DNA of 64,000 nucleotides from Rhodoferax potami. GTDB taxonomy: Bacteria; Pseudomonadota; Gammaproteobacteria; Burkholderiales; Burkholderiaceae_C. Under the pieces are notes generated by a model that did no database searches, was not told the DNA's origin, and worked only from the letters and a program-made list of their open reading frames with translations. Shown piece after piece: positions 1 through 64,000 of this stretch. The stretch is from positions 868,001 to 932,000 of the forward strand of contig NZ_JAVBIK010000001.1 of assembly GCF_032193805.1 (NCBI RefSeq). Direction: 5' to 3'. The position numbers and the translations under genes were made by a program. Each line of letters starts with the position of its first letter. Position 1 is the first letter of the stretch.

Positions 1-933
1 GGCGCGAGACCGTGGCTGCCCGGCGCCCGCATCGGCCACGACTGCGCGCTCAGAGAGGCGCTTGAGCATCGGCTCGACCAGCTTCATATCCTCTAGGGCC
101 AAGAAAGACGCGGGCACGGTGTGGGTGAAATCTGCATTTCCTGCAGCTGCAGGCCGCGGATCGAGCTCACCAGAGAGCAAACGACGCAATTTATCCAGCG
201 TGAGCAAGCTGCGTGACACGGAGGACGCCGGGGCGCTGGAAGTCAGGCCGAAAGGATGTGTCGTGGGGCCATACATCGGCACCGGTTCTACGCCCTGAGA
301 TTTCAGCCACTCGATCAACTCGCGGTACATCTGGTCCAGCGCGCTACCCAACAAACCAGCGGCAGGCGCCATCACCGACAAGCGCGCCTCATCCTCGGGC
401 ACCACTTGGACAAACGCCTCGCGCAAGGCGTGGGCAAAAGCTTCCGGTTTGAGCGGATTCAAATGGGCCTGCACGCTGGACCAGCCCATCAAATTGCTGA
501 TAAAGGCGTTCAGATTCGGCAGAACCGCCTCCACAGACCGGGTGACTTCCTGCTCATTGACGGCCAACTCAATGTTGGCATCGATCTGCTCTTCTTCCAG
601 AAACTGGAAATCGTCAAATCGCACAGGGCTGATGCTGGGCTTGCGGAAAGAGCCGCCCCCGTACACCGCGCTGCGCAACTCCACACGAAACACCGCTTTC
701 AACTCCGCAGAACGGGCCAACAGTCGCTCAACGGTGACCTGCCGGACGGGATGCAGCTTGGCATGCAGGGTTTTGCCCCCGCCCACTTTGAGCATGGACT
801 TCAGGCCTTCGAGCACATCATCCAACAGCGGGTCGCACTGCTCCAGCACTGCATCGATACAAGCAGACAGCGTGGGCTTGGTGTTGCCGATTTCGTGGGC
901 AACTCCCAGGCGCCGCAACAAGTATTTCTTCAT
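1..933 (-). CDS. DUF1631 family protein, N-terminal part (runs off window)
   Basis: An uninterrupted reading frame of 311 codons runs from an ATG at 931-933 to the left edge, so only the N-terminal part is seen. It begins MKKYLLRRLG and contains a run of acidic and hydrophobic segments such as FDDFQFLEEEQIDANIEL and a Met/Pro-rich stretch (PVPMYGPTTH). The pattern resembles DUF1631 proteins of Betaproteobacteria, large cytoplasmic proteins of unknown role; this is recognition from memory, not a search. No signal peptide or membrane segment is seen. It is divergent from rhlE, with 289 bases between them that probably hold both promoters. That the frame is coding is clear; the family name is moderately sure. 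Confidence 0.7.
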   Translation of the reverse strand, partial: MKKYLLRRLGVAHEIGNTKPTLSACIDAVLEQCDPLLDDVLEGLKSMLKVGGGKTLHAKLHPVRQVTVERLLARSAELKAVFRVELRSAVYGGGSFRKPSISPVRFDDFQFLEEEQIDANIELAVNEQEVTRSVEAVLPNLNAFISNLMGWSSVQAHLNPLKPEAFAHALREAFVQVVPEDEARLSVMAPAAGLLGSALDQMYRELIEWLKSQGVEPVPMYGPTTHPFGLTSSAPASSVSRSLLTLDKLRRLLSGELDPRPAAAGNADFTHTVPASFLALEDMKLVEPMLKRLSERAVVADAGAGQPRSRA

Positions 934-1222
934 GGTGACCGTATTCTCAACGCCGCGAATGGGCTTCGCCAGTGTATTGACAGATTGTTACCCGCGCCAA
1001 CACCGTACGCCTGATTCCGTGTCGACAAACCGACACCAGGCCAAGCCGTGCGACAATACGGGCCATTGCAGCTATTCAGTTGCCTGCAATATCAGCAACT
1101 TGCTGGGGATCGCTACGTGACAGGGCATCCCACTTTTGAATCCATCTGCCTTTGACTGACTGCGCACCGAGTGTCCGCAGAACGGCTGATTCCCAAGCGT
1201 CCCGGACGGACGCATCTATCCA

Positions 1223-3001
1223 ATGAACTTTGAAGAATTGAAGCTGGCACCTGCCATCGTGAAGGCCGTGCGCGAGCAAGGTTACGAAACGCCCACCGCC
1301 ATTCAGGCACAGGCTATTCCCCTGGTGCTCGAAGGCCACGACCTGCTGGGCGGCGCCCAGACCGGTACCGGCAAGACCGCTGCCTTCACCCTGCCCCTGC
1401 TGCACCGCCTCTCGATGAGCCGCAGCGCGGAGAACAAATTCGGTGGCACCGGCATCCGCGCCCTGGTGCTGACTCCCACCCGCGAACTCGCCGCCCAGGT
1501 GGAAGAGTCCGTTCGCCAGTACGGCAAATACCTGCAACTCAGCTCCACCGTCGTGTTCGGCGGCGTGGGCATGAACCCGCAAATCTCCAAGGTCAAAAAA
1601 GGCGTGGACATTCTGGTGGCCACCCCCGGCCGTCTGCTGGACCTGGCCCAACAAGGCATGTTGGACCTGGGCCAGGTGCAAATGCTGGTGCTGGACGAAG
1701 CCGACCGCATGTTGGACATGGGCTTCATCCATGACGTGAAAAAAGTGCTGGCACTGGTGCCCAAAGAAAAGCAAAGCCTGCTGTTCTCTGCGACCTTCAG
1801 CGACGAAATCCGCGAGCTGGCCAACGGCCTGCTCAAGAACCCACAAAGCGTGCAGGTCACACCGCGCAACACCACGGTGCAGCGCATCACCCAGGTGATC
1901 CACCCCGTGGGCCGCGGCAAGAAAAAGGCCCTGCTCGCCCACATCATCAACGAGCAAAACTGGAGCCAGGTGCTGGTGTTCACCCGCACCAAGTTCGGTG
2001 CCAACAACGTGGCCGAGTTTCTGGAAAAGAACGGCATCACGGCCATGGCGCTGCACGGCAACAAGAGCCAGGCAGCCCGCACGCAAGCCCTGTCCGGCTT
2101 CAAGAGCGGCGATGTTCGCGCCTTGGTAGCCACCGACATTGCCGCCCGCGGTATCGACATCGACGACCTGCCGCACGTGGTGAACTACGAAATCCCGAAC
2201 GTGAGCGAAGACTATGTGCACCGCATCGGCCGCACGGGCCGCGCAGGTGCCGATGGCGCCGCGGTAAACCTGGTGTGCTTGGACGAAGAAGGCTTCATGC
2301 AGGACATCGAGCGCTTCACCAAACAAAAAATTGAAGTGAAGGTCATCGAAGGCTTCGGCCCCGAGCCCGGCGAGAAGGGCGAGCCGATTGCCATGGGTCG
2401 CCAGACCATCTGGGGCGGCGCAGGCAAGCCCCCAAGCCGTGACGTCATGCAGGCAGCCGCCAAGGCCGCCCGCACCGAAATGTTGCAACGCGTGCGTGAC
2501 AACAAAGCCGCACAAGGCGGCGGTCGTGCAGCCAGCGGCCCAGGCGCCGGTGGCAATGGCGGCGGCCGTGGTGGACAAGCCCCACGCGGTAACGGTGGCA
2601 GCAATGGCGGCGGCGGCCGTAGCCCCGATCGTGGTGGCGACTTCCAGCAACCACGCGCACAGGGGCCACGCCCCGCGCAAAACCGCGGCCCGCGTCGTGA
2701 TGGCGGCAGCGCCGAGTTCCAGCCGCCCGCAGGCTTCACCCACGAAGGTCGCGCACCGCGCCCTTCTACGGCCCAACCTGACCCCATGCGCACCAGCGTC
2801 GATATGATGGCTGGCCGTGGCGCCCGCCGCGGTGGTGGCGGTGGCTTTGGCGGCGGTGGTCGCAATGGAGGTGGAAATGGCGGCGGATACGGTGGTGGTG
2901 GCGGAGGCGGCTTCGGCGGCGGTGGACGCCCGGGTGGCGGTGGTCGCGGGGGCAACGGGCCTCGTGGGCCGCGCGGTCCTGGCGGCTCTTCTAGCCGATA
3001 A
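1223..3001 (+). CDS. rhlE: ATP-dependent DEAD-box RNA helicase RhlE
   Basis: A 592-residue DEAD-box RNA helicase that unwinds RNA duplexes using ATP, typically in ribosome assembly, RNA decay and cold adaptation. The Q motif lies near residues 20-30 ([10 protein letters not shown]), motif I is AQTGTGKT near 45-52, then PTRELA, TPGR, the DEAD box VLDEADRM near 155, SAT, and C-terminal motifs ARGIDI and HRIGRTGR near 310-345. From about residue 430 a long Gly/Arg/Asn-rich RGG-like tail follows, typical of RhlE proteins and likely to bind RNA. The last 68 bases of the gene overlap the next gene in another frame. RhlE is the best match; other DEAD-box paralogues lack this tail. Confidence 0.93.
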
Positions 3002-3593
3002 ACACACCAGCGCGGTACACAGTCTGGGGCGGCGCACGCTGCCCTTGACCCACCCTAAGCTGACCCAACACATCGTCGACTTTGCGGCGCTCCCTGAGCT
3101 GCCGCAGATCGACGATGTTTTTATTTGTCTGGGCACCACCATCAAGGTGGCCGGCAGCCAGGCCGCGTTCCGCGCAGTGGACTATGACGCCGTTTTGGCT
3201 GTAGCCCAGGCGGGACGTGCACGGGGCGCTACGAAATTAGGAGTAGCCAGCGCCATGGGCGCAGATGCCAAATCCGGCGTGTTCTACAACCGCGTCAAAG
3301 GCGAAGTGGAAGATGCGATTACCCAGCTGGGCTATGCCAGCGTCAGCATCGTTCGCCCTTCCCTCTTGGTGGGTGACCGCGGCCCACTGAACCAACCCGA
3401 ACGCCCCGGCGAGCGCATCGGCCTGATGGTCAGCAAACTGCTCAAGCCAATCATTCCTGCGAATTACCTGCCCGTGCAAGCTGAGGACGTGGCCGCTGGC
3501 TTGATTCAAGCTGTCAAAGCGGGCAAGCCGGGTGTGCAGCGCATCTTGTCGGGTGCATTGCAAGGCGCAACGGCGCGCGCTAACGCGGTTTAG
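2934..3593 (+). CDS. NAD(P)-binding Rossmann-fold oxidoreductase (NAD-dependent epimerase/HIM1-like)
   Basis: A short-chain Rossmann protein of about 219 residues if a GTG at 2934 is used; GTG 2940 and upstream ATGs are alternatives. The dinucleotide loop GATGLVGR is encoded at 2949-2972, inside the end of rhlE but in a different frame. Further family features are [22 protein letters not shown], a [11 protein letters not shown] segment carrying the usual Tyr-x-x-x-Lys, and IVRPSLLVG. Such proteins (HIM1/YbjT-like) are small NAD(P)H-dependent reductases or electron carriers; substrate unknown. Because its beta1-Gly loop overlaps the helicase's glycine-rich tail, expression is probably coupled to rhlE translation. 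It converges on the cupin gene with a 4-base overlap. Confidence 0.85.
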
Positions 3594-3970
3594 CCTCGGA
3601 CAAACAGGGTGACCAAGGGCTGGTCACCCACCTGGCGGCTCCAGTGGCCATGGATGGCCGGATCAAACGTGGCACCTTCGGGCAGCAAATCTGCCGAGTA
3701 AAAGTGCTGGCCGGGCCCGAATACGCGTGAGCTGCCGTGCACCCCGATCTCCATCTGCCCTTGCAGAATAAAGCACCACTGCGTGTGCCCCGAGCAATGG
3801 AACTGGCTGCGAAAGCCCACCGGGCTGGTGCGCAACTGGTAGCCACCCGACGCAAACACCTCCGAGAGCATGGACTGCGGTGTGCCGCCGTCCAGAGGAA
3901 TGGCCTCTTCACGGAATTTCGCGAAACCATCGGTGTCGGTATAGAGAATGACTTGGGTGAATGTGCTCAT
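3590..3970 (-). CDS. cupin-fold protein
   Basis: A 126-residue single-domain cupin starting [10 protein letters not shown]. The core carries the two loosely conserved cupin motifs: [23 protein letters not shown] near residues 50-75 and [18 protein letters not shown] near 85-105. Several His residues could bind a metal, but the usual motif 1 ligands are incomplete (FHCSGHTQW), so an enzymatic role is uncertain; a small sensor or binding protein is as likely. No signal peptide. It is transcribed toward the oxidoreductase gene and divergently from gloA, so the region 3971-4045 must hold both start regions. Start chosen at the ATG where cupin similarity begins. Confidence 0.75.
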
Positions 3971-4045
3971 GGCGGGCCTTTGAAAGTTGGCGGGATTATT
4001 CACCAAGCACAGACAGGGCAATGGCCCTCGTGCACAATTTGCTGC

Positions 4046-4459
4046 ATGCAATTTCTTCACACCATGCTGCGCGTTGGCAACCTTCAACGCTCCATCGATT
4101 TCTATACCCAAGTGCTGGGCATGCAATTGCTGCGCACCTCGGAAAACCCGGAATACAAATACAGCCTCGCCTTCCTGGGCTTTGCAGGAGGCAATCCCGC
4201 CCAAGCCGAGATCGAACTCACCTACAACTGGGGCGTGGAAAGCTACGAACTGGGCACCGCCTACGGCCACATAGCTCTGGGTGTGCCGGACGCGTATGCC
4301 GCCGTGGAGAAGATTAAGGCCGCCGGGGGCAACGTGACCCGCGAGGCCGGCCCCGTCAAAGGCGGCAGCACCGTGATTGCCTTTGTGACGGACCCGGACG
4401 GCTACAAGATCGAGCTGATCCAAAAGTCTCTACAGGCACAAGGTCTCGGTTTACGCTAA
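4046..4459 (+). CDS. gloA: lactoylglutathione lyase (glyoxalase I)
   Basis: A 137-residue glyoxalase I, which converts the hemithioacetal of methylglyoxal and glutathione to S-lactoylglutathione in the cytoplasm. The protein starts [20 protein letters not shown] and shows all four expected metal ligands: His in FLHTMLRV, Glu in IELTYNWG, His in YGHIALGV and Glu in YKIELIQ. The length is that of bacterial Ni-type GloA. The start is the ATG that directly precedes the conserved FLHTMLRV block; the upstream extension in frame is not conserved sequence. It probably stands alone as a single gene. Confidence 0.95.
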
Positions 4460-4483
4460 CACCACGCCGGGCTAGCTGCTTCC

Positions 4484-4540
4484 TGTACACAAACACCTCT
4501 TGGGCTCAAACACAGGGCCTGATAAGAGGTGTTGTGTACA
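4484..4540. repeat. imperfect inverted repeat behind gloA
   Basis: The arms TGTACACAAACACCTCTT and AAGAGGTGTTGTGTACA pair over about 17 bases with one bulge around a 22-base loop. The hairpin lies 25 bases behind the gloA stop and has no T-run, so it could be a processing site or a mobile palindrome rather than an intrinsic terminator. Parts of it (AGCTGCT, GGGCCTGAT) faintly resemble the interspersed repeat seen at 43.8, 48.0 and 62.0 kb, so it may be a diverged copy. Confidence 0.55.
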
Positions 4541-4605
4541 GACCATCGTTTGGAATCAACTCCAACAAATATCAAAAAGTGGAACACTGCGAGGGCAAGC
4601 TGCCA

Positions 4606-5074
4606 CTATTTGACCTCAATCCGGTTAAAAACTCCGCCACACGATGCAAAACAGGACTTAAATCCGGCATCACAAGAGCTCAAGTCTGCCGAACTCTTGC
4701 AGCCTTTTACCGGCTCTTTGCAGGGTGATTCATAACTGGTAACGCTGCATTCTTGGCGAGTCTCGGTTTTGCCGTTAATCGTTACAGTTTTTGTTGTGTA
4801 GCTTTTGCAAAAGCTCGTAGCCGGGTTCTTTGCCTTACAAACCTGATAGTCGTTCATCGCAAGGTTGTGATTCGCCTCGCATTGCTGGGCCAACGCTTGT
4901 TGCGATATTTGGCACGACTGTTTGCTGGTGTTGCACTGCGACACACAAGCCATACCGGATGGACTGGTTGGCGGCACCAGTTCATCTTTATAGACCGTGC
5001 ATGATGCGAGAGTGAAACCACTCAATAATATTGCCAAACAATTGATTGATTGATTGATTGATTGAGAATTTCAT
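4606..5074 (-). CDS. cysteine-rich lipoprotein, frame set by a tetranucleotide repeat (currently out of phase)
   Basis: The ATG at 5072-5074 has a good ribosome site (AGGAG, six bases upstream) and encodes MKF before entering six TCAA units. With six units the frame runs into a stop after 28 codons. With five units (or eight) it would read MKFSINQSINCLAILLSGFT and then LASC, a textbook lipoprotein signal with lipobox LASC, followed by about 130 residues rich in Cys (CVSQCNTSKQSC, CSVTSYESPC, CKSSADLSSCDAGFKSCFASC). The long downstream frame is open from a TTG at 5037, which has no ribosome site. The mature part is an unrecognised, probably disulfide-bonded periplasmic or surface lipoprotein. 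Base composition is more AT-rich than its neighbours. Confidence 0.75.
5041..5065. repeat. tetranucleotide repeat (TCAA)6 inside the lipoprotein start
   Basis: Read on the minus strand this is six perfect TCAA units plus one T, starting with codon 4 of the lipoprotein gene. Tetranucleotide tracts of the CAAT class inside the 5-prime end of genes are known slippage switches in Haemophilus (lic loci). Loss of one unit or gain of two restores the downstream frame. Confidence 0.9.
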
Positions 5075-5249
5075 AACCAACTCCTGCAAAAAGATAACCC
5101 ATCGAAACCAAGAATCAAGAACCTCAAAGCGAAAAATATCGCAGTTTAATATCTTCTCAAAAATCACCGATTTTCAGTAAGCTCTTCTATTCAAAGACAT
5201 AGAGCATCGGTAATCCCCCCAATTTCCACCGGACCTAAAAGTAGAACGG

Positions 5250-6050
5250 TTATGCAGCCATGGCCAAGTGCTGCATTGGGGTGAAACCGCCCAGGGCCAT
5301 ATTCGGGCGGTCGTGATTGTAGGACCACATCCACTGCGTGGCGAAGTCCTGAACTTCTTCAATACTGGACCAGTAATACTGGGATAGCCATTCGTATCGA
5401 ACAGTCCTGTTAAACCGTTCGACATAGGCATTCTGCTGTGGCTTGCCCGGCTGGATATATTCAAACCGGATGCCCCATTCCTCGGCCCAGTTCTGGATGG
5501 TGCCACTGATGTTCTCGGGCCCGTTGTCACATCGAATCACTTGCGGCTTGCCACGCCAGGAAATGATCTGCTTCAATGCTCGGATCACCCGCTCCGACGG
5601 CAGCGAGAAGTCCACCTCAATGCCCAGCGCCTCACGGTTGAAGTCGTCGATGACATTGAACAAGCGCAGGTTACGGCCGTCCTCCAGCTTGTCGTGCATG
5701 AAGTCCATCGACCAGACCTGATTGATGGCCTCTGGCACAGCCAAAGGCTCGGGCTTCTCACGCACCAAGCGCTTCCTAGGCTTGATACGTAGGTTCAACT
5801 CCAGCTCACGATAGATGCGGTACACGCGTTTATGGTTCCACCCGAAACTCTTCACATTGCGCAGATACAGGTAGCACAGGCCAAAGCCCCAGTTGCGGTG
5901 GTTGTCCGTCAGCCGCATCAACCAATCAGCGATGAGTTCATTCTCAGCGTTTTGCTTGGACTCGTAGCGGTAGCAGGATTCGCTGATTGAGAACACGGAA
6001 CAGGCGACCCGTATGGCAAGCCCACGCTGCTGCACGACTTCTTTGGCCAT
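5250..6050 (-). CDS. IS407-group transposase OrfB (DDE integrase), copy 1
   Basis: A 266-residue rve-type integrase domain that performs strand cutting and joining. The catalytic triad is visible: Asp in WSMDFMHD, Asp in CDNGPEN and Glu in YVERFNR, 35 residues after the second Asp. Upstream of the ATG the frame stays open back to the slippery A6G at the end of OrfA, so the active protein is probably an OrfAB fusion of about 362 residues made by a -1 frameshift. Identical to the OrfB of the two other copies. Confidence 0.95.
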
Positions 6051-6073
6051 CTCGCGCCGGCGAGACGGCCGGC

Positions 6074-6337
6074 TTACTTTTTTGCGAGGTACTCGTTGGC
6101 GATCTCGGCCTTGAGTTTCTCTTCCAGATACATCTTCTTAAGCCGCCGGTTCTCGTCTTCGAGTTCCTTCATGCGGGCCATCATGGATGTGTCCATGCCA
6201 CCAAACTTGGCACGCCACTTGTAGAACGTGGCGGTGCTGATCCCCAACTCACGACAGATATCAGGAACCGGCAAACCGGCTTCAACACGCTTCAATGCAG
6301 CCATGATCTGGCTATCCGTAAATCTCGACTTCTTCAC
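6074..6337 (-). CDS. IS407-group transposase OrfA (HTH), copy 1
   Basis: An 87-residue protein with an N-terminal helix-turn-helix (residues about 5-40, [20 protein letters not shown]) and a C-terminal leucine-zipper-like coiled coil ([20 protein letters not shown]). It binds the element ends and, through frameshifting at AAAAAAG just before its stop, supplies the N-terminus of the OrfAB transposase. A GC hairpin GCCGGC-CGTCTC-GCCGGC follows the stop and probably stimulates the shift. Confidence 0.95.
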
Positions 6338-6519
6338 GTAGAACTTCCTTCTTAGAAAATTCTACTTCTCGGTCCTTTGGTTTATCGGGGGGATTACCCA
6401 TCGAGCAGAGCCCTCCTGGCCATAGCAATACAGTGAAATCAAAAACCTTACTTCAGTAAGCAGCGACGACCGTTCTTTAATCCTAGTGAGACAACATGCA
6501 GTAAGAGCCATGATCTATT

Positions 6520-8991
6520 TCATAAAGCCTCGAGAGCTGAGTGGTTTATATTCGGACACGTAAACATCAGCGCATATTTTTTATCACCCCACGCGGTAAA
6601 CGCACAGTATTTTCCATCACCCACGCCTGTTGTCCTGGAATACACTGCCTCAGCAAGCACGTCTATCACACCGTACTTATTCGCATAACCCTGCTTTCCT
6701 ACAAATACACCATCAGGGAAGACCATCGGAATTTCATTCACCACCGGCTCACCAGTAGCCTTGTCCTTCACTATGTAGGCATAAGTAAAAAATCCGGGGT
6801 TACTGTCATAAAACGGCAGCGGCGGCACGCCCACGCTAAATTTCTGACTACTATTGACGTAATCAACCTCCTGGCCGTAAAAAACCTCTTCATTCTGAAT
6901 GGAACAGGCTGGTGGAGCTTTTGGATAACATTTTTTAAATTTTATTTTATTACTTACCTCCGCAGGCTCAAGATCTTTGGTTTCCTCCTCCTCGAGCGGG
7001 AACTCTACAAAAAATACTTTGGGGGAGCCTAGATCGAATACAGGGATGCTAACGCTGACCCATTTCGTATTGAGAGAAATAGTCGGTTTAAATGTGGTGA
7101 AAAATCCAATCCCTCCCTCTGAATCCCACTTGTATTTTTTAAAAGTTTTATTCTTCTCATCAACGGAATACTCACTAGATTGTTTAACGCCAAGTAATGC
7201 ATCCATAAGTTCAACGTCGATTCGAGCTTTAGCGATCCAAAAGCCGACCTCACCACGCATCACTAACCCCACTCCAACACCAAAAGCATAGCTCCCCTCA
7301 AATGGTTTTCCTCCCGCAGATGCGCCTTCAGCAAATCCCAAATGATTTCTGGATGTCTTCGATTGCGCATCAAATTCGGTTTTAAGACCTCCACTTGAAG
7401 AGTATTTCACACCCACTGTGCCCGGCTTTTCGATATCAGACTTGGAACCCATTGAAAACCGCGGCCCCACCAAAGGATAGGTTCCAGCGGTACTTACCCC
7501 AAATTCAGCCCTTGCCTCCAAAGGTATAACTACTTGCAAACTGCCCAGCAACGGGACGCCAACCTCAAAGCCCGTAAATTCTTTCAGCACTATTCCACAT
7601 CCAAGCACGGCCTCAGCCCCCACGTCCAGTTCTATTTGCCCACCAACATTCACAAATGGTTTGATTGCGAGCTCAATGTCGGGCTTGCCACTATTCCAGC
7701 TGAATGAACCTCCAAAACCGGTCGACACCTGCGTTTTGAAGGATCTTAAGTTGATCGTACCTGGGGCAATCGCTCCCTTAAAACGGCATTCTGGGGCATC
7801 AACTCCGAGGCGTTCACCATTAGATTGGCGCAACTCGTACTTGTAGTAATTCACAGAATATCGACCGTAGCCCACTTGCTCAGCAGCCATATTTTTGGAA
7901 CTGGTGTACTCGGATCCATCTGAGAATACCATGCCAACTAGGTGGGCTTTGACGGATGCATCTGGTGGAATCTCGTGTACCAGTTCAGAGATCTCCTCTG
8001 GATCGCGAAGTGGACTGGACGTTAGTTTCCCACCAAAATCAATATAAGTATTGAACTCTTCCTGAGTTGCCAAATAACCTACGACCAAAGCGTTAAGGAA
8101 AAGTGAATCGTTGGCTGGGTCTTTCTCGGCAGGATCAAGTGGGTTACGCCCAATTACTGCCATCCGTTCTACAGTCGAAGTCCCGTCTTCCATTACAACC
8201 AGAACATCAAGATTCTCGAAGTAAATTGCTTTTTTCTTAAAGTCAGAAGAGCTGTTATTTAATTTTCTCAACTTTTCTATCGAACCAGTATCAAACATAA
8301 GATACTTCTTACCCGTACTTGCATTCTTTAAAAAGTTATCTATAGAAAAAGAATTACCTGATTCCCCCCAATCAAAGCTAGTGGAAGTGGTGTAATCACA
8401 CACTGTACCGAAGCGAGATTCGCTTCTGCTGAGGCAAAGCATAGGACGAATATCCGGATCATCGACTACCAAGACGTCCTCTTGGGGCTCCGCAGACAGC
8501 ACCATGAACTTGGAAATCGCATCGCCGCGCGCATCCAAAGCAGTGATGTAACTATTGCCTTTCTTGCCCGTAAGGCTCACTAGTGGTTGGTTTGTACCCG
8601 GGCGAACCTTAACCTCATCCACGATGGATATGTCGCTAATATGAAAACTAGCGGGCATTTCCTGAGAAAGCGTGCCTAGCTTATCTTCGTGATAAGCGAT
8701 CTGTAGTGATTTGCTTTTTCGCGGGTCTATATGAACGATACCGCTTAAGGGAATATACGGATGCGGCGCATCGTCAGCCAAAAGCTTCCCGTCTTTAAAC
8801 CTTTTATGGGTGACCCCAAAAGGCAAGGGTTTCGCCCGATGATGTGTGCTGAGCCGCTTTGCCTTGATTTGAGCGGCATTGCCAATAACTACTTTCTTTT
8901 CAGCAGGTGGTGCACCTTTACCTCTGTCACCACATGCTGCAAGAAGAGCTACCAGAACACTAGCAATCAATAAGCGCCAAGATCTTTTCAT
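6520..8991 (-). CDS. very large lipoprotein of unknown function
   Basis: An 823-residue protein whose first 20 residues form a lipoprotein signal (KRSWRLLIASVLVALLAAC, lipobox LAAC), so it should be lipid-anchored in the envelope. I recognise no domain. The middle part (about residues 430-620) is rich in Gly and in short alternating hydrophobic strands (GGQIELDVGAEAVLGCG, AFGVGVGLVMRGEVGF), suggesting beta structure; several spaced Cys occur in the C-terminal 200 residues. Composition is AT-richer than the core genes here, suggesting horizontal origin. A membrane-protein gene ends 24 bases upstream on the same strand, so the two probably form an operon. Confidence 0.85.
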   Translation of the reverse strand: MKRSWRLLIASVLVALLAACGDRGKGAPPAEKKVVIGNAAQIKAKRLSTHHRAKPLPFGVTHKRFKDGKLLADDAPHPYIPLSGIVHIDPRKSKSLQIAYHEDKLGTLSQEMPASFHISDISIVDEVKVRPGTNQPLVSLTGKKGNSYITALDARGDAISKFMVLSAEPQEDVLVVDDPDIRPMLCLSRSESRFGTVCDYTTSTSFDWGESGNSFSIDNFLKNASTGKKYLMFDTGSIEKLRKLNNSSSDFKKKAIYFENLDVLVVMEDGTSTVERMAVIGRNPLDPAEKDPANDSLFLNALVVGYLATQEEFNTYIDFGGKLTSSPLRDPEEISELVHEIPPDASVKAHLVGMVFSDGSEYTSSKNMAAEQVGYGRYSVNYYKYELRQSNGERLGVDAPECRFKGAIAPGTINLRSFKTQVSTGFGGSFSWNSGKPDIELAIKPFVNVGGQIELDVGAEAVLGCGIVLKEFTGFEVGVPLLGSLQVVIPLEARAEFGVSTAGTYPLVGPRFSMGSKSDIEKPGTVGVKYSSSGGLKTEFDAQSKTSRNHLGFAEGASAGGKPFEGSYAFGVGVGLVMRGEVGFWIAKARIDVELMDALLGVKQSSEYSVDEKNKTFKKYKWDSEGGIGFFTTFKPTISLNTKWVSVSIPVFDLGSPKVFFVEFPLEEEETKDLEPAEVSNKIKFKKCYPKAPPACSIQNEEVFYGQEVDYVNSSQKFSVGVPPLPFYDSNPGFFTYAYIVKDKATGEPVVNEIPMVFPDGVFVGKQGYANKYGVIDVLAEAVYSRTTGVGDGKYCAFTAWGDKKYALMFTCPNINHSALEAL

Positions 8992-9015
8992 GTTGCTTAT
9001 TCCACGCTTGAATCT

Positions 9016-9699
9016 TTAAACTGCCAACGATCCAGCCCAAGGCCGCAACCACATCATAGGCTGGAGAAACTGCTGCAGTAAAGCCCACAGCAACGAGGCC
9101 CAGGTATCTGACACACCGTCCTGCATGGCGTAAATCATGGCGTTGCTCAACAGTACAAACATCAGCAACACGATATACAGCAAAGCCACAATTACGCGCT
9201 CACCTCGCCAAAGGTGAGGCCACCAACTGCGTAATGCATGGATCGGCGCAACCCACAACAACAAAACCCAAAAGATGGACGCTGCCACCGCCAGCATATG
9301 TGCCAAGAATGCGGCTTCAAAAGTATGTTTGATGCCAAAGACCAACTCTGTAAGCCCTGCACTCATGGCTTGAGAAATTGACAAATACTGGGCGACAGTG
9401 GCCACGATGAACCAAACACGTTTGGACTTGTACCAGGCCCGGTCGCTTGCTAAGCACTGCTGGCAGGCCAATAAACCGGTGATGGAAGCGATCGCCATCA
9501 GTGCGCCGACCACCAGCGCGACCTCCAAGTAGGCAAATGTTTCGGCAAAGGTGCGTCCAGATTTGGACTGGGCATGCAACTGCATGGCAAACGAGCCTGC
9601 AAAAAATAATGTTGCCAACACCAGTCCTGCTGCGGTCAGTCGATTTTGAACCGCTGAATCTGGCGGCCCTTCCGCTCCATTCAGTTGGGAAATGCTCAT
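9016..9699 (-). CDS. polytopic membrane protein of unknown function
   Basis: A 227-residue protein from the ATG at 9697-9699 (an upstream GTG at 9729 would add ten residues without improving it). About five hydrophobic spans are visible: AAGLVLATLFFAGSF, ALVVGALMAIASITGLLAC, VWFIVATVAQYLSI, LAVAASIFWVLLLWVAP and VIVALLYIVLLMFVLL. No family is recognised. It probably shares a transcript with the large lipoprotein gene 24 bases downstream, so the two products may work together at the inner face of the envelope. An AGAGG sits nine bases before the chosen ATG. Confidence 0.75.
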   Translation of the reverse strand: MSISQLNGAEGPPDSAVQNRLTAAGLVLATLFFAGSFAMQLHAQSKSGRTFAETFAYLEVALVVGALMAIASITGLLACQQCLASDRAWYKSKRVWFIVATVAQYLSISQAMSAGLTELVFGIKHTFEAAFLAHMLAVAASIFWVLLLWVAPIHALRSWWPHLWRGERVIVALLYIVLLMFVLLSNAMIYAMQDGVSDTWASLLWALLQQFLQPMMWLRPWAGSLAV

Positions 9700-9971
9700 A
9701 GCTCCAATCCTCTGTACATCGACAAACACTCAAGGCTCAGCCGGCATTTTTGCTTTCGGCTAACCGTTAAGAGCCCTATAGGTTTAGATCGTAGACGAAG
9801 TGCAGACGTAACTATCCGCCGATTAAGGGCTGTTATCGCCCACCGCGCCTGGTTCGTTAGTGGAGTTTGGGCCCCAAGGAGCGCCAGCCATGTGCCGTAA
9901 AACTAAAGACGCGATGGATCGCCTTGGTTGAAAACTTATTTGCTTCCAATTTAATAGCAGAATACGCAATA

Positions 9972-9997
9972 AAAAAGAGGGCCGCGGCCCTCTTTTT
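9972..9997. terminator. bidirectional rho-independent terminator behind eda
   Basis: A perfect palindrome AAAAAGAGGGCC-GC-GGCCCTCTTTTT gives a strong hairpin with U-runs on both strands. It lies 20 bases behind the eda stop and ends the edd-eda transcript. The rest of the 9700-10017 interval holds no gene that I can support. Confidence 0.9.
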
Positions 9998-10017
9998 CCT
10001 GGAATCTCTCTTTCTGC

Positions 10018-10659
10018 TTACTTGCGCAGCGCCTGCGTGTCCTTCGCCAGTTGGGTGATCTTGTCCCACTCGCCCTTGGCCATCGCATCGGCCGGCACGA
10101 TCCACGAGCCGCCTACGCACACCACATTGGGCAGTGCCAAGAACTCAGGTGCGTTTTGCAGCGTCACGCCACCAGTGGGGCAGAACTTCACATCGAAGAA
10201 CGGGCCGCTCCAGGCCTTGAGCATGGCCGGGCCGCCGGCTTGCATGGCGGGAAAAAATTTGAGTTCGGTGTAACCGTCTTCCTGAGCCATCATGATTTCG
10301 CTGCCGGTGGCCACACCGGGCAACAAGGACAGGCCCAAGTCACGGCAAGCCTGGCCCACGGCGCTGGTGTAGCCGGGGCTCACGGCAAAGCGGGCGCCCG
10401 CATTGGCAGCGGCTTGCGCATCGGCCTTGCTGCGCACGGTACCGGCACCGACCACGGCTTCGGGCACATCACGGGCGATGGCTTCCATGCAGGCCAGGGC
10501 CTGGGGGGTGCGCAGAGTCACTTCCAGCATGCGCACGCCACCGGCCACCAGGGCGCGGGCCATGGGCACGGCGTGGGCCACATCATTGAGCACGATGACG
10601 GGAATGACGGGCGCGTCCTGCATGACTTGCAGGGCGGTAAAAGCGGGAGCGTTAGACAT
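10018..10659 (-). CDS. eda: 2-dehydro-3-deoxy-phosphogluconate (KDPG) aldolase
   Basis: A 213-residue class I aldolase that splits KDPG into pyruvate and glyceraldehyde 3-phosphate, the last step specific to the Entner-Doudoroff pathway. Key segments are MLEVTLRT (with the general base Glu), AGTV, FAVSPG, and the Schiff-base lysine in ELKFFPAM near residue 140, followed by CPTGGV, which binds phosphate. The start is the ATG at 10657-10659; the upstream extension would run into the edd gene. It follows edd by 35 bases and ends at a strong terminator, forming an edd-eda operon. Confidence 0.97.
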   Translation of the reverse strand: MSNAPAFTALQVMQDAPVIPVIVLNDVAHAVPMARALVAGGVRMLEVTLRTPQALACMEAIARDVPEAVVGAGTVRSKADAQAAANAGARFAVSPGYTSAVGQACRDLGLSLLPGVATGSEIMMAQEDGYTELKFFPAMQAGGPAMLKAWSGPFFDVKFCPTGGVTLQNAPEFLALPNVVCVGGSWIVPADAMAKGEWDKITQLAKDTQALRK

Positions 10660-10694
10660 TGAAAAGTTCCAGATCGACGTTATGGGTTGTGGGT

Positions 10695-12563
10695 TCAGAA
10701 CCAGGTACAAGCACCTTCTTCAGCGGCCAGTGCATTGCGGCGGAAGTTGGCAAACAACTCACGGCCCATACCGATGCCGTTGGCCACCCGCAATTCTTGG
10801 GGCATGGTAGCGAGCGGGCGCGCATCCCACTCGGCAGCGCTCACCAGCACCTCCAGGGTTTCGGCAGCAGCATCCAGACGAATGATGTCGCCATCGCGCA
10901 CCTTGGCCAAGGGGCCGCCTGCCGCCGCTTCGGGCGACACGTGGATGGCGGCAGGCACTTTGCCCGACGCGCCACTCATGCGGCCATCGGTCACCAGTGC
11001 CACGCGGTAGCCTTTGCCTTGCAACACGGCCAGCGGAGGCGTGAGCTTGTGCAACTCAGGCATGCCGTTGGCCTGGGGGCCTTGCCAGCGCACCACACAG
11101 ATCAGATCGCGGTTGAGCTCGTCCGCGCTAAACGCTTGGTGTAAGGCTTCTTGCGAGTCAAACACGCGGCAAGGGGCTTCGATGATGTGGCGATCCTCAG
11201 GCACCGCAGACACCTTGATCACGCTGCGACCCAGGTTACCCTTGAGCAACTTGAGGCCACCGCTGGCGCTGAAGGGGCTGCTGGCGGGGCGCACCACGGT
11301 TTCGTCCTTGCTGGCGCCCGCATCAGCCCACTGCAAGCTGCCATCGGCTTTGGCCGAAGGAATCGCGGTGAATTCACGCAAGCCACCGCTGCGCACGGTC
11401 AACACATCAGCGTGCATGAAGCCAGCATCTAACAGCTCACGGATCACGTAGCCGGGGCCGCCTGCCGCCTGGAACTGGTTCACGTCAGCGCTACCGTTGG
11501 GGTACACACGGGTCAGCAAAGGCACCACGTCCGACAGGGATGAGAAATCGTTCCAGTCGATCACGATGCCGGCCGCGCGGGCCACCGCCACCCAGTGAAT
11601 CAAATGGTTGGTGGAGCCGCCGGTAGCCAATAAGGCGACCATGGCGTTGACGATGCAGCGCTCGTCCACCACCTCGCCAATGGGCGCAAAGCGCTTGGCT
11701 TTGGTAATGCCCAGCACGGTGCGCACGGCTTCGCGGGTCAGCTCCTGGCGCACACCGTCGCCGGGGTTGATGAAGGCGGTGCCGGGCACATGCAGGCCCA
11801 TGGCTTCGAGCAGCATCTGGTTGCTGTTGGCGGTGCCGTAAAAGGTGCAAGTGCCTTCGCCATGGTACGCAGCGCTTTCGGCGGCCAGCAGTTCAGGGCG
11901 GCCGACCAAGCCTTGGGCGGCTTTTTCGCGGACCTTGGCTTTTTCGTTGTTGGGCAGACCCGAAGTCATGGGGCCAGCCGGCACAAACACGGTGGGCAGG
12001 TGGCCGAAGTGCAGTGCGCCGATCAATAGGCCGGGCACGATCTTGTCGCACACGCCCAGCATCAGGGCAGCGTCAAACACATCGTGGCTCAGCGACACGG
12101 CAGTGGCCATGGCGATGGCGTCGCGGCTGAACAAGCTCAGCTCCATGCCGGCCGTGCCCTGCGTCACACCGTCGCACATGGCTGGTACACCGCCCGCCAC
12201 TTGGGCTGTCGCGCCGTGCTTGCGGGCTTCGGCCTTGACCAGATCAGGGTAGTGCTGCAGAGGCGCGTGGGCGGAGAGCAGGTCGTTGTAGGCGTTGACG
12301 ATGCCGATGTTGGCACCCTTCTCTTCCACAATTTTGAATTTATCCAAGCCGGTGACGCGGGTCTTGTCGGCGTCGGGCATTGCAGCAAAAGCGTGGGCCA
12401 CGTTAGCGCAACCCATGCGGTCGACACCGGGCTTGCGGTCGGCCATGTGCGCGACTTGGGCCAGATAAGCGCTGCGGGTGGCGGCGCTGCGCTCCACGAT
12501 GCGGCGGGTTACCGCCTCCACAACAGGGTGCAAAGCGACGGGGGTAGAGGTGGTGTCTGGCAT
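10695..12563 (-). CDS. edd: phosphogluconate dehydratase
   Basis: A 622-residue iron-sulfur dehydratase of the IlvD/Edd family that turns 6-phosphogluconate into KDPG. Cluster cysteines are visible in [11 protein letters not shown] (about residue 155) and [11 protein letters not shown] (about 225). Other family blocks are [29 protein letters not shown] and [16 protein letters not shown]. Full length for the family. Together with eda, 35 bases downstream, it gives the cell the Entner-Doudoroff route. Only about 115 bases separate its start from the large transposon at 12686, so its promoter lies between the start codon and the insertion. Confidence 0.97.
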
Positions 12564-12677
12564 AGAGTTTCTGTAACTAAATTACACCTCTGATGGTAAC
12601 TTGGAATCAAACCTTTGTGCCAACCCCTAGTTACCAGAAGGGTACCAACTCAGCTCGGCGAGGCGAGGCAAAGTAGC

Positions 12678-12685
12678 CGCACCAT
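12678..12685. repeat. 8-bp target duplication, left (CGCACCAT)
   Basis: CGCACCAT directly abuts the outer end of the left terminal inverted repeat; the same eight bases abut the right one at 38274-38281 in the same orientation. Eight bases is the duplication length of IS1595-family elements. Confidence 0.9.
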
Positions 12686-12711
12686 GGGTCTTACTACGCT
12701 GTTGGCCCAAC
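12686..12711 (+). repeat. left terminal inverted repeat of the large transposon
   Basis: Twenty-six bases identical, in reverse complement, to 38248-38273. After these the ends diverge, though both keep a CTTTCA a few bases further in. Confidence 0.92.
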
Positions 12712-12754
12712 ATTTGTAACTTTCAGGATGCGGAAAATCCGCTGACTTTTCTCC

Positions 12755-12786
12755 AAAAAGGGTAGCTTTACGAGGCTACCCTTTTT
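12755..12786. terminator. rho-independent terminator near the left transposon end
   Basis: AAAAAGGGTAGC and GCTACCCTTTTT pair around an 8-base loop, with T-runs on both strands. It stands 44 bases inside the left end and 20 bases before the first cargo gene, so it can shield cargo from outside transcription or the reverse. Confidence 0.85.
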
Positions 12787-13139
12787 GTTTTGAAAGTTCC
12801 AAAAAATGAAGAAAACCCCGTCTGCGTTGAAGTGGCTAGCAGAAAGCAGAGGAAGAATCGCCCATAAACACAGCGCCAACGCCTCTGTCATCCTGTTGCT
12901 GGAAGCTAAGGTAACTACGTTGAGTTCCGAGCTTCGTATTGCCGAGTTGATGCTATCGAACGCCAAAGAGAATCAACTCAAGCTCGACTCCGAGTTGAAA
13001 GCCTTAGACCAAACAGTTCAAATATTCGATGAGAGGCTTGACCCCACCAAAATCGAATCGATTCGAGGTTGGCAGGGAGGTAATCCCCCCGATAAACCAA
13101 AGGACCGAGAAGTAGAATTTTCTAAGAAGGAAGTTCTAC

Positions 13140-13403
13140 GTGAAGAAGTCGAGATTTACGGATAGCCAGATCATGGCTGCATTGAAGCGTGTTGAAGCCG
13201 GTTTGCCGGTTCCTGATATCTGTCGTGAGTTGGGGATCAGCACCGCCACGTTCTACAAGTGGCGTGCCAAGTTTGGTGGCATGGACACATCCATGATGGC
13301 CCGCATGAAGGAACTCGAAGACGAGAACCGGCGGCTTAAGAAGATGTATCTGGAAGAGAAACTCAAGGCCGAGATCGCCAACGAGTACCTCGCAAAAAAG
13401 TAA
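13140..13403 (+). CDS. IS407-group transposase OrfA, copy 2
   Basis: Identical in protein sequence to the OrfA of copy 1: helix-turn-helix followed by a coiled coil. Near its end the reading frame contains GCA AAA AAG TAA, a classic A6G slippery site, followed by a GC-rich hairpin at about 13404-13422, for -1 frameshifting into OrfB. Confidence 0.95.
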
Positions 13404-13426
13404 GCCGGCCGTCTCGCCGGCGCGAG

Positions 13427-14227
13427 ATGGCCAAAGAAGTCGTGCAGCAGCGTGGGCTTGCCATACGGGTCGCCTGTTCCGTGTTCTCAATCAGCGAATC
13501 CTGCTACCGCTACGAGTCCAAGCAAAACGCTGAGAATGAACTCATCGCTGATTGGTTGATGCGGCTGACGGACAACCACCGCAACTGGGGCTTTGGCCTG
13601 TGCTACCTGTATCTGCGCAATGTGAAGAGTTTCGGGTGGAACCATAAACGCGTGTACCGCATCTATCGTGAGCTGGAGTTGAACCTACGTATCAAGCCTA
13701 GGAAGCGCTTGGTGCGTGAGAAGCCCGAGCCTTTGGCTGTGCCAGAGGCCATCAATCAGGTCTGGTCGATGGACTTCATGCACGACAAGCTGGAGGACGG
13801 CCGTAACCTGCGCTTGTTCAATGTCATCGACGACTTCAACCGTGAGGCGCTGGGCATTGAGGTGGACTTCTCGCTGCCGTCGGAGCGGGTGATCCGAGCA
13901 TTGAAGCAGATCATTTCCTGGCGTGGCAAGCCGCAAGTGATTCGATGTGACAACGGGCCCGAGAACATCAGTGGCACCATCCAGAACTGGGCCGAGGAAT
14001 GGGGCATCCGGTTTGAATATATCCAGCCGGGCAAGCCACAGCAGAATGCCTATGTCGAACGGTTTAACAGGACTGTTCGATACGAATGGCTATCCCAGTA
14101 TTACTGGTCCAGTATTGAAGAAGTTCAGGACTTCGCCACGCAGTGGATGTGGTCCTACAATCACGACCGCCCGAATATGGCCCTGGGCGGTTTCACCCCA
14201 ATGCAGCACTTGGCCATGGCTGCATAA
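13427..14227 (+). CDS. IS407-group transposase OrfB, copy 2
   Basis: Identical in protein sequence to OrfB of copy 1, with intact Asp, Asp and Glu catalytic residues. After a -1 slip the path reads VSRPSRRRE into the ATG at 13427, so OrfAB of about 362 residues is the probable transposase. Nothing suggests inactivation, so this copy is likely mobile. Confidence 0.95.
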
Positions 14228-14588
14228 CCGTTCTACTTTTAGGTCCGGTGGAAATTGGGGGGATTACCGGGACGCTATGGCGAGCGAGGAGCATTACGGA
14301 AATACTTGCAGACCTTTGCGGAGAGCAACGCGCCGGCCTATCTATCGCTGAGCGACTTTGCCTTGGCAACAATTGCAGAGTTTTCCTTGGCGTTCAGCAC
14401 CAACAATGAACTACGAGAGTGGTGCCACAACACACTACGTCGCGCGCTCCGTGTACTTTCAGACCGAGATGTATTGGAAGCCCGTCAGGACGACATTTCA
14501 GGAGCAACCTCATGGCGCCCAAAGCAGCAAAAGCCTAAGACGCTGGCTGACTTGTAACCGGAGACCTAGCCTTCCACTCAAGTGCAGT

Positions 14589-15098
14589 TCAGATAGCAGC
14601 GGGCTTCTTGAAGTTCTTGTGTTCGTCCACGAGCTTCGGTATGTCGCACGAAATGCGCACAAAGAATTGACTTCGTTTGACCACTACATGCTCGTAGAGT
14701 TTTGCTGCGCGTTCAATAATTTCCGCACGATGGGCCTTGATGAACTCATATTGTTTCTGCAACATGCGCTTGTACTTATCGCTTTGTGCGTCAACATCCA
14801 ATTCAGCAATCTCGCTGTCAAGCACCGGTATCATGTAATTGAGGGCAATCATTCCCAGCTTATTTGCGGGATTCAGACGCTCATGGAGCTTGAACGCGGT
14901 GGGGGCCGATGAGTCAATTCGGTCCTGCTGAGGCTTATAGGAGGAAAGAGGTGCCAGAAATTTGTGGCTGCCTATTTCCAGTAAGACTCCGACGTAGACC
15001 TTTGAACCCTTGTAGTTCACGCCCCCGTTATTCGGGACCTTCGAATCGAATTGCTGCAGAAACTTCACGTATTCGTCGGTCACCGTATAGAAGCGCAT
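14589..15098 (-). CDS. toxN: type III toxin-antitoxin endoribonuclease toxin, ToxN/AbiQ family
   Basis: A 169-residue toxin of the ToxN/AbiQ family, endoribonucleases that are held inactive by pseudoknot RNAs and cause growth arrest or abortive phage infection when freed. Family marks are the start MRFYTVTDEYVKFLQQFDSK, the YVGVLLEIGSHKFLAPLSSYK block near residues 35-55, LNYMIPV near 88, and DKYKRMLQKQYEFIKAHR near 107-124. Length is that of the family. Directly upstream on the same strand come an intrinsic terminator and tandem RNA repeats with their own promoter, the standard type III layout. No frame damage is seen. It is cargo of the large transposon, stop side facing the disrupted coiled-coil gene. 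Confidence 0.9.
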   Translation of the reverse strand: MRFYTVTDEYVKFLQQFDSKVPNNGGVNYKGSKVYVGVLLEIGSHKFLAPLSSYKPQQDRIDSSAPTAFKLHERLNPANKLGMIALNYMIPVLDSEIAELDVDAQSDKYKRMLQKQYEFIKAHRAEIIERAAKLYEHVVVKRSQFFVRISCDIPKLVDEHKNFKKPAAI

Positions 15099-15120
15099 TG
15101 AATTTATCTCCCAGATAGCA

Positions 15121-15147
15121 AAAAAAAAGTGGCCGAAGCCACTTTTT
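15121..15147 (-). terminator. terminator between toxI and toxN
   Basis: On the minus strand GTGGC-TTCG-GCCAC is followed by eight Ts, a short strong intrinsic terminator. In type III systems such a leaky terminator sits between antitoxin RNA and toxin gene and sets their ratio, so that much more antitoxin than toxin transcript is made. Confidence 0.92.
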
Positions 15148-15248
15148 ATCCCGACTTAAGGTGTCGAGAACCTGATTTCAAGCTCGCACTCAAGGTAGCG
15201 TATCACCTGATTTTCAAGTTCGCACTTAAAGGCAGCGTATCTCCTGTG
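15148..15248 (-). ncRNA. toxI: ToxI antitoxin RNA with about 2.5 tandem repeats
   Basis: On the minus strand two direct repeats of 37 and 36 bases follow each other: 15240-15204 and 15203-15168, both starting ATACGCT, containing a CCTT-AGTGCGA-CTTGAAA core and ending TCAGGT. A degenerate partial third (15167-15150) follows, then the terminator. Type III antitoxins are arrays of such repeats, cut by the toxin into units that fold as pseudoknots and inhibit it. The RNA start is placed seven bases after the -10 box. Few repeats, as here, are known for the shorter members of the class. The exact processing point cannot be read from sequence. Confidence 0.85.
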
Positions 15249-15254
15249 GAGGGA

Positions 15255-15284
15255 AGTATACAACCTCCGCGCTCTGAATGTCAA
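15255..15284 (-). promoter_or_regulatory. sigma70 promoter of toxIN
   Basis: On the minus strand TTGACA (15284-15279), an 18-base spacer and TATACT (15260-15255) form a near-consensus promoter directly in front of the ToxI repeats. Strong constitutive transcription of the antitoxin RNA is expected. Confidence 0.85.
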
Positions 15285-15560
15285 AGACTTGTACAAAAAG
15301 AGGCTCTGACAACTTTTGACATCCTTACATCCTATACCTACCGATTTTAGCCCGCTATCAACAACACAAACAATCATCGGGGAGGTCTTCCGTTGGCCAT
15401 TGAAACAGGTGACCTTCCTTTATCAGGACCACTGGCCTTAGCGAACCGATTTCCGGTCAACAGCATTTCAAAGTTCCGATGCCTTCCATGCGTAAAGCCT
15501 CGGAAGTGATGGGAGAGCCGGTAATCCCCCCAATTTCCACCGGACCTAAAAGTAGAACGG

Positions 15561-16361
15561 TTATGCAGCCATGGCCAAGTGCTGCATTGGGGTGAAACCG
15601 CCCAGGGCCATATTCGGGCGGTCGTGATTGTAGGACCACATCCACTGCGTGGCGAAGTCCTGAACTTCTTCAATACTGGACCAGTAATACTGGGATAGCC
15701 ATTCGTATCGAACAGTCCTGTTAAACCGTTCGACATAGGCATTCTGCTGTGGCTTGCCCGGCTGGATATATTCAAACCGGATGCCCCATTCCTCGGCCCA
15801 GTTCTGGATGGTGCCACTGATGTTCTCGGGCCCGTTGTCACATCGAATCACTTGCGGCTTGCCACGCCAGGAAATGATCTGCTTCAATGCTCGGATCACC
15901 CGCTCCGACGGCAGCGAGAAGTCCACCTCAATGCCCAGCGCCTCACGGTTGAAGTCGTCGATGACATTGAACAAGCGCAGGTTACGGCCGTCCTCCAGCT
16001 TGTCGTGCATGAAGTCCATCGACCAGACCTGATTGATGGCCTCTGGCACAGCCAAAGGCTCGGGCTTCTCACGCACCAAGCGCTTCCTAGGCTTGATACG
16101 TAGGTTCAACTCCAGCTCACGATAGATGCGGTACACGCGTTTATGGTTCCACCCGAAACTCTTCACATTGCGCAGATACAGGTAGCACAGGCCAAAGCCC
16201 CAGTTGCGGTGGTTGTCCGTCAGCCGCATCAACCAATCAGCGATGAGTTCATTCTCAGCGTTTTGCTTGGACTCGTAGCGGTAGCAGGATTCGCTGATTG
16301 AGAACACGGAACAGGCGACCCGTATGGCAAGCCCACGCTGCTGCACGACTTCTTTGGCCAT
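15561..16361 (-). CDS. IS407-group transposase OrfB, copy 3
   Basis: Same 266-residue DDE integrase protein as in copies 1 and 2, complete, with all three catalytic acidic residues. Likely expressed as the OrfAB fusion. Confidence 0.95.
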
Positions 16362-16384
16362 CTCGCGCCGGCGAGACGGCCGGC

Positions 16385-16648
16385 TTACTTTTTTGCGAGG
16401 TACTCGTTGGCGATCTCGGCCTTGAGTTTCTCTTCCAGATACATCTTCTTAAGCCGCCGGTTCTCGTCTTCGAGTTCCTTCATGCGGGCCATCATGGATG
16501 TGTCCATGCCACCAAACTTGGCACGCCACTTGTAGAACGTGGCGGTGCTGATCCCCAACTCACGACAGATATCAGGAACCGGCAAACCGGCTTCAACACG
16601 CTTCAATGCAGCCATGATCTGGCTATCCGTAAATCTCGACTTCTTCAC
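16385..16648 (-). CDS. IS407-group transposase OrfA, copy 3
   Basis: Same 87-residue helix-turn-helix plus coiled-coil protein as in copies 1 and 2, with the A6G slippery site and GC hairpin at its end. Confidence 0.95.
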
Positions 16649-16885
16649 GTAGAACTTCCTTCTTAGAAAATTCTACTTCTCGGTCCTTTGGTTTATCGGG
16701 GGGATTACCAGCCCAACGTTCAGGGCATGGGGCAGAACACGTTTTGAAGCTGCGCCTGGTGCCTCGCGATTTTGGTCTTCGCGAAAGCTCGTCTCCACCG
16801 CACAGTCATGCATGTACTTTGGCTCGATATTCAGGTAGACGCCCTTCTCAGAGCGGCTCGGACCTATAAGGGCGGCACTACAAAC

Positions 16886-18091
16886 TTACCGTGGTGGGCG
16901 CCCATTCACAGACGAAATCGGTGAACGACCCTTGGCCGGCCCACTGGATGTCGCCCACTGATTGCCAGTGACCAGCACCTCGTGGTTTCGGTGTCGTCCA
17001 TGCGTGTAGCCCCTGAAGTCCCTTGAGAGGCCCACGTTCGTCGCATAGTGCATCAAGCGTTGTGTGATTGCACCCGGAGGCATCCGGTTATGGTCTTCCC
17101 GAAACGCCGTCTCGACCGCGTACTCGTGCAAGTACTTAGGCTCCAGGTTCAGATAGATACCTTTTTCTGCGCGGTCCATGCGTGCAGTAAAGCTTTCTGA
17201 GTTGTTGGAGTGCTCGCCCCCTGGACCTACCAAGTGCTGGCTGTGATTCACTTGCACGTGCCCCATAAATCGCTTTCCTAGCTTGCTAAACGCATTGCCG
17301 GTATCAGTGGCCAAAATGGACTCTGGTATGGCAACAAACCGACGTGCGAGCTCCTCTGCAGCCGCAGGGTTTTCAGCAAGGCAAATGGCCGAGCGCGTTT
17401 GCAATGCGCCCTTGCCCGAAGCACCGCCTCGCATGCGAGCATTCAGCGTGATGCGCCGCAACGGAGGAAGAACGTTTCCATAGGCCGGGTCAAGCACTCC
17501 TCCTTCAGCCAGTGCTTTCGCTTTGGCATCACGCTTTTTCTTCTGCCTTGCCGCTTGCGTGAGCATTGCATCATCCAGAGCTTCAGACTCATCGATAAGG
17601 CGCTGACCAAGTGGGATACCGCGCTTCTCACTGGCACGCCGCCCAGATGTATGTGCACCGTCCATCTCGATGACACCAGAGATGAATCCAATGTTGTAGC
17701 CACGGGCAATGGCTTCTCTTGCTTTCGTGAGCAATGTAAAAGCTGTGTTGTAGCCCTTCATGTTCAGAATGCGTCGCACCTCTAGAGCAGGCTTTCCTGA
17801 GGCTCCGCAGACCCACAAATGAACAGCAGCCAACAATGTTTGAAGCGGCATCCGACGATTCGCAAATACTGTGTTTGAAGTGACGCTAAATCGCTTACCG
17901 CAGCCCTTGCACTTCCAACGGAGTTCTTTCGTTGACCAGTAGTGCGTGGCGCTCGAACTGCAATGGGGGCATGTGACGACCTTGAAGCATCCCCACCTCG
18001 CTTTTGCTAAGTGGCGGACACACTGAAGGTCAGTCATGCTTGCGTAAGTCGATACCGAGACGTCGACGGCCCCTGATGACATGTGATGCAA
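16886..18091 (-). CDS. IS1595-family (ISXO2-like) transposase
   Basis: A 401-residue transposase. An N-terminal zinc ribbon (about residues 40-70, VVTCPHCSS and WKCKGCGKRFSV) is followed by TSNTVFANRRMPLQTLLAAVHLW, hallmarks of the IS1595 family. The catalytic core shows Asp in VIEMDGAH, Asp in LATDTGNAF and the EHSNNSESFTARMDRAEKG block expected for the family's DDN(K/H) active site. A Lys/Arg-rich insertion near 185-205 (RQKKKRDAKAKA) could touch DNA. It probably moves the whole 25.6-kb element. Two small genes end 74 bases upstream on the same strand and may share its transcript. An internal ATG (codon 19) is an alternative start. Confidence 0.92.
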   Translation of the reverse strand: MHHMSSGAVDVSVSTYASMTDLQCVRHLAKARWGCFKVVTCPHCSSSATHYWSTKELRWKCKGCGKRFSVTSNTVFANRRMPLQTLLAAVHLWVCGASGKPALEVRRILNMKGYNTAFTLLTKAREAIARGYNIGFISGVIEMDGAHTSGRRASEKRGIPLGQRLIDESEALDDAMLTQAARQKKKRDAKAKALAEGGVLDPAYGNVLPPLRRITLNARMRGGASGKGALQTRSAICLAENPAAAEELARRFVAIPESILATDTGNAFSKLGKRFMGHVQVNHSQHLVGPGGEHSNNSESFTARMDRAEKGIYLNLEPKYLHEYAVETAFREDHNRMPPGAITQRLMHYATNVGLSRDFRGYTHGRHRNHEVLVTGNQWATSSGPAKGRSPISSVNGRPPR

Positions 18092-18165
18092 GCTCGATGG
18101 TGAGCTCGGACGGTAGACACTTTACCTGCGCTCCTTCTTTGCTGCCGGCGTAGTTGCTGCGTCAC

Positions 18166-18894
18166 TCATACGGCGGTACTCAAAAAGTCCACAAACTCTT
18201 CCTCGCTGACGCACTCCGAGCTCACGATGCTCACTTTAGAAAAAGGACGCTGTGTTCGAGTCATCCATCTCGCGAGGCCATTGCGCGTGACGGCAGGTAG
18301 CGTGTCGACGGCAACATAGCTTTTCTCATTTTCTTCAATAGGTATGGGCAGGCACAGGTCCGGTCTTGGCGGCAAAGCAAAACGCCCATTGGATGCGTGT
18401 GCATAGGCTCTCGCGAGTAGGTCCCACGCCTGGATGCCGGCAGGCTTGTGTACGAAGAGTGGGGTTCCGAAATCTGACTCTAAGTCAGAAGAAAACACAG
18501 CGCTGTAATGACCTTTGCGCTTGTTCATGGTGATGGTCGCGGTCGCAATTTGTGCAACATTCTTGTTGAGACCGTCTGGCCAATGCGCGATGACGGCACT
18601 CATGTTCTCGATGAACGCTGGCCGCTTGGAAGGGGCGATTTCTTCGGGCTCCAGGGCTTCCACCTGATTAAACGTGAGACACACCAGCCGCGCGACCAGG
18701 TCCCAGACACTTGCAGACCACCGTGGGTAGTTGGTGATGAAGCCCATTGGGAGTTCGCCGACTCCCGCAACATACGTGGCTGACTTGTAACTGGCTTCTG
18801 CTTGAAGAACCTCGTAAGCGATATCCATGCGTCCAAGCACATTCATGGATGTCTCTTTGCCCGGCTTGCAGGCGTGAAGGGATACTTTGAGCAT
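18166..18894 (-). CDS. cargo protein of unknown function, coupled to the 99-aa gene
   Basis: A 242-residue soluble protein; the ATG at 18892-18894 overlaps the stop of the preceding gene (TGATG), so it is translationally coupled. I recognise no domain. Features are a central helical segment (SASVWDLVARLVCLTFNQVEALE), a segment NKRKGHYSAVFSSDLESDFGTPLFVHKPAG, and an AWDLLARAYAHAS helix. It precedes the IS1595-type transposase by 74 bases on the same strand, which would fit an accessory transposition factor, but there is no direct evidence. Confidence 0.75.
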   Translation of the reverse strand: MLKVSLHACKPGKETSMNVLGRMDIAYEVLQAEASYKSATYVAGVGELPMGFITNYPRWSASVWDLVARLVCLTFNQVEALEPEEIAPSKRPAFIENMSAVIAHWPDGLNKNVAQIATATITMNKRKGHYSAVFSSDLESDFGTPLFVHKPAGIQAWDLLARAYAHASNGRFALPPRPDLCLPIPIEENEKSYVAVDTLPAVTRNGLARWMTRTQRPFSKVSIVSSECVSEEEFVDFLSTAV

Positions 18895-19193
18895 CAGAGC
18901 ACCCTGATATCCCAAGTTTGGCCGTATTGGATGCCGTCTACGTACTCAAACCCGCGAATGCGCATCTGGCTATCTTTTAAAAACAGGACATCGGCATCCA
19001 GCAGCATGGGAATCAGCGGCTGCGGTACAGGCTCTGTCGAGGAGTAAAGCTCAGCCGTTGCAACGATTCGACCGAGTGCAGGGACGCGTGCTTCTCGGAT
19101 GTGCAAGACGCCCTTGTAGACAGGCATTGCCGCGCGTTGCCGAGCAGGAACAGCGCTTCCTCGTTGGTTGATTAATTGAACAGCGGCTTTCAT
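18894..19193 (-). CDS. small cargo protein of unknown function
   Basis: A 99-residue protein starting MKAAVQLINQRGSAVPARQR, with a good ribosome site (AAAGGAG) upstream. No family recognised. The basic N-terminus and the beta-like middle (VYKGVLHIREARVPALGRIV) are the only features. It is the first gene of a minus-strand set continuing with the 242-aa gene and the transposase; the promoter must lie in 19194-19335. Confidence 0.75.
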   Translation of the reverse strand: MKAAVQLINQRGSAVPARQRAAMPVYKGVLHIREARVPALGRIVATAELYSSTEPVPQPLIPMLLDADVLFLKDSQMRIRGFEYVDGIQYGQTWDIRVL

Positions 19194-19301
19194 AAAAACT
19201 CCTTTGACCTATTCAGCGTCTAGGTCGCGTGCTCACTTTTTCTTATACATAAACCTTTTAAGATTTATTAGAGATAAAACATACTGGGGCTCGGTAGGAT
19301 T

Positions 19302-19327
19302 CGTATAAATCTAAAAACGTTTATACG
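19302..19327. promoter_or_regulatory. operator-like inverted repeat between divergent genes
   Basis: CGTATAAA and TTTATACG form an 8-bp inverted repeat around ten bases, eight bases before the GTG of the DUF6471 gene and within the divergent region with the 99-aa gene. A site for an autoregulatory DNA-binding protein, perhaps the DUF6471 product, is plausible. Confidence 0.5.
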
Positions 19328-19335
19328 CCTCGTCT

Positions 19336-19602
19336 GTGAGAACCCGCGATTCCGACTTTTATGCCAAGCATGCCAAGGCCTTGGTAAAGGACATTCGCGA
19401 ACAAAAAGAGGTGTCGTACAAAGAACTGGCACGCAAGCTCGAGCCCGAGAACGCACATGACGGCGACGTAGACGTGCAGATGCTTATCAACAGAGTTAAC
19501 AAAGGCAAATTCAGCTTTGCTTTTGCACTTGAGTTGCTCGCAGCACTCGGCGTCAAGAGCATCGACATTCCCGTGCCTCCGCAAAAGCGGCCTAAGCCTT
19601 AG
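19336..19602 (+). CDS. DUF6471-like small regulatory protein
   Basis: An 88-residue protein from a GTG at 19336. The layout (KHAKALVKDIREQKEVSYKELARKLEP, then LINRVNKGKFSFAFALELLAALG) looks like a compact helix-turn-helix in which YKELARKL and LINRVNKGKFS are the recognition part; I associate it with DUF6471 proteins common on mobile elements. Probably a DNA-binding regulator, perhaps of the divergent transposase operon, acting at the inverted repeat just upstream. Its last four bases overlap the end of the convergent 58-aa gene. Confidence 0.75.
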   Translation: MRTRDSDFYAKHAKALVKDIREQKEVSYKELARKLEPENAHDGDVDVQMLINRVNKGKFSFAFALELLAALGVKSIDIPVPPQKRPKP

Positions 19603-19775
19603 TTTTTGCATGGTGCCTCCGCTTCTGTCCTTGGCGTTTGAGGTTGCTCCAGCATCTTCTTAGCCAACAGATACTCTGTACGGCGCACCATGTCGGCTAC
19701 GCTGTTGCCCTGCGCCGGTCTGGCTTCGTAATCGCGGACTATCGCCTCCAGCGTTTGGTTTTGTTTCGTCTTCAT
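19599..19775 (-). CDS. 58-residue protein, end of the LexA-led gene string
   Basis: A short frame from ATG 19775 to the stop at 19599, starting MKTKQNQTLEAIVRDYEARP and containing SVADMVRRTEYLLAKKMLEQ. A good ribosome site (GGGAGTGG) precedes it and the HEPN-like gene ends 21 bases upstream, so it is probably the last gene of that operon. Amphipathic helices are likely; function unknown. It overlaps the DUF6471 gene tail to tail by four bases. Confidence 0.6.
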   Translation of the reverse strand: MKTKQNQTLEAIVRDYEARPAQGNSVADMVRRTEYLLAKKMLEQPQTPRTEAEAPCKN

Positions 19776-19796
19776 TTAAAACCACTCCCGACCTAA

Positions 19797-20147
19797 TCAG
19801 CCTGAATTGCTACGCGCTTTTTGAGCCAGCGCAATCAACGCAATGACCTCTTCCTCGGGCGCCTCCAGCGGCCCGTATGACTGGTTCATACGTTCAAGCA
19901 CCGGCTCAATGGCTTGCGGACTGATACCAAGACGTGCTGCACCCTCAGACAGCATCTCTGGATAAGGATGTGACTGCAGGTCCTTGGGGGCTCCCAGGAT
20001 GGCAAGCGCATAGAGATACAGCGCATCAAACGCACAGCTGTACCGTGTAGCAAGACTGTTCTCGGCATTTTGTGCAGCTTGGAGCATGAGGTCCCCTAAA
20101 CCATTACGTGACGTGGCGAGCGCCGAATCGCGTGTCATTGATTGCAT
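19797..20147 (-). CDS. HEPN-like small helical protein
   Basis: A 116-residue protein from ATG 20145-20147, which overlaps the original end of the HAD gene, so start and stop were coupled. Sequence such as DLMLQAAQNAENSLATRYSCAFDALYLYALAILG resembles HEPN-type helical proteins of the SAV_6107 kind, with a later segment LGISPQAIEPVLERMNQSYG. No clear catalytic R-x4-6-H motif is visible, so a nuclease role is not supported; a nucleotidyltransferase partner or structural role is possible. Since IS21 copy A interrupts the gene in front, its normal operon promoter is cut off. Confidence 0.65.
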   Translation of the reverse strand: MQSMTRDSALATSRNGLGDLMLQAAQNAENSLATRYSCAFDALYLYALAILGAPKDLQSHPYPEMLSEGAARLGISPQAIEPVLERMNQSYGPLEAPEEEVIALIALAQKARSNSG

Positions 20148-20344
20148 AGTTGCTCCAGTGCTGCTTTGATTTTTTGATGAACTTCCGGATGGCTGATGCC
20201 GTCTTTTTCGTGGGTTTGGATGAAATTGCTGGCGCATTCCTGTGGCCAACCCTCGCCGTTGTCACGCGCAGTATGAAAATGACACGAGAACGCGGTGAGG
20301 AATTGATACACCTCGACTAACGTGCCAAGCCATCCGAACCATGG

Positions 20345-22254
<1,910 letters not shown>

Positions 22255-23057
22255 AGGCGCCAAGCAAAGACAAAACAACCAATCACCCCACATAACGGTG
22301 TATCAAATCCACGCCGCGTTTGCGTTCCACAGTTGTATCAAATCGAGACTGCGTTTGACACCGTCATCGTCCAGAGCAATCCAGCCCGAGGGCTTACGGC
22401 GCCGCACGTCCTCCCACACCTGCTTGCCTCGCGGCAAGGCCGTGAACATGTCTTGGTCCATTCGGCTGTGAAAGGTTGCCCCGATAACGCGTTGGCGCAG
22501 CCGCGGCCCCAGCTGCTTCGCAGACTTGGCGCACCCATAGCGGCAGACCCAAGCGGTACTGAGGACGATGCGTACCTGTGGGTATGGCTCAAGCAAGGTT
22601 TCGAGCAAGCCAATGTGCTGGAAAAGTTTGTACTGCTCTGGCGCCGACAAGTAGGCTCCAATCCGTGGGTGCCAAAGGACATTTTCGTGATGGAGTACGC
22701 CATCAAAGTCGAGGTACAGCAGCAGTTCACCGTGGCCTAGGAGCTTTCTCATAGGGGGCTCCCAGCACGCACCAAGATAAGGCCCGAGTGGAATTCCCGG
22801 GTGACGTCCCGCTCGTAAGTGATGTGATGCAGCGTCTTCCACGCAGACCAGAGCCGGCGGACTTCTTTCGGCAAATCGGGTGTCACTTTTCACCACATAC
22901 AGGCCAATTGGTTTTCGGCACATAGGAGCCAGAGCGTTTTCGGCACATATAGGCCATTTGGTTTTCGTCATATAGGAGCCAGCCGGGGGATTGGACGGGC
23001 ATCTCGAACGCGACGTAACTGTCGTTACCTTCTGAATTTTTTGTTCAGGAGTAACGG

Positions 23058-24623
23058 ATGGGTCGCAGAAAGATCGAGATGCATGAATACAGAAACGTTT
23101 TAATCAGACTACGCGCCGGTGACGGCGATCGCGAGATCGCGCGTCTGGGCCTTATGGGCCGGGTCAAGGTGGCGAGCTTTCGCGAACACGCCCGCAGCTT
23201 GGGCTGGTTGGAGGCTGAGCTGCCGCTGCCCGAACCCGAAGTTATTGCCCTGAGTCTGTGCGCAGCGGCCAAGCGCCCATCCAGCACGGTCTCCAAAGCC
23301 CACCCATGGCGCGAACAAGTGGCGCGCTGGATGGCTGCCGGGGTTGAGGGCGTAGCCATTCATGCCGCGTTGGTGCGCGAGCACCAGTTCTGCGGCAGCT
23401 ACTCCTCTGTCTATCGCATCATGCGTGACATTGCCAAGGCACAGCCGCGTACCGATCTCACTGTGAGACTGAGCTTCAAGCCCGGCGAAGCCGCTCAGGT
23501 TGACTTTGGCGCGGGGCCATTTTTGGTGCATCCGGATGGACAGCGTAGGCGCACCTGGGCCTTTGTTATGACCTTGTGTCACAGCCGCCATCAGTATGTG
23601 GAATTCGTCTGGGACCAAACGGTGGCCACATGGCTGGGCTGCCACCGCCGTGCCTTTGAGTGGTTTGGCGGTGTGCCCGAGCGCGTGATCATCGACAACG
23701 CCAAGTGCGCCATCATCAAGGCTTGCCGATTTGACCCGCAGGTGCAGCGCTCCTATGCCGAGTGCGCTGAAGGTTATGAATTCAAGATTGACCCGTGCCC
23801 GCCGCACGATCCGCAGAAGAAGGGTATCGTGGAGTCGGGCGTCAAATACGTCAAGCGTAACTTCCTGTCTACCCGCGAATTCCGTGATCTGGCGGACCTT
23901 AATGCACAGGCGCAGGCGTGGGTATTGCAGGAAGCCGGTGTGCGCATTCACGGCACCACCCGCCAGCAGCCCATGGATTTGTTTGCGCTGGAGCGGGCCT
24001 TGCTCAAGCCGCTTCCACCGCAGGCGCCGGACTTGGGCGTTTGGCAGTGCGTGACGCTGCACCGCGACTGCCACGTCAAGTTTGACTACAAGCTGTATTC
24101 CGCCCCCTTTGCGCTGGTGGGCAAAGAGCTGTGGCTACGTGCCACCGATAACTGCGTGACTTTGTTTGATGACTACCGATTGGTGGCAACCCATGCGCGG
24201 GGACAGCGTCCCGGTGAACGCCTCACGACCAAAGACCACTTGCCACCCGAGGCACAACTCTTCTTTGCCCGTGACCGCGAGTGGCTGGGTACCCAAGCGC
24301 TGCAAATCGGACCGTACTGTCAGCAGGTTATTGACTGGCTACTGAGTGACCGGATTCTGGAGCGATTGCGCGCAGCTCAGGGTGTGATTGGTCTGGCAAA
24401 GACCTACAGCGCCCAGCGTGTTGAGCTCGCCTGCCGACGTGCCATGGCCCACAACAGTCCGTATTACCGCACTGTCAAGACCATCCTGAGCAGTAATTCC
24501 GACCGGCTACCGATGCCTGATCACAGCATCGTGCCTACCTATGCAAAGGCCCGGTTTGTCCGCGACGCCGCAAGCCTCTTCACCCCCGATACCCACAACC
24601 CGCAGCAGGATTTGCTGCATTAA
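23058..24623 (+). CDS. istA: IS21-family transposase IstA, copy C
   Basis: A 521-residue IstA with N-terminal DNA-binding region and rve core: Asp in AAQVDFGAG, Asp in VIIDNAKC and Glu in GIVESGVKYVKRNF. A C-terminal beta domain (HVKFDYKLYSAPFALVGKEL) is the usual Mu-like extension. Complete; followed by istB after 21 bases. Confidence 0.95.
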   Translation: MGRRKIEMHEYRNVLIRLRAGDGDREIARLGLMGRVKVASFREHARSLGWLEAELPLPEPEVIALSLCAAAKRPSSTVSKAHPWREQVARWMAAGVEGVAIHAALVREHQFCGSYSSVYRIMRDIAKAQPRTDLTVRLSFKPGEAAQVDFGAGPFLVHPDGQRRRTWAFVMTLCHSRHQYVEFVWDQTVATWLGCHRRAFEWFGGVPERVIIDNAKCAIIKACRFDPQVQRSYAECAEGYEFKIDPCPPHDPQKKGIVESGVKYVKRNFLSTREFRDLADLNAQAQAWVLQEAGVRIHGTTRQQPMDLFALERALLKPLPPQAPDLGVWQCVTLHRDCHVKFDYKLYSAPFALVGKELWLRATDNCVTLFDDYRLVATHARGQRPGERLTTKDHLPPEAQLFFARDREWLGTQALQIGPYCQQVIDWLLSDRILERLRAAQGVIGLAKTYSAQRVELACRRAMAHNSPYYRTVKTILSSNSDRLPMPDHSIVPTYAKARFVRDAASLFTPDTHNPQQDLLH

Positions 24624-24644
24624 CTATCCAGGAGACCATCCCAA

Positions 24645-25436
24645 ATGACACCCATCCCCGAACTCGTTCCACATCTCAAGCAGTTGCGCTTGTCCGGTAT
24701 TCTGGATTCGCTGGACGCCAGAAACCGCCAGGCGATTGAATCGAAGTTGGCCTATACGGAGTTCCTGGCCATCCTGATGGGCGATGAAGTGGCCCGCCGG
24801 GAGCAGAACAGTTTCAGTACCCGCCTGCGCCGGGCCCAGTTCCGCTCCACCAAAACGCTGGAGCAGTTTGACTTCGAGCGGCTACCCCAACTCAACCGCG
24901 CGCTGGTGCATGACCTGGCCACCGGGCGCTACGTGCGGGAGTGTTCTCCGGTATTGATTGTTGGCCCTAGTGGAACCGGCAAGAGTCATCTTGCGCAGGC
25001 CTTGGGCCATTGTGCGATCCGTCAGGGCGTGGATGTGCTGTTTACCAACTGCTCGGCACTCACGCAGTCACTGCACGCCGCGCGCGCCACCAACGCCTAC
25101 GAGCGCAAGCTGCAGACCTTGAGTCGCATTCCGGTACTCATCATTGATGACTTCGGACTCAAGCCTCTGCGTGCGCCGGCCGACGAAGACCTGCATGAAC
25201 TCATTGCCGAGCGCTACGAGCGCACTGCCACCATCGTCACCAGCAATCTGGACTTTACTGAATGGGATCAGGCATTCCCAGTCAACCCGCTCTTGGCATC
25301 CGCAACCTTGGACCGCTTACGTCACAACGCATACTGCCTGGTGCTTGATGGCCAGTCGTATCGGGCGCCACGCCAGATGCCGACCACCATGCCGACAAAA
25401 ACAAAGAATTCAACGCAACAAAAAGACGTCAAATAA
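24645..25436 (+). CDS. istB: IS21-family helper ATPase IstB, copy C
   Basis: A 263-residue AAA+ ATPase with Walker A GPSGTGKSH near residue 109, Walker B VLIIDDFGLKP near 166 and sensor VTSNLDF. Works with the preceding IstA. Confidence 0.95.
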   Translation: MTPIPELVPHLKQLRLSGILDSLDARNRQAIESKLAYTEFLAILMGDEVARREQNSFSTRLRRAQFRSTKTLEQFDFERLPQLNRALVHDLATGRYVRECSPVLIVGPSGTGKSHLAQALGHCAIRQGVDVLFTNCSALTQSLHAARATNAYERKLQTLSRIPVLIIDDFGLKPLRAPADEDLHELIAERYERTATIVTSNLDFTEWDQAFPVNPLLASATLDRLRHNAYCLVLDGQSYRAPRQMPTTMPTKTKNSTQQKDVK

Positions 25437-25862
25437 AGGCAAAATCCATACCCGAGTGATGTCCGTCAGACACCCTCCGGCTGGTCTCTATATGCCGAAA
25501 ATCACTGGCTCCTATATGCCGCAAAGTGACATCGGGCTCCTCTAGCAGCTGAACGATATGCCCTCTGGCCGTATGAGCGCTTGCGCCGGCGGCATCAAAG
25601 CCGACAACGGCATCGCTGATAAACGGCTGGTCAGAGCAAATGCCTGTGAAATGCCGGAACCACTTGGTTTGCCCCTCCGGGGGTGGGACTTCGAATACGG
25701 ACCACTGCTCGATGACGTGAACAACAGGTGCGGGGTTTGGGGTGTCTTGCATAAAGAGGTTTCAAAAACTGATGACAAAGGTTCTCCCTCAGCCATCCAG
25801 TGACTGATTCGAGAGATGTGGATTGCCCTGAAGGGCTAGGGAGTGGAGGTAGTGTTCAGTGG

Positions 25863-26438
25863 CTACCTCCTGAGGCGTCTTACGACGCTGACGACTACGC
25901 CCAGGATTTCCAAGGAGGCCTTGGGATAGATGGAGGCGTAGGCTGGATTGGCTGCCTCCAGATAGAACTTGCCTTCGTTATCCAGGCGCAGGGTTTTGAC
26001 CGTCAGCTCGTTGTCTGCATAGGCAACGACTACGTCGCCTGGCTTGGTTGGGCTGTTCTGCTCGACTGCAACCAAGTCGCCATCAAAGATGCCCAAGTCC
26101 TTCATGCTGTCGCCGCGCACACGATGCAATGACGTCCGGTTTGGCTCATCGATGAGATAGTCATCAAGGGTCAAAAGCTCTGCCTCTTCCTGCGTCGCCG
26201 GCTGCGGTAAGCCTGCCCGGACGGGCCCGAGGAGAGGGCGAGCAAAGAACTTCTTCGTGGGGGCAACACGCCCGTCTTTCCGCTCAAGGTACCCGGCATC
26301 GGCGAGCCGGCCCACCAGAGCAAACACACTCGATGTGGAGCTCAATCCGAGCACGTCGCAAAGCTTGGCCAAGGCAGGGAATGCGCGATGCGTCTTCCAG
26401 TAGGTTCGCAGGGCTGCAAGGTACTTTTCGTCGTTCAC
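25863..26438 (-). CDS. LexA-like SOS repressor (S24 peptidase)
   Basis: A 191-residue LexA homologue from a GTG at 26436-26438, chosen for the ribosome site GGAGAGAG in front. The N-terminal winged helix (LAALRTYWKTHRAFPALAKLCDVLGLSS) binds DNA. The self-cleavage Ala-Gly is in GPVRAGLPQ, the nucleophile Ser in VRGDSMKDLGI and the Lys in ELTVKTLRLD, so RecA-stimulated autoproteolysis should work. A palindrome CTGTATGTGCATACAG lies 34 bases upstream and is a canonical LexA operator. It leads a minus-strand string (IEQWSVF-type gene, HAD, HEPN-like, 58-aa protein), now cut by two IS21 insertions. Likely an element-borne paralogue rather than the host lexA. Confidence 0.9.
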   Translation of the reverse strand: MNDEKYLAALRTYWKTHRAFPALAKLCDVLGLSSTSSVFALVGRLADAGYLERKDGRVAPTKKFFARPLLGPVRAGLPQPATQEEAELLTLDDYLIDEPNRTSLHRVRGDSMKDLGIFDGDLVAVEQNSPTKPGDVVVAYADNELTVKTLRLDNEGKFYLEAANPAYASIYPKASLEILGVVVSVVRRLRR

Positions 26439-26471
26439 TGACTCTCTCCTTCGAATGTCTGTTCGCATTAA

Positions 26472-26487
26472 CTGTATGTGCATACAG
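26472..26487. promoter_or_regulatory. LexA (SOS) box
   Basis: CTGTATGTGCATACAG is a perfect palindrome matching CTGT-N8-ACAG, 34 bases upstream of the LexA-like start codon. It should mediate autorepression and derepression upon DNA damage. Confidence 0.88.
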
Positions 26488-26674
26488 CATTGAGAGCAAG
26501 ATAAATCAGAGAGACCCCTTAAGGCGTTCAGCCAATTCTGAGTGTGGAGCTGGGTTTACACGGTGTGTGGGTTGAAAGGACAGGCGGAGATTCGTTACTG
26601 GTGCCTGAAGAGGTTGTCTCATGCATATGGGTGCTCTCGATTGTGAAAAATGCTCACATATGCATTCAAGGCAG

Positions 26675-27535
26675 CTACCCTGTCGTGGACTTGCCTAAGT
26701 AGCGCTCCACAAAGGGAGCCTGCGTCGCCGAAGTGGCGTATACGCAAGATTTGGCCTTAAGTACCGTGTCTAAATTTGCCGCCTTAACAAAACTTGTTGT
26801 AGTGCGCTCGTCTAATGTTCTACCAATCTCGGGAGCGCTGTAAGCGACAAAAGCCTGCTCAGGGGACAGAGGAAGGGTCATCAGAAACTTTCCCCCCAAC
26901 CCCTCACCAACAAGAATTAGCGGGTTATCCGAAATGAGGAAATCGTATGCTGCGCGCCCTCGATTTAGCGTTTCCCACGTGGCGGCCAGCAGTTTTGGAT
27001 TGAGAACTTCTGAATTGATAAGTGGTTCGAGTGTCTGAACCCCTAGGTCCTCGAAGGAGTCGGGGTCTTCTAGTTGCGCCCACTCTATGAGGCTAATGTC
27101 TGGGCGGCCATACGGGGAAACGCCTGCTTCTGTGGCGTCACCAATCACCTCGAGCAATTTAAGGCGCCCTCGGTATCGCAGGTCCGCTATGGCTTTGGGA
27201 CCCCGGAAGAGCAATGACAGGAGAAATTTAGCCCATGTCTCTTGCTCGGCGTTGCTTAATCGACCTACGCCTCCTGCAAGTAGCTTCTGATGCACTAAGG
27301 CTGCCGGGTCGTCGACTTTGGGCCCCATTACGTCCACCTCTATCCCAACGTCTGGATTGCCAGTGCTGCGGTTGGTGGAGTAGAGGTGCTTTTCTTTGGC
27401 AACGCTTTTTGCCTGCCGCCTCGAAGTAATGAACCGGTTGTTTTCCCAAGTGAATTGGGTCAACTTATTGTCGGCTTGTTGCCACTCGCGTAGCAAGAAA
27501 GCTGGTACATAGTGATGGTTTTGATGTGAGGGCAT
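26675..27535 (-). CDS. DUF4238 family protein
   Basis: A 286-residue protein starting MPSHQNHHYVPAFLLREW; the His-rich HHYVPAFLLR block marks DUF4238 proteins, which I associate with accessory and defence regions of bacteria but whose activity is not known to me. Further blocks are WENNRFITSRRQAKSVAKEKHLY, AKFLLSLLFRGPKAI, and FLISDNPLIL near residue 205, where SDNPL is also typical. Stands alone on the minus strand; 184 bases separate it from the LexA-like gene downstream, and this interval holds only a 9-bp inverted repeat (ATGCATATG at 26621 and CATATGCAT at 26657). Confidence 0.85.
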   Translation of the reverse strand: MPSHQNHHYVPAFLLREWQQADNKLTQFTWENNRFITSRRQAKSVAKEKHLYSTNRSTGNPDVGIEVDVMGPKVDDPAALVHQKLLAGGVGRLSNAEQETWAKFLLSLLFRGPKAIADLRYRGRLKLLEVIGDATEAGVSPYGRPDISLIEWAQLEDPDSFEDLGVQTLEPLINSEVLNPKLLAATWETLNRGRAAYDFLISDNPLILVGEGLGGKFLMTLPLSPEQAFVAYSAPEIGRTLDERTTTSFVKAANLDTVLKAKSCVYATSATQAPFVERYLGKSTTG

Positions 27536-27734
27536 TAGGGCGGATTGACGCTGGACAACAGCTTCATTCTTTGCTTGTCGGGTTCCGAAGGCCAGACCCC
27601 TGCAATTAGGCCTGGGTCGGCTAATGCGCTTATTCCCTTTGAGGACGTTGGTGGCCTTTTTCGAGCTTCTCGACGCTCAACAATACGCCTGAGAAGTTTA
27701 TCGGATAGCCATGGCAGCAGCAGGCCGCCACGGT

Positions 27735-28223
27735 TTATACAATAGTCCTGTCCACCTCAGAGCGAGCCTTTCTTGAGTTACTTTCCAGAAACGCCTCAAG
27801 GTACGCATGGTTAGAAAACACGAATGAGTGGGTAGCCCCGTGCCACCACTCATACCGGACAGCTGACCCGGTTGAGCAACAAGTGCTTTTTCTACTGGAC
27901 TTAGCTAGGCCTTGCAGGACTGCCCCTATGAGTACAAGAGGAAGTGTTGCAACAACTAATCCGTACATCCCAAAAGCCACCCATACCAAAGTCAGGAATA
28001 GCCCAACTTTAAGCAGCGGGGCGGCAATCTCGGTTTTCTGCCGGTGCAGCGCGCAATTATTGCAGTATGGGACCTTCCATTTTCTTGTCGTCTGCCATAC
28101 AACTCTCCGGCCCTTATTTCTATGGGAGCAGACAGAGACATAGCGTTCTTTCGCAGTGCCGCAACATGCGCAATAGGGAGGCCAGCTAAGGTGCTGGGCA
28201 GAAATTTGAAAACGATATGCCAT
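27735..28223 (-). CDS. zinc-ribbon-like membrane protein of unknown function
   Basis: A 162-residue protein from ATG 28221-28223. The N-terminal part has paired cysteines (YCACCGT and YCNNCALH) with SVCSHRN between them, a likely zinc site of about 50 residues. One long or two short membrane spans follow (LLKVGLFLTLVWVAFGMYGLVVATLPLVLIGAVL), then a soluble C-terminal region ending EVDRTIV. No known family. An earlier start in frame would add 60 residues of unconvincing sequence. Confidence 0.7.
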   Translation of the reverse strand: MAYRFQISAQHLSWPPYCACCGTAKERYVSVCSHRNKGRRVVWQTTRKWKVPYCNNCALHRQKTEIAAPLLKVGLFLTLVWVAFGMYGLVVATLPLVLIGAVLQGLAKSSRKSTCCSTGSAVRYEWWHGATHSFVFSNHAYLEAFLESNSRKARSEVDRTIV

Positions 28224-28350
28224 TTTCAGTATAGGCGCCGGTAGCGCCAAGGTGTGCGCTCTACCAATGCTTAGCCATGAGGAGGCGCTTTTGACCGGCA
28301 TAAAGGTCGATTTTTCGGCGATGAGCTGATACGACGGCCCGTGGAAGGTG

Positions 28351-28377
28351 CCGGTTCTTGGGCAATAAAAGAACCGG
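28351..28377. repeat. inverted repeat upstream of the zinc-ribbon gene
   Basis: CCGGTTCTT and AAGAACCGG pair around nine bases. It has no T-run, so it is more likely a protein-binding site than a terminator. It lies in the 267-base divergent region between the zinc-ribbon gene and the MobMysA-like gene. Confidence 0.5.
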
Positions 28378-28397
28378 TATAGCGCTGCGAAAACTAA

Positions 28398-28439
28398 ATT
28401 CACCTGTTCTTTTTCAAAATCGCAAATGAACAGGTGAAT
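28398..28439. promoter_or_regulatory. 12-bp inverted repeat upstream of the MobMysA-like gene
   Basis: ATTCACCTGTTC and GAACAGGTGAAT are a perfect inverted repeat separated by 18 bases, 50 bases before the MobMysA-like start. The arm spacing (about three helical turns centre to centre) fits two half-sites of a dimeric helix-turn-helix protein; autoregulation by the adjacent gene is the simplest idea. Confidence 0.6.
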
Positions 28440-28488
28440 CTTTTGAAATCAATGACTTACAGTGTTTTCATCTTTGGTTGGACTGTAG

Positions 28489-29055
28489 TTGGCAGCACTT
28501 TTTGGTAATGATGCCCTGCTTCGCTTTGAGGATTTGTTGAAGTGGCAGGCTCCACCCAGAGGATGGCTTAAGCTCATCCGTCAGGCATTGGGGCAAACGG
28601 AGCGTCAGCAAGCTAAGCGACTGGACATTTCTGGGCCAACGCTTCACAAGTGCGAACAGTCCGAATCGGAGGACCGCATCACTCTCGGGCAACTGCGCAA
28701 GCTTGCTAATGTGCTGGATTACGAGTTGGTCTACGCCCTAGTTCCCCGTCGCCCGCTCACAGACATGGTCCAGGAACGGGCTCGCAACATTGCCCTGCAA
28801 CAAGTCGGTGGCGTCGCGCACTCAATGGGTCTTGAAGACAAGCACCCCAGCTCCGAGCTGCTCTACAAGCAGAGGGAGCGCAGAACCGAGGAGTGCTTCG
28901 CGGACGCTGGTCAGACCAATGGCGATAGATTCAGCTGCGGAGCGCGAAACAGTGACTGGAAGCCTGATAGGTTGAGCCTAATAGAGCGAAGTTTTTGCGA
29001 AATCATGATGCGACTTTTCTGCGCTCCCTGGAGCTCTTTGCCTGAGCCTTCTTGA
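28489..29055 (+). CDS. mobile mystery protein A-like HTH regulator (no Fic partner)
   Basis: Residues about 12-125 match the MobMysA pattern: APPRGWLKLIRQALGQTERQQAKRLDI, SESEDRITLGQLRKLANVLD, YELVYALVPRRPLTDMVQERARNIA and GVAHSMGLEDK. The first part is a cro/C1-type helix-turn-helix. In described cases this gene is followed by mobile mystery protein B, a Fic-domain enzyme; here none follows, and the helicase operon begins 45 bases on. The last 55 residues do not look like the family. The frame opens with TTG right after a stop, and no ATG is available, so the N-terminus may be eroded. It probably regulates its own and the helicase operon. Confidence 0.72.
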   Translation: MAALFGNDALLRFEDLLKWQAPPRGWLKLIRQALGQTERQQAKRLDISGPTLHKCEQSESEDRITLGQLRKLANVLDYELVYALVPRRPLTDMVQERARNIALQQVGGVAHSMGLEDKHPSSELLYKQRERRTEECFADAGQTNGDRFSCGARNSDWKPDRLSLIERSFCEIMMRLFCAPWSSLPEPS

Positions 29056-29100
29056 CTAGAATTACGACGAAGGGTCAAAAAGGCCCAAGGGAGCTATGGT

Positions 29101-32100
29101 TTGGCTGAGGCATCAACGTTCGTAATCGACCTGCTGACTTATATCGAAGAGGTCGAAAAACTCAAAACAAAACCGGCCTTCACAGTGCCAACAGAGTTTT
29201 TTGTTGCCTTTCAGCAGGACCTCAAAGGGCTCCCCGAAATCCGCTTCAACGTGCAAGTTGAAGGTGACGACGTTTGGTTAAAAGTACCTCGTCTTCAAGA
29301 AATTGGCGCCCCCGACCCCGGTGAAGCCTTGAGGCAATGGGTAACGCTGCCCAAAACTCCGGAAAAGGTCCCAGAGCTAAAAGCTGAGTGCGTACTTTTC
29401 GAGGGAAAGCGGGAGGTTTCTCGTGAGCAACTGCAAGACCGCCCCGATGTCAAAGAGCTCTTCGACTGGTATGTGGAAAACCAATGGGAGCCATGGGCTG
29501 CCGCTGAAAAGCCACGCCGTAAATCAATATCCCTCTACAACAAGCTTTTCGCACTGCAGCAGACCATCTCATCTGAAGGTGCCGAAACCCCGCTTGAGCT
29601 TGCATGGGGTCTTGGATATTCAACTTGGAAGAAGGAGGGGCAGGCGAATTCGGTCAAGTACCCGCTTTTGGTGCAGTCCTGCGAAATAACTCTAAATCCG
29701 CGGACTTTCGACCTTGAGGTTAGACCTCGTGATGTGGACACACGTCTTGAGGTGGACTGCTATGCCGAGATGGACGTTCCAGGCGTCAAACCGATTGAGG
29801 AGTTCTGGAAAAGCTTCCAGGCTACTAGCCAAAATAGAGTCAATCCATTTGAAGACTCAACCTTTGAAGGGGTCCTGAAGGCAGCTGTTGGCCATTTGGA
29901 CCCCTCCGGCAAGTACGAGGTCCGCACAGATGACGTGACGCTGCCAGCTGTCGGAGACAAATTGTTGGCCACCAACACTTGGGTTCTCTTTGGACGAAAG
30001 CGTAGTGGCGATATTTTTCTTGAAGACATCCGTCGACTCAAGAAGACTGTTGAGGCCACGGAAACCTTGCCAAACGTCATTAGGAGCTTTGTCGAAGAAG
30101 GAGATGCTTCGGTTCGGGTACGTCCAGAAGTGCAGTTCCGGGGGTTGTCGACTAGCGACGGTTCTAACGCGGCCAAAGAGTTGTATTTCCCGATGGCCTA
30201 TAACGACGAGCAGGTCTCGATAATCCAGAAGCTTGAGGCGAATGATGGGGTTGTAGTGCAAGGCCCGCCGGGGACTGGAAAGACCCACACGATTGCTAAC
30301 GTCATATGCCATTACTTGGCCATGGGCAAGCGGGTGCTTGTTACTTCAAAAGGTGAAACCGCTCTATCAGTTTTGCAGGAAAAGCTCCCCGAGCGTATCC
30401 GCCCACTGAGTGTGGCACTGCTCTCTGAAGAGCGAGAGGGCATGAAGCAGTTTGAACACGCCATTCAGACCATTGCAACGGGAGTGGAGGGACTTCAGCC
30501 CCATCGGATTGAGGCACACATAGTGAGCCTTGACGCGGAACTCAATCAGCTTCATGCCAAGATTTCGCATGTTGACCGGTCAATTGCCGCGCATGCAGCG
30601 AGTCACATGCGCCAATATAAATTCCAAGGGCGAGAAATCTCCCCCGAAGAAATCGCGAAGTTGGTGATTGAGCAAGCAGATGAGCATCAGTGGTTTGACG
30701 ACAATGTTTCAGACCAAAAAGGCGAGGCTTTGTCATTCACAGATGCCGACATCACTGGATTGCGGCAGGCTCGGGCAAAAGTTGGCGCAGATATCGCGTA
30801 TCTCACAGCATCCTTGCCGCCAAACGATGACCTGCCCAGCTGGTCTGACCTTATTGGGCTGCACAAGGACATCGTTAAGGCTAAATCCATTGAATCAAAA
30901 GTAGAGGCTGGCGCCATCATCTCTTTGGTTGATTCGAAGTATGAAACCTTCAATCGTGCCCAAGAGTTACTGACATTCCTCGATGAATATTTAGCGCTCA
31001 AGGGAAGGCTGCTCGGCGATGCTATCGGACGCACTCTAGCTACCAGGCTCGCTGAATTGCAAGAACACGACCCTGTTCTGACTGGTTTGCTTGGCGTTTG
31101 CGGGTCATTTCGAGACATTGAGGCCAAGAGGAAAGAGTTTGTTGCAAAAGCTATCAGCGTCCCAGATTTGGCCGAGCGCAATCCAGATTTCATAGAAGCG
31201 TTGACGCGATTGATGAATGGCAAGGGCGCGTTTTTGCTCCCATTTGGAAAAGGCGAGGCTCGCCAATTGGTCGCGTCTGTCACGTTGTTGGGCGGAGCCC
31301 CCCAACGTACAGAAGACTGGCAAGAGGTCAACACTTATGTGCAGTGGCGGCTAAATGCACATCGGGAGGTGGCTCGATGGGCAGCAATCAGTACAGAATT
31401 TGGACTTAGCTGCCAAATCGCTGAGATTGAGACAACGGTCCGTTCCGTTGTCCAACAACAGGCTTGGGTTGACGATGCAAAACGGTTTGTTTTCGAAATG
31501 GACCGGCAAATGCATGGCCGTGTTCAAGCAGTCTGCGGCAAGCAAGTTGCCGACGCGGTGACAGAACAGGGTGACGGCTATCTAGTTGAAGTACGAGCAA
31601 GCCTGAATGCCCATTTGGAGCGAGGGCAGCTTGGCTATGCAATCAAGCGCGCGGGCGATGTTTTGGATAAGTTGAGAGATAGAAGTGGTTTAGTAGTTGA
31701 CCAGCTGCGCGAATTCTTAACCCGAGAACTCGGCTCGCCGGTTTCAGTTGAAAGTGACCTACAAGCAAATTGGCTTGCGATTCAGAGAGATTTGTCACGG
31801 CTCAACGGTCTGCGTAGTTCGTTTGATGAGATTGACCGGGTGACCAATCTCATTTTCTCTGCGGGGGCTGAGAACTGGGCAAGTAGGTTGCGCACGGTTG
31901 CTGTATCCGGAGACTCCGATGCGGTGCTGCCAGTTCGTTGGCGCGAGGCTTGGTCATGGCGTATTGCCTATCTGTTTCTCGAAAAGATAGACGTTCATCA
32001 AAAAATTCGGGACCTATTTGGCGAGCGGCGCACACTGACGGCATCGCTTTCACGTACTTACCAAGACCTCGTCGCAGAGAAGACCTGGCTGGGCGTTTTC

Positions 32101-33588
32101 AACAACTCTCCACAAAGCATTCGCCAAGCGCTGCAGGCTTACCTGAACTCTATCCAGGCAATGGGTTCCGGCACAGGCATACGCGCGGTTCGTCATCGCC
32201 GGCACGCACGTGAAGCTATGCTAAAGGCATACATGGCGGTGCCTTGCTGGGTACTTCCACAGTGGCGAGTTTCCGAGACGTTACCCCCTGAGATAGGTCT
32301 ATTCGACCTTGTCATCATTGACGAGGCGTCACAATCCGATATCTGGGCTTTGCCAGCCTTACTTCGTGGCAAGAAGTTGCTTGTCGTCGGGGACCACAAG
32401 CAAGTATCCCCCGGGGCAGTAGGTCTCGCTGAGCAAAGAATCATTGACTTGGAACAGCGTTTCTTAAGGTCGCAGTTCCATGGCGCGCAAATGACTCCGG
32501 ACAAGTCGGTTTATGACCTGGCTCGCGTCGTCTTTGCAGGCAACTCTGTAATGCTGAAAGAGCACTTTCGATGTGTGCCGGCAATCATTGAGTTCTCAAA
32601 CCGAGAGTTTTACAGCGGGGATATTAAGCCGCTAAGAGTTCCAAAGGCCAACGAGCGTCTGGACCCACCACTTATCGATGTGCGGGTTAAGGGTGGTTAT
32701 CGCAAAGGGGATACCAACCCCGCCGAAGCACAGGCAATCGTTCAAGAGATTGAAAAAATCCTCACGACCCCAGAAATGGATGGCCGTTCTATCGGAATCG
32801 TCACTTTGCTTGGTACTGAACAGGCAAAGTTAATCAATGACTTGATTAATGAAAGAGTGTCGCCGGGGGATATCGTCTCTCGCAAGATTGCGGTTGGGCC
32901 ACCCCCTGTGTTTCAAGGGCGCGAACGCGACATCATGATGGTGTCGATGGTGCTCGCACCGGGTGACCGTACCGCATCGGCAGTGGCTGGCCAACAACAA
33001 CGGTTTAACGTGGCCCTATCAAGGGCACGCGACCGTATGTACTTATTCCGGTCAGTTGCGGATAACGCATTTTCAGAGGACTCCCTTAGCGGCAAGGTGA
33101 TGCGGCACTTCCGCCAACCTTTCAATCAGGATGCACGGCAAGTTGAACGGCTGAGAGACCTATGTGAGTCTGCGTTCGAGCGGGACATGTTCGATGAAAT
33201 CACCAAGAGGGGGTATCGCATCCAACCGCAAGTGCCCTGTGGTTCCTACCGAATCGATTTTGTAATTGAGGGTAGCGAGGGTCGTCGACTGGCCGTGGAG
33301 TGTGATGGGGACAGGTTCCATGGCCCCGGTCAATGGTCCGACGACATGGCTCGTCAAAGGGTTTTGGAACGCGCTGGCTGGACATTCTGGCGTTGCTTTG
33401 CGTCTAGTTTTGCCAGACGTCGCTCAGAGGTCCTAGATGACTTGTGGTCGACGCTAGCGGGGCTAGGGATTGAGCCACTTGGAGCAGATTTTGTTGACAA
33501 CACCGCATGGGTTGAAACAAGGGACGTGGACCCATTTGGGGTCGACGTTACTGTGTCCGAACCCGTCGTGGAGGTTGCACTGCCATGA
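29101..33588 (+). CDS. superfamily 1 DNA2/NAM7-type helicase with C-terminal Vsr/MTES_1575-like nuclease
   Basis: A 1495-residue protein. Walker A GPPGTGKT lies at 388-395, then a long helical insertion (about 450-1000), Walker B LVIIDEASQSD with Asp1074-Glu1075, motif III GDHKQVSP, motif V QGRERDIMMVSM near 1273 and motif VI FNVALSRARDRMYLF near 1302: a UPF1/DNA2-like superfamily 1 helicase. Residues about 1359-1440 form a very-short-patch/MTES_1575-type nuclease (GYRIQPQVPCGSYRIDFVIE, then AVECDGDRFHG and RQRVLERAGWTFWRC), with PD-(D/E)xK-type acidic residues in place. Such fusions are common in phage-defence loci. Start TTG has an AAGGGAG seven bases upstream; the nearby ATG 29096 is out of frame. 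Its stop overlaps the next ATG. Confidence 0.9.
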   Translation: MAEASTFVIDLLTYIEEVEKLKTKPAFTVPTEFFVAFQQDLKGLPEIRFNVQVEGDDVWLKVPRLQEIGAPDPGEALRQWVTLPKTPEKVPELKAECVLFEGKREVSREQLQDRPDVKELFDWYVENQWEPWAAAEKPRRKSISLYNKLFALQQTISSEGAETPLELAWGLGYSTWKKEGQANSVKYPLLVQSCEITLNPRTFDLEVRPRDVDTRLEVDCYAEMDVPGVKPIEEFWKSFQATSQNRVNPFEDSTFEGVLKAAVGHLDPSGKYEVRTDDVTLPAVGDKLLATNTWVLFGRKRSGDIFLEDIRRLKKTVEATETLPNVIRSFVEEGDASVRVRPEVQFRGLSTSDGSNAAKELYFPMAYNDEQVSIIQKLEANDGVVVQGPPGTGKTHTIANVICHYLAMGKRVLVTSKGETALSVLQEKLPERIRPLSVALLSEEREGMKQFEHAIQTIATGVEGLQPHRIEAHIVSLDAELNQLHAKISHVDRSIAAHAASHMRQYKFQGREISPEEIAKLVIEQADEHQWFDDNVSDQKGEALSFTDADITGLRQARAKVGADIAYLTASLPPNDDLPSWSDLIGLHKDIVKAKSIESKVEAGAIISLVDSKYETFNRAQELLTFLDEYLALKGRLLGDAIGRTLATRLAELQEHDPVLTGLLGVCGSFRDIEAKRKEFVAKAISVPDLAERNPDFIEALTRLMNGKGAFLLPFGKGEARQLVASVTLLGGAPQRTEDWQEVNTYVQWRLNAHREVARWAAISTEFGLSCQIAEIETTVRSVVQQQAWVDDAKRFVFEMDRQMHGRVQAVCGKQVADAVTEQGDGYLVEVRASLNAHLERGQLGYAIKRAGDVLDKLRDRSGLVVDQLREFLTRELGSPVSVESDLQANWLAIQRDLSRLNGLRSSFDEIDRVTNLIFSAGAENWASRLRTVAVSGDSDAVLPVRWREAWSWRIAYLFLEKIDVHQKIRDLFGERRTLTASLSRTYQDLVAEKTWLGVFNNSPQSIRQALQAYLNSIQAMGSGTGIRAVRHRRHAREAMLKAYMAVPCWVLPQWRVSETLPPEIGLFDLVIIDEASQSDIWALPALLRGKKLLVVGDHKQVSPGAVGLAEQRIIDLEQRFLRSQFHGAQMTPDKSVYDLARVVFAGNSVMLKEHFRCVPAIIEFSNREFYSGDIKPLRVPKANERLDPPLIDVRVKGGYRKGDTNPAEAQAIVQEIEKILTTPEMDGRSIGIVTLLGTEQAKLINDLINERVSPGDIVSRKIAVGPPPVFQGRERDIMMVSMVLAPGDRTASAVAGQQQRFNVALSRARDRMYLFRSVADNAFSEDSLSGKVMRHFRQPFNQDARQVERLRDLCESAFERDMFDEITKRGYRIQPQVPCGSYRIDFVIEGSEGRRLAVECDGDRFHGPGQWSDDMARQRVLERAGWTFWRCFASSFARRRSEVLDDLWSTLAGLGIEPLGADFVDNTAWVETRDVDPFGVDVTVSEPVVEVALP

Positions 33589-34148
33589 CTAGGCCGCTGG
33601 GACGACTTGGAATTGCAGAGTTGGAAGAGCTTTTCAAGAAGCCGAACGCTACTGCTGACGAAATCAAGGCATTGGAGACAGAGCTCACATATCGGTCAAC
33701 TGCGAAAGCTGAAAAGCTACTTTCGGAAATTCGCAGCGGCGGTCGTTATAAACAGGCGATTGCCAGTGCAGGAAAGAGGATTGCTGAGAAGCAGCTGGTC
33801 CAACTCGAGCTCCCGTCGGTCGATGGCTTTGAGTTGTCTTCCAGTGCAGCTAACCCTAGCGTTCAATTGGTTAATCGCCCCTCATCGCCCGCGTCAATTC
33901 CTACGCCCACCCCACAAAAAATGACTAATGCCAAACCTGTATTGGCAATGTCAAAAGAACAAGCCTTCAAGATTTTGAAAGTATCGCCAACAGCCAGTTG
34001 GGAGCAACTTGAGAAATCGCGGAGAGAACTTGTAGCCAGTGGTCAACCAGACAAGTTGGCGGGTATGGCACCGGATGTACGGCAGTCCATTCAAGAGGAA
34101 TGTAAGCAAGTCAACGCAGCCTACAAGTTTCTATTGCAGGGCTCCTGA
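33585..34148 (+). CDS. J-domain-like protein with degenerate HPD motif
   Basis: A 187-residue protein overlapping the helicase stop by ATGA, so co-translated. The N-terminal half is helical and charged (ELEELFKKPNATADEIKALETELTYRS), a Pro/Ser-rich linker spans about 85-115, and residues 122-187 look like a J domain: MSKEQAFKILKVSPTASWEQ, SRRELVASGQPDKLAGM and KQVNAAYKFLL. The signature His-Pro-Asp, needed to stimulate Hsp70 ATPase, reads Gln-Pro-Asp. It may therefore be a scaffold that recruits the helicase or the OST-HTH protein rather than a true DnaJ cochaperone. Family assignment is by eye. Confidence 0.78.
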   Translation: MTRPLGRLGIAELEELFKKPNATADEIKALETELTYRSTAKAEKLLSEIRSGGRYKQAIASAGKRIAEKQLVQLELPSVDGFELSSSAANPSVQLVNRPSSPASIPTPTPQKMTNAKPVLAMSKEQAFKILKVSPTASWEQLEKSRRELVASGQPDKLAGMAPDVRQSIQEECKQVNAAYKFLLQGS

Positions 34149-34250
34149 CAGTTAGACGGTTGCTCCCGTCGTAGGCTACGCGTCTCTATTTTGCATGTTC
34201 CGCTACCGCAGCGAGGACCAAACTTCAGCTCTATTCAGGGAGAGAAAAAA

Positions 34251-35078
34251 ATGGAAGAGCCCCTTTACGCAGAGCTTCAGCGTGAAGTTCAAAGAAAGCT
34301 TGGCCGGTGCTTGATTCGAATTCAACAATACGAACTTCTGTTGAAAGAGATGCTCGCAAAGCGTGAAGTCTCGTTACAGACAGGTCGCAAGGGTTTGGTT
34401 CCGGAAGACTCTGAGTCAAATTTCAAGACCCTGGGTCAATTGGCAGGGGAGCTGACTGACGAGTATTTTCAGCCCACCCTCACAGATGCAGAAACACCCC
34501 TACCCGACAAATCAACAGACGAGAAAGAGCAGCCCCCGGGTTCATTCCACCTAAGTTTCAGCGTTTCGATTGCCCCAGAAGCGCACGCCAAGATGGTTAA
34601 AGAGCTACAAGAACTCGTAGACCTGCGCAATGACCTCGTCCATCACTTTTTAGAAGGCCAAGACCTTCTCTCAGAGCAGGGTTGTATTGCGGCGGACATG
34701 TACCTACAAGACTGTTACTCAGAAATTGACCGGCACCTCGCCTCTCTTCGGGAATGGGCTAAGTCATCGAATGAATCGAAGCTGTCGATGGCGGCATTTG
34801 TGATAAGCCCTGAATTTCAAGAGTTCTTGCTGGCAGGCATGAAACCGTCCAGCTCTGAGCGTGAAGGTGCTCTACCTAAATTCGTGGAGGTCCTTCGCCA
34901 GGCTGAAGGCGAGGTTGCCATTGATGGATGGACCCCCTTGAGTGCTGCAATTGAATTCGCAAAAGGCACGGCACCCGATGTGACACTAAAAACACACAGA
35001 TTTGGCAGCTGGCGCCAAGTCTTGTCGGAAGCTCGTGTTTTTGAGGTTTCCCGGCTGTCAAACGCAGTCTCGATTTGA
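34251..35078 (+). CDS. OST-HTH/LOTUS-type protein, C-terminus replaced by IS21 copy B
   Basis: ATG 34251 has an AGGGAGAG upstream. Residues 1-150 are helical (LQREVQRKLGRCLIRIQQYELLLKEM, KELQELVDLRNDLVHHFLEG; the latter looks HEPN-like). The last 70 residues, DGWTPLSAAIEFAKGTAPDV with FGSWRQVLSEARVFEVSR, match the OST-HTH/LOTUS fold, a winged-helix RNA-binding domain. IS21 copy B enters at codon 269, so the protein now ends LSNAVSI. Removing the IS and one CGGC restores RPQATGDSRETWYRSRLG and a stop at 37216, the expected final beta strand. It was the third gene of the helicase operon, 102 bases behind the J-like gene. Function is probably impaired. Confidence 0.75.
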   Translation: MEEPLYAELQREVQRKLGRCLIRIQQYELLLKEMLAKREVSLQTGRKGLVPEDSESNFKTLGQLAGELTDEYFQPTLTDAETPLPDKSTDEKEQPPGSFHLSFSVSIAPEAHAKMVKELQELVDLRNDLVHHFLEGQDLLSEQGCIAADMYLQDCYSEIDRHLASLREWAKSSNESKLSMAAFVISPEFQEFLLAGMKPSSSEREGALPKFVEVLRQAEGEVAIDGWTPLSAAIEFAKGTAPDVTLKTHRFGSWRQVLSEARVFEVSRLSNAVSI

Positions 35079-35161
35079 TACAACTGTGGAACGCAAACGC
35101 GGCGTGGATTTGATACACCGTTATGTGGGGTGATTGGTTGTTTTGTCTTTGCTTGGCGCCT

Positions 35162-37071
<1,910 letters not shown>

Positions 37072-37156
37072 CCATGGTTCGGATGGCTTGGCACGTTAGT
37101 CGAGGTGTATCAATTCCTCACCGCGTTCTCGTGTCATTTTCATACTGCGCGTGACA

Positions 37157-37633
37157 CGGCGGCCTCAAGCAACAGGAGACTCCAGGGAGACTTGGTATCG
37201 GTCGCGTCTTGGTTGAACCAGCTTGCATCCAGTGAGCCTGGTGAAAAGAGTCAAAAGGCTAGAAAAAGGTACCGACCCATCTGGGCCAATACACGATTTC
37301 CTCTGGTTTTTGGTGCTTTTTACGGGCTGGAATTGGCCCCAGAAGGCGTTCTACGTGTGGGCTTCTAATTTACTTTTTCCCGGCATCAACGTTCACGTAA
37401 GTTGTTGATTTCAAAGGGAAATGGCCACCTGCTGGATAACTCCCCCTCCAAGAGAAAAAAAGGCCTTCGAAATTGATGAGGCCTTTGCGGAATTTGAAGT
37501 GGTGTCGAGTTTCATTTCTCCACAGCCCATCCCAAGTGGATAAAGCATTATCTGGCTACGTGGCCCATATCCGGGATATGCCCGAATGGTCAAGGTCCAT
37601 TTAAATGCATACCTATGTTGGCATGGCCAGAAT
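37157..37633. other. gene-poor stretch holding the detached end of the OST-HTH gene
   Basis: Bases 37157-37216 are the original last 20 codons and stop of the OST-HTH gene, cut off by IS21 copy B. From 37217 to 37454 I see no supportable gene. A terminator at about 37455-37487 serves the minus-strand regulator gene. A 94-codon minus frame across this terminator is judged spurious. Confidence 0.6.
37455..37487 (-). terminator. terminator behind the RHH-like gene
   Basis: On the minus strand AAAGGCCT, a 12-base loop and AGGCCTTT are followed by a run of Ts. It lies about 150 bases behind the stop at 37634. Confidence 0.75.
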
Positions 37634-38083
37634 TTAAAGATTGATTGCAACCGCCAGCCGGACGATTTTTCCTCTGAGTTCGGGGTCGGTATCAACTGCG
37701 AACGTCATTGTTTTCAGAAGCAGTCCGAGGGGAATACCCGTTTTTGAGCTCAGTTTGGTTAAGGCTTCGCGCTCAGATATGGCAACTCTGATAACTCCGT
37801 ACTTTTGGCTGGTTGGACTCTTGTTTGCTTTTTGACGACGTAGTGCATTCAGCAGTTTGACTCGACCCGCCGGCGTCACATTCGCGCTGAGCCATTCATG
37901 GCAAGCTAGCCCTCGAAGGTCCTCTTTCGACTTAGACAACCTCTCTTCAAGCATTTCGACTCGATTTTTCGGGTCGACTTTGGCCTGCTTGAAGATGTCC
38001 GAACCTCGCATTACTGCTCTCTTGAGATATGCGAGTACAGCTGGTACTGATTCGTGTTTTAAGGGCATAGGTGCTTTTGACAT
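37634..38083 (-). CDS. ribbon-helix-helix-like regulator at the right transposon end
   Basis: A 149-residue protein from ATG 38081-38083. The middle is helical and charged (VEMLEERLSKSKEDLRGLACHEWL, RVKLLNALRRQKANKSP), and residues about 93-135 (YGVIRVAISEREALTKLSSKTGIPLGLLLKTM) have a beta strand and two helices in the order of MetJ/Arc-type ribbon-helix-helix domains. Two matched palindromes (CGTGATG-N2-CATCACG) lie just upstream, one of them seven bases from the start codon, so strong autorepression is likely. As the last gene before the right end, it may control transposon functions. No closer family recognised. Confidence 0.72.
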   Translation of the reverse strand: MSKAPMPLKHESVPAVLAYLKRAVMRGSDIFKQAKVDPKNRVEMLEERLSKSKEDLRGLACHEWLSANVTPAGRVKLLNALRRQKANKSPTSQKYGVIRVAISEREALTKLSSKTGIPLGLLLKTMTFAVDTDPELRGKIVRLAVAINL

Positions 38084-38089
38084 GCCTCA

Positions 38090-38115
38090 TTATGCGTGAT
38101 GGACATCACGCATAA
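38090..38115. promoter_or_regulatory. operator palindrome 1 of the RHH-like gene
   Basis: A perfect 26-bp palindrome built of TTATGCGTGATG, GA and CATCACGCATAA. Its core CGTGATGGACATCACG (38095-38110) recurs as site 2, centred 42 bases away, four helical turns, as expected for cooperative binding on one DNA face. Confidence 0.8.
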
Positions 38116-38136
38116 GCAACCCAGACAGAGCATTAA

Positions 38137-38152
38137 CGTGATGTGCATCACG
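38137..38152. promoter_or_regulatory. operator palindrome 2 of the RHH-like gene
   Basis: CGTGATGTGCATCACG has the same half-sites as palindrome 1 with the same two-base centre, further from the start codon, within 100 bases of the right transposon end. Confidence 0.78.
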
Positions 38153-38247
38153 CCAATTGTCGGCAAAGATGTAAAAGTCCAAAAATAGTCAATTTCTTGG
38201 GCGCTACCCTTTGGAAACCCGCATGCCTATTGGGTTTGAAAGGAATC

Positions 38248-38273
38248 GTTGGGCCAACAGCGTAGTAAGACCC
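38248..38273 (-). repeat. right terminal inverted repeat of the large transposon
   Basis: Exact reverse complement of 12686-12711 over all 26 bases. Outside it stands the second copy of the 8-bp target duplication. Confidence 0.92.
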
Positions 38274-38281
38274 CGCACCAT
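38274..38281. repeat. 8-bp target duplication, right (CGCACCAT)
   Basis: Same eight bases, same orientation, as at 12678-12685. Directly behind it begins the terminator hairpin of the OmpA-like gene. Confidence 0.9.
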
Positions 38282-38312
38282 GCAAAAGGCCCGACTGAAT
38301 CGGGCCTTTTGC
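38282..38312. terminator. terminator behind the OmpA-like gene, beside the transposon insertion point
   Basis: GCAAAAGGCCCG and CGGGCCTTTTGC pair around a short loop, with T-runs on both strands. It lies about 20 bases behind the stop of the OmpA-like gene (minus strand), and the transposon inserted immediately next to it. Confidence 0.88.
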
Positions 38313-38333
38313 ATGAGGTCGAAACGATCTGAT

Positions 38334-38810
38334 TTATTTCACAACCACTTCCACGCGGCGTGCTTCATTGGCGGGGCCTGTAGCCATTGCTTCCTCAGGC
38401 TTTTTCAACTCGACTTTGTCTTGGGGAACACCCAGGGCCACCAGAGCGTCGCGCACCGCGATGGCACGTTGCTTGGCCAATTCGGCGTTCTGAACGGGGT
38501 CGCCGCTCGCGTCATGAAAACCACTGATCACCGCTTGCTGACCGGCAGATACGGCGGTCACTGCGTTGGCAAGGGCTTCGTTAGCACCCATGGCAACGTC
38601 TGCTTTGCCTGTGGCAAAAAAGAACTTCACCACACCGTCTTCAACCCGCACACTGGCCGCGTCTGCCACTTCAACAACCGCTGCCGCAGGTGCAGGCTTA
38701 GCGCCAGACCGGCTGACGGCAAAACCAATCACAGAAGCCAGAATGGCGACGATGATGGTGCTCACGACGATGGCAACGACTTTGGTACCGGTATCTTCCT
38801 GCTCAGACAT
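38334..38810 (-). CDS. OmpA-like domain protein with N-terminal membrane anchor
   Basis: A 158-residue protein from ATG 38808-38810. One membrane span near residues 10-33 ([22 protein letters not shown]) anchors it, an Ala/Pro linker follows, and the C-terminal domain (about 50-158) shows the OmpA/MotB fold: [48 protein letters not shown] and [12 protein letters not shown]. The pattern NxxLxxxRAxxVxxxL is kept, so peptidoglycan binding is likely, although the first segment is atypical. Single gene, ending at a terminator, divergent from pdxH. Confidence 0.88.
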
Positions 38811-38921
38811 GTCAAACACTCCCTTAAAAATGGAGCGTATTGTAGGTTGTCGCAGCATGGGCTTCTCCTGCCCATGACCCAACGCAATTCACGGAAAGCC
38901 TGTAATTCCTATACTCCGGCT

Positions 38922-39560
38922 ATGACATCCATTGCCTCCTTACGCAAAAGTTACGAACGTGCCGAACTCGATGAGCAGGCTTCGCATGCCGACCCCATGC
39001 TGCAGTTTGACCGCTGGCTGCAAGAAGCCATCCAGAGCGAGGTGCCTGAGCCCAACGCCATGACGCTGGCCACCGTGGGCAGCGACCTGCGCCCCAGCAC
39101 CCGGGTGGTGTTGATCAAAGGCTTTGATGCCCGCGGCATTGTTTGGTTTACCAACTACGAAAGCCGCAAAGGCAAGGCCCTGGCGGGCAACCCGTATGCC
39201 GCGCTGCAGTTCCATTGGGTAGAGCTGGAGCGGGTGGTCCGGATCGAAGGCGTGGTCGAAAAAGTGAGTGACGAAGAGAGCGACGCCTATTTCCACAGCC
39301 GCCCGCTGGACTCGCGCATCGGCGCATGGGCCTCCCCGCAGAGCGAAGTGATCCCTGGCCGCACGTTGCTGGTAACCAACGCGGCCAAATACGCCGCCCA
39401 GTTTCTGCTGCAGCCGCCGCGCCCGCCACACTGGGGCGGCTACCGCCTCAAGCCGGACCAGTGGGAGTTCTGGCAGGGCCGCAAAAGCCGTTTGCATGAC
39501 CGGCTGCGTTACAGCCAAGGTACCGACGGCGCCTGGTTGCGCGAGCGACTGGCGCCCTAG
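38922..39560 (+). CDS. pdxH: pyridoxamine 5-phosphate oxidase
   Basis: A 212-residue FMN enzyme that oxidises pyridoxamine or pyridoxine phosphate to pyridoxal phosphate, the last step of vitamin B6 synthesis and salvage. Typical blocks: [52 protein letters not shown] (FMN contacts), [28 protein letters not shown] and, at the end, [27 protein letters not shown]. Full length. The start is the ATG at 38922; the long in-frame extension upstream crosses the divergent gene and is not conserved. Confidence 0.97.
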
Positions 39561-39588
39561 CGTGCACGGGGCTTAGACCCCCTGCTCC

Positions 39589-40287
39589 TCAAGGTGCCGA
39601 TTTGGGTAGGTACTGGTCAGAGGTCACGCCCATGGAGACATAAATGCTGGTGACGGCCTCCATGCCAATCTCCGCCGGTTCCACCCAGTCGGGTGGCACA
39701 TACAGCAAGCCGCCCCCCACCGGAACCGGTGCCGTAGGCACCAGTACCCCCAGATAAGGCAAGCCGCCAATCATGACCGCCTGCGGCGTTGACAGGAAAC
39801 CGAGCACCGCGGTTCCTTGTTTGCCAGCTCCACCAACGGTAGCGGCACTAGCAGTGTCCGGCTGAGGCTTGCCGCCGAAATACAGCCACACCGGGGACAG
39901 CGACTGCAGTTCCGCCCCCTCTTTGCGACCCAGCAGACCGACCAGCTTTTGCACCACGTCGTACACGGTGCGGACCACGGGAATGCGTTGCAAAAGCGTT
40001 TCCAGCAGTCTGGCAGCGCCCTGCTCCAAACCGCGCTCCACCATCAAGCCAAACGCGTAGACCAGCACCACCACCAGCAACAAGCCCAGCAGGTAGCCAA
40101 TGATCTCGGACTCGGTCAGCCCCAGGCCAATGCCGGTGAGCATTTGCCCGAACGCGCTCCCCGGCCCGAGCCACACCGCGAGCAGGCTCAACAACCACGA
40201 CAGCAAGAGCAAGGTTGCGGCCAAAGGCAAGAGCGCCAGCGCCCCGGTGAGCAGGGTGCGCAGGGGGTGTTTCAGCTTGAGGTTCAT
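39589..40287 (-). CDS. DUF502 family membrane protein
   Basis: A 232-residue DUF502 protein from ATG 40285-40287. Two N-terminal spans are clear (LLTGALALLPLAATLLLLSWLL and ESEIIGYLLGLLLVVVLVYAFG), then the family block RIPVVRTVYDVVQKLVGLLG and the soluble part with GFLSTPQA, VLVPTAPVPVGGGLLYVPP and EAVTSIYVSMGV. Function is not established; the family is common in proteobacteria. It overlaps the VanZ-like gene in front by four bases, so the two are co-translated. Confidence 0.9.
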   Translation of the reverse strand: MNLKLKHPLRTLLTGALALLPLAATLLLLSWLLSLLAVWLGPGSAFGQMLTGIGLGLTESEIIGYLLGLLLVVVLVYAFGLMVERGLEQGAARLLETLLQRIPVVRTVYDVVQKLVGLLGRKEGAELQSLSPVWLYFGGKPQPDTASAATVGGAGKQGTAVLGFLSTPQAVMIGGLPYLGVLVPTAPVPVGGGLLYVPPDWVEPAEIGMEAVTSIYVSMGVTSDQYLPKSAP

Positions 40288-40691
40288 GTCTCGGAATTTC
40301 CTGCAAAAAGTGACCGGCCGCGCAAGCGCGCCCATACCGCCACGGCGGCGGTCCCCAAGGCAACGCCAACAGCATCGGCAAGCCAGTCCATCCAGTCGCC
40401 TTGGCGCCAACCGGTCAAAGCCTGTGCGCATTCAATGCTGGCACCGAACAGCAACACACCTGCCAGCACACGCGGCACAGCCAAAGGGTAGGCCAGCAAA
40501 CCCAGCACTGCGAGTGCCGCAAAGCCCAGGGTGTGCTGCGCCTTGTCCCAAAACACCAGGCTGGAGGGCACCTGCTCGTTGGGCATCAGGGACATGACAG
40601 TCGTCAAGACCACCAGGGCCCAGAAGGCGACTTTCCAGAATACACGGACCCGATTCAACGTCACAAACACCCCTTCATACGGCTCAGCCAA
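40284..40691 (-). CDS. VanZ-like small membrane protein
   Basis: A 135-residue protein with four likely spans: WKVAFWALVVLTTVMSLMP, TLGFAALAVLGLLAYPLA, VLAGVLLFGASIECAQAL and WLADAVGVALGTAAVAVWA. The marks DKAQHTLGFAAL and GASIECAQALTGWRQGDWMDWLADAVGVALG are those of VanZ-like proteins, whose role outside glycopeptide resistance is unknown. The start could be the ATG 40691 or a GTG ten codons on (VTLNRV). It overlaps the transporter gene in front by eight bases and DUF502 behind by four, forming an operon. Confidence 0.85.
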   Translation of the reverse strand: MAEPYEGVFVTLNRVRVFWKVAFWALVVLTTVMSLMPNEQVPSSLVFWDKAQHTLGFAALAVLGLLAYPLAVPRVLAGVLLFGASIECAQALTGWRQGDWMDWLADAVGVALGTAAVAVWARLRGRSLFAGNSET

Positions 40692-41640
40692 CCCACAAGG
40701 GCAGCAGGTACATCACCAGTGACACGGTAAATAGCGCCATCACGGTGGACACCACCACGCTGGCGGTGACCAGCTCTTCCGCCTTCTGGTAGCGCTGGGC
40801 AAACAAAAACACGTTGGCGCCGATCGGCAAGGCGGCGGCCATCACCAGCACTGTCAAAGTGATACCGCGCAAGCCGGCGGCATAACCCAACAAGGTCATC
40901 AGCAAGGGGTGCAGCAGGTTCTTGATGCTGGAGATCACGAGCGAAGCCCGCAGGTGCTGCCCAATGGACGTTTTGGCCAGTGTCACCCCCATCAGCACCA
41001 GCGCCACCGGGCTGAATGCATTGGCCAGCAGTTGCAGCGGGCGGTCTACTACCCCGGGCAGCACCCAGCCGGTTTGCGCAAACAACAAGCCGGCAATGAT
41101 GGGCATGGGCACCGGGTGAAAGATGGCGTTGCGCACCGCCAGGCCGATGGTGCGCAAGTGGCCGCTCCGGGTGTGCCCGGCATGGGCTTGCTCGCGGGCG
41201 CTGCACAGCTCCAGCACCACGGTGGTCATGGTCAGCAGCACCAGCGAGTGCATCGAGATCAGGGTGAACAGCACCACCAGCGCCTCTTTGCCATAGGCCA
41301 GGCCAATGAGCGGAATACCAATCGTGGCGGTATTGCTGAAAATGCCGGAGAGCGCCAGCACCGCCGCGCGGCTACTGCCACCCTGCGCCACCAGCAGTAC
41401 AAAGAACAAACCAGCCGCTGTAGCCAGGTAGATCGACAGGGCACTGAAGTCGAGATGCGCCACATCCACAGCGCACATGGTGCGAAACAGCAGCGCCTGG
41501 ATCAGTACCAAGAAGACCAGATTGCTAAGGTCGCGCACCGCCTCCTGGCGGATGACATTGAATCTGCCACTCAGGTAGCCCACCAAAATCAGCAGGACGA
41601 CCGGTAGCAGGGAAGAGAGTACGGGGTTGTCGAGTGGCAT
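40684..41640 (-). CDS. AEC family transporter (auxin efflux carrier-like)
   Basis: A 318-residue permease of the AEC (auxin efflux carrier) family with about ten membrane spans; such bacterial members move organic acids such as malate or malonate. Visible family traits: LLPVVLLILVGYLSGRF at the start, SGIFSNTATIGIPLIGLAYG near residue 105, the central cytoplasmic stretch EQAHAGHTRSGHL, and NPXX-like NAIFHPVPMPIIAGLLF near 180. The C-terminal half repeats the first. It is followed by, and overlaps, the VanZ-like gene. Substrate cannot be told. Confidence 0.9.
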   Translation of the reverse strand: MPLDNPVLSSLLPVVLLILVGYLSGRFNVIRQEAVRDLSNLVFLVLIQALLFRTMCAVDVAHLDFSALSIYLATAAGLFFVLLVAQGGSSRAAVLALSGIFSNTATIGIPLIGLAYGKEALVVLFTLISMHSLVLLTMTTVVLELCSAREQAHAGHTRSGHLRTIGLAVRNAIFHPVPMPIIAGLLFAQTGWVLPGVVDRPLQLLANAFSPVALVLMGVTLAKTSIGQHLRASLVISSIKNLLHPLLMTLLGYAAGLRGITLTVLVMAAALPIGANVFLFAQRYQKAEELVTASVVVSTVMALFTVSLVMYLLPLWVG

Positions 41641-41650
41641 CCTGCTGCGG

Positions 41651-42190
41651 CTACTTCACAGCCACAGCGTCTGTCATGCGGTAGTACAGGCCATAGGGGT
41701 CGTCGTTGAGCACCGCGAACTGGCCCTCCACCACGACAGCTTCCATCGAATATTTGACAGCGGTTTTGGTCTTGACCTCGATCATGCTCTCAGGGCCACC
41801 TGCCACGCAAAACGAGCAGGTCAAGGGCACCGAGCTGATGAGAAAGTGTTTTTGCTTTTCACCGGGCTCCAGCGGCATCATGAAACCCTGAATCCGCTGG
41901 GTTTTTTTATGAAGCGCCTGAATGTCTGCCGTGAACACCGGCAACAAGCGGTTCTTCTCGGTTTTGGTTTTGACGGCTGTCAGCACTGACCAGGGCAACA
42001 CATCGGCCCGCTCTTTGAGCGGTGCAAACGGGCTGTTGGCACCATGCACGCCCGCGCCAGTACCGGCAGGCACGCCCGGCACACCCGGCATCGGGGAACT
42101 GAGCTGGGCCAAGGCCGGAGCCGCCCACACGACAGCGGCACACACCAGTGCCAAACGACGGTGGCCAGAGAAAACAGAGTCAACGCGCAT
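41651..42190 (-). CDS. DUF3299 family periplasmic protein
   Basis: A 179-residue secreted protein with a signal peptide (RRLALVCAAVVWAAPALAQ, cleavage after ALAQ region). The mature part contains DVLPWSVLTAVKTKTEKNRLLPVF, IQGFMMPLEPGEKQKHFLISSVPLTCSFC and VEGQFAVLNDDPYGLYYRMTDA, the DUF3299 pattern with a conserved Cys pair (CSFC). Members often lie beside zinc-regulated ABC transporters, as here, where it is the last gene of the zur-led minus-strand set. A role in zinc trafficking is inferred from context only. Confidence 0.85.
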   Translation of the reverse strand: MRVDSVFSGHRRLALVCAAVVWAAPALAQLSSPMPGVPGVPAGTGAGVHGANSPFAPLKERADVLPWSVLTAVKTKTEKNRLLPVFTADIQALHKKTQRIQGFMMPLEPGEKQKHFLISSVPLTCSFCVAGGPESMIEVKTKTAVKYSMEAVVVEGQFAVLNDDPYGLYYRMTDAVAVK

Positions 42191-42268
42191 AAAACACCTC
42201 GGGAGAGGCCTACAGTTTAGTGGGCCTACAAAAAGCCCCCACCGCCGGGGGCCATGGCGTGGGCTCGC

Positions 42269-42511
42269 TCAGTGCTCGTGCTTCATGCCGCAGAACTTGC
42301 CGATGGCAATGCCCTTGCAGGCGGTTTGCAGCTCCTTGTTGCACACTGCTTCGCCTTTGCCGGCCTCGCGGCACTTGGCAGCAGACTCGTGGGCAGCGGC
42401 CATGGCACGGTGCTTGGCGATGTCCTCGCGGGTTTCTTTGTCGGATTCGGCCGCTACAGAAAACATAGCTGCTTGCGCAAGCAATACGGCGGCTAGAAGG
42501 CTTTTTTTCAT
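42269..42511 (-). CDS. small secreted cysteine-containing protein
   Basis: An 80-residue protein from ATG 42511 (an ATG three codons earlier, at 42520, is the alternative). The signal peptide is KKSLLAAVLLAQAAMFSVAA. The 60-residue mature part has four Cys (KCREAG, EAVCNKEL, TACKGI, KFCGMKH) and a His-containing tail MKHEH, so it could bind metal or form two disulfides. It lies within the zinc gene set, between the ABC permease and the DUF3299 gene; a periplasmic zinc-binding role is plausible but unproven. Confidence 0.75.
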   Translation of the reverse strand: MKKSLLAAVLLAQAAMFSVAAESDKETREDIAKHRAMAAAHESAAKCREAGKGEAVCNKELQTACKGIAIGKFCGMKHEH

Positions 42512-42551
42512 AAATTTCATCGATAGAGAGTAGTAAAAATCAATACAAGGG

Positions 42552-43754
42552 TCAGTGGCTCTGCAGCAAGCGCAACACGCTCACCCGGTAGGCTGCCACC
42601 GTGGGTAGCAAGGCCGAGGCCAAAGACACCACCAAGGCCAGTGCGGGCACCACCCACAAACCGGCCGGCCACACCATGCCGCCGATCAGCAGCGAATGGT
42701 CCAGACTCAAAAACAAAGCCAGCGCCTGCGCAAAACCTTGGCCCAGCAACACACCCAGCACCGCTGCGAGCAAGCCCAGCCACAAGGCCTCGCACAGCAG
42801 CAAGGCAGCCACTTTGGCAGGTGGCGCGCCCAACATGCGCAGCAAGGCGAGGTCGGTGCGCCGCTCGCGCACCGCACTCCACAGCGCAATAAACACGCTC
42901 AGGCCCGCGGTCAGCAGCAGCACCCCGGCAAAGGCGCGCAACACATCGGTACCCAAGCCCAACATGCTGAGCAAGCGCGTGATCTCCAGCGCCGGGGCAG
43001 CGGCCTGCATATCGGTAGTGCTGTTCACAAAGCGCGGAAAGCTCACTGCCGCCATGGGTGTGCTGTAGCGGATCAGGGCCATGGTGATTTCGCGCTCGTC
43101 TTCCATGACGCGGCGGTCGTCGTCGTCCACGGCGGTGTAGTCCTCATGCACCTTCCAGACAGAGGCGGTATCGGTCAGGATCAGCCGGTCCAGCACGCTG
43201 CCACCGGGCGCCAGAATACCGACTACGGTGTAGACACTGTCGCCATGCGGGTGCCCGCCGGCACCGAGACCGTGGGTGCCCACAAAGGTCTGCCCCACCT
43301 GGATGCCCATGGCCTTGGCAGCGGTAGCACCCAGCACCGCCTCCATGGGCGCGGTCCACAAGCGACCTTGCGTGAGCTGGGCGTCATAGTGGGCCGGATA
43401 GTCAAGCGAGGTGCCCACGATCCGGTAGCCGCCGTAGTTGTCGCCCAAGCTGATCGGGATCACTTGTTCCACCAGCGGGTTGCGGGCCAACTCCTGCACC
43501 GCCTTAATCGGCACATTGCCCGGTGGTACATCGAGGTGCAAGACCCCGGAGAGGATGAGCTGCATCGGGCTGCCCTTGGCGCCCACCACCACATCGATAC
43601 CCGCCAAATCACGCTCAAAGGCTTTACTGAGTTGCGCCCCTACCAGCAGCAAAAACGTGATGGATGCCAGCCCCAGACTGAGCAGCAAGAGATTGAGCGC
43701 CGCCCCCAAAGGCCGGGACCACAGGTAGCGCCACGCAAAGAAAAGTGTCGTCAT
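42552..43754 (-). CDS. ABC transporter permease, FtsX/MacB type
   Basis: A 400-residue FtsX-type permease from ATG 43752-43754. One N-terminal span (GAALNLLLLSLGLASITFLLLVGAQL), a large periplasmic domain (about 50-270, DVVVGAKGSPMQLILSGVLHLDVP, a His-rich GTHGLGAGGHPHGDSVYTVVG), then three spans (TDVLRAFAGVLLLTAGLSVFIALW, LLCEALWLGLLAAVLGVLLGQGFA, GLWVVPALALVVSLASALLPT). Such proteins with a LolD-like ATPase act as envelope machines or exporters. The His-rich loop and the zur neighbourhood suggest a zinc-linked role, as in the Vibrio Zrg system; that parallel is tentative. Confidence 0.88.
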   Translation of the reverse strand: MTTLFFAWRYLWSRPLGAALNLLLLSLGLASITFLLLVGAQLSKAFERDLAGIDVVVGAKGSPMQLILSGVLHLDVPPGNVPIKAVQELARNPLVEQVIPISLGDNYGGYRIVGTSLDYPAHYDAQLTQGRLWTAPMEAVLGATAAKAMGIQVGQTFVGTHGLGAGGHPHGDSVYTVVGILAPGGSVLDRLILTDTASVWKVHEDYTAVDDDDRRVMEDEREITMALIRYSTPMAAVSFPRFVNSTTDMQAAAPALEITRLLSMLGLGTDVLRAFAGVLLLTAGLSVFIALWSAVRERRTDLALLRMLGAPPAKVAALLLCEALWLGLLAAVLGVLLGQGFAQALALFLSLDHSLLIGGMVWPAGLWVVPALALVVSLASALLPTVAAYRVSVLRLLQSH

Positions 43755-43757
43755 GTC

Positions 43758-43819
43758 GCTATTATTTTGATAGCTGCTCGCGCGCCAAAGACAAGCGCGA
43801 GAAGCCAATTTGACCTAAA
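43758..43819. repeat. interspersed repeat, copy encoding the ABC ATPase C-terminus
   Basis: GCTATTATTTTGATAGCTGC through CAATTTGACCTAAA matches the repeat at 47965-48026 over about 62 bases with substitutions. Read on the minus strand it supplies the last 19 codons of the ABC ATPase gene and its stop. Confidence 0.75.
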
Positions 43820-44445
43820 CCATCGCCCTCCTGCGCTGTGAGTAAACTGGCCACCCGCGCATCGTGGGTGGCAATCACCAGGGTGGCGCCGTGCTGCTGC
43901 GCCGTGGTGTGCAAGAGCCGCACCGCTTGGGCGGCAGCTTCGTCATCGAGGCTGGCAGTGGGCTCGTCGGCCAGCACCACCCGGGGTTTGAGCAGCACCG
44001 CGCGGGCCAGGGCGACCCGCTGCGCTTGCCCGCCAGACAGCTGGTGGGGCAAGCGGCCAGCCAACTCGGCCACGCCCAAGGCTTGCAGGGTCGCGTGGAT
44101 GCGGGCTTTGTCCTCCGCCCGACCGGCCGCCCATTGGGCCATGGCCAGGTTTTGCTGCACCGTGAGCGCTGCGCTCAAATGCAGCTTTTGCGGCAAAAAG
44201 CCGATGTGGGCCGCCCGCCAGGCATCTGCCGTGGCACCGCGCAAGTCGCCCATGGCTTGGTCTGCCACATGCAGCGTGCCTGCCGAAGGCGCTACCAGCG
44301 CAGCTACCAGGGCCAACCAGGTGGACTTGCCGCTACCCGACGGGCCGCTGAGCAGCAGCACCGCGCCGTGGGGCACCTCTACATCCGGAAAACGCAACTC
44401 ACTGCCACCGGGGTAGCGGTAGCAGAGGCCCCGCGTCTGGATCAT
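43762..44445 (-). CDS. ABC transporter ATPase, LolD/MacB type
   Basis: A 227-residue ATPase from ATG 44443-44445, overlapping the zur stop by four bases. Walker A is GPSGSGKST near residue 35, the signature is QLSGGQAQRVALARA near 138, Walker B VVLADEPTASLDD near 162, and the H-loop is VIATHD. It energises the FtsX-type permease encoded eight bases downstream. Its last 19 residues (GQIGFSRLSLAREQLSK region) are encoded by an interspersed repeat, which has evidently replaced the original end. Expression is coupled to zur, so zinc control is likely. Confidence 0.92.
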   Translation of the reverse strand: MIQTRGLCYRYPGGSELRFPDVEVPHGAVLLLSGPSGSGKSTWLALVAALVAPSAGTLHVADQAMGDLRGATADAWRAAHIGFLPQKLHLSAALTVQQNLAMAQWAAGRAEDKARIHATLQALGVAELAGRLPHQLSGGQAQRVALARAVLLKPRVVLADEPTASLDDEAAAQAVRLLHTTAQQHGATLVIATHDARVASLLTAQEGDGLGQIGFSRLSLAREQLSK

Positions 44446-44972
44446 GCCGCCGGACCTGCGTTGGCCATGCCGCCGGGCACGGTGCCTGTGGCGCAATCTG
44501 CGCAGACGCCGCGCACCGCGAAGTCGAGGTGCATGTCGGTGTAACCCAGTGCGCGCAAGGATTCGATGGCAGTTTGCGCCGCCTTTTCCAGGTCCACCGC
44601 GTGCAAGGCGCCGGCCAACGGGCTGTCGCGGTGGCAGGTCTGGCACTCAAAGTGGGGGGTGGCGTGCACGCTGGCGGGCATGGCCTGGTAGCGGCGGACC
44701 CGCTGGCTGTCCACCCGGCACAAGAGCAGGCCCACTTGGGTCAAGCGGTCGATCAGGCGGTAGAGGGTGACGCGGTCCAGCGGCTCAGCGTGGTCGCCCG
44801 CCAAAGACTCCTGCAACTGCGCGTGGGTGTAACTGGTCTCGGGGTGGGCCAACAACCAGCCCAGGACGCGGCGCGCAGCCGCCGTACGGCGCAGGCCGTG
44901 GGCGGAGAGCAGTGCGTCGATCGGGTTGTCACCCTCGAGCACCGGGGTCACAGGGGGTTGGACTGAAGCCAT
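44442..44972 (-). CDS. zur: Fur-family zinc regulator Zur
   Basis: A 176-residue Fur-family regulator. The winged helix covers about residues 25-90 (LRRTAAARRVLGWLLAHPETSYTHAQLQESL, LDRVTLYRLIDRLTQVGLL), followed by the dimerisation domain with structural-zinc cysteines in HFECQTCHRD and GVCADCATG. Three near-identical palindromes lie in the 99 bases between it and the divergent znu operon, which makes Zur much more likely than Fur. It is the first gene of an operon with the ABC ATPase, permease, small Cys protein and DUF3299, and should repress both directions when zinc is plentiful. Confidence 0.92.
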   Translation of the reverse strand: MASVQPPVTPVLEGDNPIDALLSAHGLRRTAAARRVLGWLLAHPETSYTHAQLQESLAGDHAEPLDRVTLYRLIDRLTQVGLLLCRVDSQRVRRYQAMPASVHATPHFECQTCHRDSPLAGALHAVDLEKAAQTAIESLRALGYTDMHLDFAVRGVCADCATGTVPGGMANAGPAA

Positions 44973-44986
44973 GGAACCATCCTAAA

Positions 44987-45005
44987 AATGCAATTCAGTT
45001 GCATT
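44987..45005. promoter_or_regulatory. Zur box 1
   Basis: AATGCAATTCAGTTGCATT, an inverted repeat of AATGCAA and TTGCATT around five bases, 15 bases upstream of the zur start codon. Likely the autoregulatory site. Confidence 0.8.
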
Positions 45006-45013
45006 AATTAATA

Positions 45014-45032
45014 AATGCAACTGAATTGCGTT
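45014..45032. promoter_or_regulatory. Zur box 2
   Basis: AATGCAACTGAATTGCGTT, the same palindrome with one mismatch, centred 27 bases from box 1, in the middle of the divergent region. Confidence 0.8.
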
Positions 45033-45039
45033 AGACTAT

Positions 45040-45058
45040 ATCGCAATCGAGTTGCATT
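45040..45058. promoter_or_regulatory. Zur box 3
   Basis: ATCGCAATCGAGTTGCATT, a weaker copy centred 26 bases from box 2 and 14 bases before the first codon of the znu operon. Confidence 0.72.
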
Positions 45059-45071
45059 ATGAGTCATTTTC

Positions 45072-45212
45072 GTGAACCTGCCTGAACCCCGCCGCCAGCG
45101 CACCAGTGTCCTGGCCCTACCCGCTTGGCAGCGTGTGCTGTGGATCCTGCCGGCACTGGCCCTGTTGTGGCTGGGCGTGTGGTGGGCTTGCCTGGAGGCC
45201 GCCCCGCTATGA
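45072..45212 (+). CDS. 46-residue single-span membrane peptide leading the znu operon
   Basis: A short frame from GTG 45072: MNLPEPRRQRTSVLALPAWQ, then a membrane span (VLWILPALALLWLGVWWACL) and a stop that overlaps the znuC ATG (ATGA). The arrangement suggests translational coupling. A positively charged N-terminus before the span fits an inner-membrane peptide. There is no strong ribosome site, so it is moderately supported; it could be a leader peptide or a small transporter subunit. Confidence 0.55.
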   Translation: MNLPEPRRQRTSVLALPAWQRVLWILPALALLWLGVWWACLEAAPL

Positions 45213-46054
45213 GAGCGCCTGACTACGCGCCTGACAACACGCGGTTGGCCGGCGCTGCGGCCATCGAGCTGCACAACCTCACCGTGAGCTACCGCCGCCA
45301 CCCGGCACTGCACCATGTGAGTGGTCACTTTGCGCGCGGCTCCCTGACCGCCGTGATCGGGCCCAACGGTGCCGGCAAAAGCACCCTGCTCAAAAGCCTG
45401 GCCGGGCTGGTCAAGACCGAGCCACACGGGCACATCACCCGCGCACCGGGCTTGCGCATGGCCTACCTGCCCCAGCACAGCGAGCTGGACCGCAGCTTCC
45501 CGCTGAATGTGCGCGACTGCGTGCTCATGGGCCTGTGGCCGCAAACCGGTGCCTTCGGTAGCGCCACACCGGCCATGCTGGCGCGGGTGGATGCGGCGCT
45601 GGAAGCGGTGGGCCTGCAAGGCTTTGAGCGCCGCCCGGTGGGCACGCTCTCCAGCGGGCAGTTGCAGCGCACCCTGTTTGCGCGCCTGCTGGTGCAGGAC
45701 GCCGACCTGATTCTGCTGGACGAACCTTTCAACGCGGTGGATAGCAAAACCACCGCCGGTCTGCTGACATTGGTGAAACAGTGGCACCGCCAAGGCCGCA
45801 CCGTGGTGGCCGTGCTGCATGACGACGCGCAGGTGCGGGAGCACTTTCCCCAAACCCTGTTGCTGGCACGCGAGTGCATCGCCTGGGGTGCAACCGCCGA
45901 GGTGCTGACAGACGCCAACCTGCAGCGCGCCCGCGCCATGGCTGAGGCCTGGGACGAGACGGCCGCCATCTGCGCCATCGACGGCGAGGTCAACGGCCTG
46001 GACTTCGACACCCTTCTGGCCCGGCGACTCGCCACCACTCCCACCACCCCTTAA
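45209..46054 (+). CDS. znuC: zinc ABC transporter ATP-binding protein
   Basis: A 281-residue ATPase from ATG 45209. Walker A GPNGAGKST near residue 50, signature LSSGQLQRTLFARLL near 148, Walker B LILLDEPFNAVD near 170, and the H-loop VVAVLHDDAQ. It energises uptake of Zn2+ (metal inferred from the adjacent zur gene and sites). The stop is followed two bases later by the permease gene. Confidence 0.92.
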   Translation: MRAPDYAPDNTRLAGAAAIELHNLTVSYRRHPALHHVSGHFARGSLTAVIGPNGAGKSTLLKSLAGLVKTEPHGHITRAPGLRMAYLPQHSELDRSFPLNVRDCVLMGLWPQTGAFGSATPAMLARVDAALEAVGLQGFERRPVGTLSSGQLQRTLFARLLVQDADLILLDEPFNAVDSKTTAGLLTLVKQWHRQGRTVVAVLHDDAQVREHFPQTLLLARECIAWGATAEVLTDANLQRARAMAEAWDETAAICAIDGEVNGLDFDTLLARRLATTPTTP

Positions 46055-46056
46055 GG

Positions 46057-46953
46057 ATGCCCATGGACTTGTTGCTGGGCCCGGTGTGGGAGGCCTTGAT
46101 TTCCCCTTTTTCAGAATTTGCCTTCATGCGCCGCGCGCTGGTGGCCACGCTGGCACTGTCGCTGAGTGCCGCACCCTTGGGCGTATTTTTGACGCTGCGG
46201 CGCATGAGCCTCTTGGGCGACGCGCTCAGCCATGCGGTGCTGCCCGGAGTGGCCATCGGCTTCATGGTCAGCGGCTTGTCGCTCACCGCCATGGCGCTGG
46301 GTGGCGTGCTGGCCGGCATGGTGGTGGCAGGGCTGGCCGGTGCGGTCAGCCGCTTTACCACCTTGAAAGAAGACGCCAGCCTCGCCGCCATCTATCTGGT
46401 GGCACTGGCACTCGGGGTGACGCTGATTGCGGGCCATGGCACCCAGCTCGACTTGCTACACATTTTGTTTGGCAGTGCACTGGGCGTGGACAACAGTGGC
46501 CTGCTGCTGGTGACGGGTGTGGCCACTGTCAGTGTGCTGGCCTTGGCGCTGATGTACCGCGGGCTGGTGCTGGAGACCTTTGACCCGGTGTTCATGGCGG
46601 CCCACCGCAGCGGAGTGCCGCCCTGGGTCTGGCAACAGGGCTTTTTGATGCTGGTGGTGCTCAATCTGGTGGCCGGCTTTCAGACCCTGGGCACGCTCAT
46701 GGCCGTGGGTTTGATGATGCTGCCCGCCGTGAGCGCCCGCCTCTGGCACGACACCCTGCCCGCGCAACTGCTCAATGCCAGCCTGCAAGCGGCGCTGGCC
46801 GGCGTAGCCGGGCTGCTGCTGTCGTACCACTTTGACACGCCGTCGGGCCCCACCATCATCGGCTGCGCGGGGGCGCTCTACGCCGCCTCCCTGTTGCTCG
46901 CGCCCGGCGGCTGGCTGCCGCGCTGGTGGGTCACCACCCACCGCGTGGCCTGA
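46057..46953 (+). CDS. znuB: zinc ABC transporter permease
   Basis: A 298-residue ABC-3 family permease with about eight spans. Family marks: FMRRALVATLALSLSAAPLGVFLTLRRMSLLGDALSHAVLPGVAIGFMV near the start, the cytoplasmic-loop region ETFDPVFMAAHRSGVPPWVWQQ, and LGTLMAVGLMMLPAVSARL. It forms the membrane channel for ZnuC and ZnuA. Confidence 0.93.
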   Translation: MPMDLLLGPVWEALISPFSEFAFMRRALVATLALSLSAAPLGVFLTLRRMSLLGDALSHAVLPGVAIGFMVSGLSLTAMALGGVLAGMVVAGLAGAVSRFTTLKEDASLAAIYLVALALGVTLIAGHGTQLDLLHILFGSALGVDNSGLLLVTGVATVSVLALALMYRGLVLETFDPVFMAAHRSGVPPWVWQQGFLMLVVLNLVAGFQTLGTLMAVGLMMLPAVSARLWHDTLPAQLLNASLQAALAGVAGLLLSYHFDTPSGPTIIGCAGALYAASLLLAPGGWLPRWWVTTHRVA

Positions 46954-47005
46954 CCAGCCTGCCCTCCACTCTCCCCTGTTTTTCCACCTTCCACGGACTA
47001 CCGCC

Positions 47006-47956
47006 ATGACCCTGCTCGACACCTTCCCATTGACCGCCCTGCCGCGCCGCTTTCTATTGGCCAGCGTCACTGCTTTCGCTTTGCTGGGCAGCCACGCGCA
47101 TGCCGCCGAGAAGCTGCCGGTGACCGCAAGCTTCAGCATCCTGGGCGATCTGGTGCGGGTGGTGGGCGGCGACCGGGTGGCAGTGACCACGCTGGTGGGC
47201 GCCAATGAAGACGCCCATGTCTTTGAAGCCAAGCCCTCGGACGCAAAAACGCTGCTCGCCTCCAAGCTGGTAGTGCTCAACGGTCTGGGTTTTGAGCCGT
47301 GGGCGGGCAAGCTGCTCAAGTCTTCGGGCTACAAAGGCGAGACAGTAACCGCCGCCAAGGGCGTGAAAGCCCGCGCCATGCAAGAAGAAAAAGGCCATGG
47401 CGCCCACGCCGGCCACGCGCATGAAGAAATGGATCCCCACGCTTGGCAAAACCCCAACAACGTGGCGCTGTACGTGCGCAACATTGCAGCCGGTTTGGCC
47501 AAAGTGGACGCCGCAGGTGCTGCCACCTACCAGGCCAACGCCGAGGCCTATGTCAAAGAGCTGCAGGCGCTGGACGCCTGGGCCCAAGCGCAAATTGCCA
47601 CCATCCCCGCTGATAAACGCAAGGTGATTACCTCGCACGATGCGTTTGGCTACTTTGCCGCGCAATACGGCGTGAAGTTTCTAGCCCCGCAAGGCGTGAA
47701 CACCGAGGCCGAGCCCAGCGCCAAGCAAGTGGCGCAACTGATCAAGCAAATCCAGCGCGAAAAAATCCGCGCTGTGTTTGTAGAAAACATGAGCAACCCC
47801 AAGCTGATCGCCCAGCTCAGCAAAGACGCCGGCGCCACCTTAGGCGCCAGCCTGTATGCCGACGCCCTGTCCACCGCCGACCAGCCCGGCGCCACCTACT
47901 TGCAAATGATGCGCCACAACGTGACGCAGCTGGTGGCCGGCATGAAGCGCAACTGA
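47006..47956 (+). CDS. znuA: zinc ABC transporter substrate-binding protein
   Basis: A 316-residue periplasmic cluster A-I binding protein from ATG 47006, with signal peptide FLLASVTAFALLGSHAHAAE. Metal ligands expected for the family are His in NEDAHVFEAKPSD, His in MDPHAWQNPNN, His in VITSHDAFGYFA and an acidic residue in LYADALST. A His-rich loop (GHGAHAGHAHEEMD, about 130-143) marks zinc-binding ZnuA rather than manganese proteins. Last gene of the znu operon. Confidence 0.93.
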   Translation: MTLLDTFPLTALPRRFLLASVTAFALLGSHAHAAEKLPVTASFSILGDLVRVVGGDRVAVTTLVGANEDAHVFEAKPSDAKTLLASKLVVLNGLGFEPWAGKLLKSSGYKGETVTAAKGVKARAMQEEKGHGAHAGHAHEEMDPHAWQNPNNVALYVRNIAAGLAKVDAAGAATYQANAEAYVKELQALDAWAQAQIATIPADKRKVITSHDAFGYFAAQYGVKFLAPQGVNTEAEPSAKQVAQLIKQIQREKIRAVFVENMSNPKLIAQLSKDAGATLGASLYADALSTADQPGATYLQMMRHNVTQLVAGMKRN

Positions 47957-47964
47957 TACCCATT

Positions 47965-48026
47965 GCTATCAATTTAATAGCTACCTGCGCACTCTTGATG
48001 GGCGCCAGGGCCTGATTTGACCTAAA
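47965..48026. repeat. interspersed repeat, intergenic copy behind znuA
   Basis: GCTATCAATTTAATAGCTAC through GATTTGACCTAAA. The first 18 bases form a small palindrome (GCTAT...ATAGC). Matches the copies at 43758 and, more weakly, 61983. Repeats of this type are, to my knowledge, frequent in Comamonadaceae genomes. Confidence 0.75.
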
Positions 48027-48038
48027 AACCTCTGCACC

Positions 48039-49592
48039 ATGACACTTGCACCCCCTCCATCCGCCCTGCGTCGCGCCCTGCTCTTGAGCGCGGCCGTATC
48101 CGTCTCCACGGCCATGGCCCAGACCGGCCCCACGACCAACGCCCGTGTACTCAAAGTCGCCGCCCCCTGGGAAATCGGCAGCCTGGACCCTTCTAAAACC
48201 GGCTACATCTTCACCCGCCTCGAAGTCACCGAAACCCTGGTCGATGTGGATGCCAGCGGCCAACTTGCGCCCGGCTTGGCTGTGCGCTGGGCGGTATCGC
48301 CTGACCAGAAAACCTGGCGCTTTGCCCTGCGCCCGGGCGCGGTGTTTCATGACGGCAGCCCGGTCACCCCGGAGGCAGTGGTGCGCAGCCTGCAGCGGGC
48401 ACTGGCGCAACCGGGTATTCTGAAAAACACCCCGGTTCAACGGATTGCCGCGGTCAATGGTGAAGTGCAGATCGAGCTAAAACAAGCCTTCACCGCCCTG
48501 CCGGCTTTTCTGGCTCACAACAGCACCCAGGTGCTGGCCCCCGCTTCGTTTGCCGCAGACAACAGCGTGCAGGCAGTCGTGGGCTCAGGCCCTTACAAGG
48601 TCGTGCGGGTCAATGCCCCGCAGAAGCTGGAGACCGCGGCCTTTGAGGGCTGGACCGGCAAACGCCCCGCAGTGCAGCGCGTGGAATACCTGGCCACCGG
48701 CCGGGGCGAAACCCGGGGCATGTTGGCCGAGAGCGGTCAGGCGGACCTGGTATTCACCCATGATGCCGTCGCCATTGAGCGCCTCAAACGCAACCCCCGG
48801 CTGCAGTTCCACACCCTGCCGATTCCGCGCACCCTGTACCTCAAGGTCAATGCCGCGCACCCGCTGCTCAAGGACATCAAAGTGCGCCAGGCCATCAGCC
48901 TGGCGATTGACCGGCCCGGCATCGCACAGGCCATTCTGCGGGAGCCCAAAGCTGCAGCCACCCAGCTTTTCAGCCCCGGCATGGCCGAGTGGCATGTGCC
49001 GGGTTTGCAGCCGCTGGTGCGCGACCCTGGCCGTGCCCGCCAGCTGCTGCAAGAAGCCGGCTGGGTTGCCGGCGCAGACGGCCTGCTGCGCAAAGACGGC
49101 CGCCCTTTCAAGCTGACCTTGCGCACCTTTTCAGACCGCCCCGAGCAGCCGCCCATGGCCACTGCTATCCAGGCGCAACTGCGGGAGGTCGGGCTGGACG
49201 TGGCGGTAGCCATCATGAACGCCAGTGACATTCCCGCCGGGCATCAAGACGGCTCGCTAGAGCTGGCCCTGGTCGCCCGCAACTACGCGCTGGTGCCCGA
49301 CCCGATCGGCAGCTTGCTGCAAGACTTCAGCCCCCAAGGCGGTGACTGGGGCGCCATGGGCTGGCAGAGCGCGCAGGTCACCAGCGCCCTGGAGAGCCTG
49401 AGCACCACCAACGACCCGGCCCGCCGCTCCCGCTTGCGCGGCGCACTGTCCACCGTATTGCAGGCAGAGCTACCGCTGATTCCGGTGGCCTGGTACCAGC
49501 ACACTGCCACCCACAGCAAACGGGTGGGCAATGTGAGCATCGACCCGCTCGAGCGCAGCTACCGCATCAGCCAAATCACCTGGGGGCTATGA
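48039..49592 (+). CDS. ABC transporter periplasmic solute-binding protein, family 5 (Dpp/Nik type)
   Basis: A 517-residue SBP_bac_5 protein with signal peptide RRALLLSAAVSVSTAMAQ. Family blocks: VAAPWEIGSLDPSKTGYIFTRLEVTETLV, WRFALRPGAVFHDGSPVTPEAVVRSLQRA, GSGPYKVV, RTLYLKVNAAHPLLKDIKVRQAISLAIDR and FSPGMAEWHVPG. These proteins bind peptides, nickel or metallophores. It starts an operon with two permeases and a fused double ATPase. NikA-like features and the zinc operon just upstream make a metal or metallophore ligand possible, but no Zur box precedes it and peptides are not excluded. Confidence 0.9.
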   Translation: MTLAPPPSALRRALLLSAAVSVSTAMAQTGPTTNARVLKVAAPWEIGSLDPSKTGYIFTRLEVTETLVDVDASGQLAPGLAVRWAVSPDQKTWRFALRPGAVFHDGSPVTPEAVVRSLQRALAQPGILKNTPVQRIAAVNGEVQIELKQAFTALPAFLAHNSTQVLAPASFAADNSVQAVVGSGPYKVVRVNAPQKLETAAFEGWTGKRPAVQRVEYLATGRGETRGMLAESGQADLVFTHDAVAIERLKRNPRLQFHTLPIPRTLYLKVNAAHPLLKDIKVRQAISLAIDRPGIAQAILREPKAAATQLFSPGMAEWHVPGLQPLVRDPGRARQLLQEAGWVAGADGLLRKDGRPFKLTLRTFSDRPEQPPMATAIQAQLREVGLDVAVAIMNASDIPAGHQDGSLELALVARNYALVPDPIGSLLQDFSPQGGDWGAMGWQSAQVTSALESLSTTNDPARRSRLRGALSTVLQAELPLIPVAWYQHTATHSKRVGNVSIDPLERSYRISQITWGL

Positions 49593-50563
49593 ACATGGGT
49601 TGGACACTGGCTGCCCGACAGGGAGCACGCCTGCTCGGCCAAAGCGCTTTGGTCGCCGGCGCTGTCGGGGTGCTGAGTTTTGCCATGACCCGGGCGCTGC
49701 CGGGCGACGCGGCTTACCGCATCGCCGCCGGCCGCTATGGCTATGACATGGTCGACACCGCAGCCGCCGACGCGGTGCGCAGCGAACTGGGCCTGGACCG
49801 CAGCGCCGCCGAGCAACTGCTGGCCTGGCTGGGCGATCTGGCCCAACTGCGCTTGGGGCAGTCGATGGTGTCGGGCGACCCGGTGCTGGAAGAAATTGCC
49901 CACCAGCTCGGGCACACCCTGCAACTCTCGGTGGTCGCGTGGTTGGCCGCCATGGTGCTGGGCTTGCTGCTGGGCACCTGGGCCGCCCTGCGGGGCACGC
50001 ACTGGAGCACCCGCTGGATAGACCCGGCCTGCACCGTGCTGCGGGCCAGCCCGGCTTTTTTGCTGGGCGTGGTGCTGATGCTGGGCTTGGGAGTGCACCT
50101 GGACTGGCTACCGGTGGCCGGCCACGGCGAGCCGGTTCATCTGGTGTTGCCCGGTCTGGCACTGGCCTTGACGCTGCTACCCGGCATGACCCAGGTGGTG
50201 CGCACCCGGCTGCAACAGGTGTTGCGCTCAGACGCTTTTGAATTCGCCCAGACCAAAGGCTTGCCCCTCCCGGCGGCCCTGTGGCGCCATGCGGCAGCAC
50301 CGCTGGCGCTCGGCACCCTGGCCTATGCAGGCATGCAACTGGTGTTACTGGTCGAAGGCGTGGTGGTGATAGAGAGCCTGGTCGCATGGCCCGGTATCGG
50401 GCACGCGCTGGTGCACGCTGTCATTTCGCGCGACGTGCCCATGATCCAAGGCACTGCACTGGCCATGGGGCTGCTCTTTGTGCTGCTCAACGGCGTGATG
50501 GATGCCGCCGTGCAATGGCTGGACCCGCGCCTGCGCGAGCCCGCAGGAAGGAGTGCCGCATGA
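49589..50563 (+). CDS. ABC transporter permease, DppB/NikB type
   Basis: A 324-residue permease overlapping the binding-protein gene by four bases. An N-terminal span, a periplasmic loop with LGLDRSAAEQLLAWLGDLAQLRLGQSMVSGDPV, then spans including TLQLSVVAWLAAMVLGLLLGTWAAL and the EAA-like loop RLQQVLRSDAFEFAQTKGLPLPAALWRHAAA near residue 210. Ends with LDPRLRE, as in the family. Pairs with the DppC-type permease whose ATG overlaps its stop. Confidence 0.92.
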   Translation: MNMGWTLAARQGARLLGQSALVAGAVGVLSFAMTRALPGDAAYRIAAGRYGYDMVDTAAADAVRSELGLDRSAAEQLLAWLGDLAQLRLGQSMVSGDPVLEEIAHQLGHTLQLSVVAWLAAMVLGLLLGTWAALRGTHWSTRWIDPACTVLRASPAFLLGVVLMLGLGVHLDWLPVAGHGEPVHLVLPGLALALTLLPGMTQVVRTRLQQVLRSDAFEFAQTKGLPLPAALWRHAAAPLALGTLAYAGMQLVLLVEGVVVIESLVAWPGIGHALVHAVISRDVPMIQGTALAMGLLFVLLNGVMDAAVQWLDPRLREPAGRSAA

Positions 50564-51384
50564 GCTCCATGACTCACATGGCGACACCGCTGCCCGCCGC
50601 CCGACACTCTTGGAGCTGGGGCCTACCGGTGCTGATGGCGGTTTTGTTGCTCGGCCTCCTCAGTGTCTGGCTGGGGCAGAACCCGGCCCACCAAAACCTG
50701 AGCAACACCTTGACTGCGCCCGGCCCCGCCCATTGGCTGGGTACCGACCATTTGGGCCGGGACCTGATGGCGCGCTTGGGCGAGGCGATCCGCGTTTCAC
50801 TCTGGCTGGCGCTGGGCTCGGCCTTTTTAGCAGTCACCTTGGGCACCCTGCTGGGCCTGTGCGCCGCGTGGCGACGCGGCCTCACCGACCGGCTGCTGTG
50901 CCTGTGTGCGGACGGTGTGGCGGCAATACCCGGCCTGCTGTGGGTGCTGCTGGTAGCCGCACTGGCACCCGGCCAGAAGTGGGCGCTCTACAGCGGGCTG
51001 GTGCTGACAGCGTGGGTGGAGTTCTTCCGCCTGGTGCGCAGCCAAGCCCTTGCCACACTGGCCGGTGATGGCGTGCAGGCCGGGCGCTTGCTGGGCTTTG
51101 GCGCGCCCTACTTGCTGCGCTGGTATGTGCTGCCCCCCATGGTGGGCGATTTGCTGCGCCTGTGGAGCTACGCCATTGCCAATGCAGTTCTGGCCGTGGC
51201 AGCGCTGGGCTTTGTGGGTGTGGGCTTGCGCCCACCGACCGCCGAACTGGGTTTGATGATGACCGAAGCCCTGCCCTACTACGACGCAGCGCCCTGGCTG
51301 CTAGCCGCACCGGTCGTTGTGCTGGTGCTGGTGGTCAGCGCCCTGCAATCCGCCACCCGGCAAGCTTTGAAAGACAGCGTATGA
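50560..51384 (+). CDS. ABC transporter permease, DppC/NikC type
   Basis: A 274-residue permease from ATG 50560 (ATGA overlap). Typical TDHLGRDLMARLGEAIRVSLWLALGSAFLAVTLGTLLGL block near residues 62-105, the EAA loop VRSQALATLAGDGVQAGRLLGFGAPYLLRWYVLPPM near 155, and ALGFVGVGLRPPTAELGLMMTEA near 215. Second channel subunit of the importer. Confidence 0.93.
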   Translation: MSSMTHMATPLPAARHSWSWGLPVLMAVLLLGLLSVWLGQNPAHQNLSNTLTAPGPAHWLGTDHLGRDLMARLGEAIRVSLWLALGSAFLAVTLGTLLGLCAAWRRGLTDRLLCLCADGVAAIPGLLWVLLVAALAPGQKWALYSGLVLTAWVEFFRLVRSQALATLAGDGVQAGRLLGFGAPYLLRWYVLPPMVGDLLRLWSYAIANAVLAVAALGFVGVGLRPPTAELGLMMTEALPYYDAAPWLLAAPVVVLVLVVSALQSATRQALKDSV

Positions 51385-52859
51385 GCGCCCCCTTGTTACA
51401 GGTCGATGACCTGCGTATTCACCTGGCAAGCGCATTGCCCGGGTCCCAAGGACGCGCCTTGCTGGAGGCCTGCAGCTTCAGCCTGCTCGCCGGTGAACGA
51501 CTGACGCTGGTCGGCGAGTCCGGCGCGGGCAAGTCTTTGTTGGCACAGGCCATCATGGGTACCCTGCCCCCCGCTTTGCAGGCCAGCGGGTCGATCGCCA
51601 TCGACGGTGTGGCCACCCACGGCCAACGCGAGCGCACGCAGCCTCTGTGGGGCCGCACAGTGATGATGCTGCCGCAAGAGCCGGGCACCGCACTCAACCC
51701 GTTGATGCAGGTGCACAGCCAGGTCGCAGAGGCCGGCCGGTACGCACGCGGCTTGCAGTGGCAGCACGCCCGGCAGGACGCGGAGCAGCAACTCCAGTCG
51801 CTGGGGCTCGGTGCCGCCGCACGCCTGTACCTGCACCAGATATCAGGCGGCATGGCGCAGCGCGTGGGGGTGGCCTGCGCCAGTGCTGCCGGTGCCCGCC
51901 TGCTGATTGCCGACGAGCCGACCAAGGGCCTGGACCCCGAGGCCTGCGCCCAGGTCGCAGCCTTGCTGATGGCCGCCCAAACGCAAGGCCAAGGCCTGCT
52001 CACCATCACCCATGACCTGGAACTGGCAGCCCACTTGGGCGGGCGGATCGCGGTATTGCGCCATGGCTGTATCGTCGAGCAAGGCCCTGCCACCGAGGTG
52101 CTACAAGCCCCCCGCCACCCTTACACCCGCGAGCTGATGGCAGCCCGGCCGCAACACTGGCAGCCTTACCCGTTTGCAGCGGCTGCAAGCGCAGCACCGG
52201 TGTTAGAGGCCCAAGGTCTTACCAAGCGGTATGGCGCGCGCACCCTGTTCGAGAACCTCGACTTGACGCTCCACGCCGGCGAGGTGGTTGCCATCAGTGG
52301 CCCCAGCGGCTGCGGCAAGACCACCTTGGGCAATATGCTGCTCGGCCTGAGCCCGGCAGACGCGGGAAGCGTGCGGCGCCCCGGGCCAGCAGCCCCCTGG
52401 AAATACCAAAAGCTGTACCAAGACCCACCAGCCGCCTTCTCGCCATTCCGCACCCTCGGACAGGCTTTAGACGATGCGCGCCACCTGCACTATTCCGGCT
52501 CTTCGCGCCGCGCCCCGCAGTCGCCTGAGAGCGGGCAATCGCGGTGGATGCAAGCCTTGGGCCTCTCCGACGCGCTGTTGGCGCGCAAGCCGCATGAGGT
52601 GTCAGGCGGGGAGCTTCAGCGTTTTGCGCTGTTGCGGCTGATGCAATTGCAGCCGGCCTTTATTTTTGCGGACGAGCCGACCTCGCGCCTGGACCCGATC
52701 ACCCAGCGGGACACCATGCGGGTCATCTGCGACAGCGCCGCCCAACAAGGCTGTGCGGTGCTACTGGTCAGCCACGATGCCCACCTTGCCCGCCACAGCA
52801 GCCACCGCCATGTGCAAATGGCGGACCTGACGATGCAGGCCGCGGCCACTCCAGCCTGA
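51381..52859 (+). CDS. fused tandem ABC ATPase, DppD-DppF type
   Basis: A 492-residue protein with two complete ATPase domains. The first (1-255) has Walker A GESGAGKS, signature ISGGMAQRVGVA and Walker B LLIADEPTKGLD; the second (265-480) has GPSGCGKTT, VSGGELQRFALLR and FIFADEPTSRLD. HPYTRELMAA at about 250 is the usual DppD/OppD end. Fusion of the two normally separate subunits ensures one-to-one assembly; similar fusions (YejF, GsiA) are known. It overlaps the permease gene by four bases and ends the operon. Confidence 0.93.
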   Translation: MSAPLLQVDDLRIHLASALPGSQGRALLEACSFSLLAGERLTLVGESGAGKSLLAQAIMGTLPPALQASGSIAIDGVATHGQRERTQPLWGRTVMMLPQEPGTALNPLMQVHSQVAEAGRYARGLQWQHARQDAEQQLQSLGLGAAARLYLHQISGGMAQRVGVACASAAGARLLIADEPTKGLDPEACAQVAALLMAAQTQGQGLLTITHDLELAAHLGGRIAVLRHGCIVEQGPATEVLQAPRHPYTRELMAARPQHWQPYPFAAAASAAPVLEAQGLTKRYGARTLFENLDLTLHAGEVVAISGPSGCGKTTLGNMLLGLSPADAGSVRRPGPAAPWKYQKLYQDPPAAFSPFRTLGQALDDARHLHYSGSSRRAPQSPESGQSRWMQALGLSDALLARKPHEVSGGELQRFALLRLMQLQPAFIFADEPTSRLDPITQRDTMRVICDSAAQQGCAVLLVSHDAHLARHSSHRHVQMADLTMQAAATPA

Positions 52860-52986
52860 GCACCCTGCGATGGCACGCAGGGGTGCCATCGCAGCTCAGC
52901 GGCTGTTTTTGCTATACATTCAGGAGCCCCACCTGTAGATTCAACGGGCTCTCACAGCGCCTGACCTTGTTATCCCCAAGACTGCT

Positions 52987-53184
52987 ATGCCTGATAAAAA
53001 AGAACCCAAGCTCTGGCTGACGATCCTCAAGCTAGTAGCCGGTGCTGCGGTACTGGTCACCGCGTTTTGGCTTTTTTTGACGTTTTTGGACGGCTACTCT
53101 GAGGACACTTCCCCCGCACCCACCAGCAGGTCCAAGATGGACTGGGGTATAGCCAACGACTCGCCGATCCCGAGCCGCCGCTAA
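52987..53184 (+). CDS. small single-span membrane protein
   Basis: A 65-residue protein: charged N-terminus MPDKKEPKLWLTILK, one hydrophobic span (LVAGAAVLVTAFWLFLTFLD) and a hydrophilic Ser/Pro tail (TSPAPTSRSKMDWGIANDSP). There is no recognisable family and only a weak ribosome site. Stands alone between the ABC operon and msrA. Coding is plausible but not certain. Confidence 0.5.
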   Translation: MPDKKEPKLWLTILKLVAGAAVLVTAFWLFLTFLDGYSEDTSPAPTSRSKMDWGIANDSPIPSRR

Positions 53185-53221
53185 GGCCTGCTACTGGCCG
53201 GCCTCCACCCGCAGCCCGGGC

Positions 53222-53764
53222 TCACGGTTTTTGCAGGCGGGCAAACGTCTTGCGAAACTTTGCCACCTTGGGTGCTGCCACTGCCATGCAATAGCCCTGA
53301 TTCGGGTTACGTGCGAAAAAATCCTGGTGGTAGGCCTCAGCGGGCCAGTAGTTCTGCAGCGCCAACACCTCGGTCACGATGGGCCGGTCATAGTGCTTGC
53401 TAGCTGTCAACTCGGCCAATAGCTCGCGCGCCACTGCCTCTTGCTCGGGCGTTGAGAAATAAATGCCACTGCGGTACTGGGTGCCTGTGTCGTTGCCCTG
53501 GCGGTTCAGGGTGGTCGGATCGTGGATGACAAAGAAGATTTCCAGAATCTCGCGGGTGCTGATGACCGCCGGATCGTAGACCAGCTTCACGACCTCGTTA
53601 TGGCCGGTGGTGCCGGTGCACACGGCTTCATAGCTGGGTTGATGCACATGGCCGTTGCTGTAGCCGGACTCCACATCTACGATCCCTTGCACCTCTACAA
53701 ACACCGCCTCTGTGCACCAAAAGCAGCCGCCGCCCAGGGTGATAGTTTGGAATGTGTGGTTCAT
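53222..53764 (-). CDS. msrA: peptide methionine sulfoxide reductase A
   Basis: A 180-residue MsrA, which reduces methionine S-sulfoxide in proteins. The catalytic Cys is in LGGGCFWCTEAVF at residues 14-17; VESGYSNGH, YEAVCTGTTGHNEVVKLVYDP, FFVIHDPTTLNRQGNDTGTQYRSGIYF and the late Cys in NQGYCMAV complete the signature. Cytoplasmic, no signal peptide. Monocistronic, divergent from the TetR gene. Confidence 0.97.
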   Translation of the reverse strand: MNHTFQTITLGGGCFWCTEAVFVEVQGIVDVESGYSNGHVHQPSYEAVCTGTTGHNEVVKLVYDPAVISTREILEIFFVIHDPTTLNRQGNDTGTQYRSGIYFSTPEQEAVARELLAELTASKHYDRPIVTEVLALQNYWPAEAYHQDFFARNPNQGYCMAVAAPKVAKFRKTFARLQKP

Positions 53765-53933
53765 CAGTTACTCCGGAGTTGAAAGACAAGGCCGCGCCCG
53801 CGACCCATGCAGTTCAGTCGGCGAGCCGGCCTGCATCTTACGGAGGCGCAGGGCAGCGCGGCTACGGCCCCTGCAAAGCACCTGAACTTTGCACAACTTT
53901 GCCAAGGCCATCGCACCCCGGGGGCAGCTTGGA

Positions 53934-53962
53934 TTGACACTCCCTAGGGGCTCCGCTACATT
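53934..53962 (+). promoter_or_regulatory. sigma70 promoter and operator region of the efflux operon
   Basis: TTGACA, a 17-base spacer and TACATT stand 24 bases before the TetR start. Between -10 and start lies ACCAATCAGTCAGT, resembling sites of AcrR-type repressors, so autoregulation is likely. Confidence 0.7.
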
Positions 53963-53985
53963 AATAACCAATCAGTCAGTAATTT

Positions 53986-54663
53986 ATGCCCAGTCTTCCC
54001 AGCCTCTGTGAAATCACCGCCCAAGCCCGCGCCAAGCGCGAGCGCCGCAAAGATGCGCGCCCCGGCGAACTGCTTGAAGCGGCTTTGGAGCTGTTTGTAG
54101 AAAAAGGCTTTGCCGCCACCCGCGCAGAAGAAGTAGCCAAGCTCGCTGGCGTCTCCAAGGGCACTCTGTTTTTGTACTTTTCGAGCAAAGAAGAGCTGTT
54201 CAAGGCGGTGGTGCGTGAAAACATTTCGGGTCGCTTCACCGAGTGGAGCGCCGAACTGGAGGCTTTCGAGGGCAACAGCACCGAGCTGCTGCGCCACTGC
54301 ATGACGGCTTGGTGGGAGCGTGTGGGCTCGACCAAGGCCTCCGGCATCTCCAAACTGATGATGAGCGAAGCGGGCAACTTTCCCGAGCTGGCGGCGTTTT
54401 ACCAGGAAGAAGTGGTGCTTCCGGGCAACGATCTGATCCGGCGGGTGCTCCAACGTGGGGTAGACAGCGGTGAGTTCCGCCAGCTTGATGTGGAATACGG
54501 TGTGTATCTATTGCTCGCCCCCATGATGTTTTTGGCGCTGTGGCGTCACTCGATCGGCTTGTGTACCGCGCACGACGCCACGCTCGACCCGGTGGCCTAC
54601 CTCAACACCCATATTGACAACCTGCTGTTGGGCCTGCGCGTGCGGCCGGAAGCGGGATCCTAA
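53986..54663 (+). CDS. TetR/AcrR family repressor of the RND efflux operon
   Basis: A 225-residue TetR-family protein. The helix-turn-helix spans about residues 27-70 ([48 protein letters not shown]). The C-terminal part ([33 protein letters not shown]) is the TetR_C ligand domain seen in efflux regulators. It is followed after 17 bases by the adaptor gene, so it represses its own operon in the absence of inducer. Confidence 0.92.
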
Positions 54664-54680
54664 TTTTTTCGGCACTGAAA

Positions 54681-55814
54681 ATGAAACCCTGGATCAAATG
54701 GACATCGGCAGCACTCGCTGTGGCGGTACTCGCGGGCGTGGGCCTGCGCTTGGCTGCAAGTAATAAAGCCAAAAAAACCACCCTGGAGGCACAACAAGCC
54801 GCCCTGCAGGTACCGGTGCGGCTGGAGCTGGCACCGGGCGACCTGATCCAGGCGCGGACACTGGACCTCACCCGCAACCTGCCGGTCTCCGGCCCGATCA
54901 AGGCCGTCAACTCCGCCTTCGTCAAAGCCCGAGTGGCCGGCGAATTGCAGGGCCTCACGGTGCGCGAAGGTGACCGGGTGCAAGCCGGCCAGGTTCTGGC
55001 AAGGGTGGACGCCACCGAGTACCAAGCCCGCACACGCCAAGCCCAACAACAGGCGGAATCGGCCAAAGCCCAAGTCGACATTGCGCGCCGCAGCTTCGAC
55101 AACAACCGCAAACTGGTGGACCAGGGCTTTATTTCACAAACCGCGCTGGAATCCTCCAGCGCCAGCCTCGCCGCTGCGGAGGCCTCGTACCGCGCAGCCA
55201 TGGCTGCAGCTGACATCGCCCGGAAATCGCTCGACGACACCGTCCTGCGGGCCCCGATCACCGGCCAAGTGGCGCAGCGCCTGGCACAGCCCGGCGAGCG
55301 CGTGGCCATTGACGCACGGGTGCTGGAAGTGGTGGACCTGAACCGCCTGGAAGTGGAAGCCAGCCTCGCTGCGGCCGACTCTATCGGGGTGCAGGTCGGC
55401 CAAGCCGTGCGCCTGAATGTCGAAGGGTCCAACCGCAGCCTGACCGGCAAAGTAGCCCGCATCAACCCCAGCGCCGTCGCCGGCAGCCGGTCCGTGCTGG
55501 CCTACCTGAACCTGGACACGACCGAAGGGCTGCGCCAGGGGCTGTTTGCCCAGGGCAGCATTGCGGTCGGGGTCAGTCGCGCCCTGGCGGTGCCGGTCTC
55601 CACCATTCGCACCGACAAACCGCTGCCCTATGTGCAATGGGTACAAGACAACAAGGTCGCCCACCAGACCGTAACCTTGGGTGAGCGCGGCGAAGCCGAT
55701 GGCGTGCCCATGGTCGCGGTGACCGGGCTGGCTGAAGGCAGCCAAGTGCTTTCGGGCGCCGTGGGCGCACTGCGGGCGGGTACCGCTATCAAAACCGTAG
55801 CAGGTAGCAACTGA
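54681..55814 (+). CDS. RND efflux periplasmic adaptor protein
   Basis: A 377-residue membrane-fusion protein. An N-terminal anchor (SAALAVAVLAGVGLRLA) is followed by the lipoyl halves (VKARVAGELQGLTVREGDRVQAGQVLARVD and LRAPITGQVAQRLAQPGERV), a coiled-coil hairpin in between (about 115-180), and the beta barrel (LEVEASLAAADSIGVQVGQAVRL). It bridges the RND pump and a TolC-type channel, probably the one encoded at 60.1 kb. Its stop overlaps the pump gene's ATG region. Confidence 0.94.
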   Translation: MKPWIKWTSAALAVAVLAGVGLRLAASNKAKKTTLEAQQAALQVPVRLELAPGDLIQARTLDLTRNLPVSGPIKAVNSAFVKARVAGELQGLTVREGDRVQAGQVLARVDATEYQARTRQAQQQAESAKAQVDIARRSFDNNRKLVDQGFISQTALESSSASLAAAEASYRAAMAAADIARKSLDDTVLRAPITGQVAQRLAQPGERVAIDARVLEVVDLNRLEVEASLAAADSIGVQVGQAVRLNVEGSNRSLTGKVARINPSAVAGSRSVLAYLNLDTTEGLRQGLFAQGSIAVGVSRALAVPVSTIRTDKPLPYVQWVQDNKVAHQTVTLGERGEADGVPMVAVTGLAEGSQVLSGAVGALRAGTAIKTVAGSN

Positions 55815-58800
55815 TGTGGTTCACACGCGTTAGCCTGCAAAACCCGGTGTTTGCCACCATGGTCATGCTGGCCCTGGTGGTGTTGGGCATGTTCTCCCTG
55901 CAGCGTCTGCAGGTGGACCAGTTCCCCAGCATCGACTTTCCAGTAGTGGTGGTGATTACCGACTACCCCGGCGCATCCCCTGAAATTGTGGAGAGCGAAG
56001 TCTCCAAAAAGGTGGAAGAAGGCGTGAACGCGATTGCCGGCATCAACGCACTCACCTCGCGCAGCTACGAAGGCCAAAGCCTGGTGATCATCGAGTTCGG
56101 GCTACATGTGGACGGCCGCAAAGCGGCAGAAGACGTGCGCGAGAAAATTGCCACCGTCAAACCCCTGCTGCGCAGCGAAGTCAAAGAACCCCGTGTCCTG
56201 CGGTTTGACCCCTCGTCCCGGGCCGTCTGGTCGGTGGCCGTATTGCCCGACACCCAAAGCGGCACCGCCCTGAGCGCGGTAGAGCTGACCAACTGGGCAG
56301 AACAGAATTTCAAAAAGCGGCTGGAGAACGTGCGCGGCGTGGGCTCGGTCACCCTGGTGGGGGGCACCAAGCGCGAAATCAACCTCTACCTCAACCCGCA
56401 AGCGCTCGAGTCGTTCGGCATCACGCCCGACCAAGTAGTGAATGCGGTCGCCGCGGAGAACCAGGACCTGCCCTTGGGCACCCTGCAATCCGACACCCAG
56501 GAACGGGTGATCCAGATCCAAGCGCGCATGCAGCGCCCCGAAGATTTCGGCCGCATCATCGTTGCCCGAAAGAACGGTACTCCTGTGCGGCTGGACCAAG
56601 TGGCCCGTGTAGCCGATGGCGCCCAGGAGGCCGAAACCCTGGCCCTCTACAACGGCCAGCGCACCCTGCTGATGAATGTGCAGAAGTCGCAAGACGAAAA
56701 CACGATCGTGGTGGTGGACGGTCTGGTCAAAGCACTGGCAGAGATGCAAAAACAGCTGCCCCCGGGCGTGCGGCTGGAGCAGATTACCGATGGCTCGCGC
56801 CAGATCCGGGTGTCGGTGAACAACGTGCGCCAAACGCTGATTGAGGGCGCGGTGCTGACCGTGCTCATCGTGTTCTTGTTCCTGAACTCGTGGCGCTCCA
56901 CCGTCATCACCGGCCTCACGCTGCCGATTGCACTGATTGGCACTTTTCTGTTCATGGATGCCTTCGGCTTCACCATCAACATGATCACCCTGATGGCCCT
57001 GTCGCTCTGCGTGGGTCTGTTGATTGACGATGCGATCGTGGTGCGCGAAAACATCGTGCGCCATGTGCAGATGGGCAAAAACGCCTTTCAAGCGTCTCTG
57101 GACGGTACCCAGGAGATTGGTCTCGCGGTGCTGGCGACCACGCTGTCCATCGTGGCGGTGTTTTTGCCCATCGGGTTTATGGGCGGCATCATCGGCAAGT
57201 TTTTTCACGAATTCGGCATCACCATCGTGGCGGCGGTGCTGATCTCGATGTTTGTGAGCTTTACCCTCGACCCGATGCTCTCCAGCATCTGGCACGACCC
57301 GAGTATTGAACACCACGGCAAAGCGCGGGATGGCAGCCAAGGCCCCTTGGGCCTTTACGACAAGACCATTGGCCGGGTGACCGGTTGGTTCGACCGCGGT
57401 ACCGAGGCCTTGGCAGAGGGGTACCAGAGCATCCTGCGCTGGGCGCTGCTGCACAAGCTGGCCACGGTGTTGATAGCGGTGGCCATTTTTGTCGGCAGTG
57501 TCTTCATGGTGCCTTTGCTGGGGACGGAGTTTGTGCCCAAGTCCGACTTCTCTGAAACCTCGCTGACCTTCAATACCCCGGTAGGCTCCTCGCTCGAGGT
57601 CACTGAAGCCCGGGCCAAGCAGGTCGAAGCCATCATCCGCGAGTTTCCGGAGGTGCGTTACACCCTCACCACCATCAACACCGGCAACGCCCAAGGAAAG
57701 ATTTACGCCAACATCTACATCCGGCTGGTAGACCGCAAAGACCGTAACCAGAGCGTGGATCAGATGTCGGTGACGCTGCGTCAACGCCTGCGCAATGTGG
57801 CGGGCATTACCGTTACCCACGTGGGTCTGCTGGACTCGGTGGGGGGCCAGAAACAGATTCTGTTCTCCATCCAAGGACCGGACACCCGGGAGCTGGAACG
57901 CCTGACGACCCTGGCTCTTGAGAAGGTGCGCGATGTGCCCGGCCTGGTGGACCTCGACTCCAGCATGAAGCCCAACAAGCCGACGCTGGAGGTGCAAGTC
58001 AAACGCGAAGCCGCCTCGGACCTCGGGCTGAACGTCACCCAGATCGGTAGCAGCCTGCGCACCTTGATTGCCGGCAAAACCGTCGGCAACTGGCGCGCAC
58101 CGGATGACCAGACCTACGACGTGAACGTGCGGCTCGCGCCCGATGCGCGCAATGCCGCGGCAGACCTGGAGCGACTGCCCTTCACTGTCGGCAGCAATGC
58201 CGATGGCAGTGCACGCATCGTCCGGCTCAACCAGGTGGCGAATGTGCGTGATTCCACCGGCCCCAACCAGATCAACCGGCGCGACCTGACCCGTGAAGTC
58301 TCTATCAGCGGCAACGTGTCGGGCCGCTCGGCGGGCGAAGTGTCGGCCGACATCCGCGCTGCCATGGATAGCATCAGCCTGCCGCCCGGCTACAGCTACA
58401 AATTCAGCGGCTCCACCAAGGACATGGCAGAGGCGTTTGGTTACGCCATCTCGGCGCTGGTGCTGGCCATTGTGTTCATCTACATGATCCTGGCCAGCCA
58501 ATTCAAGAGCTTTTTGCAGCCGCTGGCGCTCATGACCTCTTTGCCGCTCACGCTGATCGGCGTGGTGCTGGCGCTGATGATGTTCAACTCGACGCTCTCC
58601 ATGTTCTCCATCATCGGGGTGGTGATGCTGATGGGCTTGGTCACCAAAAATGCAATTTTGCTGGTCGACTTTGCGATCCGCGCCCGGGAAGACAGCACCG
58701 ACGCGCAGGGCCGCACGGTACCGGGCCTGCCCCGCTCGGAGGCCCTGCTACTGGCCGCCAAAGTGCGCTTGCGCCCTATTTTGATGACCACCCTGGCCAT

Positions 58801-59002
58801 GATCTTCGGCATGGTGCCGCTGGCCTTTGCCCTGAGTGAAGGTGCCGAAATGCGCGCCCCCATGGGCCAGGCGGTGATCGGCGGGGTGATCACTTCCTCG
58901 CTCTTGACGCTGGTGGTGGTGCCGGTGGTGTATTGCTACATGGACGACCTTGCGGCCTGGGCCCTGCGCCTGTGGCGCAAAGCCCCCGCCCCCGGCCGGT
59001 AA
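55814..59002 (+). CDS. RND family efflux transporter (HAE1/AcrB type)
   Basis: A 1062-residue proton-driven pump. Topology is typical: TM1 ([18 protein letters not shown]), porter loop, TM2-6, with the proton-relay aspartates in [16 protein letters not shown] near residue 407, a second loop, and TM8-12 with [36 protein letters not shown] near 930. Signature GVEVxSxxNxxxS-type porter motifs such as [29 protein letters not shown] are present. Substrates cannot be deduced. Third gene of the TetR-led operon. Confidence 0.95.
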
Positions 59003-59044
59003 AATTTGTCACACCTGTTTAACGTGACCCAAGGAAACTTCGCC

Positions 59045-59698
59045 ATGCATTCGAACCAAGCCCGCTTCAACATGATCGAGCAACAAATCCGCCCCTGGAA
59101 TGTGCTCGACCTCCAGGTGCTGGAGTTGCTGGGCACCATCCACCGCGAAGACTTTGTGCCGGAAGCCCACCGCGCCCTGGCCTTTGCCGACACCGAGATC
59201 CCGCTCCCCGCAGGCCAATGCATGCTGGCACCCCGCCTGGAAGCCCGCATGCTGCAAGACCTGATGGTGCAGCCCCACGAAACCGTGTTGGAAGTCGGCG
59301 CAGGCTCCGGCTTCATGGCCGCGTTGCTGGCCCACCGCGCACGCCAGGTGTTGACCCTGGAAATCGTGCCGGAACTCGCCGCCATGGCCCGCAGCAACCT
59401 GGCCAAAGCCGGGCTGGGCAACGTCACCGTGCGTGAAGCCGATGGCTCCAAACTGGGTGCGTCCGAAGGCAAGTTTGATGTGATCGTGCTCAGCGGCTCG
59501 GTCGGTCAGGTTCCGCAAGACCTGCTGCAACACCTGACCATCGGCGGTCGCTTGGGCGTGATCGTGGGCGATGACCCGGTCATGCAATGCACCATCGTGA
59601 CCCGCACCAGCGAAACCGACTTCCGCAGCTCGGTCACCTGGGAAACCATGGTCCAGCGCCTACAAGGCTTTGCAGAACCTGCACGCTTCCAGTTCTAA
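59045..59698 (+). CDS. protein-L-isoaspartate O-methyltransferase-like protein
   Basis: A 217-residue SAM-dependent methyltransferase of the PCMT family from ATG 59045. It starts NQARFNMIEQQIRPWNVLD, where the MIEQQIRPW block is typical of this proteobacterial subgroup, then RHEDFVP-like REDFVPEAHRALAFADTEIPL, LAPRLEARMLQDLMVQ, and the SAM loop VLEVGAGSGFMAALLA near residue 85. Such genes sit upstream of rhodanese and tolC in related bacteria, as here. It repairs or methylates isoaspartyl residues by homology; real substrate uncertain. Confidence 0.88.
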   Translation: MHSNQARFNMIEQQIRPWNVLDLQVLELLGTIHREDFVPEAHRALAFADTEIPLPAGQCMLAPRLEARMLQDLMVQPHETVLEVGAGSGFMAALLAHRARQVLTLEIVPELAAMARSNLAKAGLGNVTVREADGSKLGASEGKFDVIVLSGSVGQVPQDLLQHLTIGGRLGVIVGDDPVMQCTIVTRTSETDFRSSVTWETMVQRLQGFAEPARFQF

Positions 59699-59714
59699 AC
59701 CCAAAACGAATCGC

Positions 59715-60056
59715 ATGATCAGTCAAATCCGTCCCACCGACCTCGAGGCCTGGTACACCAGCGTCGAAGGCAGCGGCCAGCCCTTGGTGCTGGATGTGCG
59801 CGAGCCCCACGAGCTGGCCCTGGCCAGTGTGGTGCCGGACGGATTCGAAGTCATAGGGATTCCCATGGGGGTGATACCGGTGCGCCTGACCGAGCTGCCC
59901 ACCGACCGGCCGATTGCCTGCTTGTGCCACCACGGTGCGCGCAGCATGCAAGTTGCCATGTTTCTGCAAAGCCGCGGCTTTGCAGAGCTGGCCAATATCG
60001 CCGGCGGAATTGAGGCTTGGTCGGCCGAGCGCGACAGCACTGTGCCACGCTATTGA
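59715..60056 (+). CDS. single-domain rhodanese
   Basis: A 113-residue rhodanese from ATG 59715. The active-site Cys lies in ACLCHHGARSMQVA near residue 75, after DVREPHELALASV. The loop CHHGARS is a six-residue active site as in thiosulfate or persulfide sulfurtransferases. It stands 16 bases behind the methyltransferase gene and 52 bases before tolC, in one transcript. Confidence 0.93.
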   Translation: MISQIRPTDLEAWYTSVEGSGQPLVLDVREPHELALASVVPDGFEVIGIPMGVIPVRLTELPTDRPIACLCHHGARSMQVAMFLQSRGFAELANIAGGIEAWSAERDSTVPRY

Positions 60057-60108
60057 CCGCACCGCCCCGAGACCCTGTTTTTTGACCTTCCGACTGAGAA
60101 AGCCCCTC

Positions 60109-61461
60109 ATGCACCGCCTTTTCACCCCCCGCCTGCCTGTGTTGACCATGGCGCTGGCCGTCGCCGGTTTTGGCGCCGCCGTGCCGGCATCGGCCCAAAG
60201 CCTGCAAGACCTCTACACCGCTGCGCGCGGTTATGACGCCAGCTACCAGTCTGCCAAGAGCTTGTTTGAGGCCAACCTGGCCAAAGCCGAGCAAGCCAAA
60301 GCTTTATTGCTGCCCAGTGCCAACTTTGCCCTCGGCGCAAGCGGCAGCAGTCAAGACGTCAACTCGCCAGCTAGAAGCACCGATTGGGGCTACAAAGGAC
60401 AAAGCGCCGAAATAAGCGTTACTCAGCCTTTGTACCGTCCTGCCAACAAGGCGAACTACGAAAAGGGCATGCGAGGCGCTGAGGCTGCCAAAGCCCAATT
60501 GCTAGCCTCTGAACAAGACCTAATCGTGCGAGTTAGCCAAGCCTATTTTGATGTGCTGGCCTCCACCGACAGCCTGACCTTCGTCAAAGCCCAAAAAGCG
60601 GCCGTGGCCGAGCAACTGGCCTCTGCCAAGCGCAATTTCGAGGTGGGCACCTCCACCATCACAGACACTCGCGAAGCCCAGGCCCGCTTTGACCTGGTGG
60701 TCGCCCAGGAACTCGCGGCGGAGAACGATCTGCGGGTCAAAACCATCGCCCTCAACCAGCTGGTGGGCATGAGCAATGCCAGCCCCAAGCCTTTGGCAGC
60801 GCCGGTCGTTTTGGCACCGCTGGAGCCAGCCAACCCCGAAGCCTGGGTGCAGCAGTCCGAAGGACAGCACCCTGCGCTGGCACAGCTCAAGATCGCGTTA
60901 GAAGTTGCCCAGCTCGACACCGCCATTGCCGAGGCAGGGCACAAGCCAACACTTGACGTCAGCGGCAAGTACACAGCGTCCAACGCACAAAACGGCGGCT
61001 CCAGTGGACCAGCCGCTTTTGATACCCGAAGCAACGTAGCGACCGTGGGCTTGAGCTTCAACCTGCCTTTGTTTGCCGGCTTTGCCACCCAAAACCGCAT
61101 CAAGGAAACCCTGGCGCTCGAAGACAAGGCCCGCACCGACCTTGAAGCCAGCCGTCGCACCATCGCGCAGGCCACCCGCACCGCATTCTTCGGGGTGCAA
61201 AGCGGGCAGGCACAGGTCAAGGCGCTGGAAGCTGCCGAGGCCTCCAGCCAGAGCGCGTTGGAGGCCAACAAGCTGGGCTACCAGGTGGGTGTGCGCATCA
61301 ACATCGATGTACTCAACAGCCAGAGCCAGTTGTTCAGCACCAAGGCCAGTTTGTCCAAGGCGCGTTATGACGTGTTGGTAGGCGGCCTGAAGCTCAAGCA
61401 GGCCGCCGGCACTCTGAAGGCCGACGACCTGGCACCCATCAACAGCCAGCTGGTGCCGTAA
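60109..61461 (+). CDS. tolC: TolC family outer membrane channel protein
   Basis: A 450-residue outer-membrane efflux protein from ATG 60109, with signal peptide LPVLTMALAVAGFGAAVPASAQ. It shows two tandem repeats of the OEP domain, each with long helical hairpins (QSLQDLYTAARGYDASYQSAKSLFEANLAKAEQAKALLLPS; HPALAQLKIALEVAQLDTAIAEAGHKPTLDV), plus VTQPLY and FNLPLFAG strand motifs. It serves as exit duct for RND pumps and type I secretion. The 3-prime end overlaps the convergent waaA gene by 23 bases; its terminator lies within waaA. Confidence 0.93.
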   Translation: MHRLFTPRLPVLTMALAVAGFGAAVPASAQSLQDLYTAARGYDASYQSAKSLFEANLAKAEQAKALLLPSANFALGASGSSQDVNSPARSTDWGYKGQSAEISVTQPLYRPANKANYEKGMRGAEAAKAQLLASEQDLIVRVSQAYFDVLASTDSLTFVKAQKAAVAEQLASAKRNFEVGTSTITDTREAQARFDLVVAQELAAENDLRVKTIALNQLVGMSNASPKPLAAPVVLAPLEPANPEAWVQQSEGQHPALAQLKIALEVAQLDTAIAEAGHKPTLDVSGKYTASNAQNGGSSGPAAFDTRSNVATVGLSFNLPLFAGFATQNRIKETLALEDKARTDLEASRRTIAQATRTAFFGVQSGQAQVKALEAAEASSQSALEANKLGYQVGVRINIDVLNSQSQLFSTKASLSKARYDVLVGGLKLKQAAGTLKADDLAPINSQLVP

Positions 61462-62821
61462 TAGCGCCTCGGCGCACGACAGCGGCCACTTCGGTGGCCG
61501 TTTTCAATGCTGCGCCCCGGTGCGCAGCACCCAAGCCCAAGGCCGCGTCCTGCATGCCTTGCAAGCGCGCGGTATCACCCGCCGTTGCAGCCGCTTCAGC
61601 CACCGCGTGGTCGATGTTTTCGCACCTCAGCGCGGCGCCTGCATCTGCCGCCAGCGTGGAGGCTTCGGTGAAATTGAAAAGGTGCGGGCCCATGAAAACC
61701 GGCACACCGCAGGCCGCTGCCTCGATCAGGTTCTGCCCGCCCAAGGGTGCAAAGCTGCCACCCAACAAAGCAATATGAGCCAAGCCGAAGTAGAGCGCCA
61801 TTTCGCCCAGCGAGTCGCCCACCCACACGTCCGCAGTCTCTGGCGCTTCGCCCCATTGGCTGCGGCGGGACACGGAGTAGCCGGCATCGACAAACAACTG
61901 CGCGACTTCGGCAAAGCGCTGCGGATGGCGTGGCACCACCAGCAGCTGGAAGGGCATTCGTAAGCCGGTCTGCGCGCCATTTGCTATCGATTCAGGAGCT
62001 GCTCGCGCAATATCCACGGGCGCCAAGGTCCACTTTTGTTTCAAAACGTCGAGCAGCATCTGCTCTTCGCCTTCCCGCGAGCTTGCAAACATCAGCACCG
62101 GGCGACCCGCACCTGCACGCCAGGCGCGGCCCCGGGCCAGCAGCGTTGCATCCGGCGTAGCGTCGAATTTGAAGTTACCCAAGACAGCTTGCACCGGCGC
62201 ACCCAAGGCGCGCAGGCGCTGGGCATCCGCTTCGCTCTGGGCCCACACCGCATGCAGGCCACGATAGGCCGGACCGGCGAGCCAGCGCAGGCGCCGGGAT
62301 TGCTGGTAGGTCTTGTCGCTCAAGCGGGCGTTGACCAGGCACAGGGGCACGCCGCGCTGTGCGCAGCCGGCCACCAGGTTGGGCCAGACCTCGGTCTCCA
62401 TCAGCAGGCCCACGTCAGGCCGGAAATGCGCCAAAAAGCGACCCACCGCCGAAGGCGTGTCCCATGGCTGCCAGACCTGCACATCGCCCGGCTGCAGCAA
62501 AGCCTTGCCGGCCTCACGGCCCGTCGCCGTGCCGTGGGTCAGCACCAAGCGCATGCCGGGCAGGCTCTCGCGCAAGCGCGCCAGCAAAGCGACAGCGGCA
62601 CGGGTTTCACCCAGTGACACCGCGTGCAACCAGACCACCGGTGCACCACCCGCTGCAGCGGCAGGCCCTGGGGCGAAGTGAACTGCATCGTCGTAATGGC
62701 CGAAACGCTGCTCCACCCATTCGCCATATAGCGGCTCTACTTTGGCGCGGCGGGCCAGTTTGCGGCGCACCCAGGGCTGGGCGGCATAAGTCAGCAGGGA
62801 ATAAAGGGCACGCATCATCAT
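61439..62821 (-). CDS. waaA: 3-deoxy-D-manno-octulosonic acid (Kdo) transferase
   Basis: About 460 residues; three consecutive ATGs at 62821-62813 can start it. WaaA adds Kdo to lipid A precursor at the inner membrane: N-terminal anchor (ALYSLLTYAAQPW), VWLHAVSLGETRAA near residue 70, LLMETEVWPNLVAGCA near 135, LVNARLSDKTYQQS, and the C-terminal GT-B part with VPRHPQRF, LLGGSFAPLGGQNLIEAAACGVPVFMGPHLFNF. Residues about 259-279 (KQKWTLAPVDIARAAPESIA) are encoded by an interspersed repeat lying in frame between the REGEEQMLLDVL block and the VPRHPQRF block. The gene's last codons overlap tolC. Confidence 0.93.
   Translation of the reverse strand: MMMRALYSLLTYAAQPWVRRKLARRAKVEPLYGEWVEQRFGHYDDAVHFAPGPAAAAGGAPVVWLHAVSLGETRAAVALLARLRESLPGMRLVLTHGTATGREAGKALLQPGDVQVWQPWDTPSAVGRFLAHFRPDVGLLMETEVWPNLVAGCAQRGVPLCLVNARLSDKTYQQSRRLRWLAGPAYRGLHAVWAQSEADAQRLRALGAPVQAVLGNFKFDATPDATLLARGRAWRAGAGRPVLMFASSREGEEQMLLDVLKQKWTLAPVDIARAAPESIANGAQTGLRMPFQLLVVPRHPQRFAEVAQLFVDAGYSVSRRSQWGEAPETADVWVGDSLGEMALYFGLAHIALLGGSFAPLGGQNLIEAAACGVPVFMGPHLFNFTEASTLAADAGAALRCENIDHAVAEAAATAGDTARLQGMQDAALGLGAAHRGAALKTATEVAAVVRRGAITAPAGC
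61483..61504 (+). terminator. tolC terminator embedded in waaA
   Basis: CGGCCAC-TTCG-GTGGCCG followed by TTTT, 22 bases behind the tolC stop. On the other strand the same bases encode TATEVA near the end of waaA. Confidence 0.85.
61983..62045. repeat. interspersed repeat inside waaA
   Basis: GCTATCGATTCAGGAGCTGC, then TCGCGCAATATCCACGGGCG and CCAAGG...TTTGTTTCAAAA align with the copies at 43758 and 47965 (shared GCTAT, GAGCTGCTCGCGC, GGGCGCCA). Here it is read through as about 21 codons of waaA. Confidence 0.65.
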
Positions 62822-62838
62822 GGTGGGTGGGCGCAGAT

Positions 62839-63894
62839 TCAGCGGCTCAGCACGGGGGTCGCCAGCGACTCCCAAGCGGACCACACGGACTCTACGTCCG
62901 GGTACGGCTCTTCAAAAACGCTGCATTGACGCGCGGGTTTGCCCCGCGCATCCAGCGCTGCCGGGCCGGTGCGCCAGGCGGTGTCGAAGTTGTAGATCTG
63001 CACATGCGGCAAGTCGAGTGCGACCGCAATATGGCTCACGCCGCTGTCCACCCCGACCACGCCTGCGCAGTGGGCCAAGGTGTCAGTCAGCACATCCAGC
63101 CCCACGGCGGGCAATACCCACGCAGACTCCAGCCCGGTGGCGATCGCCCGGCTGGTTTCCAGCTCGCGGGCGCCGGCATGGGGCAAGGCCACGCAAAAGC
63201 CGGCGTTGTTCAACCGGCGGCCTAAGGCCACCCAATGGTCCAGCGGCCATTCTTTGTCGGCCCGCGAGGTGCCGTGCACCAACGCCACCAGCGGCTTGCG
63301 GGGCACAAAGGGGTTTTCAGCATGGCCCAGGTGTTTGGGCAGCGGCGCACTCAAGGCGCAATCCTTGCCCACCAGCCCAAAGCGCAGCGCCTCCGCAGGG
63401 GTGTAGCCCATTGCCTTGGCACACAGCAAGCGACCGCGCTGCACCGCATGCACATGGGGCTCCAGCGTGATGGCCGTGTCTGCCACCCAGCGCGTGGGCG
63501 CCTCGTAGCCCGAGCCTTCGGTCTGGTTGGCCATCGCGTAGCGGCGCCCTTCCGGCGTGGTGCGGGCCAGCCAAGCCACGAGTGCGGATTTGCTCAGGCC
63601 CTGCAGGTCAATCACCGCGTCATAGGCGTCTTGCTTAAGGTCGGCCTTGAAGCTGCGCCAAGCGGCGCGGGTCGCTGCGGCAAATGGCTTTTTGCTCCAG
63701 GCGCGGATGTCACACGGAATCACACGCGTCACGCCTTCGCAGCGCGCCACCAGCGGCGCAAAGCCGCGCTCCACCACCCAGTCAATGCGGGCGCGGGGAA
63801 ACGCGGCGCGCAGGTCTTGCACTGCCGGCATCGCGTGCACCACATCGCCCAAGGACGAGAGTTTGACGATCAAAATCTTTTGCGGCGCTTTCAA
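62839..63894 (-). CDS. waaC: lipopolysaccharide heptosyltransferase I
   Basis: A 351-residue glycosyltransferase family 9 enzyme that transfers the first heptose to Kdo of the LPS inner core. Start is the TTG at 63892-63894, which has GGAGG seven bases upstream and overlaps the stop of the preceding gene. Blocks: ILIVKLSSLGDVVHAMPAVQDLRAAFP at the N-terminus, YDAVIDLQGLSKSALVAWLA near 90, VALVHGTSRADKEWPLDHWVALGRRL near 195 and GVVGVDSGVSHIAVALDLPHVQIYNFDTAWRTGP near 280. The waaA gene follows after 17 bases. Confidence 0.94.
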   Translation of the reverse strand: MKAPQKILIVKLSSLGDVVHAMPAVQDLRAAFPRARIDWVVERGFAPLVARCEGVTRVIPCDIRAWSKKPFAAATRAAWRSFKADLKQDAYDAVIDLQGLSKSALVAWLARTTPEGRRYAMANQTEGSGYEAPTRWVADTAITLEPHVHAVQRGRLLCAKAMGYTPAEALRFGLVGKDCALSAPLPKHLGHAENPFVPRKPLVALVHGTSRADKEWPLDHWVALGRRLNNAGFCVALPHAGARELETSRAIATGLESAWVLPAVGLDVLTDTLAHCAGVVGVDSGVSHIAVALDLPHVQIYNFDTAWRTGPAALDARGKPARQCSVFEEPYPDVESVWSAWESLATPVLSR

Positions 63895-64000
63895 TGGGAA
63901 GCCTCCACGAGCACGGCATTTGGCTGGATGCGGCGCACCCATTCCATTAGCAAGGCCTGAATGCGGGCCAGCGCTTCGGGCGTGCGGCCCTCGCAGCGCA
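63891..64000 (-). CDS. phosphomannomutase/phosphoglucomutase, C-terminal end (runs off window)
   Basis: The last 36 codons before the stop at 63891-63893 read RCEGRTPEALARIQALLMEW and end NAVLVEASH. This resembles the C-terminal domain of alpha-D-phosphohexomutases (RFEGxTPEALxRIQ). The enzyme would supply sugar phosphates for LPS. Stop overlaps the TTG start of waaC, so the genes are co-translated. Only the tail is visible, so the name is tentative. Confidence 0.65.
   Translation of the reverse strand, partial: RCEGRTPEALARIQALLMEWVRRIQPNAVLVEASH

Follow-up and report, generated by a model that had tools for sequence, protein, structure and literature searches.

A large IS1595-type unit transposon with a multi-gene core, exchangeable defence cargo and a probable preference for sites downstream of intrinsic terminators

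The 64,000-nucleotide stretch of the Rhodoferax potami genome analysed here (the window) carries an element that, judging from sequence comparison, is very probably an IS1595-family unit transposon, combining a multi-gene core with exchangeable cargo and inserting directly downstream of intrinsic terminators. With less assurance, we also favour a broader reading, in which the element belongs to a distinct group of large IS1595-type elements whose transposition complex would recognise intrinsic terminators and insert at a fixed distance from them with the R end facing; the group would use terminators of ordinary host genes, rpsT among them, as harbours, spread phage-defence genes and mobilise toxin-antitoxin mini-elements in trans. 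The first-pass annotation had described a mobile defence island moved by a simple DDE transposase. The transposon and its defence cargo hold up, but the transposase lies within a conserved multi-gene core, and the word simple is therefore wrong; one gene of the core is broken here.

The left terminal inverted repeat (L end, 12686-12711, plus strand) and the right one (R end, 38248-38273, minus strand) are complementary at 26 of 26 positions and are flanked by an exact target-site duplication, CGCACCAT, at 12678-12685 and 38274-38281, as the annotation had claimed. When the first 40 kb of the window were shuffled ten times, the best inverted pair that enclosed the transposase and was bordered by an exact 8-bp repeat matched at 17 of 26 positions. 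Elsewhere in the 4.0-Mb genome the 26-bp end does not occur, even with up to 3 mismatches allowed. Proposed as a check, the comparison with empty sites bore the insertion out: a genome of the same genus (G814) matches the joined flanks at 785 of 808 positions, gapless, with a single CGCACCAT at the junction, and two further empty sites match at 774/808 (G804, gapless) and 768/813 (G786, with 5 gap positions). The element measures 25,588 bp, or 16,426 bp once nested insertion sequences and their duplications are subtracted, against the annotated value of about 16.3 kb. A Pfam scan (E ≤ 0.01) found no integrase or conjugation family in the window proteins that it covered, in agreement with the earlier claim. 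Inside the L end, a subterminal region (12712-12790) contains, by eye, a TTTGTAAC motif together with hairpins that carry T-runs (about 12755-12786). Its layout is resembled, again by eye, in several related L ends.

The transposase annotated as intact (16886-18091, minus strand) is indeed an open, full-length reading frame, with Pfam matches to DDE_Tnp_IS1595 (1.6e-16) and a zinc ribbon (2.7e-7), a match to NF033547 above cut-off, and the zinc-ribbon cysteines and residues D144, D263 and E299 in place. A zinc ribbon and an 8-bp duplication are given as traits of the IS1595 family in PMC8101967; both are found here, the ribbon at the N terminus, together with the DDE_Tnp_IS1595 domain, and the duplication recurs in relatives. 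It is the only intact IS1595 transposase of the element, whose nested insertion sequences bring their own; a second transposase of the same clade survives as a 95-codon remnant in two pieces, 15377-15517 (codons 355-401, 70% identical) and 16709-16855 (codons 307-355, 63% identical), both on the minus strand. In a tree of 19 transposases, a branch with 100/100 support separates all eight labelled GGGT-ended rows from all eight CGSNATTA-ended rows; G173, which yielded no end, falls on the GGGT side. Since end sequence tracks transposase clade, the IS1595-type transposase is, on this sequence evidence, most likely the mover of the window element. At E ≤ 1e-40, a class-wide search of 369 genomes for the transposase returned only its own genome, and in plasmids IS1595 transposases occurred in 15 records (E ≤ 1e-10), each less than 60% identical. 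In IMG/VR the exact 22-base end was absent, and 45 stretches fitted a transposase pattern, of which 0 were confirmed. Searching solved structures by sequence with the transposase, p249 and p99 gave no useful match.

Two core genes, p249 (18166-18894, minus strand; two predicted beta4-alpha repeats) and p99 (18894-19193, minus strand; phrog_5560), adjoin the transposase in all nine members of the GGGT-side clade and are found in none of the eight labelled non-GGGT rows; the contig of G317 stops just beyond its transposase. Eight of the nine clade members also encode, at one end, a LexA-like repressor together with a coiled-coil/winged-helix protein. In the window, the LexA-like S24 repressor occupies 25863-26483 (minus strand; Pfam Peptidase_S24, 2.5e-24, and homologues), a DUF6471 core protein is recognised by domain match at 19336-19602 (plus strand), remains of a HAD_SAK_2 core gene (22361-22961, minus strand) are held between two IS21-type elements, and p149 (37634-38083, minus strand) is next to the R end. 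The gene for the L-end coiled-coil/winged-helix protein is split by an IS3-type element into a 5′ part (12806-13078) and a 3′ part (14269-14557), both on the plus strand, which makes present mobility doubtful; the window copy may be stuck. The fold of this protein was taken from an intact homologue, and its matches by sequence among solved structures are mostly coiled coils. Neither plasmids (E ≤ 1e-3) nor phages yielded p249, and a p249 profile run on 399 genomes of the order found its own genome and two weak partial matches. A Pur-alpha or ThermoDBP-like fold for p249 was rejected, the fold matches being too weak (best E 0.02 viral, 0.06 PDB). We found no literature report of the p99-p249 core or of terminator targeting.

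Relatives with related ends, exact 8-bp duplications and the same transposase type were found in G067 (9.5 kb), G100 (12.2 kb), G140a (5.1 kb) and G393 (18.6 kb), and G844 has the same transposase type with related ends on two contigs that carry an identical duplication. The longest core piece shared by the window and G844 is 93% identical and begins at the transposase stop codon; outside the core, little apart from the ends can be aligned. An element in a Comamonadaceae MAG with a 93% identical core has type I restriction-modification genes in place of the window cargo, and sister-clade elements carry AlwI-type restriction-modification and Avs2. Two sister-clade relatives, G384 and G047, have CGG..TT ends. 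A GGGT-ended element of 11.3 kb in G295 has neither transposase nor p249 by tblastn. One relative, G164b, contains a reading frame that looks tyrosine-recombinase-like by eye and has no Pfam match.

The cargo of the window element includes a ToxN/AbiQ toxin gene of a type III toxin-antitoxin system (14589-15098, minus strand; Pfam 1.2e-38, PADLOC AbiQ 1.9e-66), upstream of which 2.1 tandem copies of a 37-nt repeat (15170-15246, minus strand) probably represent a ToxI-type antitoxin RNA; Rfam matched nothing in the element, these repeats included. It further comprises a DUF4238 protein (26675-27535, minus strand) and, on the plus strand, a helix-turn-helix protein resembling mobile mystery protein A below the NCBIfam cut-off (28489-29055), a 1495-residue helicase with an MTES_1575 endonuclease domain resembling the candidate defence protein PDC-S37 (29101-33588), a weak, below-cut-off DnaJ-like protein (33585-34148) and a frame without assigned function that extends into IS21 b (34191-35078). 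The notion that 28461-37633 is a separate nested insertion was dropped, its basis being one 65-bp match. Five insertion sequences, assigned to families by eye, are nested in the element: two of IS3 type, at 13079-14268 (plus strand, duplication GGGA) and, within the transposase remnant, at 15520-16709 (minus strand, AGCC), and three of IS21 type, namely copy a at 20260-22360 (plus strand, CCGT), an element delimited by reading frames and ends at 22962-25525 (plus strand), and copy b at 35056-37156 (minus strand, CGGC), identical to a and inverted.

The right duplication abuts the intrinsic terminator of a host OmpA-family gene (38282-38312, minus strand), which faces the R end; a terminator-adjacent target was absent from the first-pass annotation. 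A test based on folding energy discriminated too poorly in GC-rich DNA and gave way to a terminator scanner, which accepted positions from 12 nt outside the duplication to 6 nt within it. An intrinsic terminator was present at 9 of 13 sites in a first set, against 2386 of 162,812 background positions, and at 14 of 19 sites in a fresh set for which the scanner had been fixed beforehand; the same rule flagged 669 of 25,808 intergenic background positions, background rates being 1.5-2.6% of positions overall. Sites are partly non-independent in these counts, since four lie at the terminator of rpsT (S20) and some further ones share a gene, and the scanner found no terminator at 4/13 and 5/19 sites. 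Flagged terminators end within 5 nt of the near edge of the duplication. Terminators were found at 11 of 16 R-facing and 3 of 19 L-facing ends (p=0.002), a bias that is weak when only single ends are counted (3/4 versus 1/7, p=0.09); G393 and, seemingly by eye, a HipBA element have the L end towards the terminator. Complete sister-clade elements had a terminator at only two of four sites, and none was seen by eye at two alphaproteobacterial relatives. Excluded from the counts were the L067 pair (duplications differ, 5/8 match), L063 as a pair (its second end is eroded and its intact end was examined singly), the G382 ends on C39 and C115, and the G053 ends.

Ends without this transposase, which the annotation had named as a possible refutation, do exist. 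The 26-mer is present in 9 of 399 family genomes, three of which (the window's own, G067 and G100) encode a clade transposase (E ≤ 1e-20); of the other six, three (G036, G186 and G329) contain elements only 0.5-1.4 kb long, two (G084 and G319) show the 26-mer close to a contig edge, and the last is G382. G036 also encodes a sister-clade transposase, located elsewhere. These genomes, the short elements and the transposase-less G295 element would fit an unseen transposase that moves the ends in trans, with the IS1595 gene as mere cargo. We judge this very unlikely, as the gene occurs in five two-ended elements (window, G067, G100, G140a and G393) as well as in G844, labelled ends match transposase clades with zero exceptions, and the 8-bp duplications are those expected of the IS1595 family (PMC8101967). 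The short elements keep a duplication, perfect in one and 7/8 in two, and we read them as non-autonomous derivatives and not as a refutation; four of nine transposase-less elements of 0.5-2 kb contain toxin-antitoxin genes.

Insertion might instead be random, the survivors being harmless copies for which terminators mark safe places, a view consistent with the over-representation of IS1595 elements between genes reported in PMC9208149. Survival alone, however, would predict scatter across intergenic space, whereas the terminators crowd closer to the duplication than the scanner demanded, the ends show an orientation bias and the enrichment persists against the intergenic background; the IS3- and IS21-type elements of the window, a weak control with five of six nested in the element, are at terminators in 0/6 cases. 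We thus regard untargeted insertion as unlikely. Least probable of all, to a degree that makes it barely credible, is that a genomic island, composite in structure or driven by a recombinase, took up a copy of IS1595: the nested elements of IS3 and IS21 type and the recombinase-like frame of G164b might suggest this, but the element ends in 26-bp repeats rather than IS copies, no recombinase family appeared among the scanned window proteins, and the empty site reveals the 8-bp duplication to be exact.

Under the preferred reading of a terminator-directed IS1595-type transposon, the transposase would bind the 26-bp ends and join them to an 8-bp staggered target just past a terminator hairpin and T-run, usually with the R end towards the terminator. 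The cue recognised by the transposition complex could be hairpin DNA, the T-run or the terminating polymerase. The L-end coiled-coil/winged-helix protein probably assists by binding the ends or through regulation, the LexA-like protein probably holds transposition repressed until DNA damage, and p99 and p249 may act as clade-specific helpers. Terminator targeting would offer a harbour outside reading frames, the L-end hairpin and T-run could insulate the element, phage-defence and toxin-antitoxin cargo is swapped around the core, and the small elements that share these ends but lack a transposase are presumably mobilised in trans. If true, a transposase family of small insertion sequences would be a large phage-defence carrier with an effect comparable to that of Tn7-like elements, intrinsic terminators would be general landing sites for a DDE transposon, and the landing rule might find use in harmless gene insertion.

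Among known systems, elements of the ISNha5 group are 3.5-7.9 kb long and have CGGnnTT ends. The CGG..TT ends of the sister clade fit this pattern, whereas the window ends read GGGTCTT, and the window clade differs further: its p99-p249 core comes with genes for LexA-like and DUF6471 proteins, its elements reach 25.6 kb and carry defence cargo, and its insertion sites adjoin terminators. That an IS1595 member can carry a passenger gene is already known from ISNha5, whose group pairs an IS1595-type transposase with a transcription regulator (PMC11891212). Ordinary IS1595-family elements span about 1 kb with one reading frame in the genomes surveyed in PMC11092175, and short elements of ISXO2 type have the DDE_Tnp_IS1595 domain and 8-bp duplication in common with the window element. 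Composite transposons are bounded by flanking insertion sequences, whereas the window ends share only 26 bp. Tn7 is large, often carries defence cargo and inserts downstream of a gene, where it does no harm; its core is a different one, and its TnsA/B/C/D machinery recognises, through TnsD, one gene, glmS, and leaves a 5-bp duplication. No Tns families were found among the scanned window proteins, and the duplication is 8 bp, not 5 bp. Group IIC introns are RNA-based retroelements that are not known to use a DDE transposase or to leave such a target duplication. What they have in common with the window element is terminator-adjacent insertion, as they insert next to the stem-loops of intrinsic terminators (PMC7923331).

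The 25,588-bp transposon is bounded by two ends (left, 12686-12711; right, 38248-38273) that are exact inverted copies over 26 bp, with CGCACCAT flanking both, as proposed in the first-pass annotation, and no further copy of this end was found elsewhere in its 4.0-Mb genome. When the first 40 kb of the window were shuffled ten times, no inverted pair enclosing the transposase and carrying an exact 8-bp repeat did better than 17 of 26 matching positions, against 26 of 26 in the real sequence. The empty site implied by such an insertion also exists: uninterrupted sites are present in three genomes of the same genus, of which G814 has one CGCACCAT and matches the joined flanks without gaps at 785 of 808 positions, G804 has TGCACCAA at the site (774 of 808, gapless) and G786 has 768 matches over 813 positions, five of them gaps.

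The claimed IS1595-type transposase is intact, being encoded by an ORF at 16886-18091 on the reverse strand with a DDE_Tnp_IS1595 domain and a zinc ribbon. The window protein has the four cysteines, D144, D263 and E299, each conserved with at most one exception among 19 aligned relatives, of which some are fragments. In a tree of 19 transposases, three without an end label, a 100/100 branch separates the eight labelled rows with GGGT ends (the clade of the window) from the eight with CGSNATTA ends (the sister clade); at the level of sequence, end and transposase co-vary. The core proteins p99 and p249 adjoin the transposase in all nine GGGT-side rows and in none of the eight labelled CGSNATTA-side rows, where the G317 contig stops just past the transposase. 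Eight of nine GGGT-side rows have a LexA-like gene (the exception is G057), and eight of nine encode the coiled-coil/winged-helix protein of the left end (L-end protein), the G057 contig stopping inside the transposase; tblastn places the L-end protein in 5/8 sister-clade rows as well (G047, G164a, G164b, G140b and G843). The AlphaFold model of the L-end protein shows a long helix and, after it, a winged helix (mean pLDDT 86.5, pTM 0.53), and winged-helix regulators are among its best neighbours in the PDB, all with E > 0.01. The predicted structure of p249 consists of two beta4-alpha repeats (pLDDT 92), for which fold search returned no convincing neighbours. Genes for LexA-like, distant p249-like, HAD and DUF6471 proteins are grouped in another genome (G774, stretch L033, 16845-19731), where tblastn found no IS1595 transposase; other mobile units may also make use of this module. 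A distant p249-like ORF in G562 (L032, 2894-11128) lies near ORFs that by eye resemble large tyrosine recombinases.

Sought in relatives, the 26-bp end is present in 9 of 399 family genomes with at most three mismatches, the reversed 26-mer pattern giving no match in the same search, and its first 22 bases occur in six stretches of genome contigs from Methylibium, Hydrogenophaga (two), Comamonas and Comamonadaceae (two, one genome). Exact 8-bp duplications accompany paired ends in elements of 9.5 kb (G067) and 12.2 kb (G100), and in a Hydrogenophaga MAG, where the element measures 1.95 kb and one of its ends has a 1-base indel; in a Comamonadaceae MAG (G844) the element is divided between two contigs, one end on each, and both ends show the same 8-bp duplication. 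A transposase profile search of the 399 genomes (E ≤ 1e-20) returned 14, which yielded six more complete elements, 5.1-18.6 kb long and each flanked by an exact duplication. Close relatives outside the family look rare, since in a class-wide draw at E ≤ 1e-40 only one of 369 genomes, the window's own, matched the transposase. An 11.3-kb element in G295 carries two L-end genes and a gene for a YgjP-like metallopeptidase, and no transposase was found in it. Several ends run in one direction in G382 (L021, 7374-12450), two of them followed by GTGATTACTTAGAGAAAC or nearly so, where another element family has perhaps inserted in the end.

Related elements exchange cargo, G844 having type I restriction-modification (R-M) genes where the window has its own. 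The two share a block (window 16887-26573, nested insertion sequences omitted) in three pieces 93, 96 and 90% identical, which starts at the transposase stop codon; outside it, cross-matches of the ends excluded, they align only over 34 bp of the left end, 641 bp of the right end (83%), one 65-bp stretch and 83 bp of a transposase remnant. This remnant (15377-16855) keeps the last 95 codons of another transposase of the window's clade, is 63-70% identical to the intact one, lies 30 bp downstream of it and is split by an IS3-type element; its presence and the sharp identity break at 16887 suggest that the window element is a hybrid of two elements. The 65-bp stretch (28396-28460), with the inverted repeat CACCTGTTC/GAACAGGTG, lies upstream of a mobile mystery protein A-like gene, is 92% identical to one near the right end of the G844 element and is perhaps an operator.

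Clear defence or restriction genes were found in five of the eight transposase-bearing elements in which part of the cargo ORFs was scanned, with G140a, G238 and others outside the scan: ToxN/AbiQ (1.9e-66) and a helicase-nuclease like PDC-S37 (1.5e-62) in the window, a type I methyltransferase (1.1e-253) and HSDR_N in G844, type I R-M in G393, AlwI-type R-M in G384 and an Avs2-like protein in G047 (3.2e-126, profile positions 181-899 of 1504). Weaker matches were to LmuB (6.9e-21) in G164b, which with G384 and G047 represents the sister clade, and to Fic in G100; G067 gave no defence match. Upstream of toxN, at 15170-15246, lies a 37-nt repeat in 2.1 copies that has no Rfam match and resembles ToxI antitoxin repeats. 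Four of nine small paired elements (0.5-2 kb) carry recognised toxin-antitoxin genes, namely HipBA, AbiEi/AbiEii (G217), ParE (G240) and a RelE/ParE-family toxin with an NCBIfam and no Pfam match (G186), a count in which the one ORF scanned in G213 had no match and G036, G329, G136 and G267 were unscanned, like a tenth candidate pair (G238, contig C21, 1.94 kb).

Read by eye, most duplications directly adjoin a hairpin and T-run. Terminators were flagged at 9 of 13 complete elements by a scanner that calls for a stem of 6 or more, with no fewer than 5 GC pairs, and a T-run; over background positions its rate was 1.5% (2386 of 162,812). Because its rules were written after these 13 sites had been seen, it was run unchanged on others. 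Single ends already in hand were flagged in 3/4 R-type, 1/7 L-type and 1/1 unassigned cases, the fourth R-type end, in G844, having a terminator by eye. Fresh ends were collected by sequence alone from 349 family genomes (26 matching, against three for the backward control) and by one further end search, and five of six paired elements and 9 of 14 single ends were flagged, or 14 of 19 sites, two single ends belonging to one element. Relative to intergenic background under the same gene-masking rule (669/25,808, 2.6%), a rough rule given that it called only 9 of the 19 sites intergenic, p = 3e-12 and 6e-19, and at a generous 12% background p = 3e-6 and 1e-9, values that overstate independence because insertion sites share genes. 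Insertions in four separate genomes (flanks L153, L156, L172 and L110) lie at the terminator of rpsT, which encodes S20, an OmpA-family gene is common to the window and G010 sites, and G158/G267 and G057/G319 each share a gene; with each target gene counted once, 10 of 15 fresh sites have a terminator.

Flagged terminators, taken to end at the sixth base after the hairpin, stop no more than 5 nt from the duplication's near edge. They are found at R-facing ends in 11 of 16 cases versus 3 of 19 L-facing ends (p = 0.002; p = 0.09 for single ends alone), the labels L and R following from adjacent core genes or from subterminal motifs, by eye in the small elements; each of the five fresh pairs that were flagged has its terminator on the side read as R. 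By clade, 7/9 GGGT-ended versus 2/4 sister-clade elements of the first set have one. The same scanner found none at the six IS3-/IS21-type elements of the window, and none was seen by eye at two alphaproteobacterial plasmid relatives (2.75 and 1.6 kb, exact duplications).

The IS1595-type transposase would move the unit, the L-end protein would bind the ends or regulate, and the LexA-like protein could couple movement to DNA damage. Either the transposase or the L-end protein probably recognises the terminator, as both clades show the preference (G047 and G164b in the sister clade) and p249 occurs in one only. The annotation's mobile defence island holds as regards defence cargo; the current mobility of the window copy is doubtful, and judging from its sequence it may now be immobile, since an IS3 element interrupts the L-end gene.

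In titles, abstract openings and passages, with subscription journals thinly covered, no prior account of the p99-p249 core or of a terminator target was found. The features and seven groups of the IS1595 family are described in PMC8101967. In one set of surveyed genomes its copies measure about 1 kb and hold a single ORF (PMC11092175), and IS1595 elements are reported as over-represented between genes (PMC9208149). ISNha5 is cited as a member with a transcription-regulator passenger (PMC11891212), and group IIC introns are described as sitting at terminators (PMC7923331).
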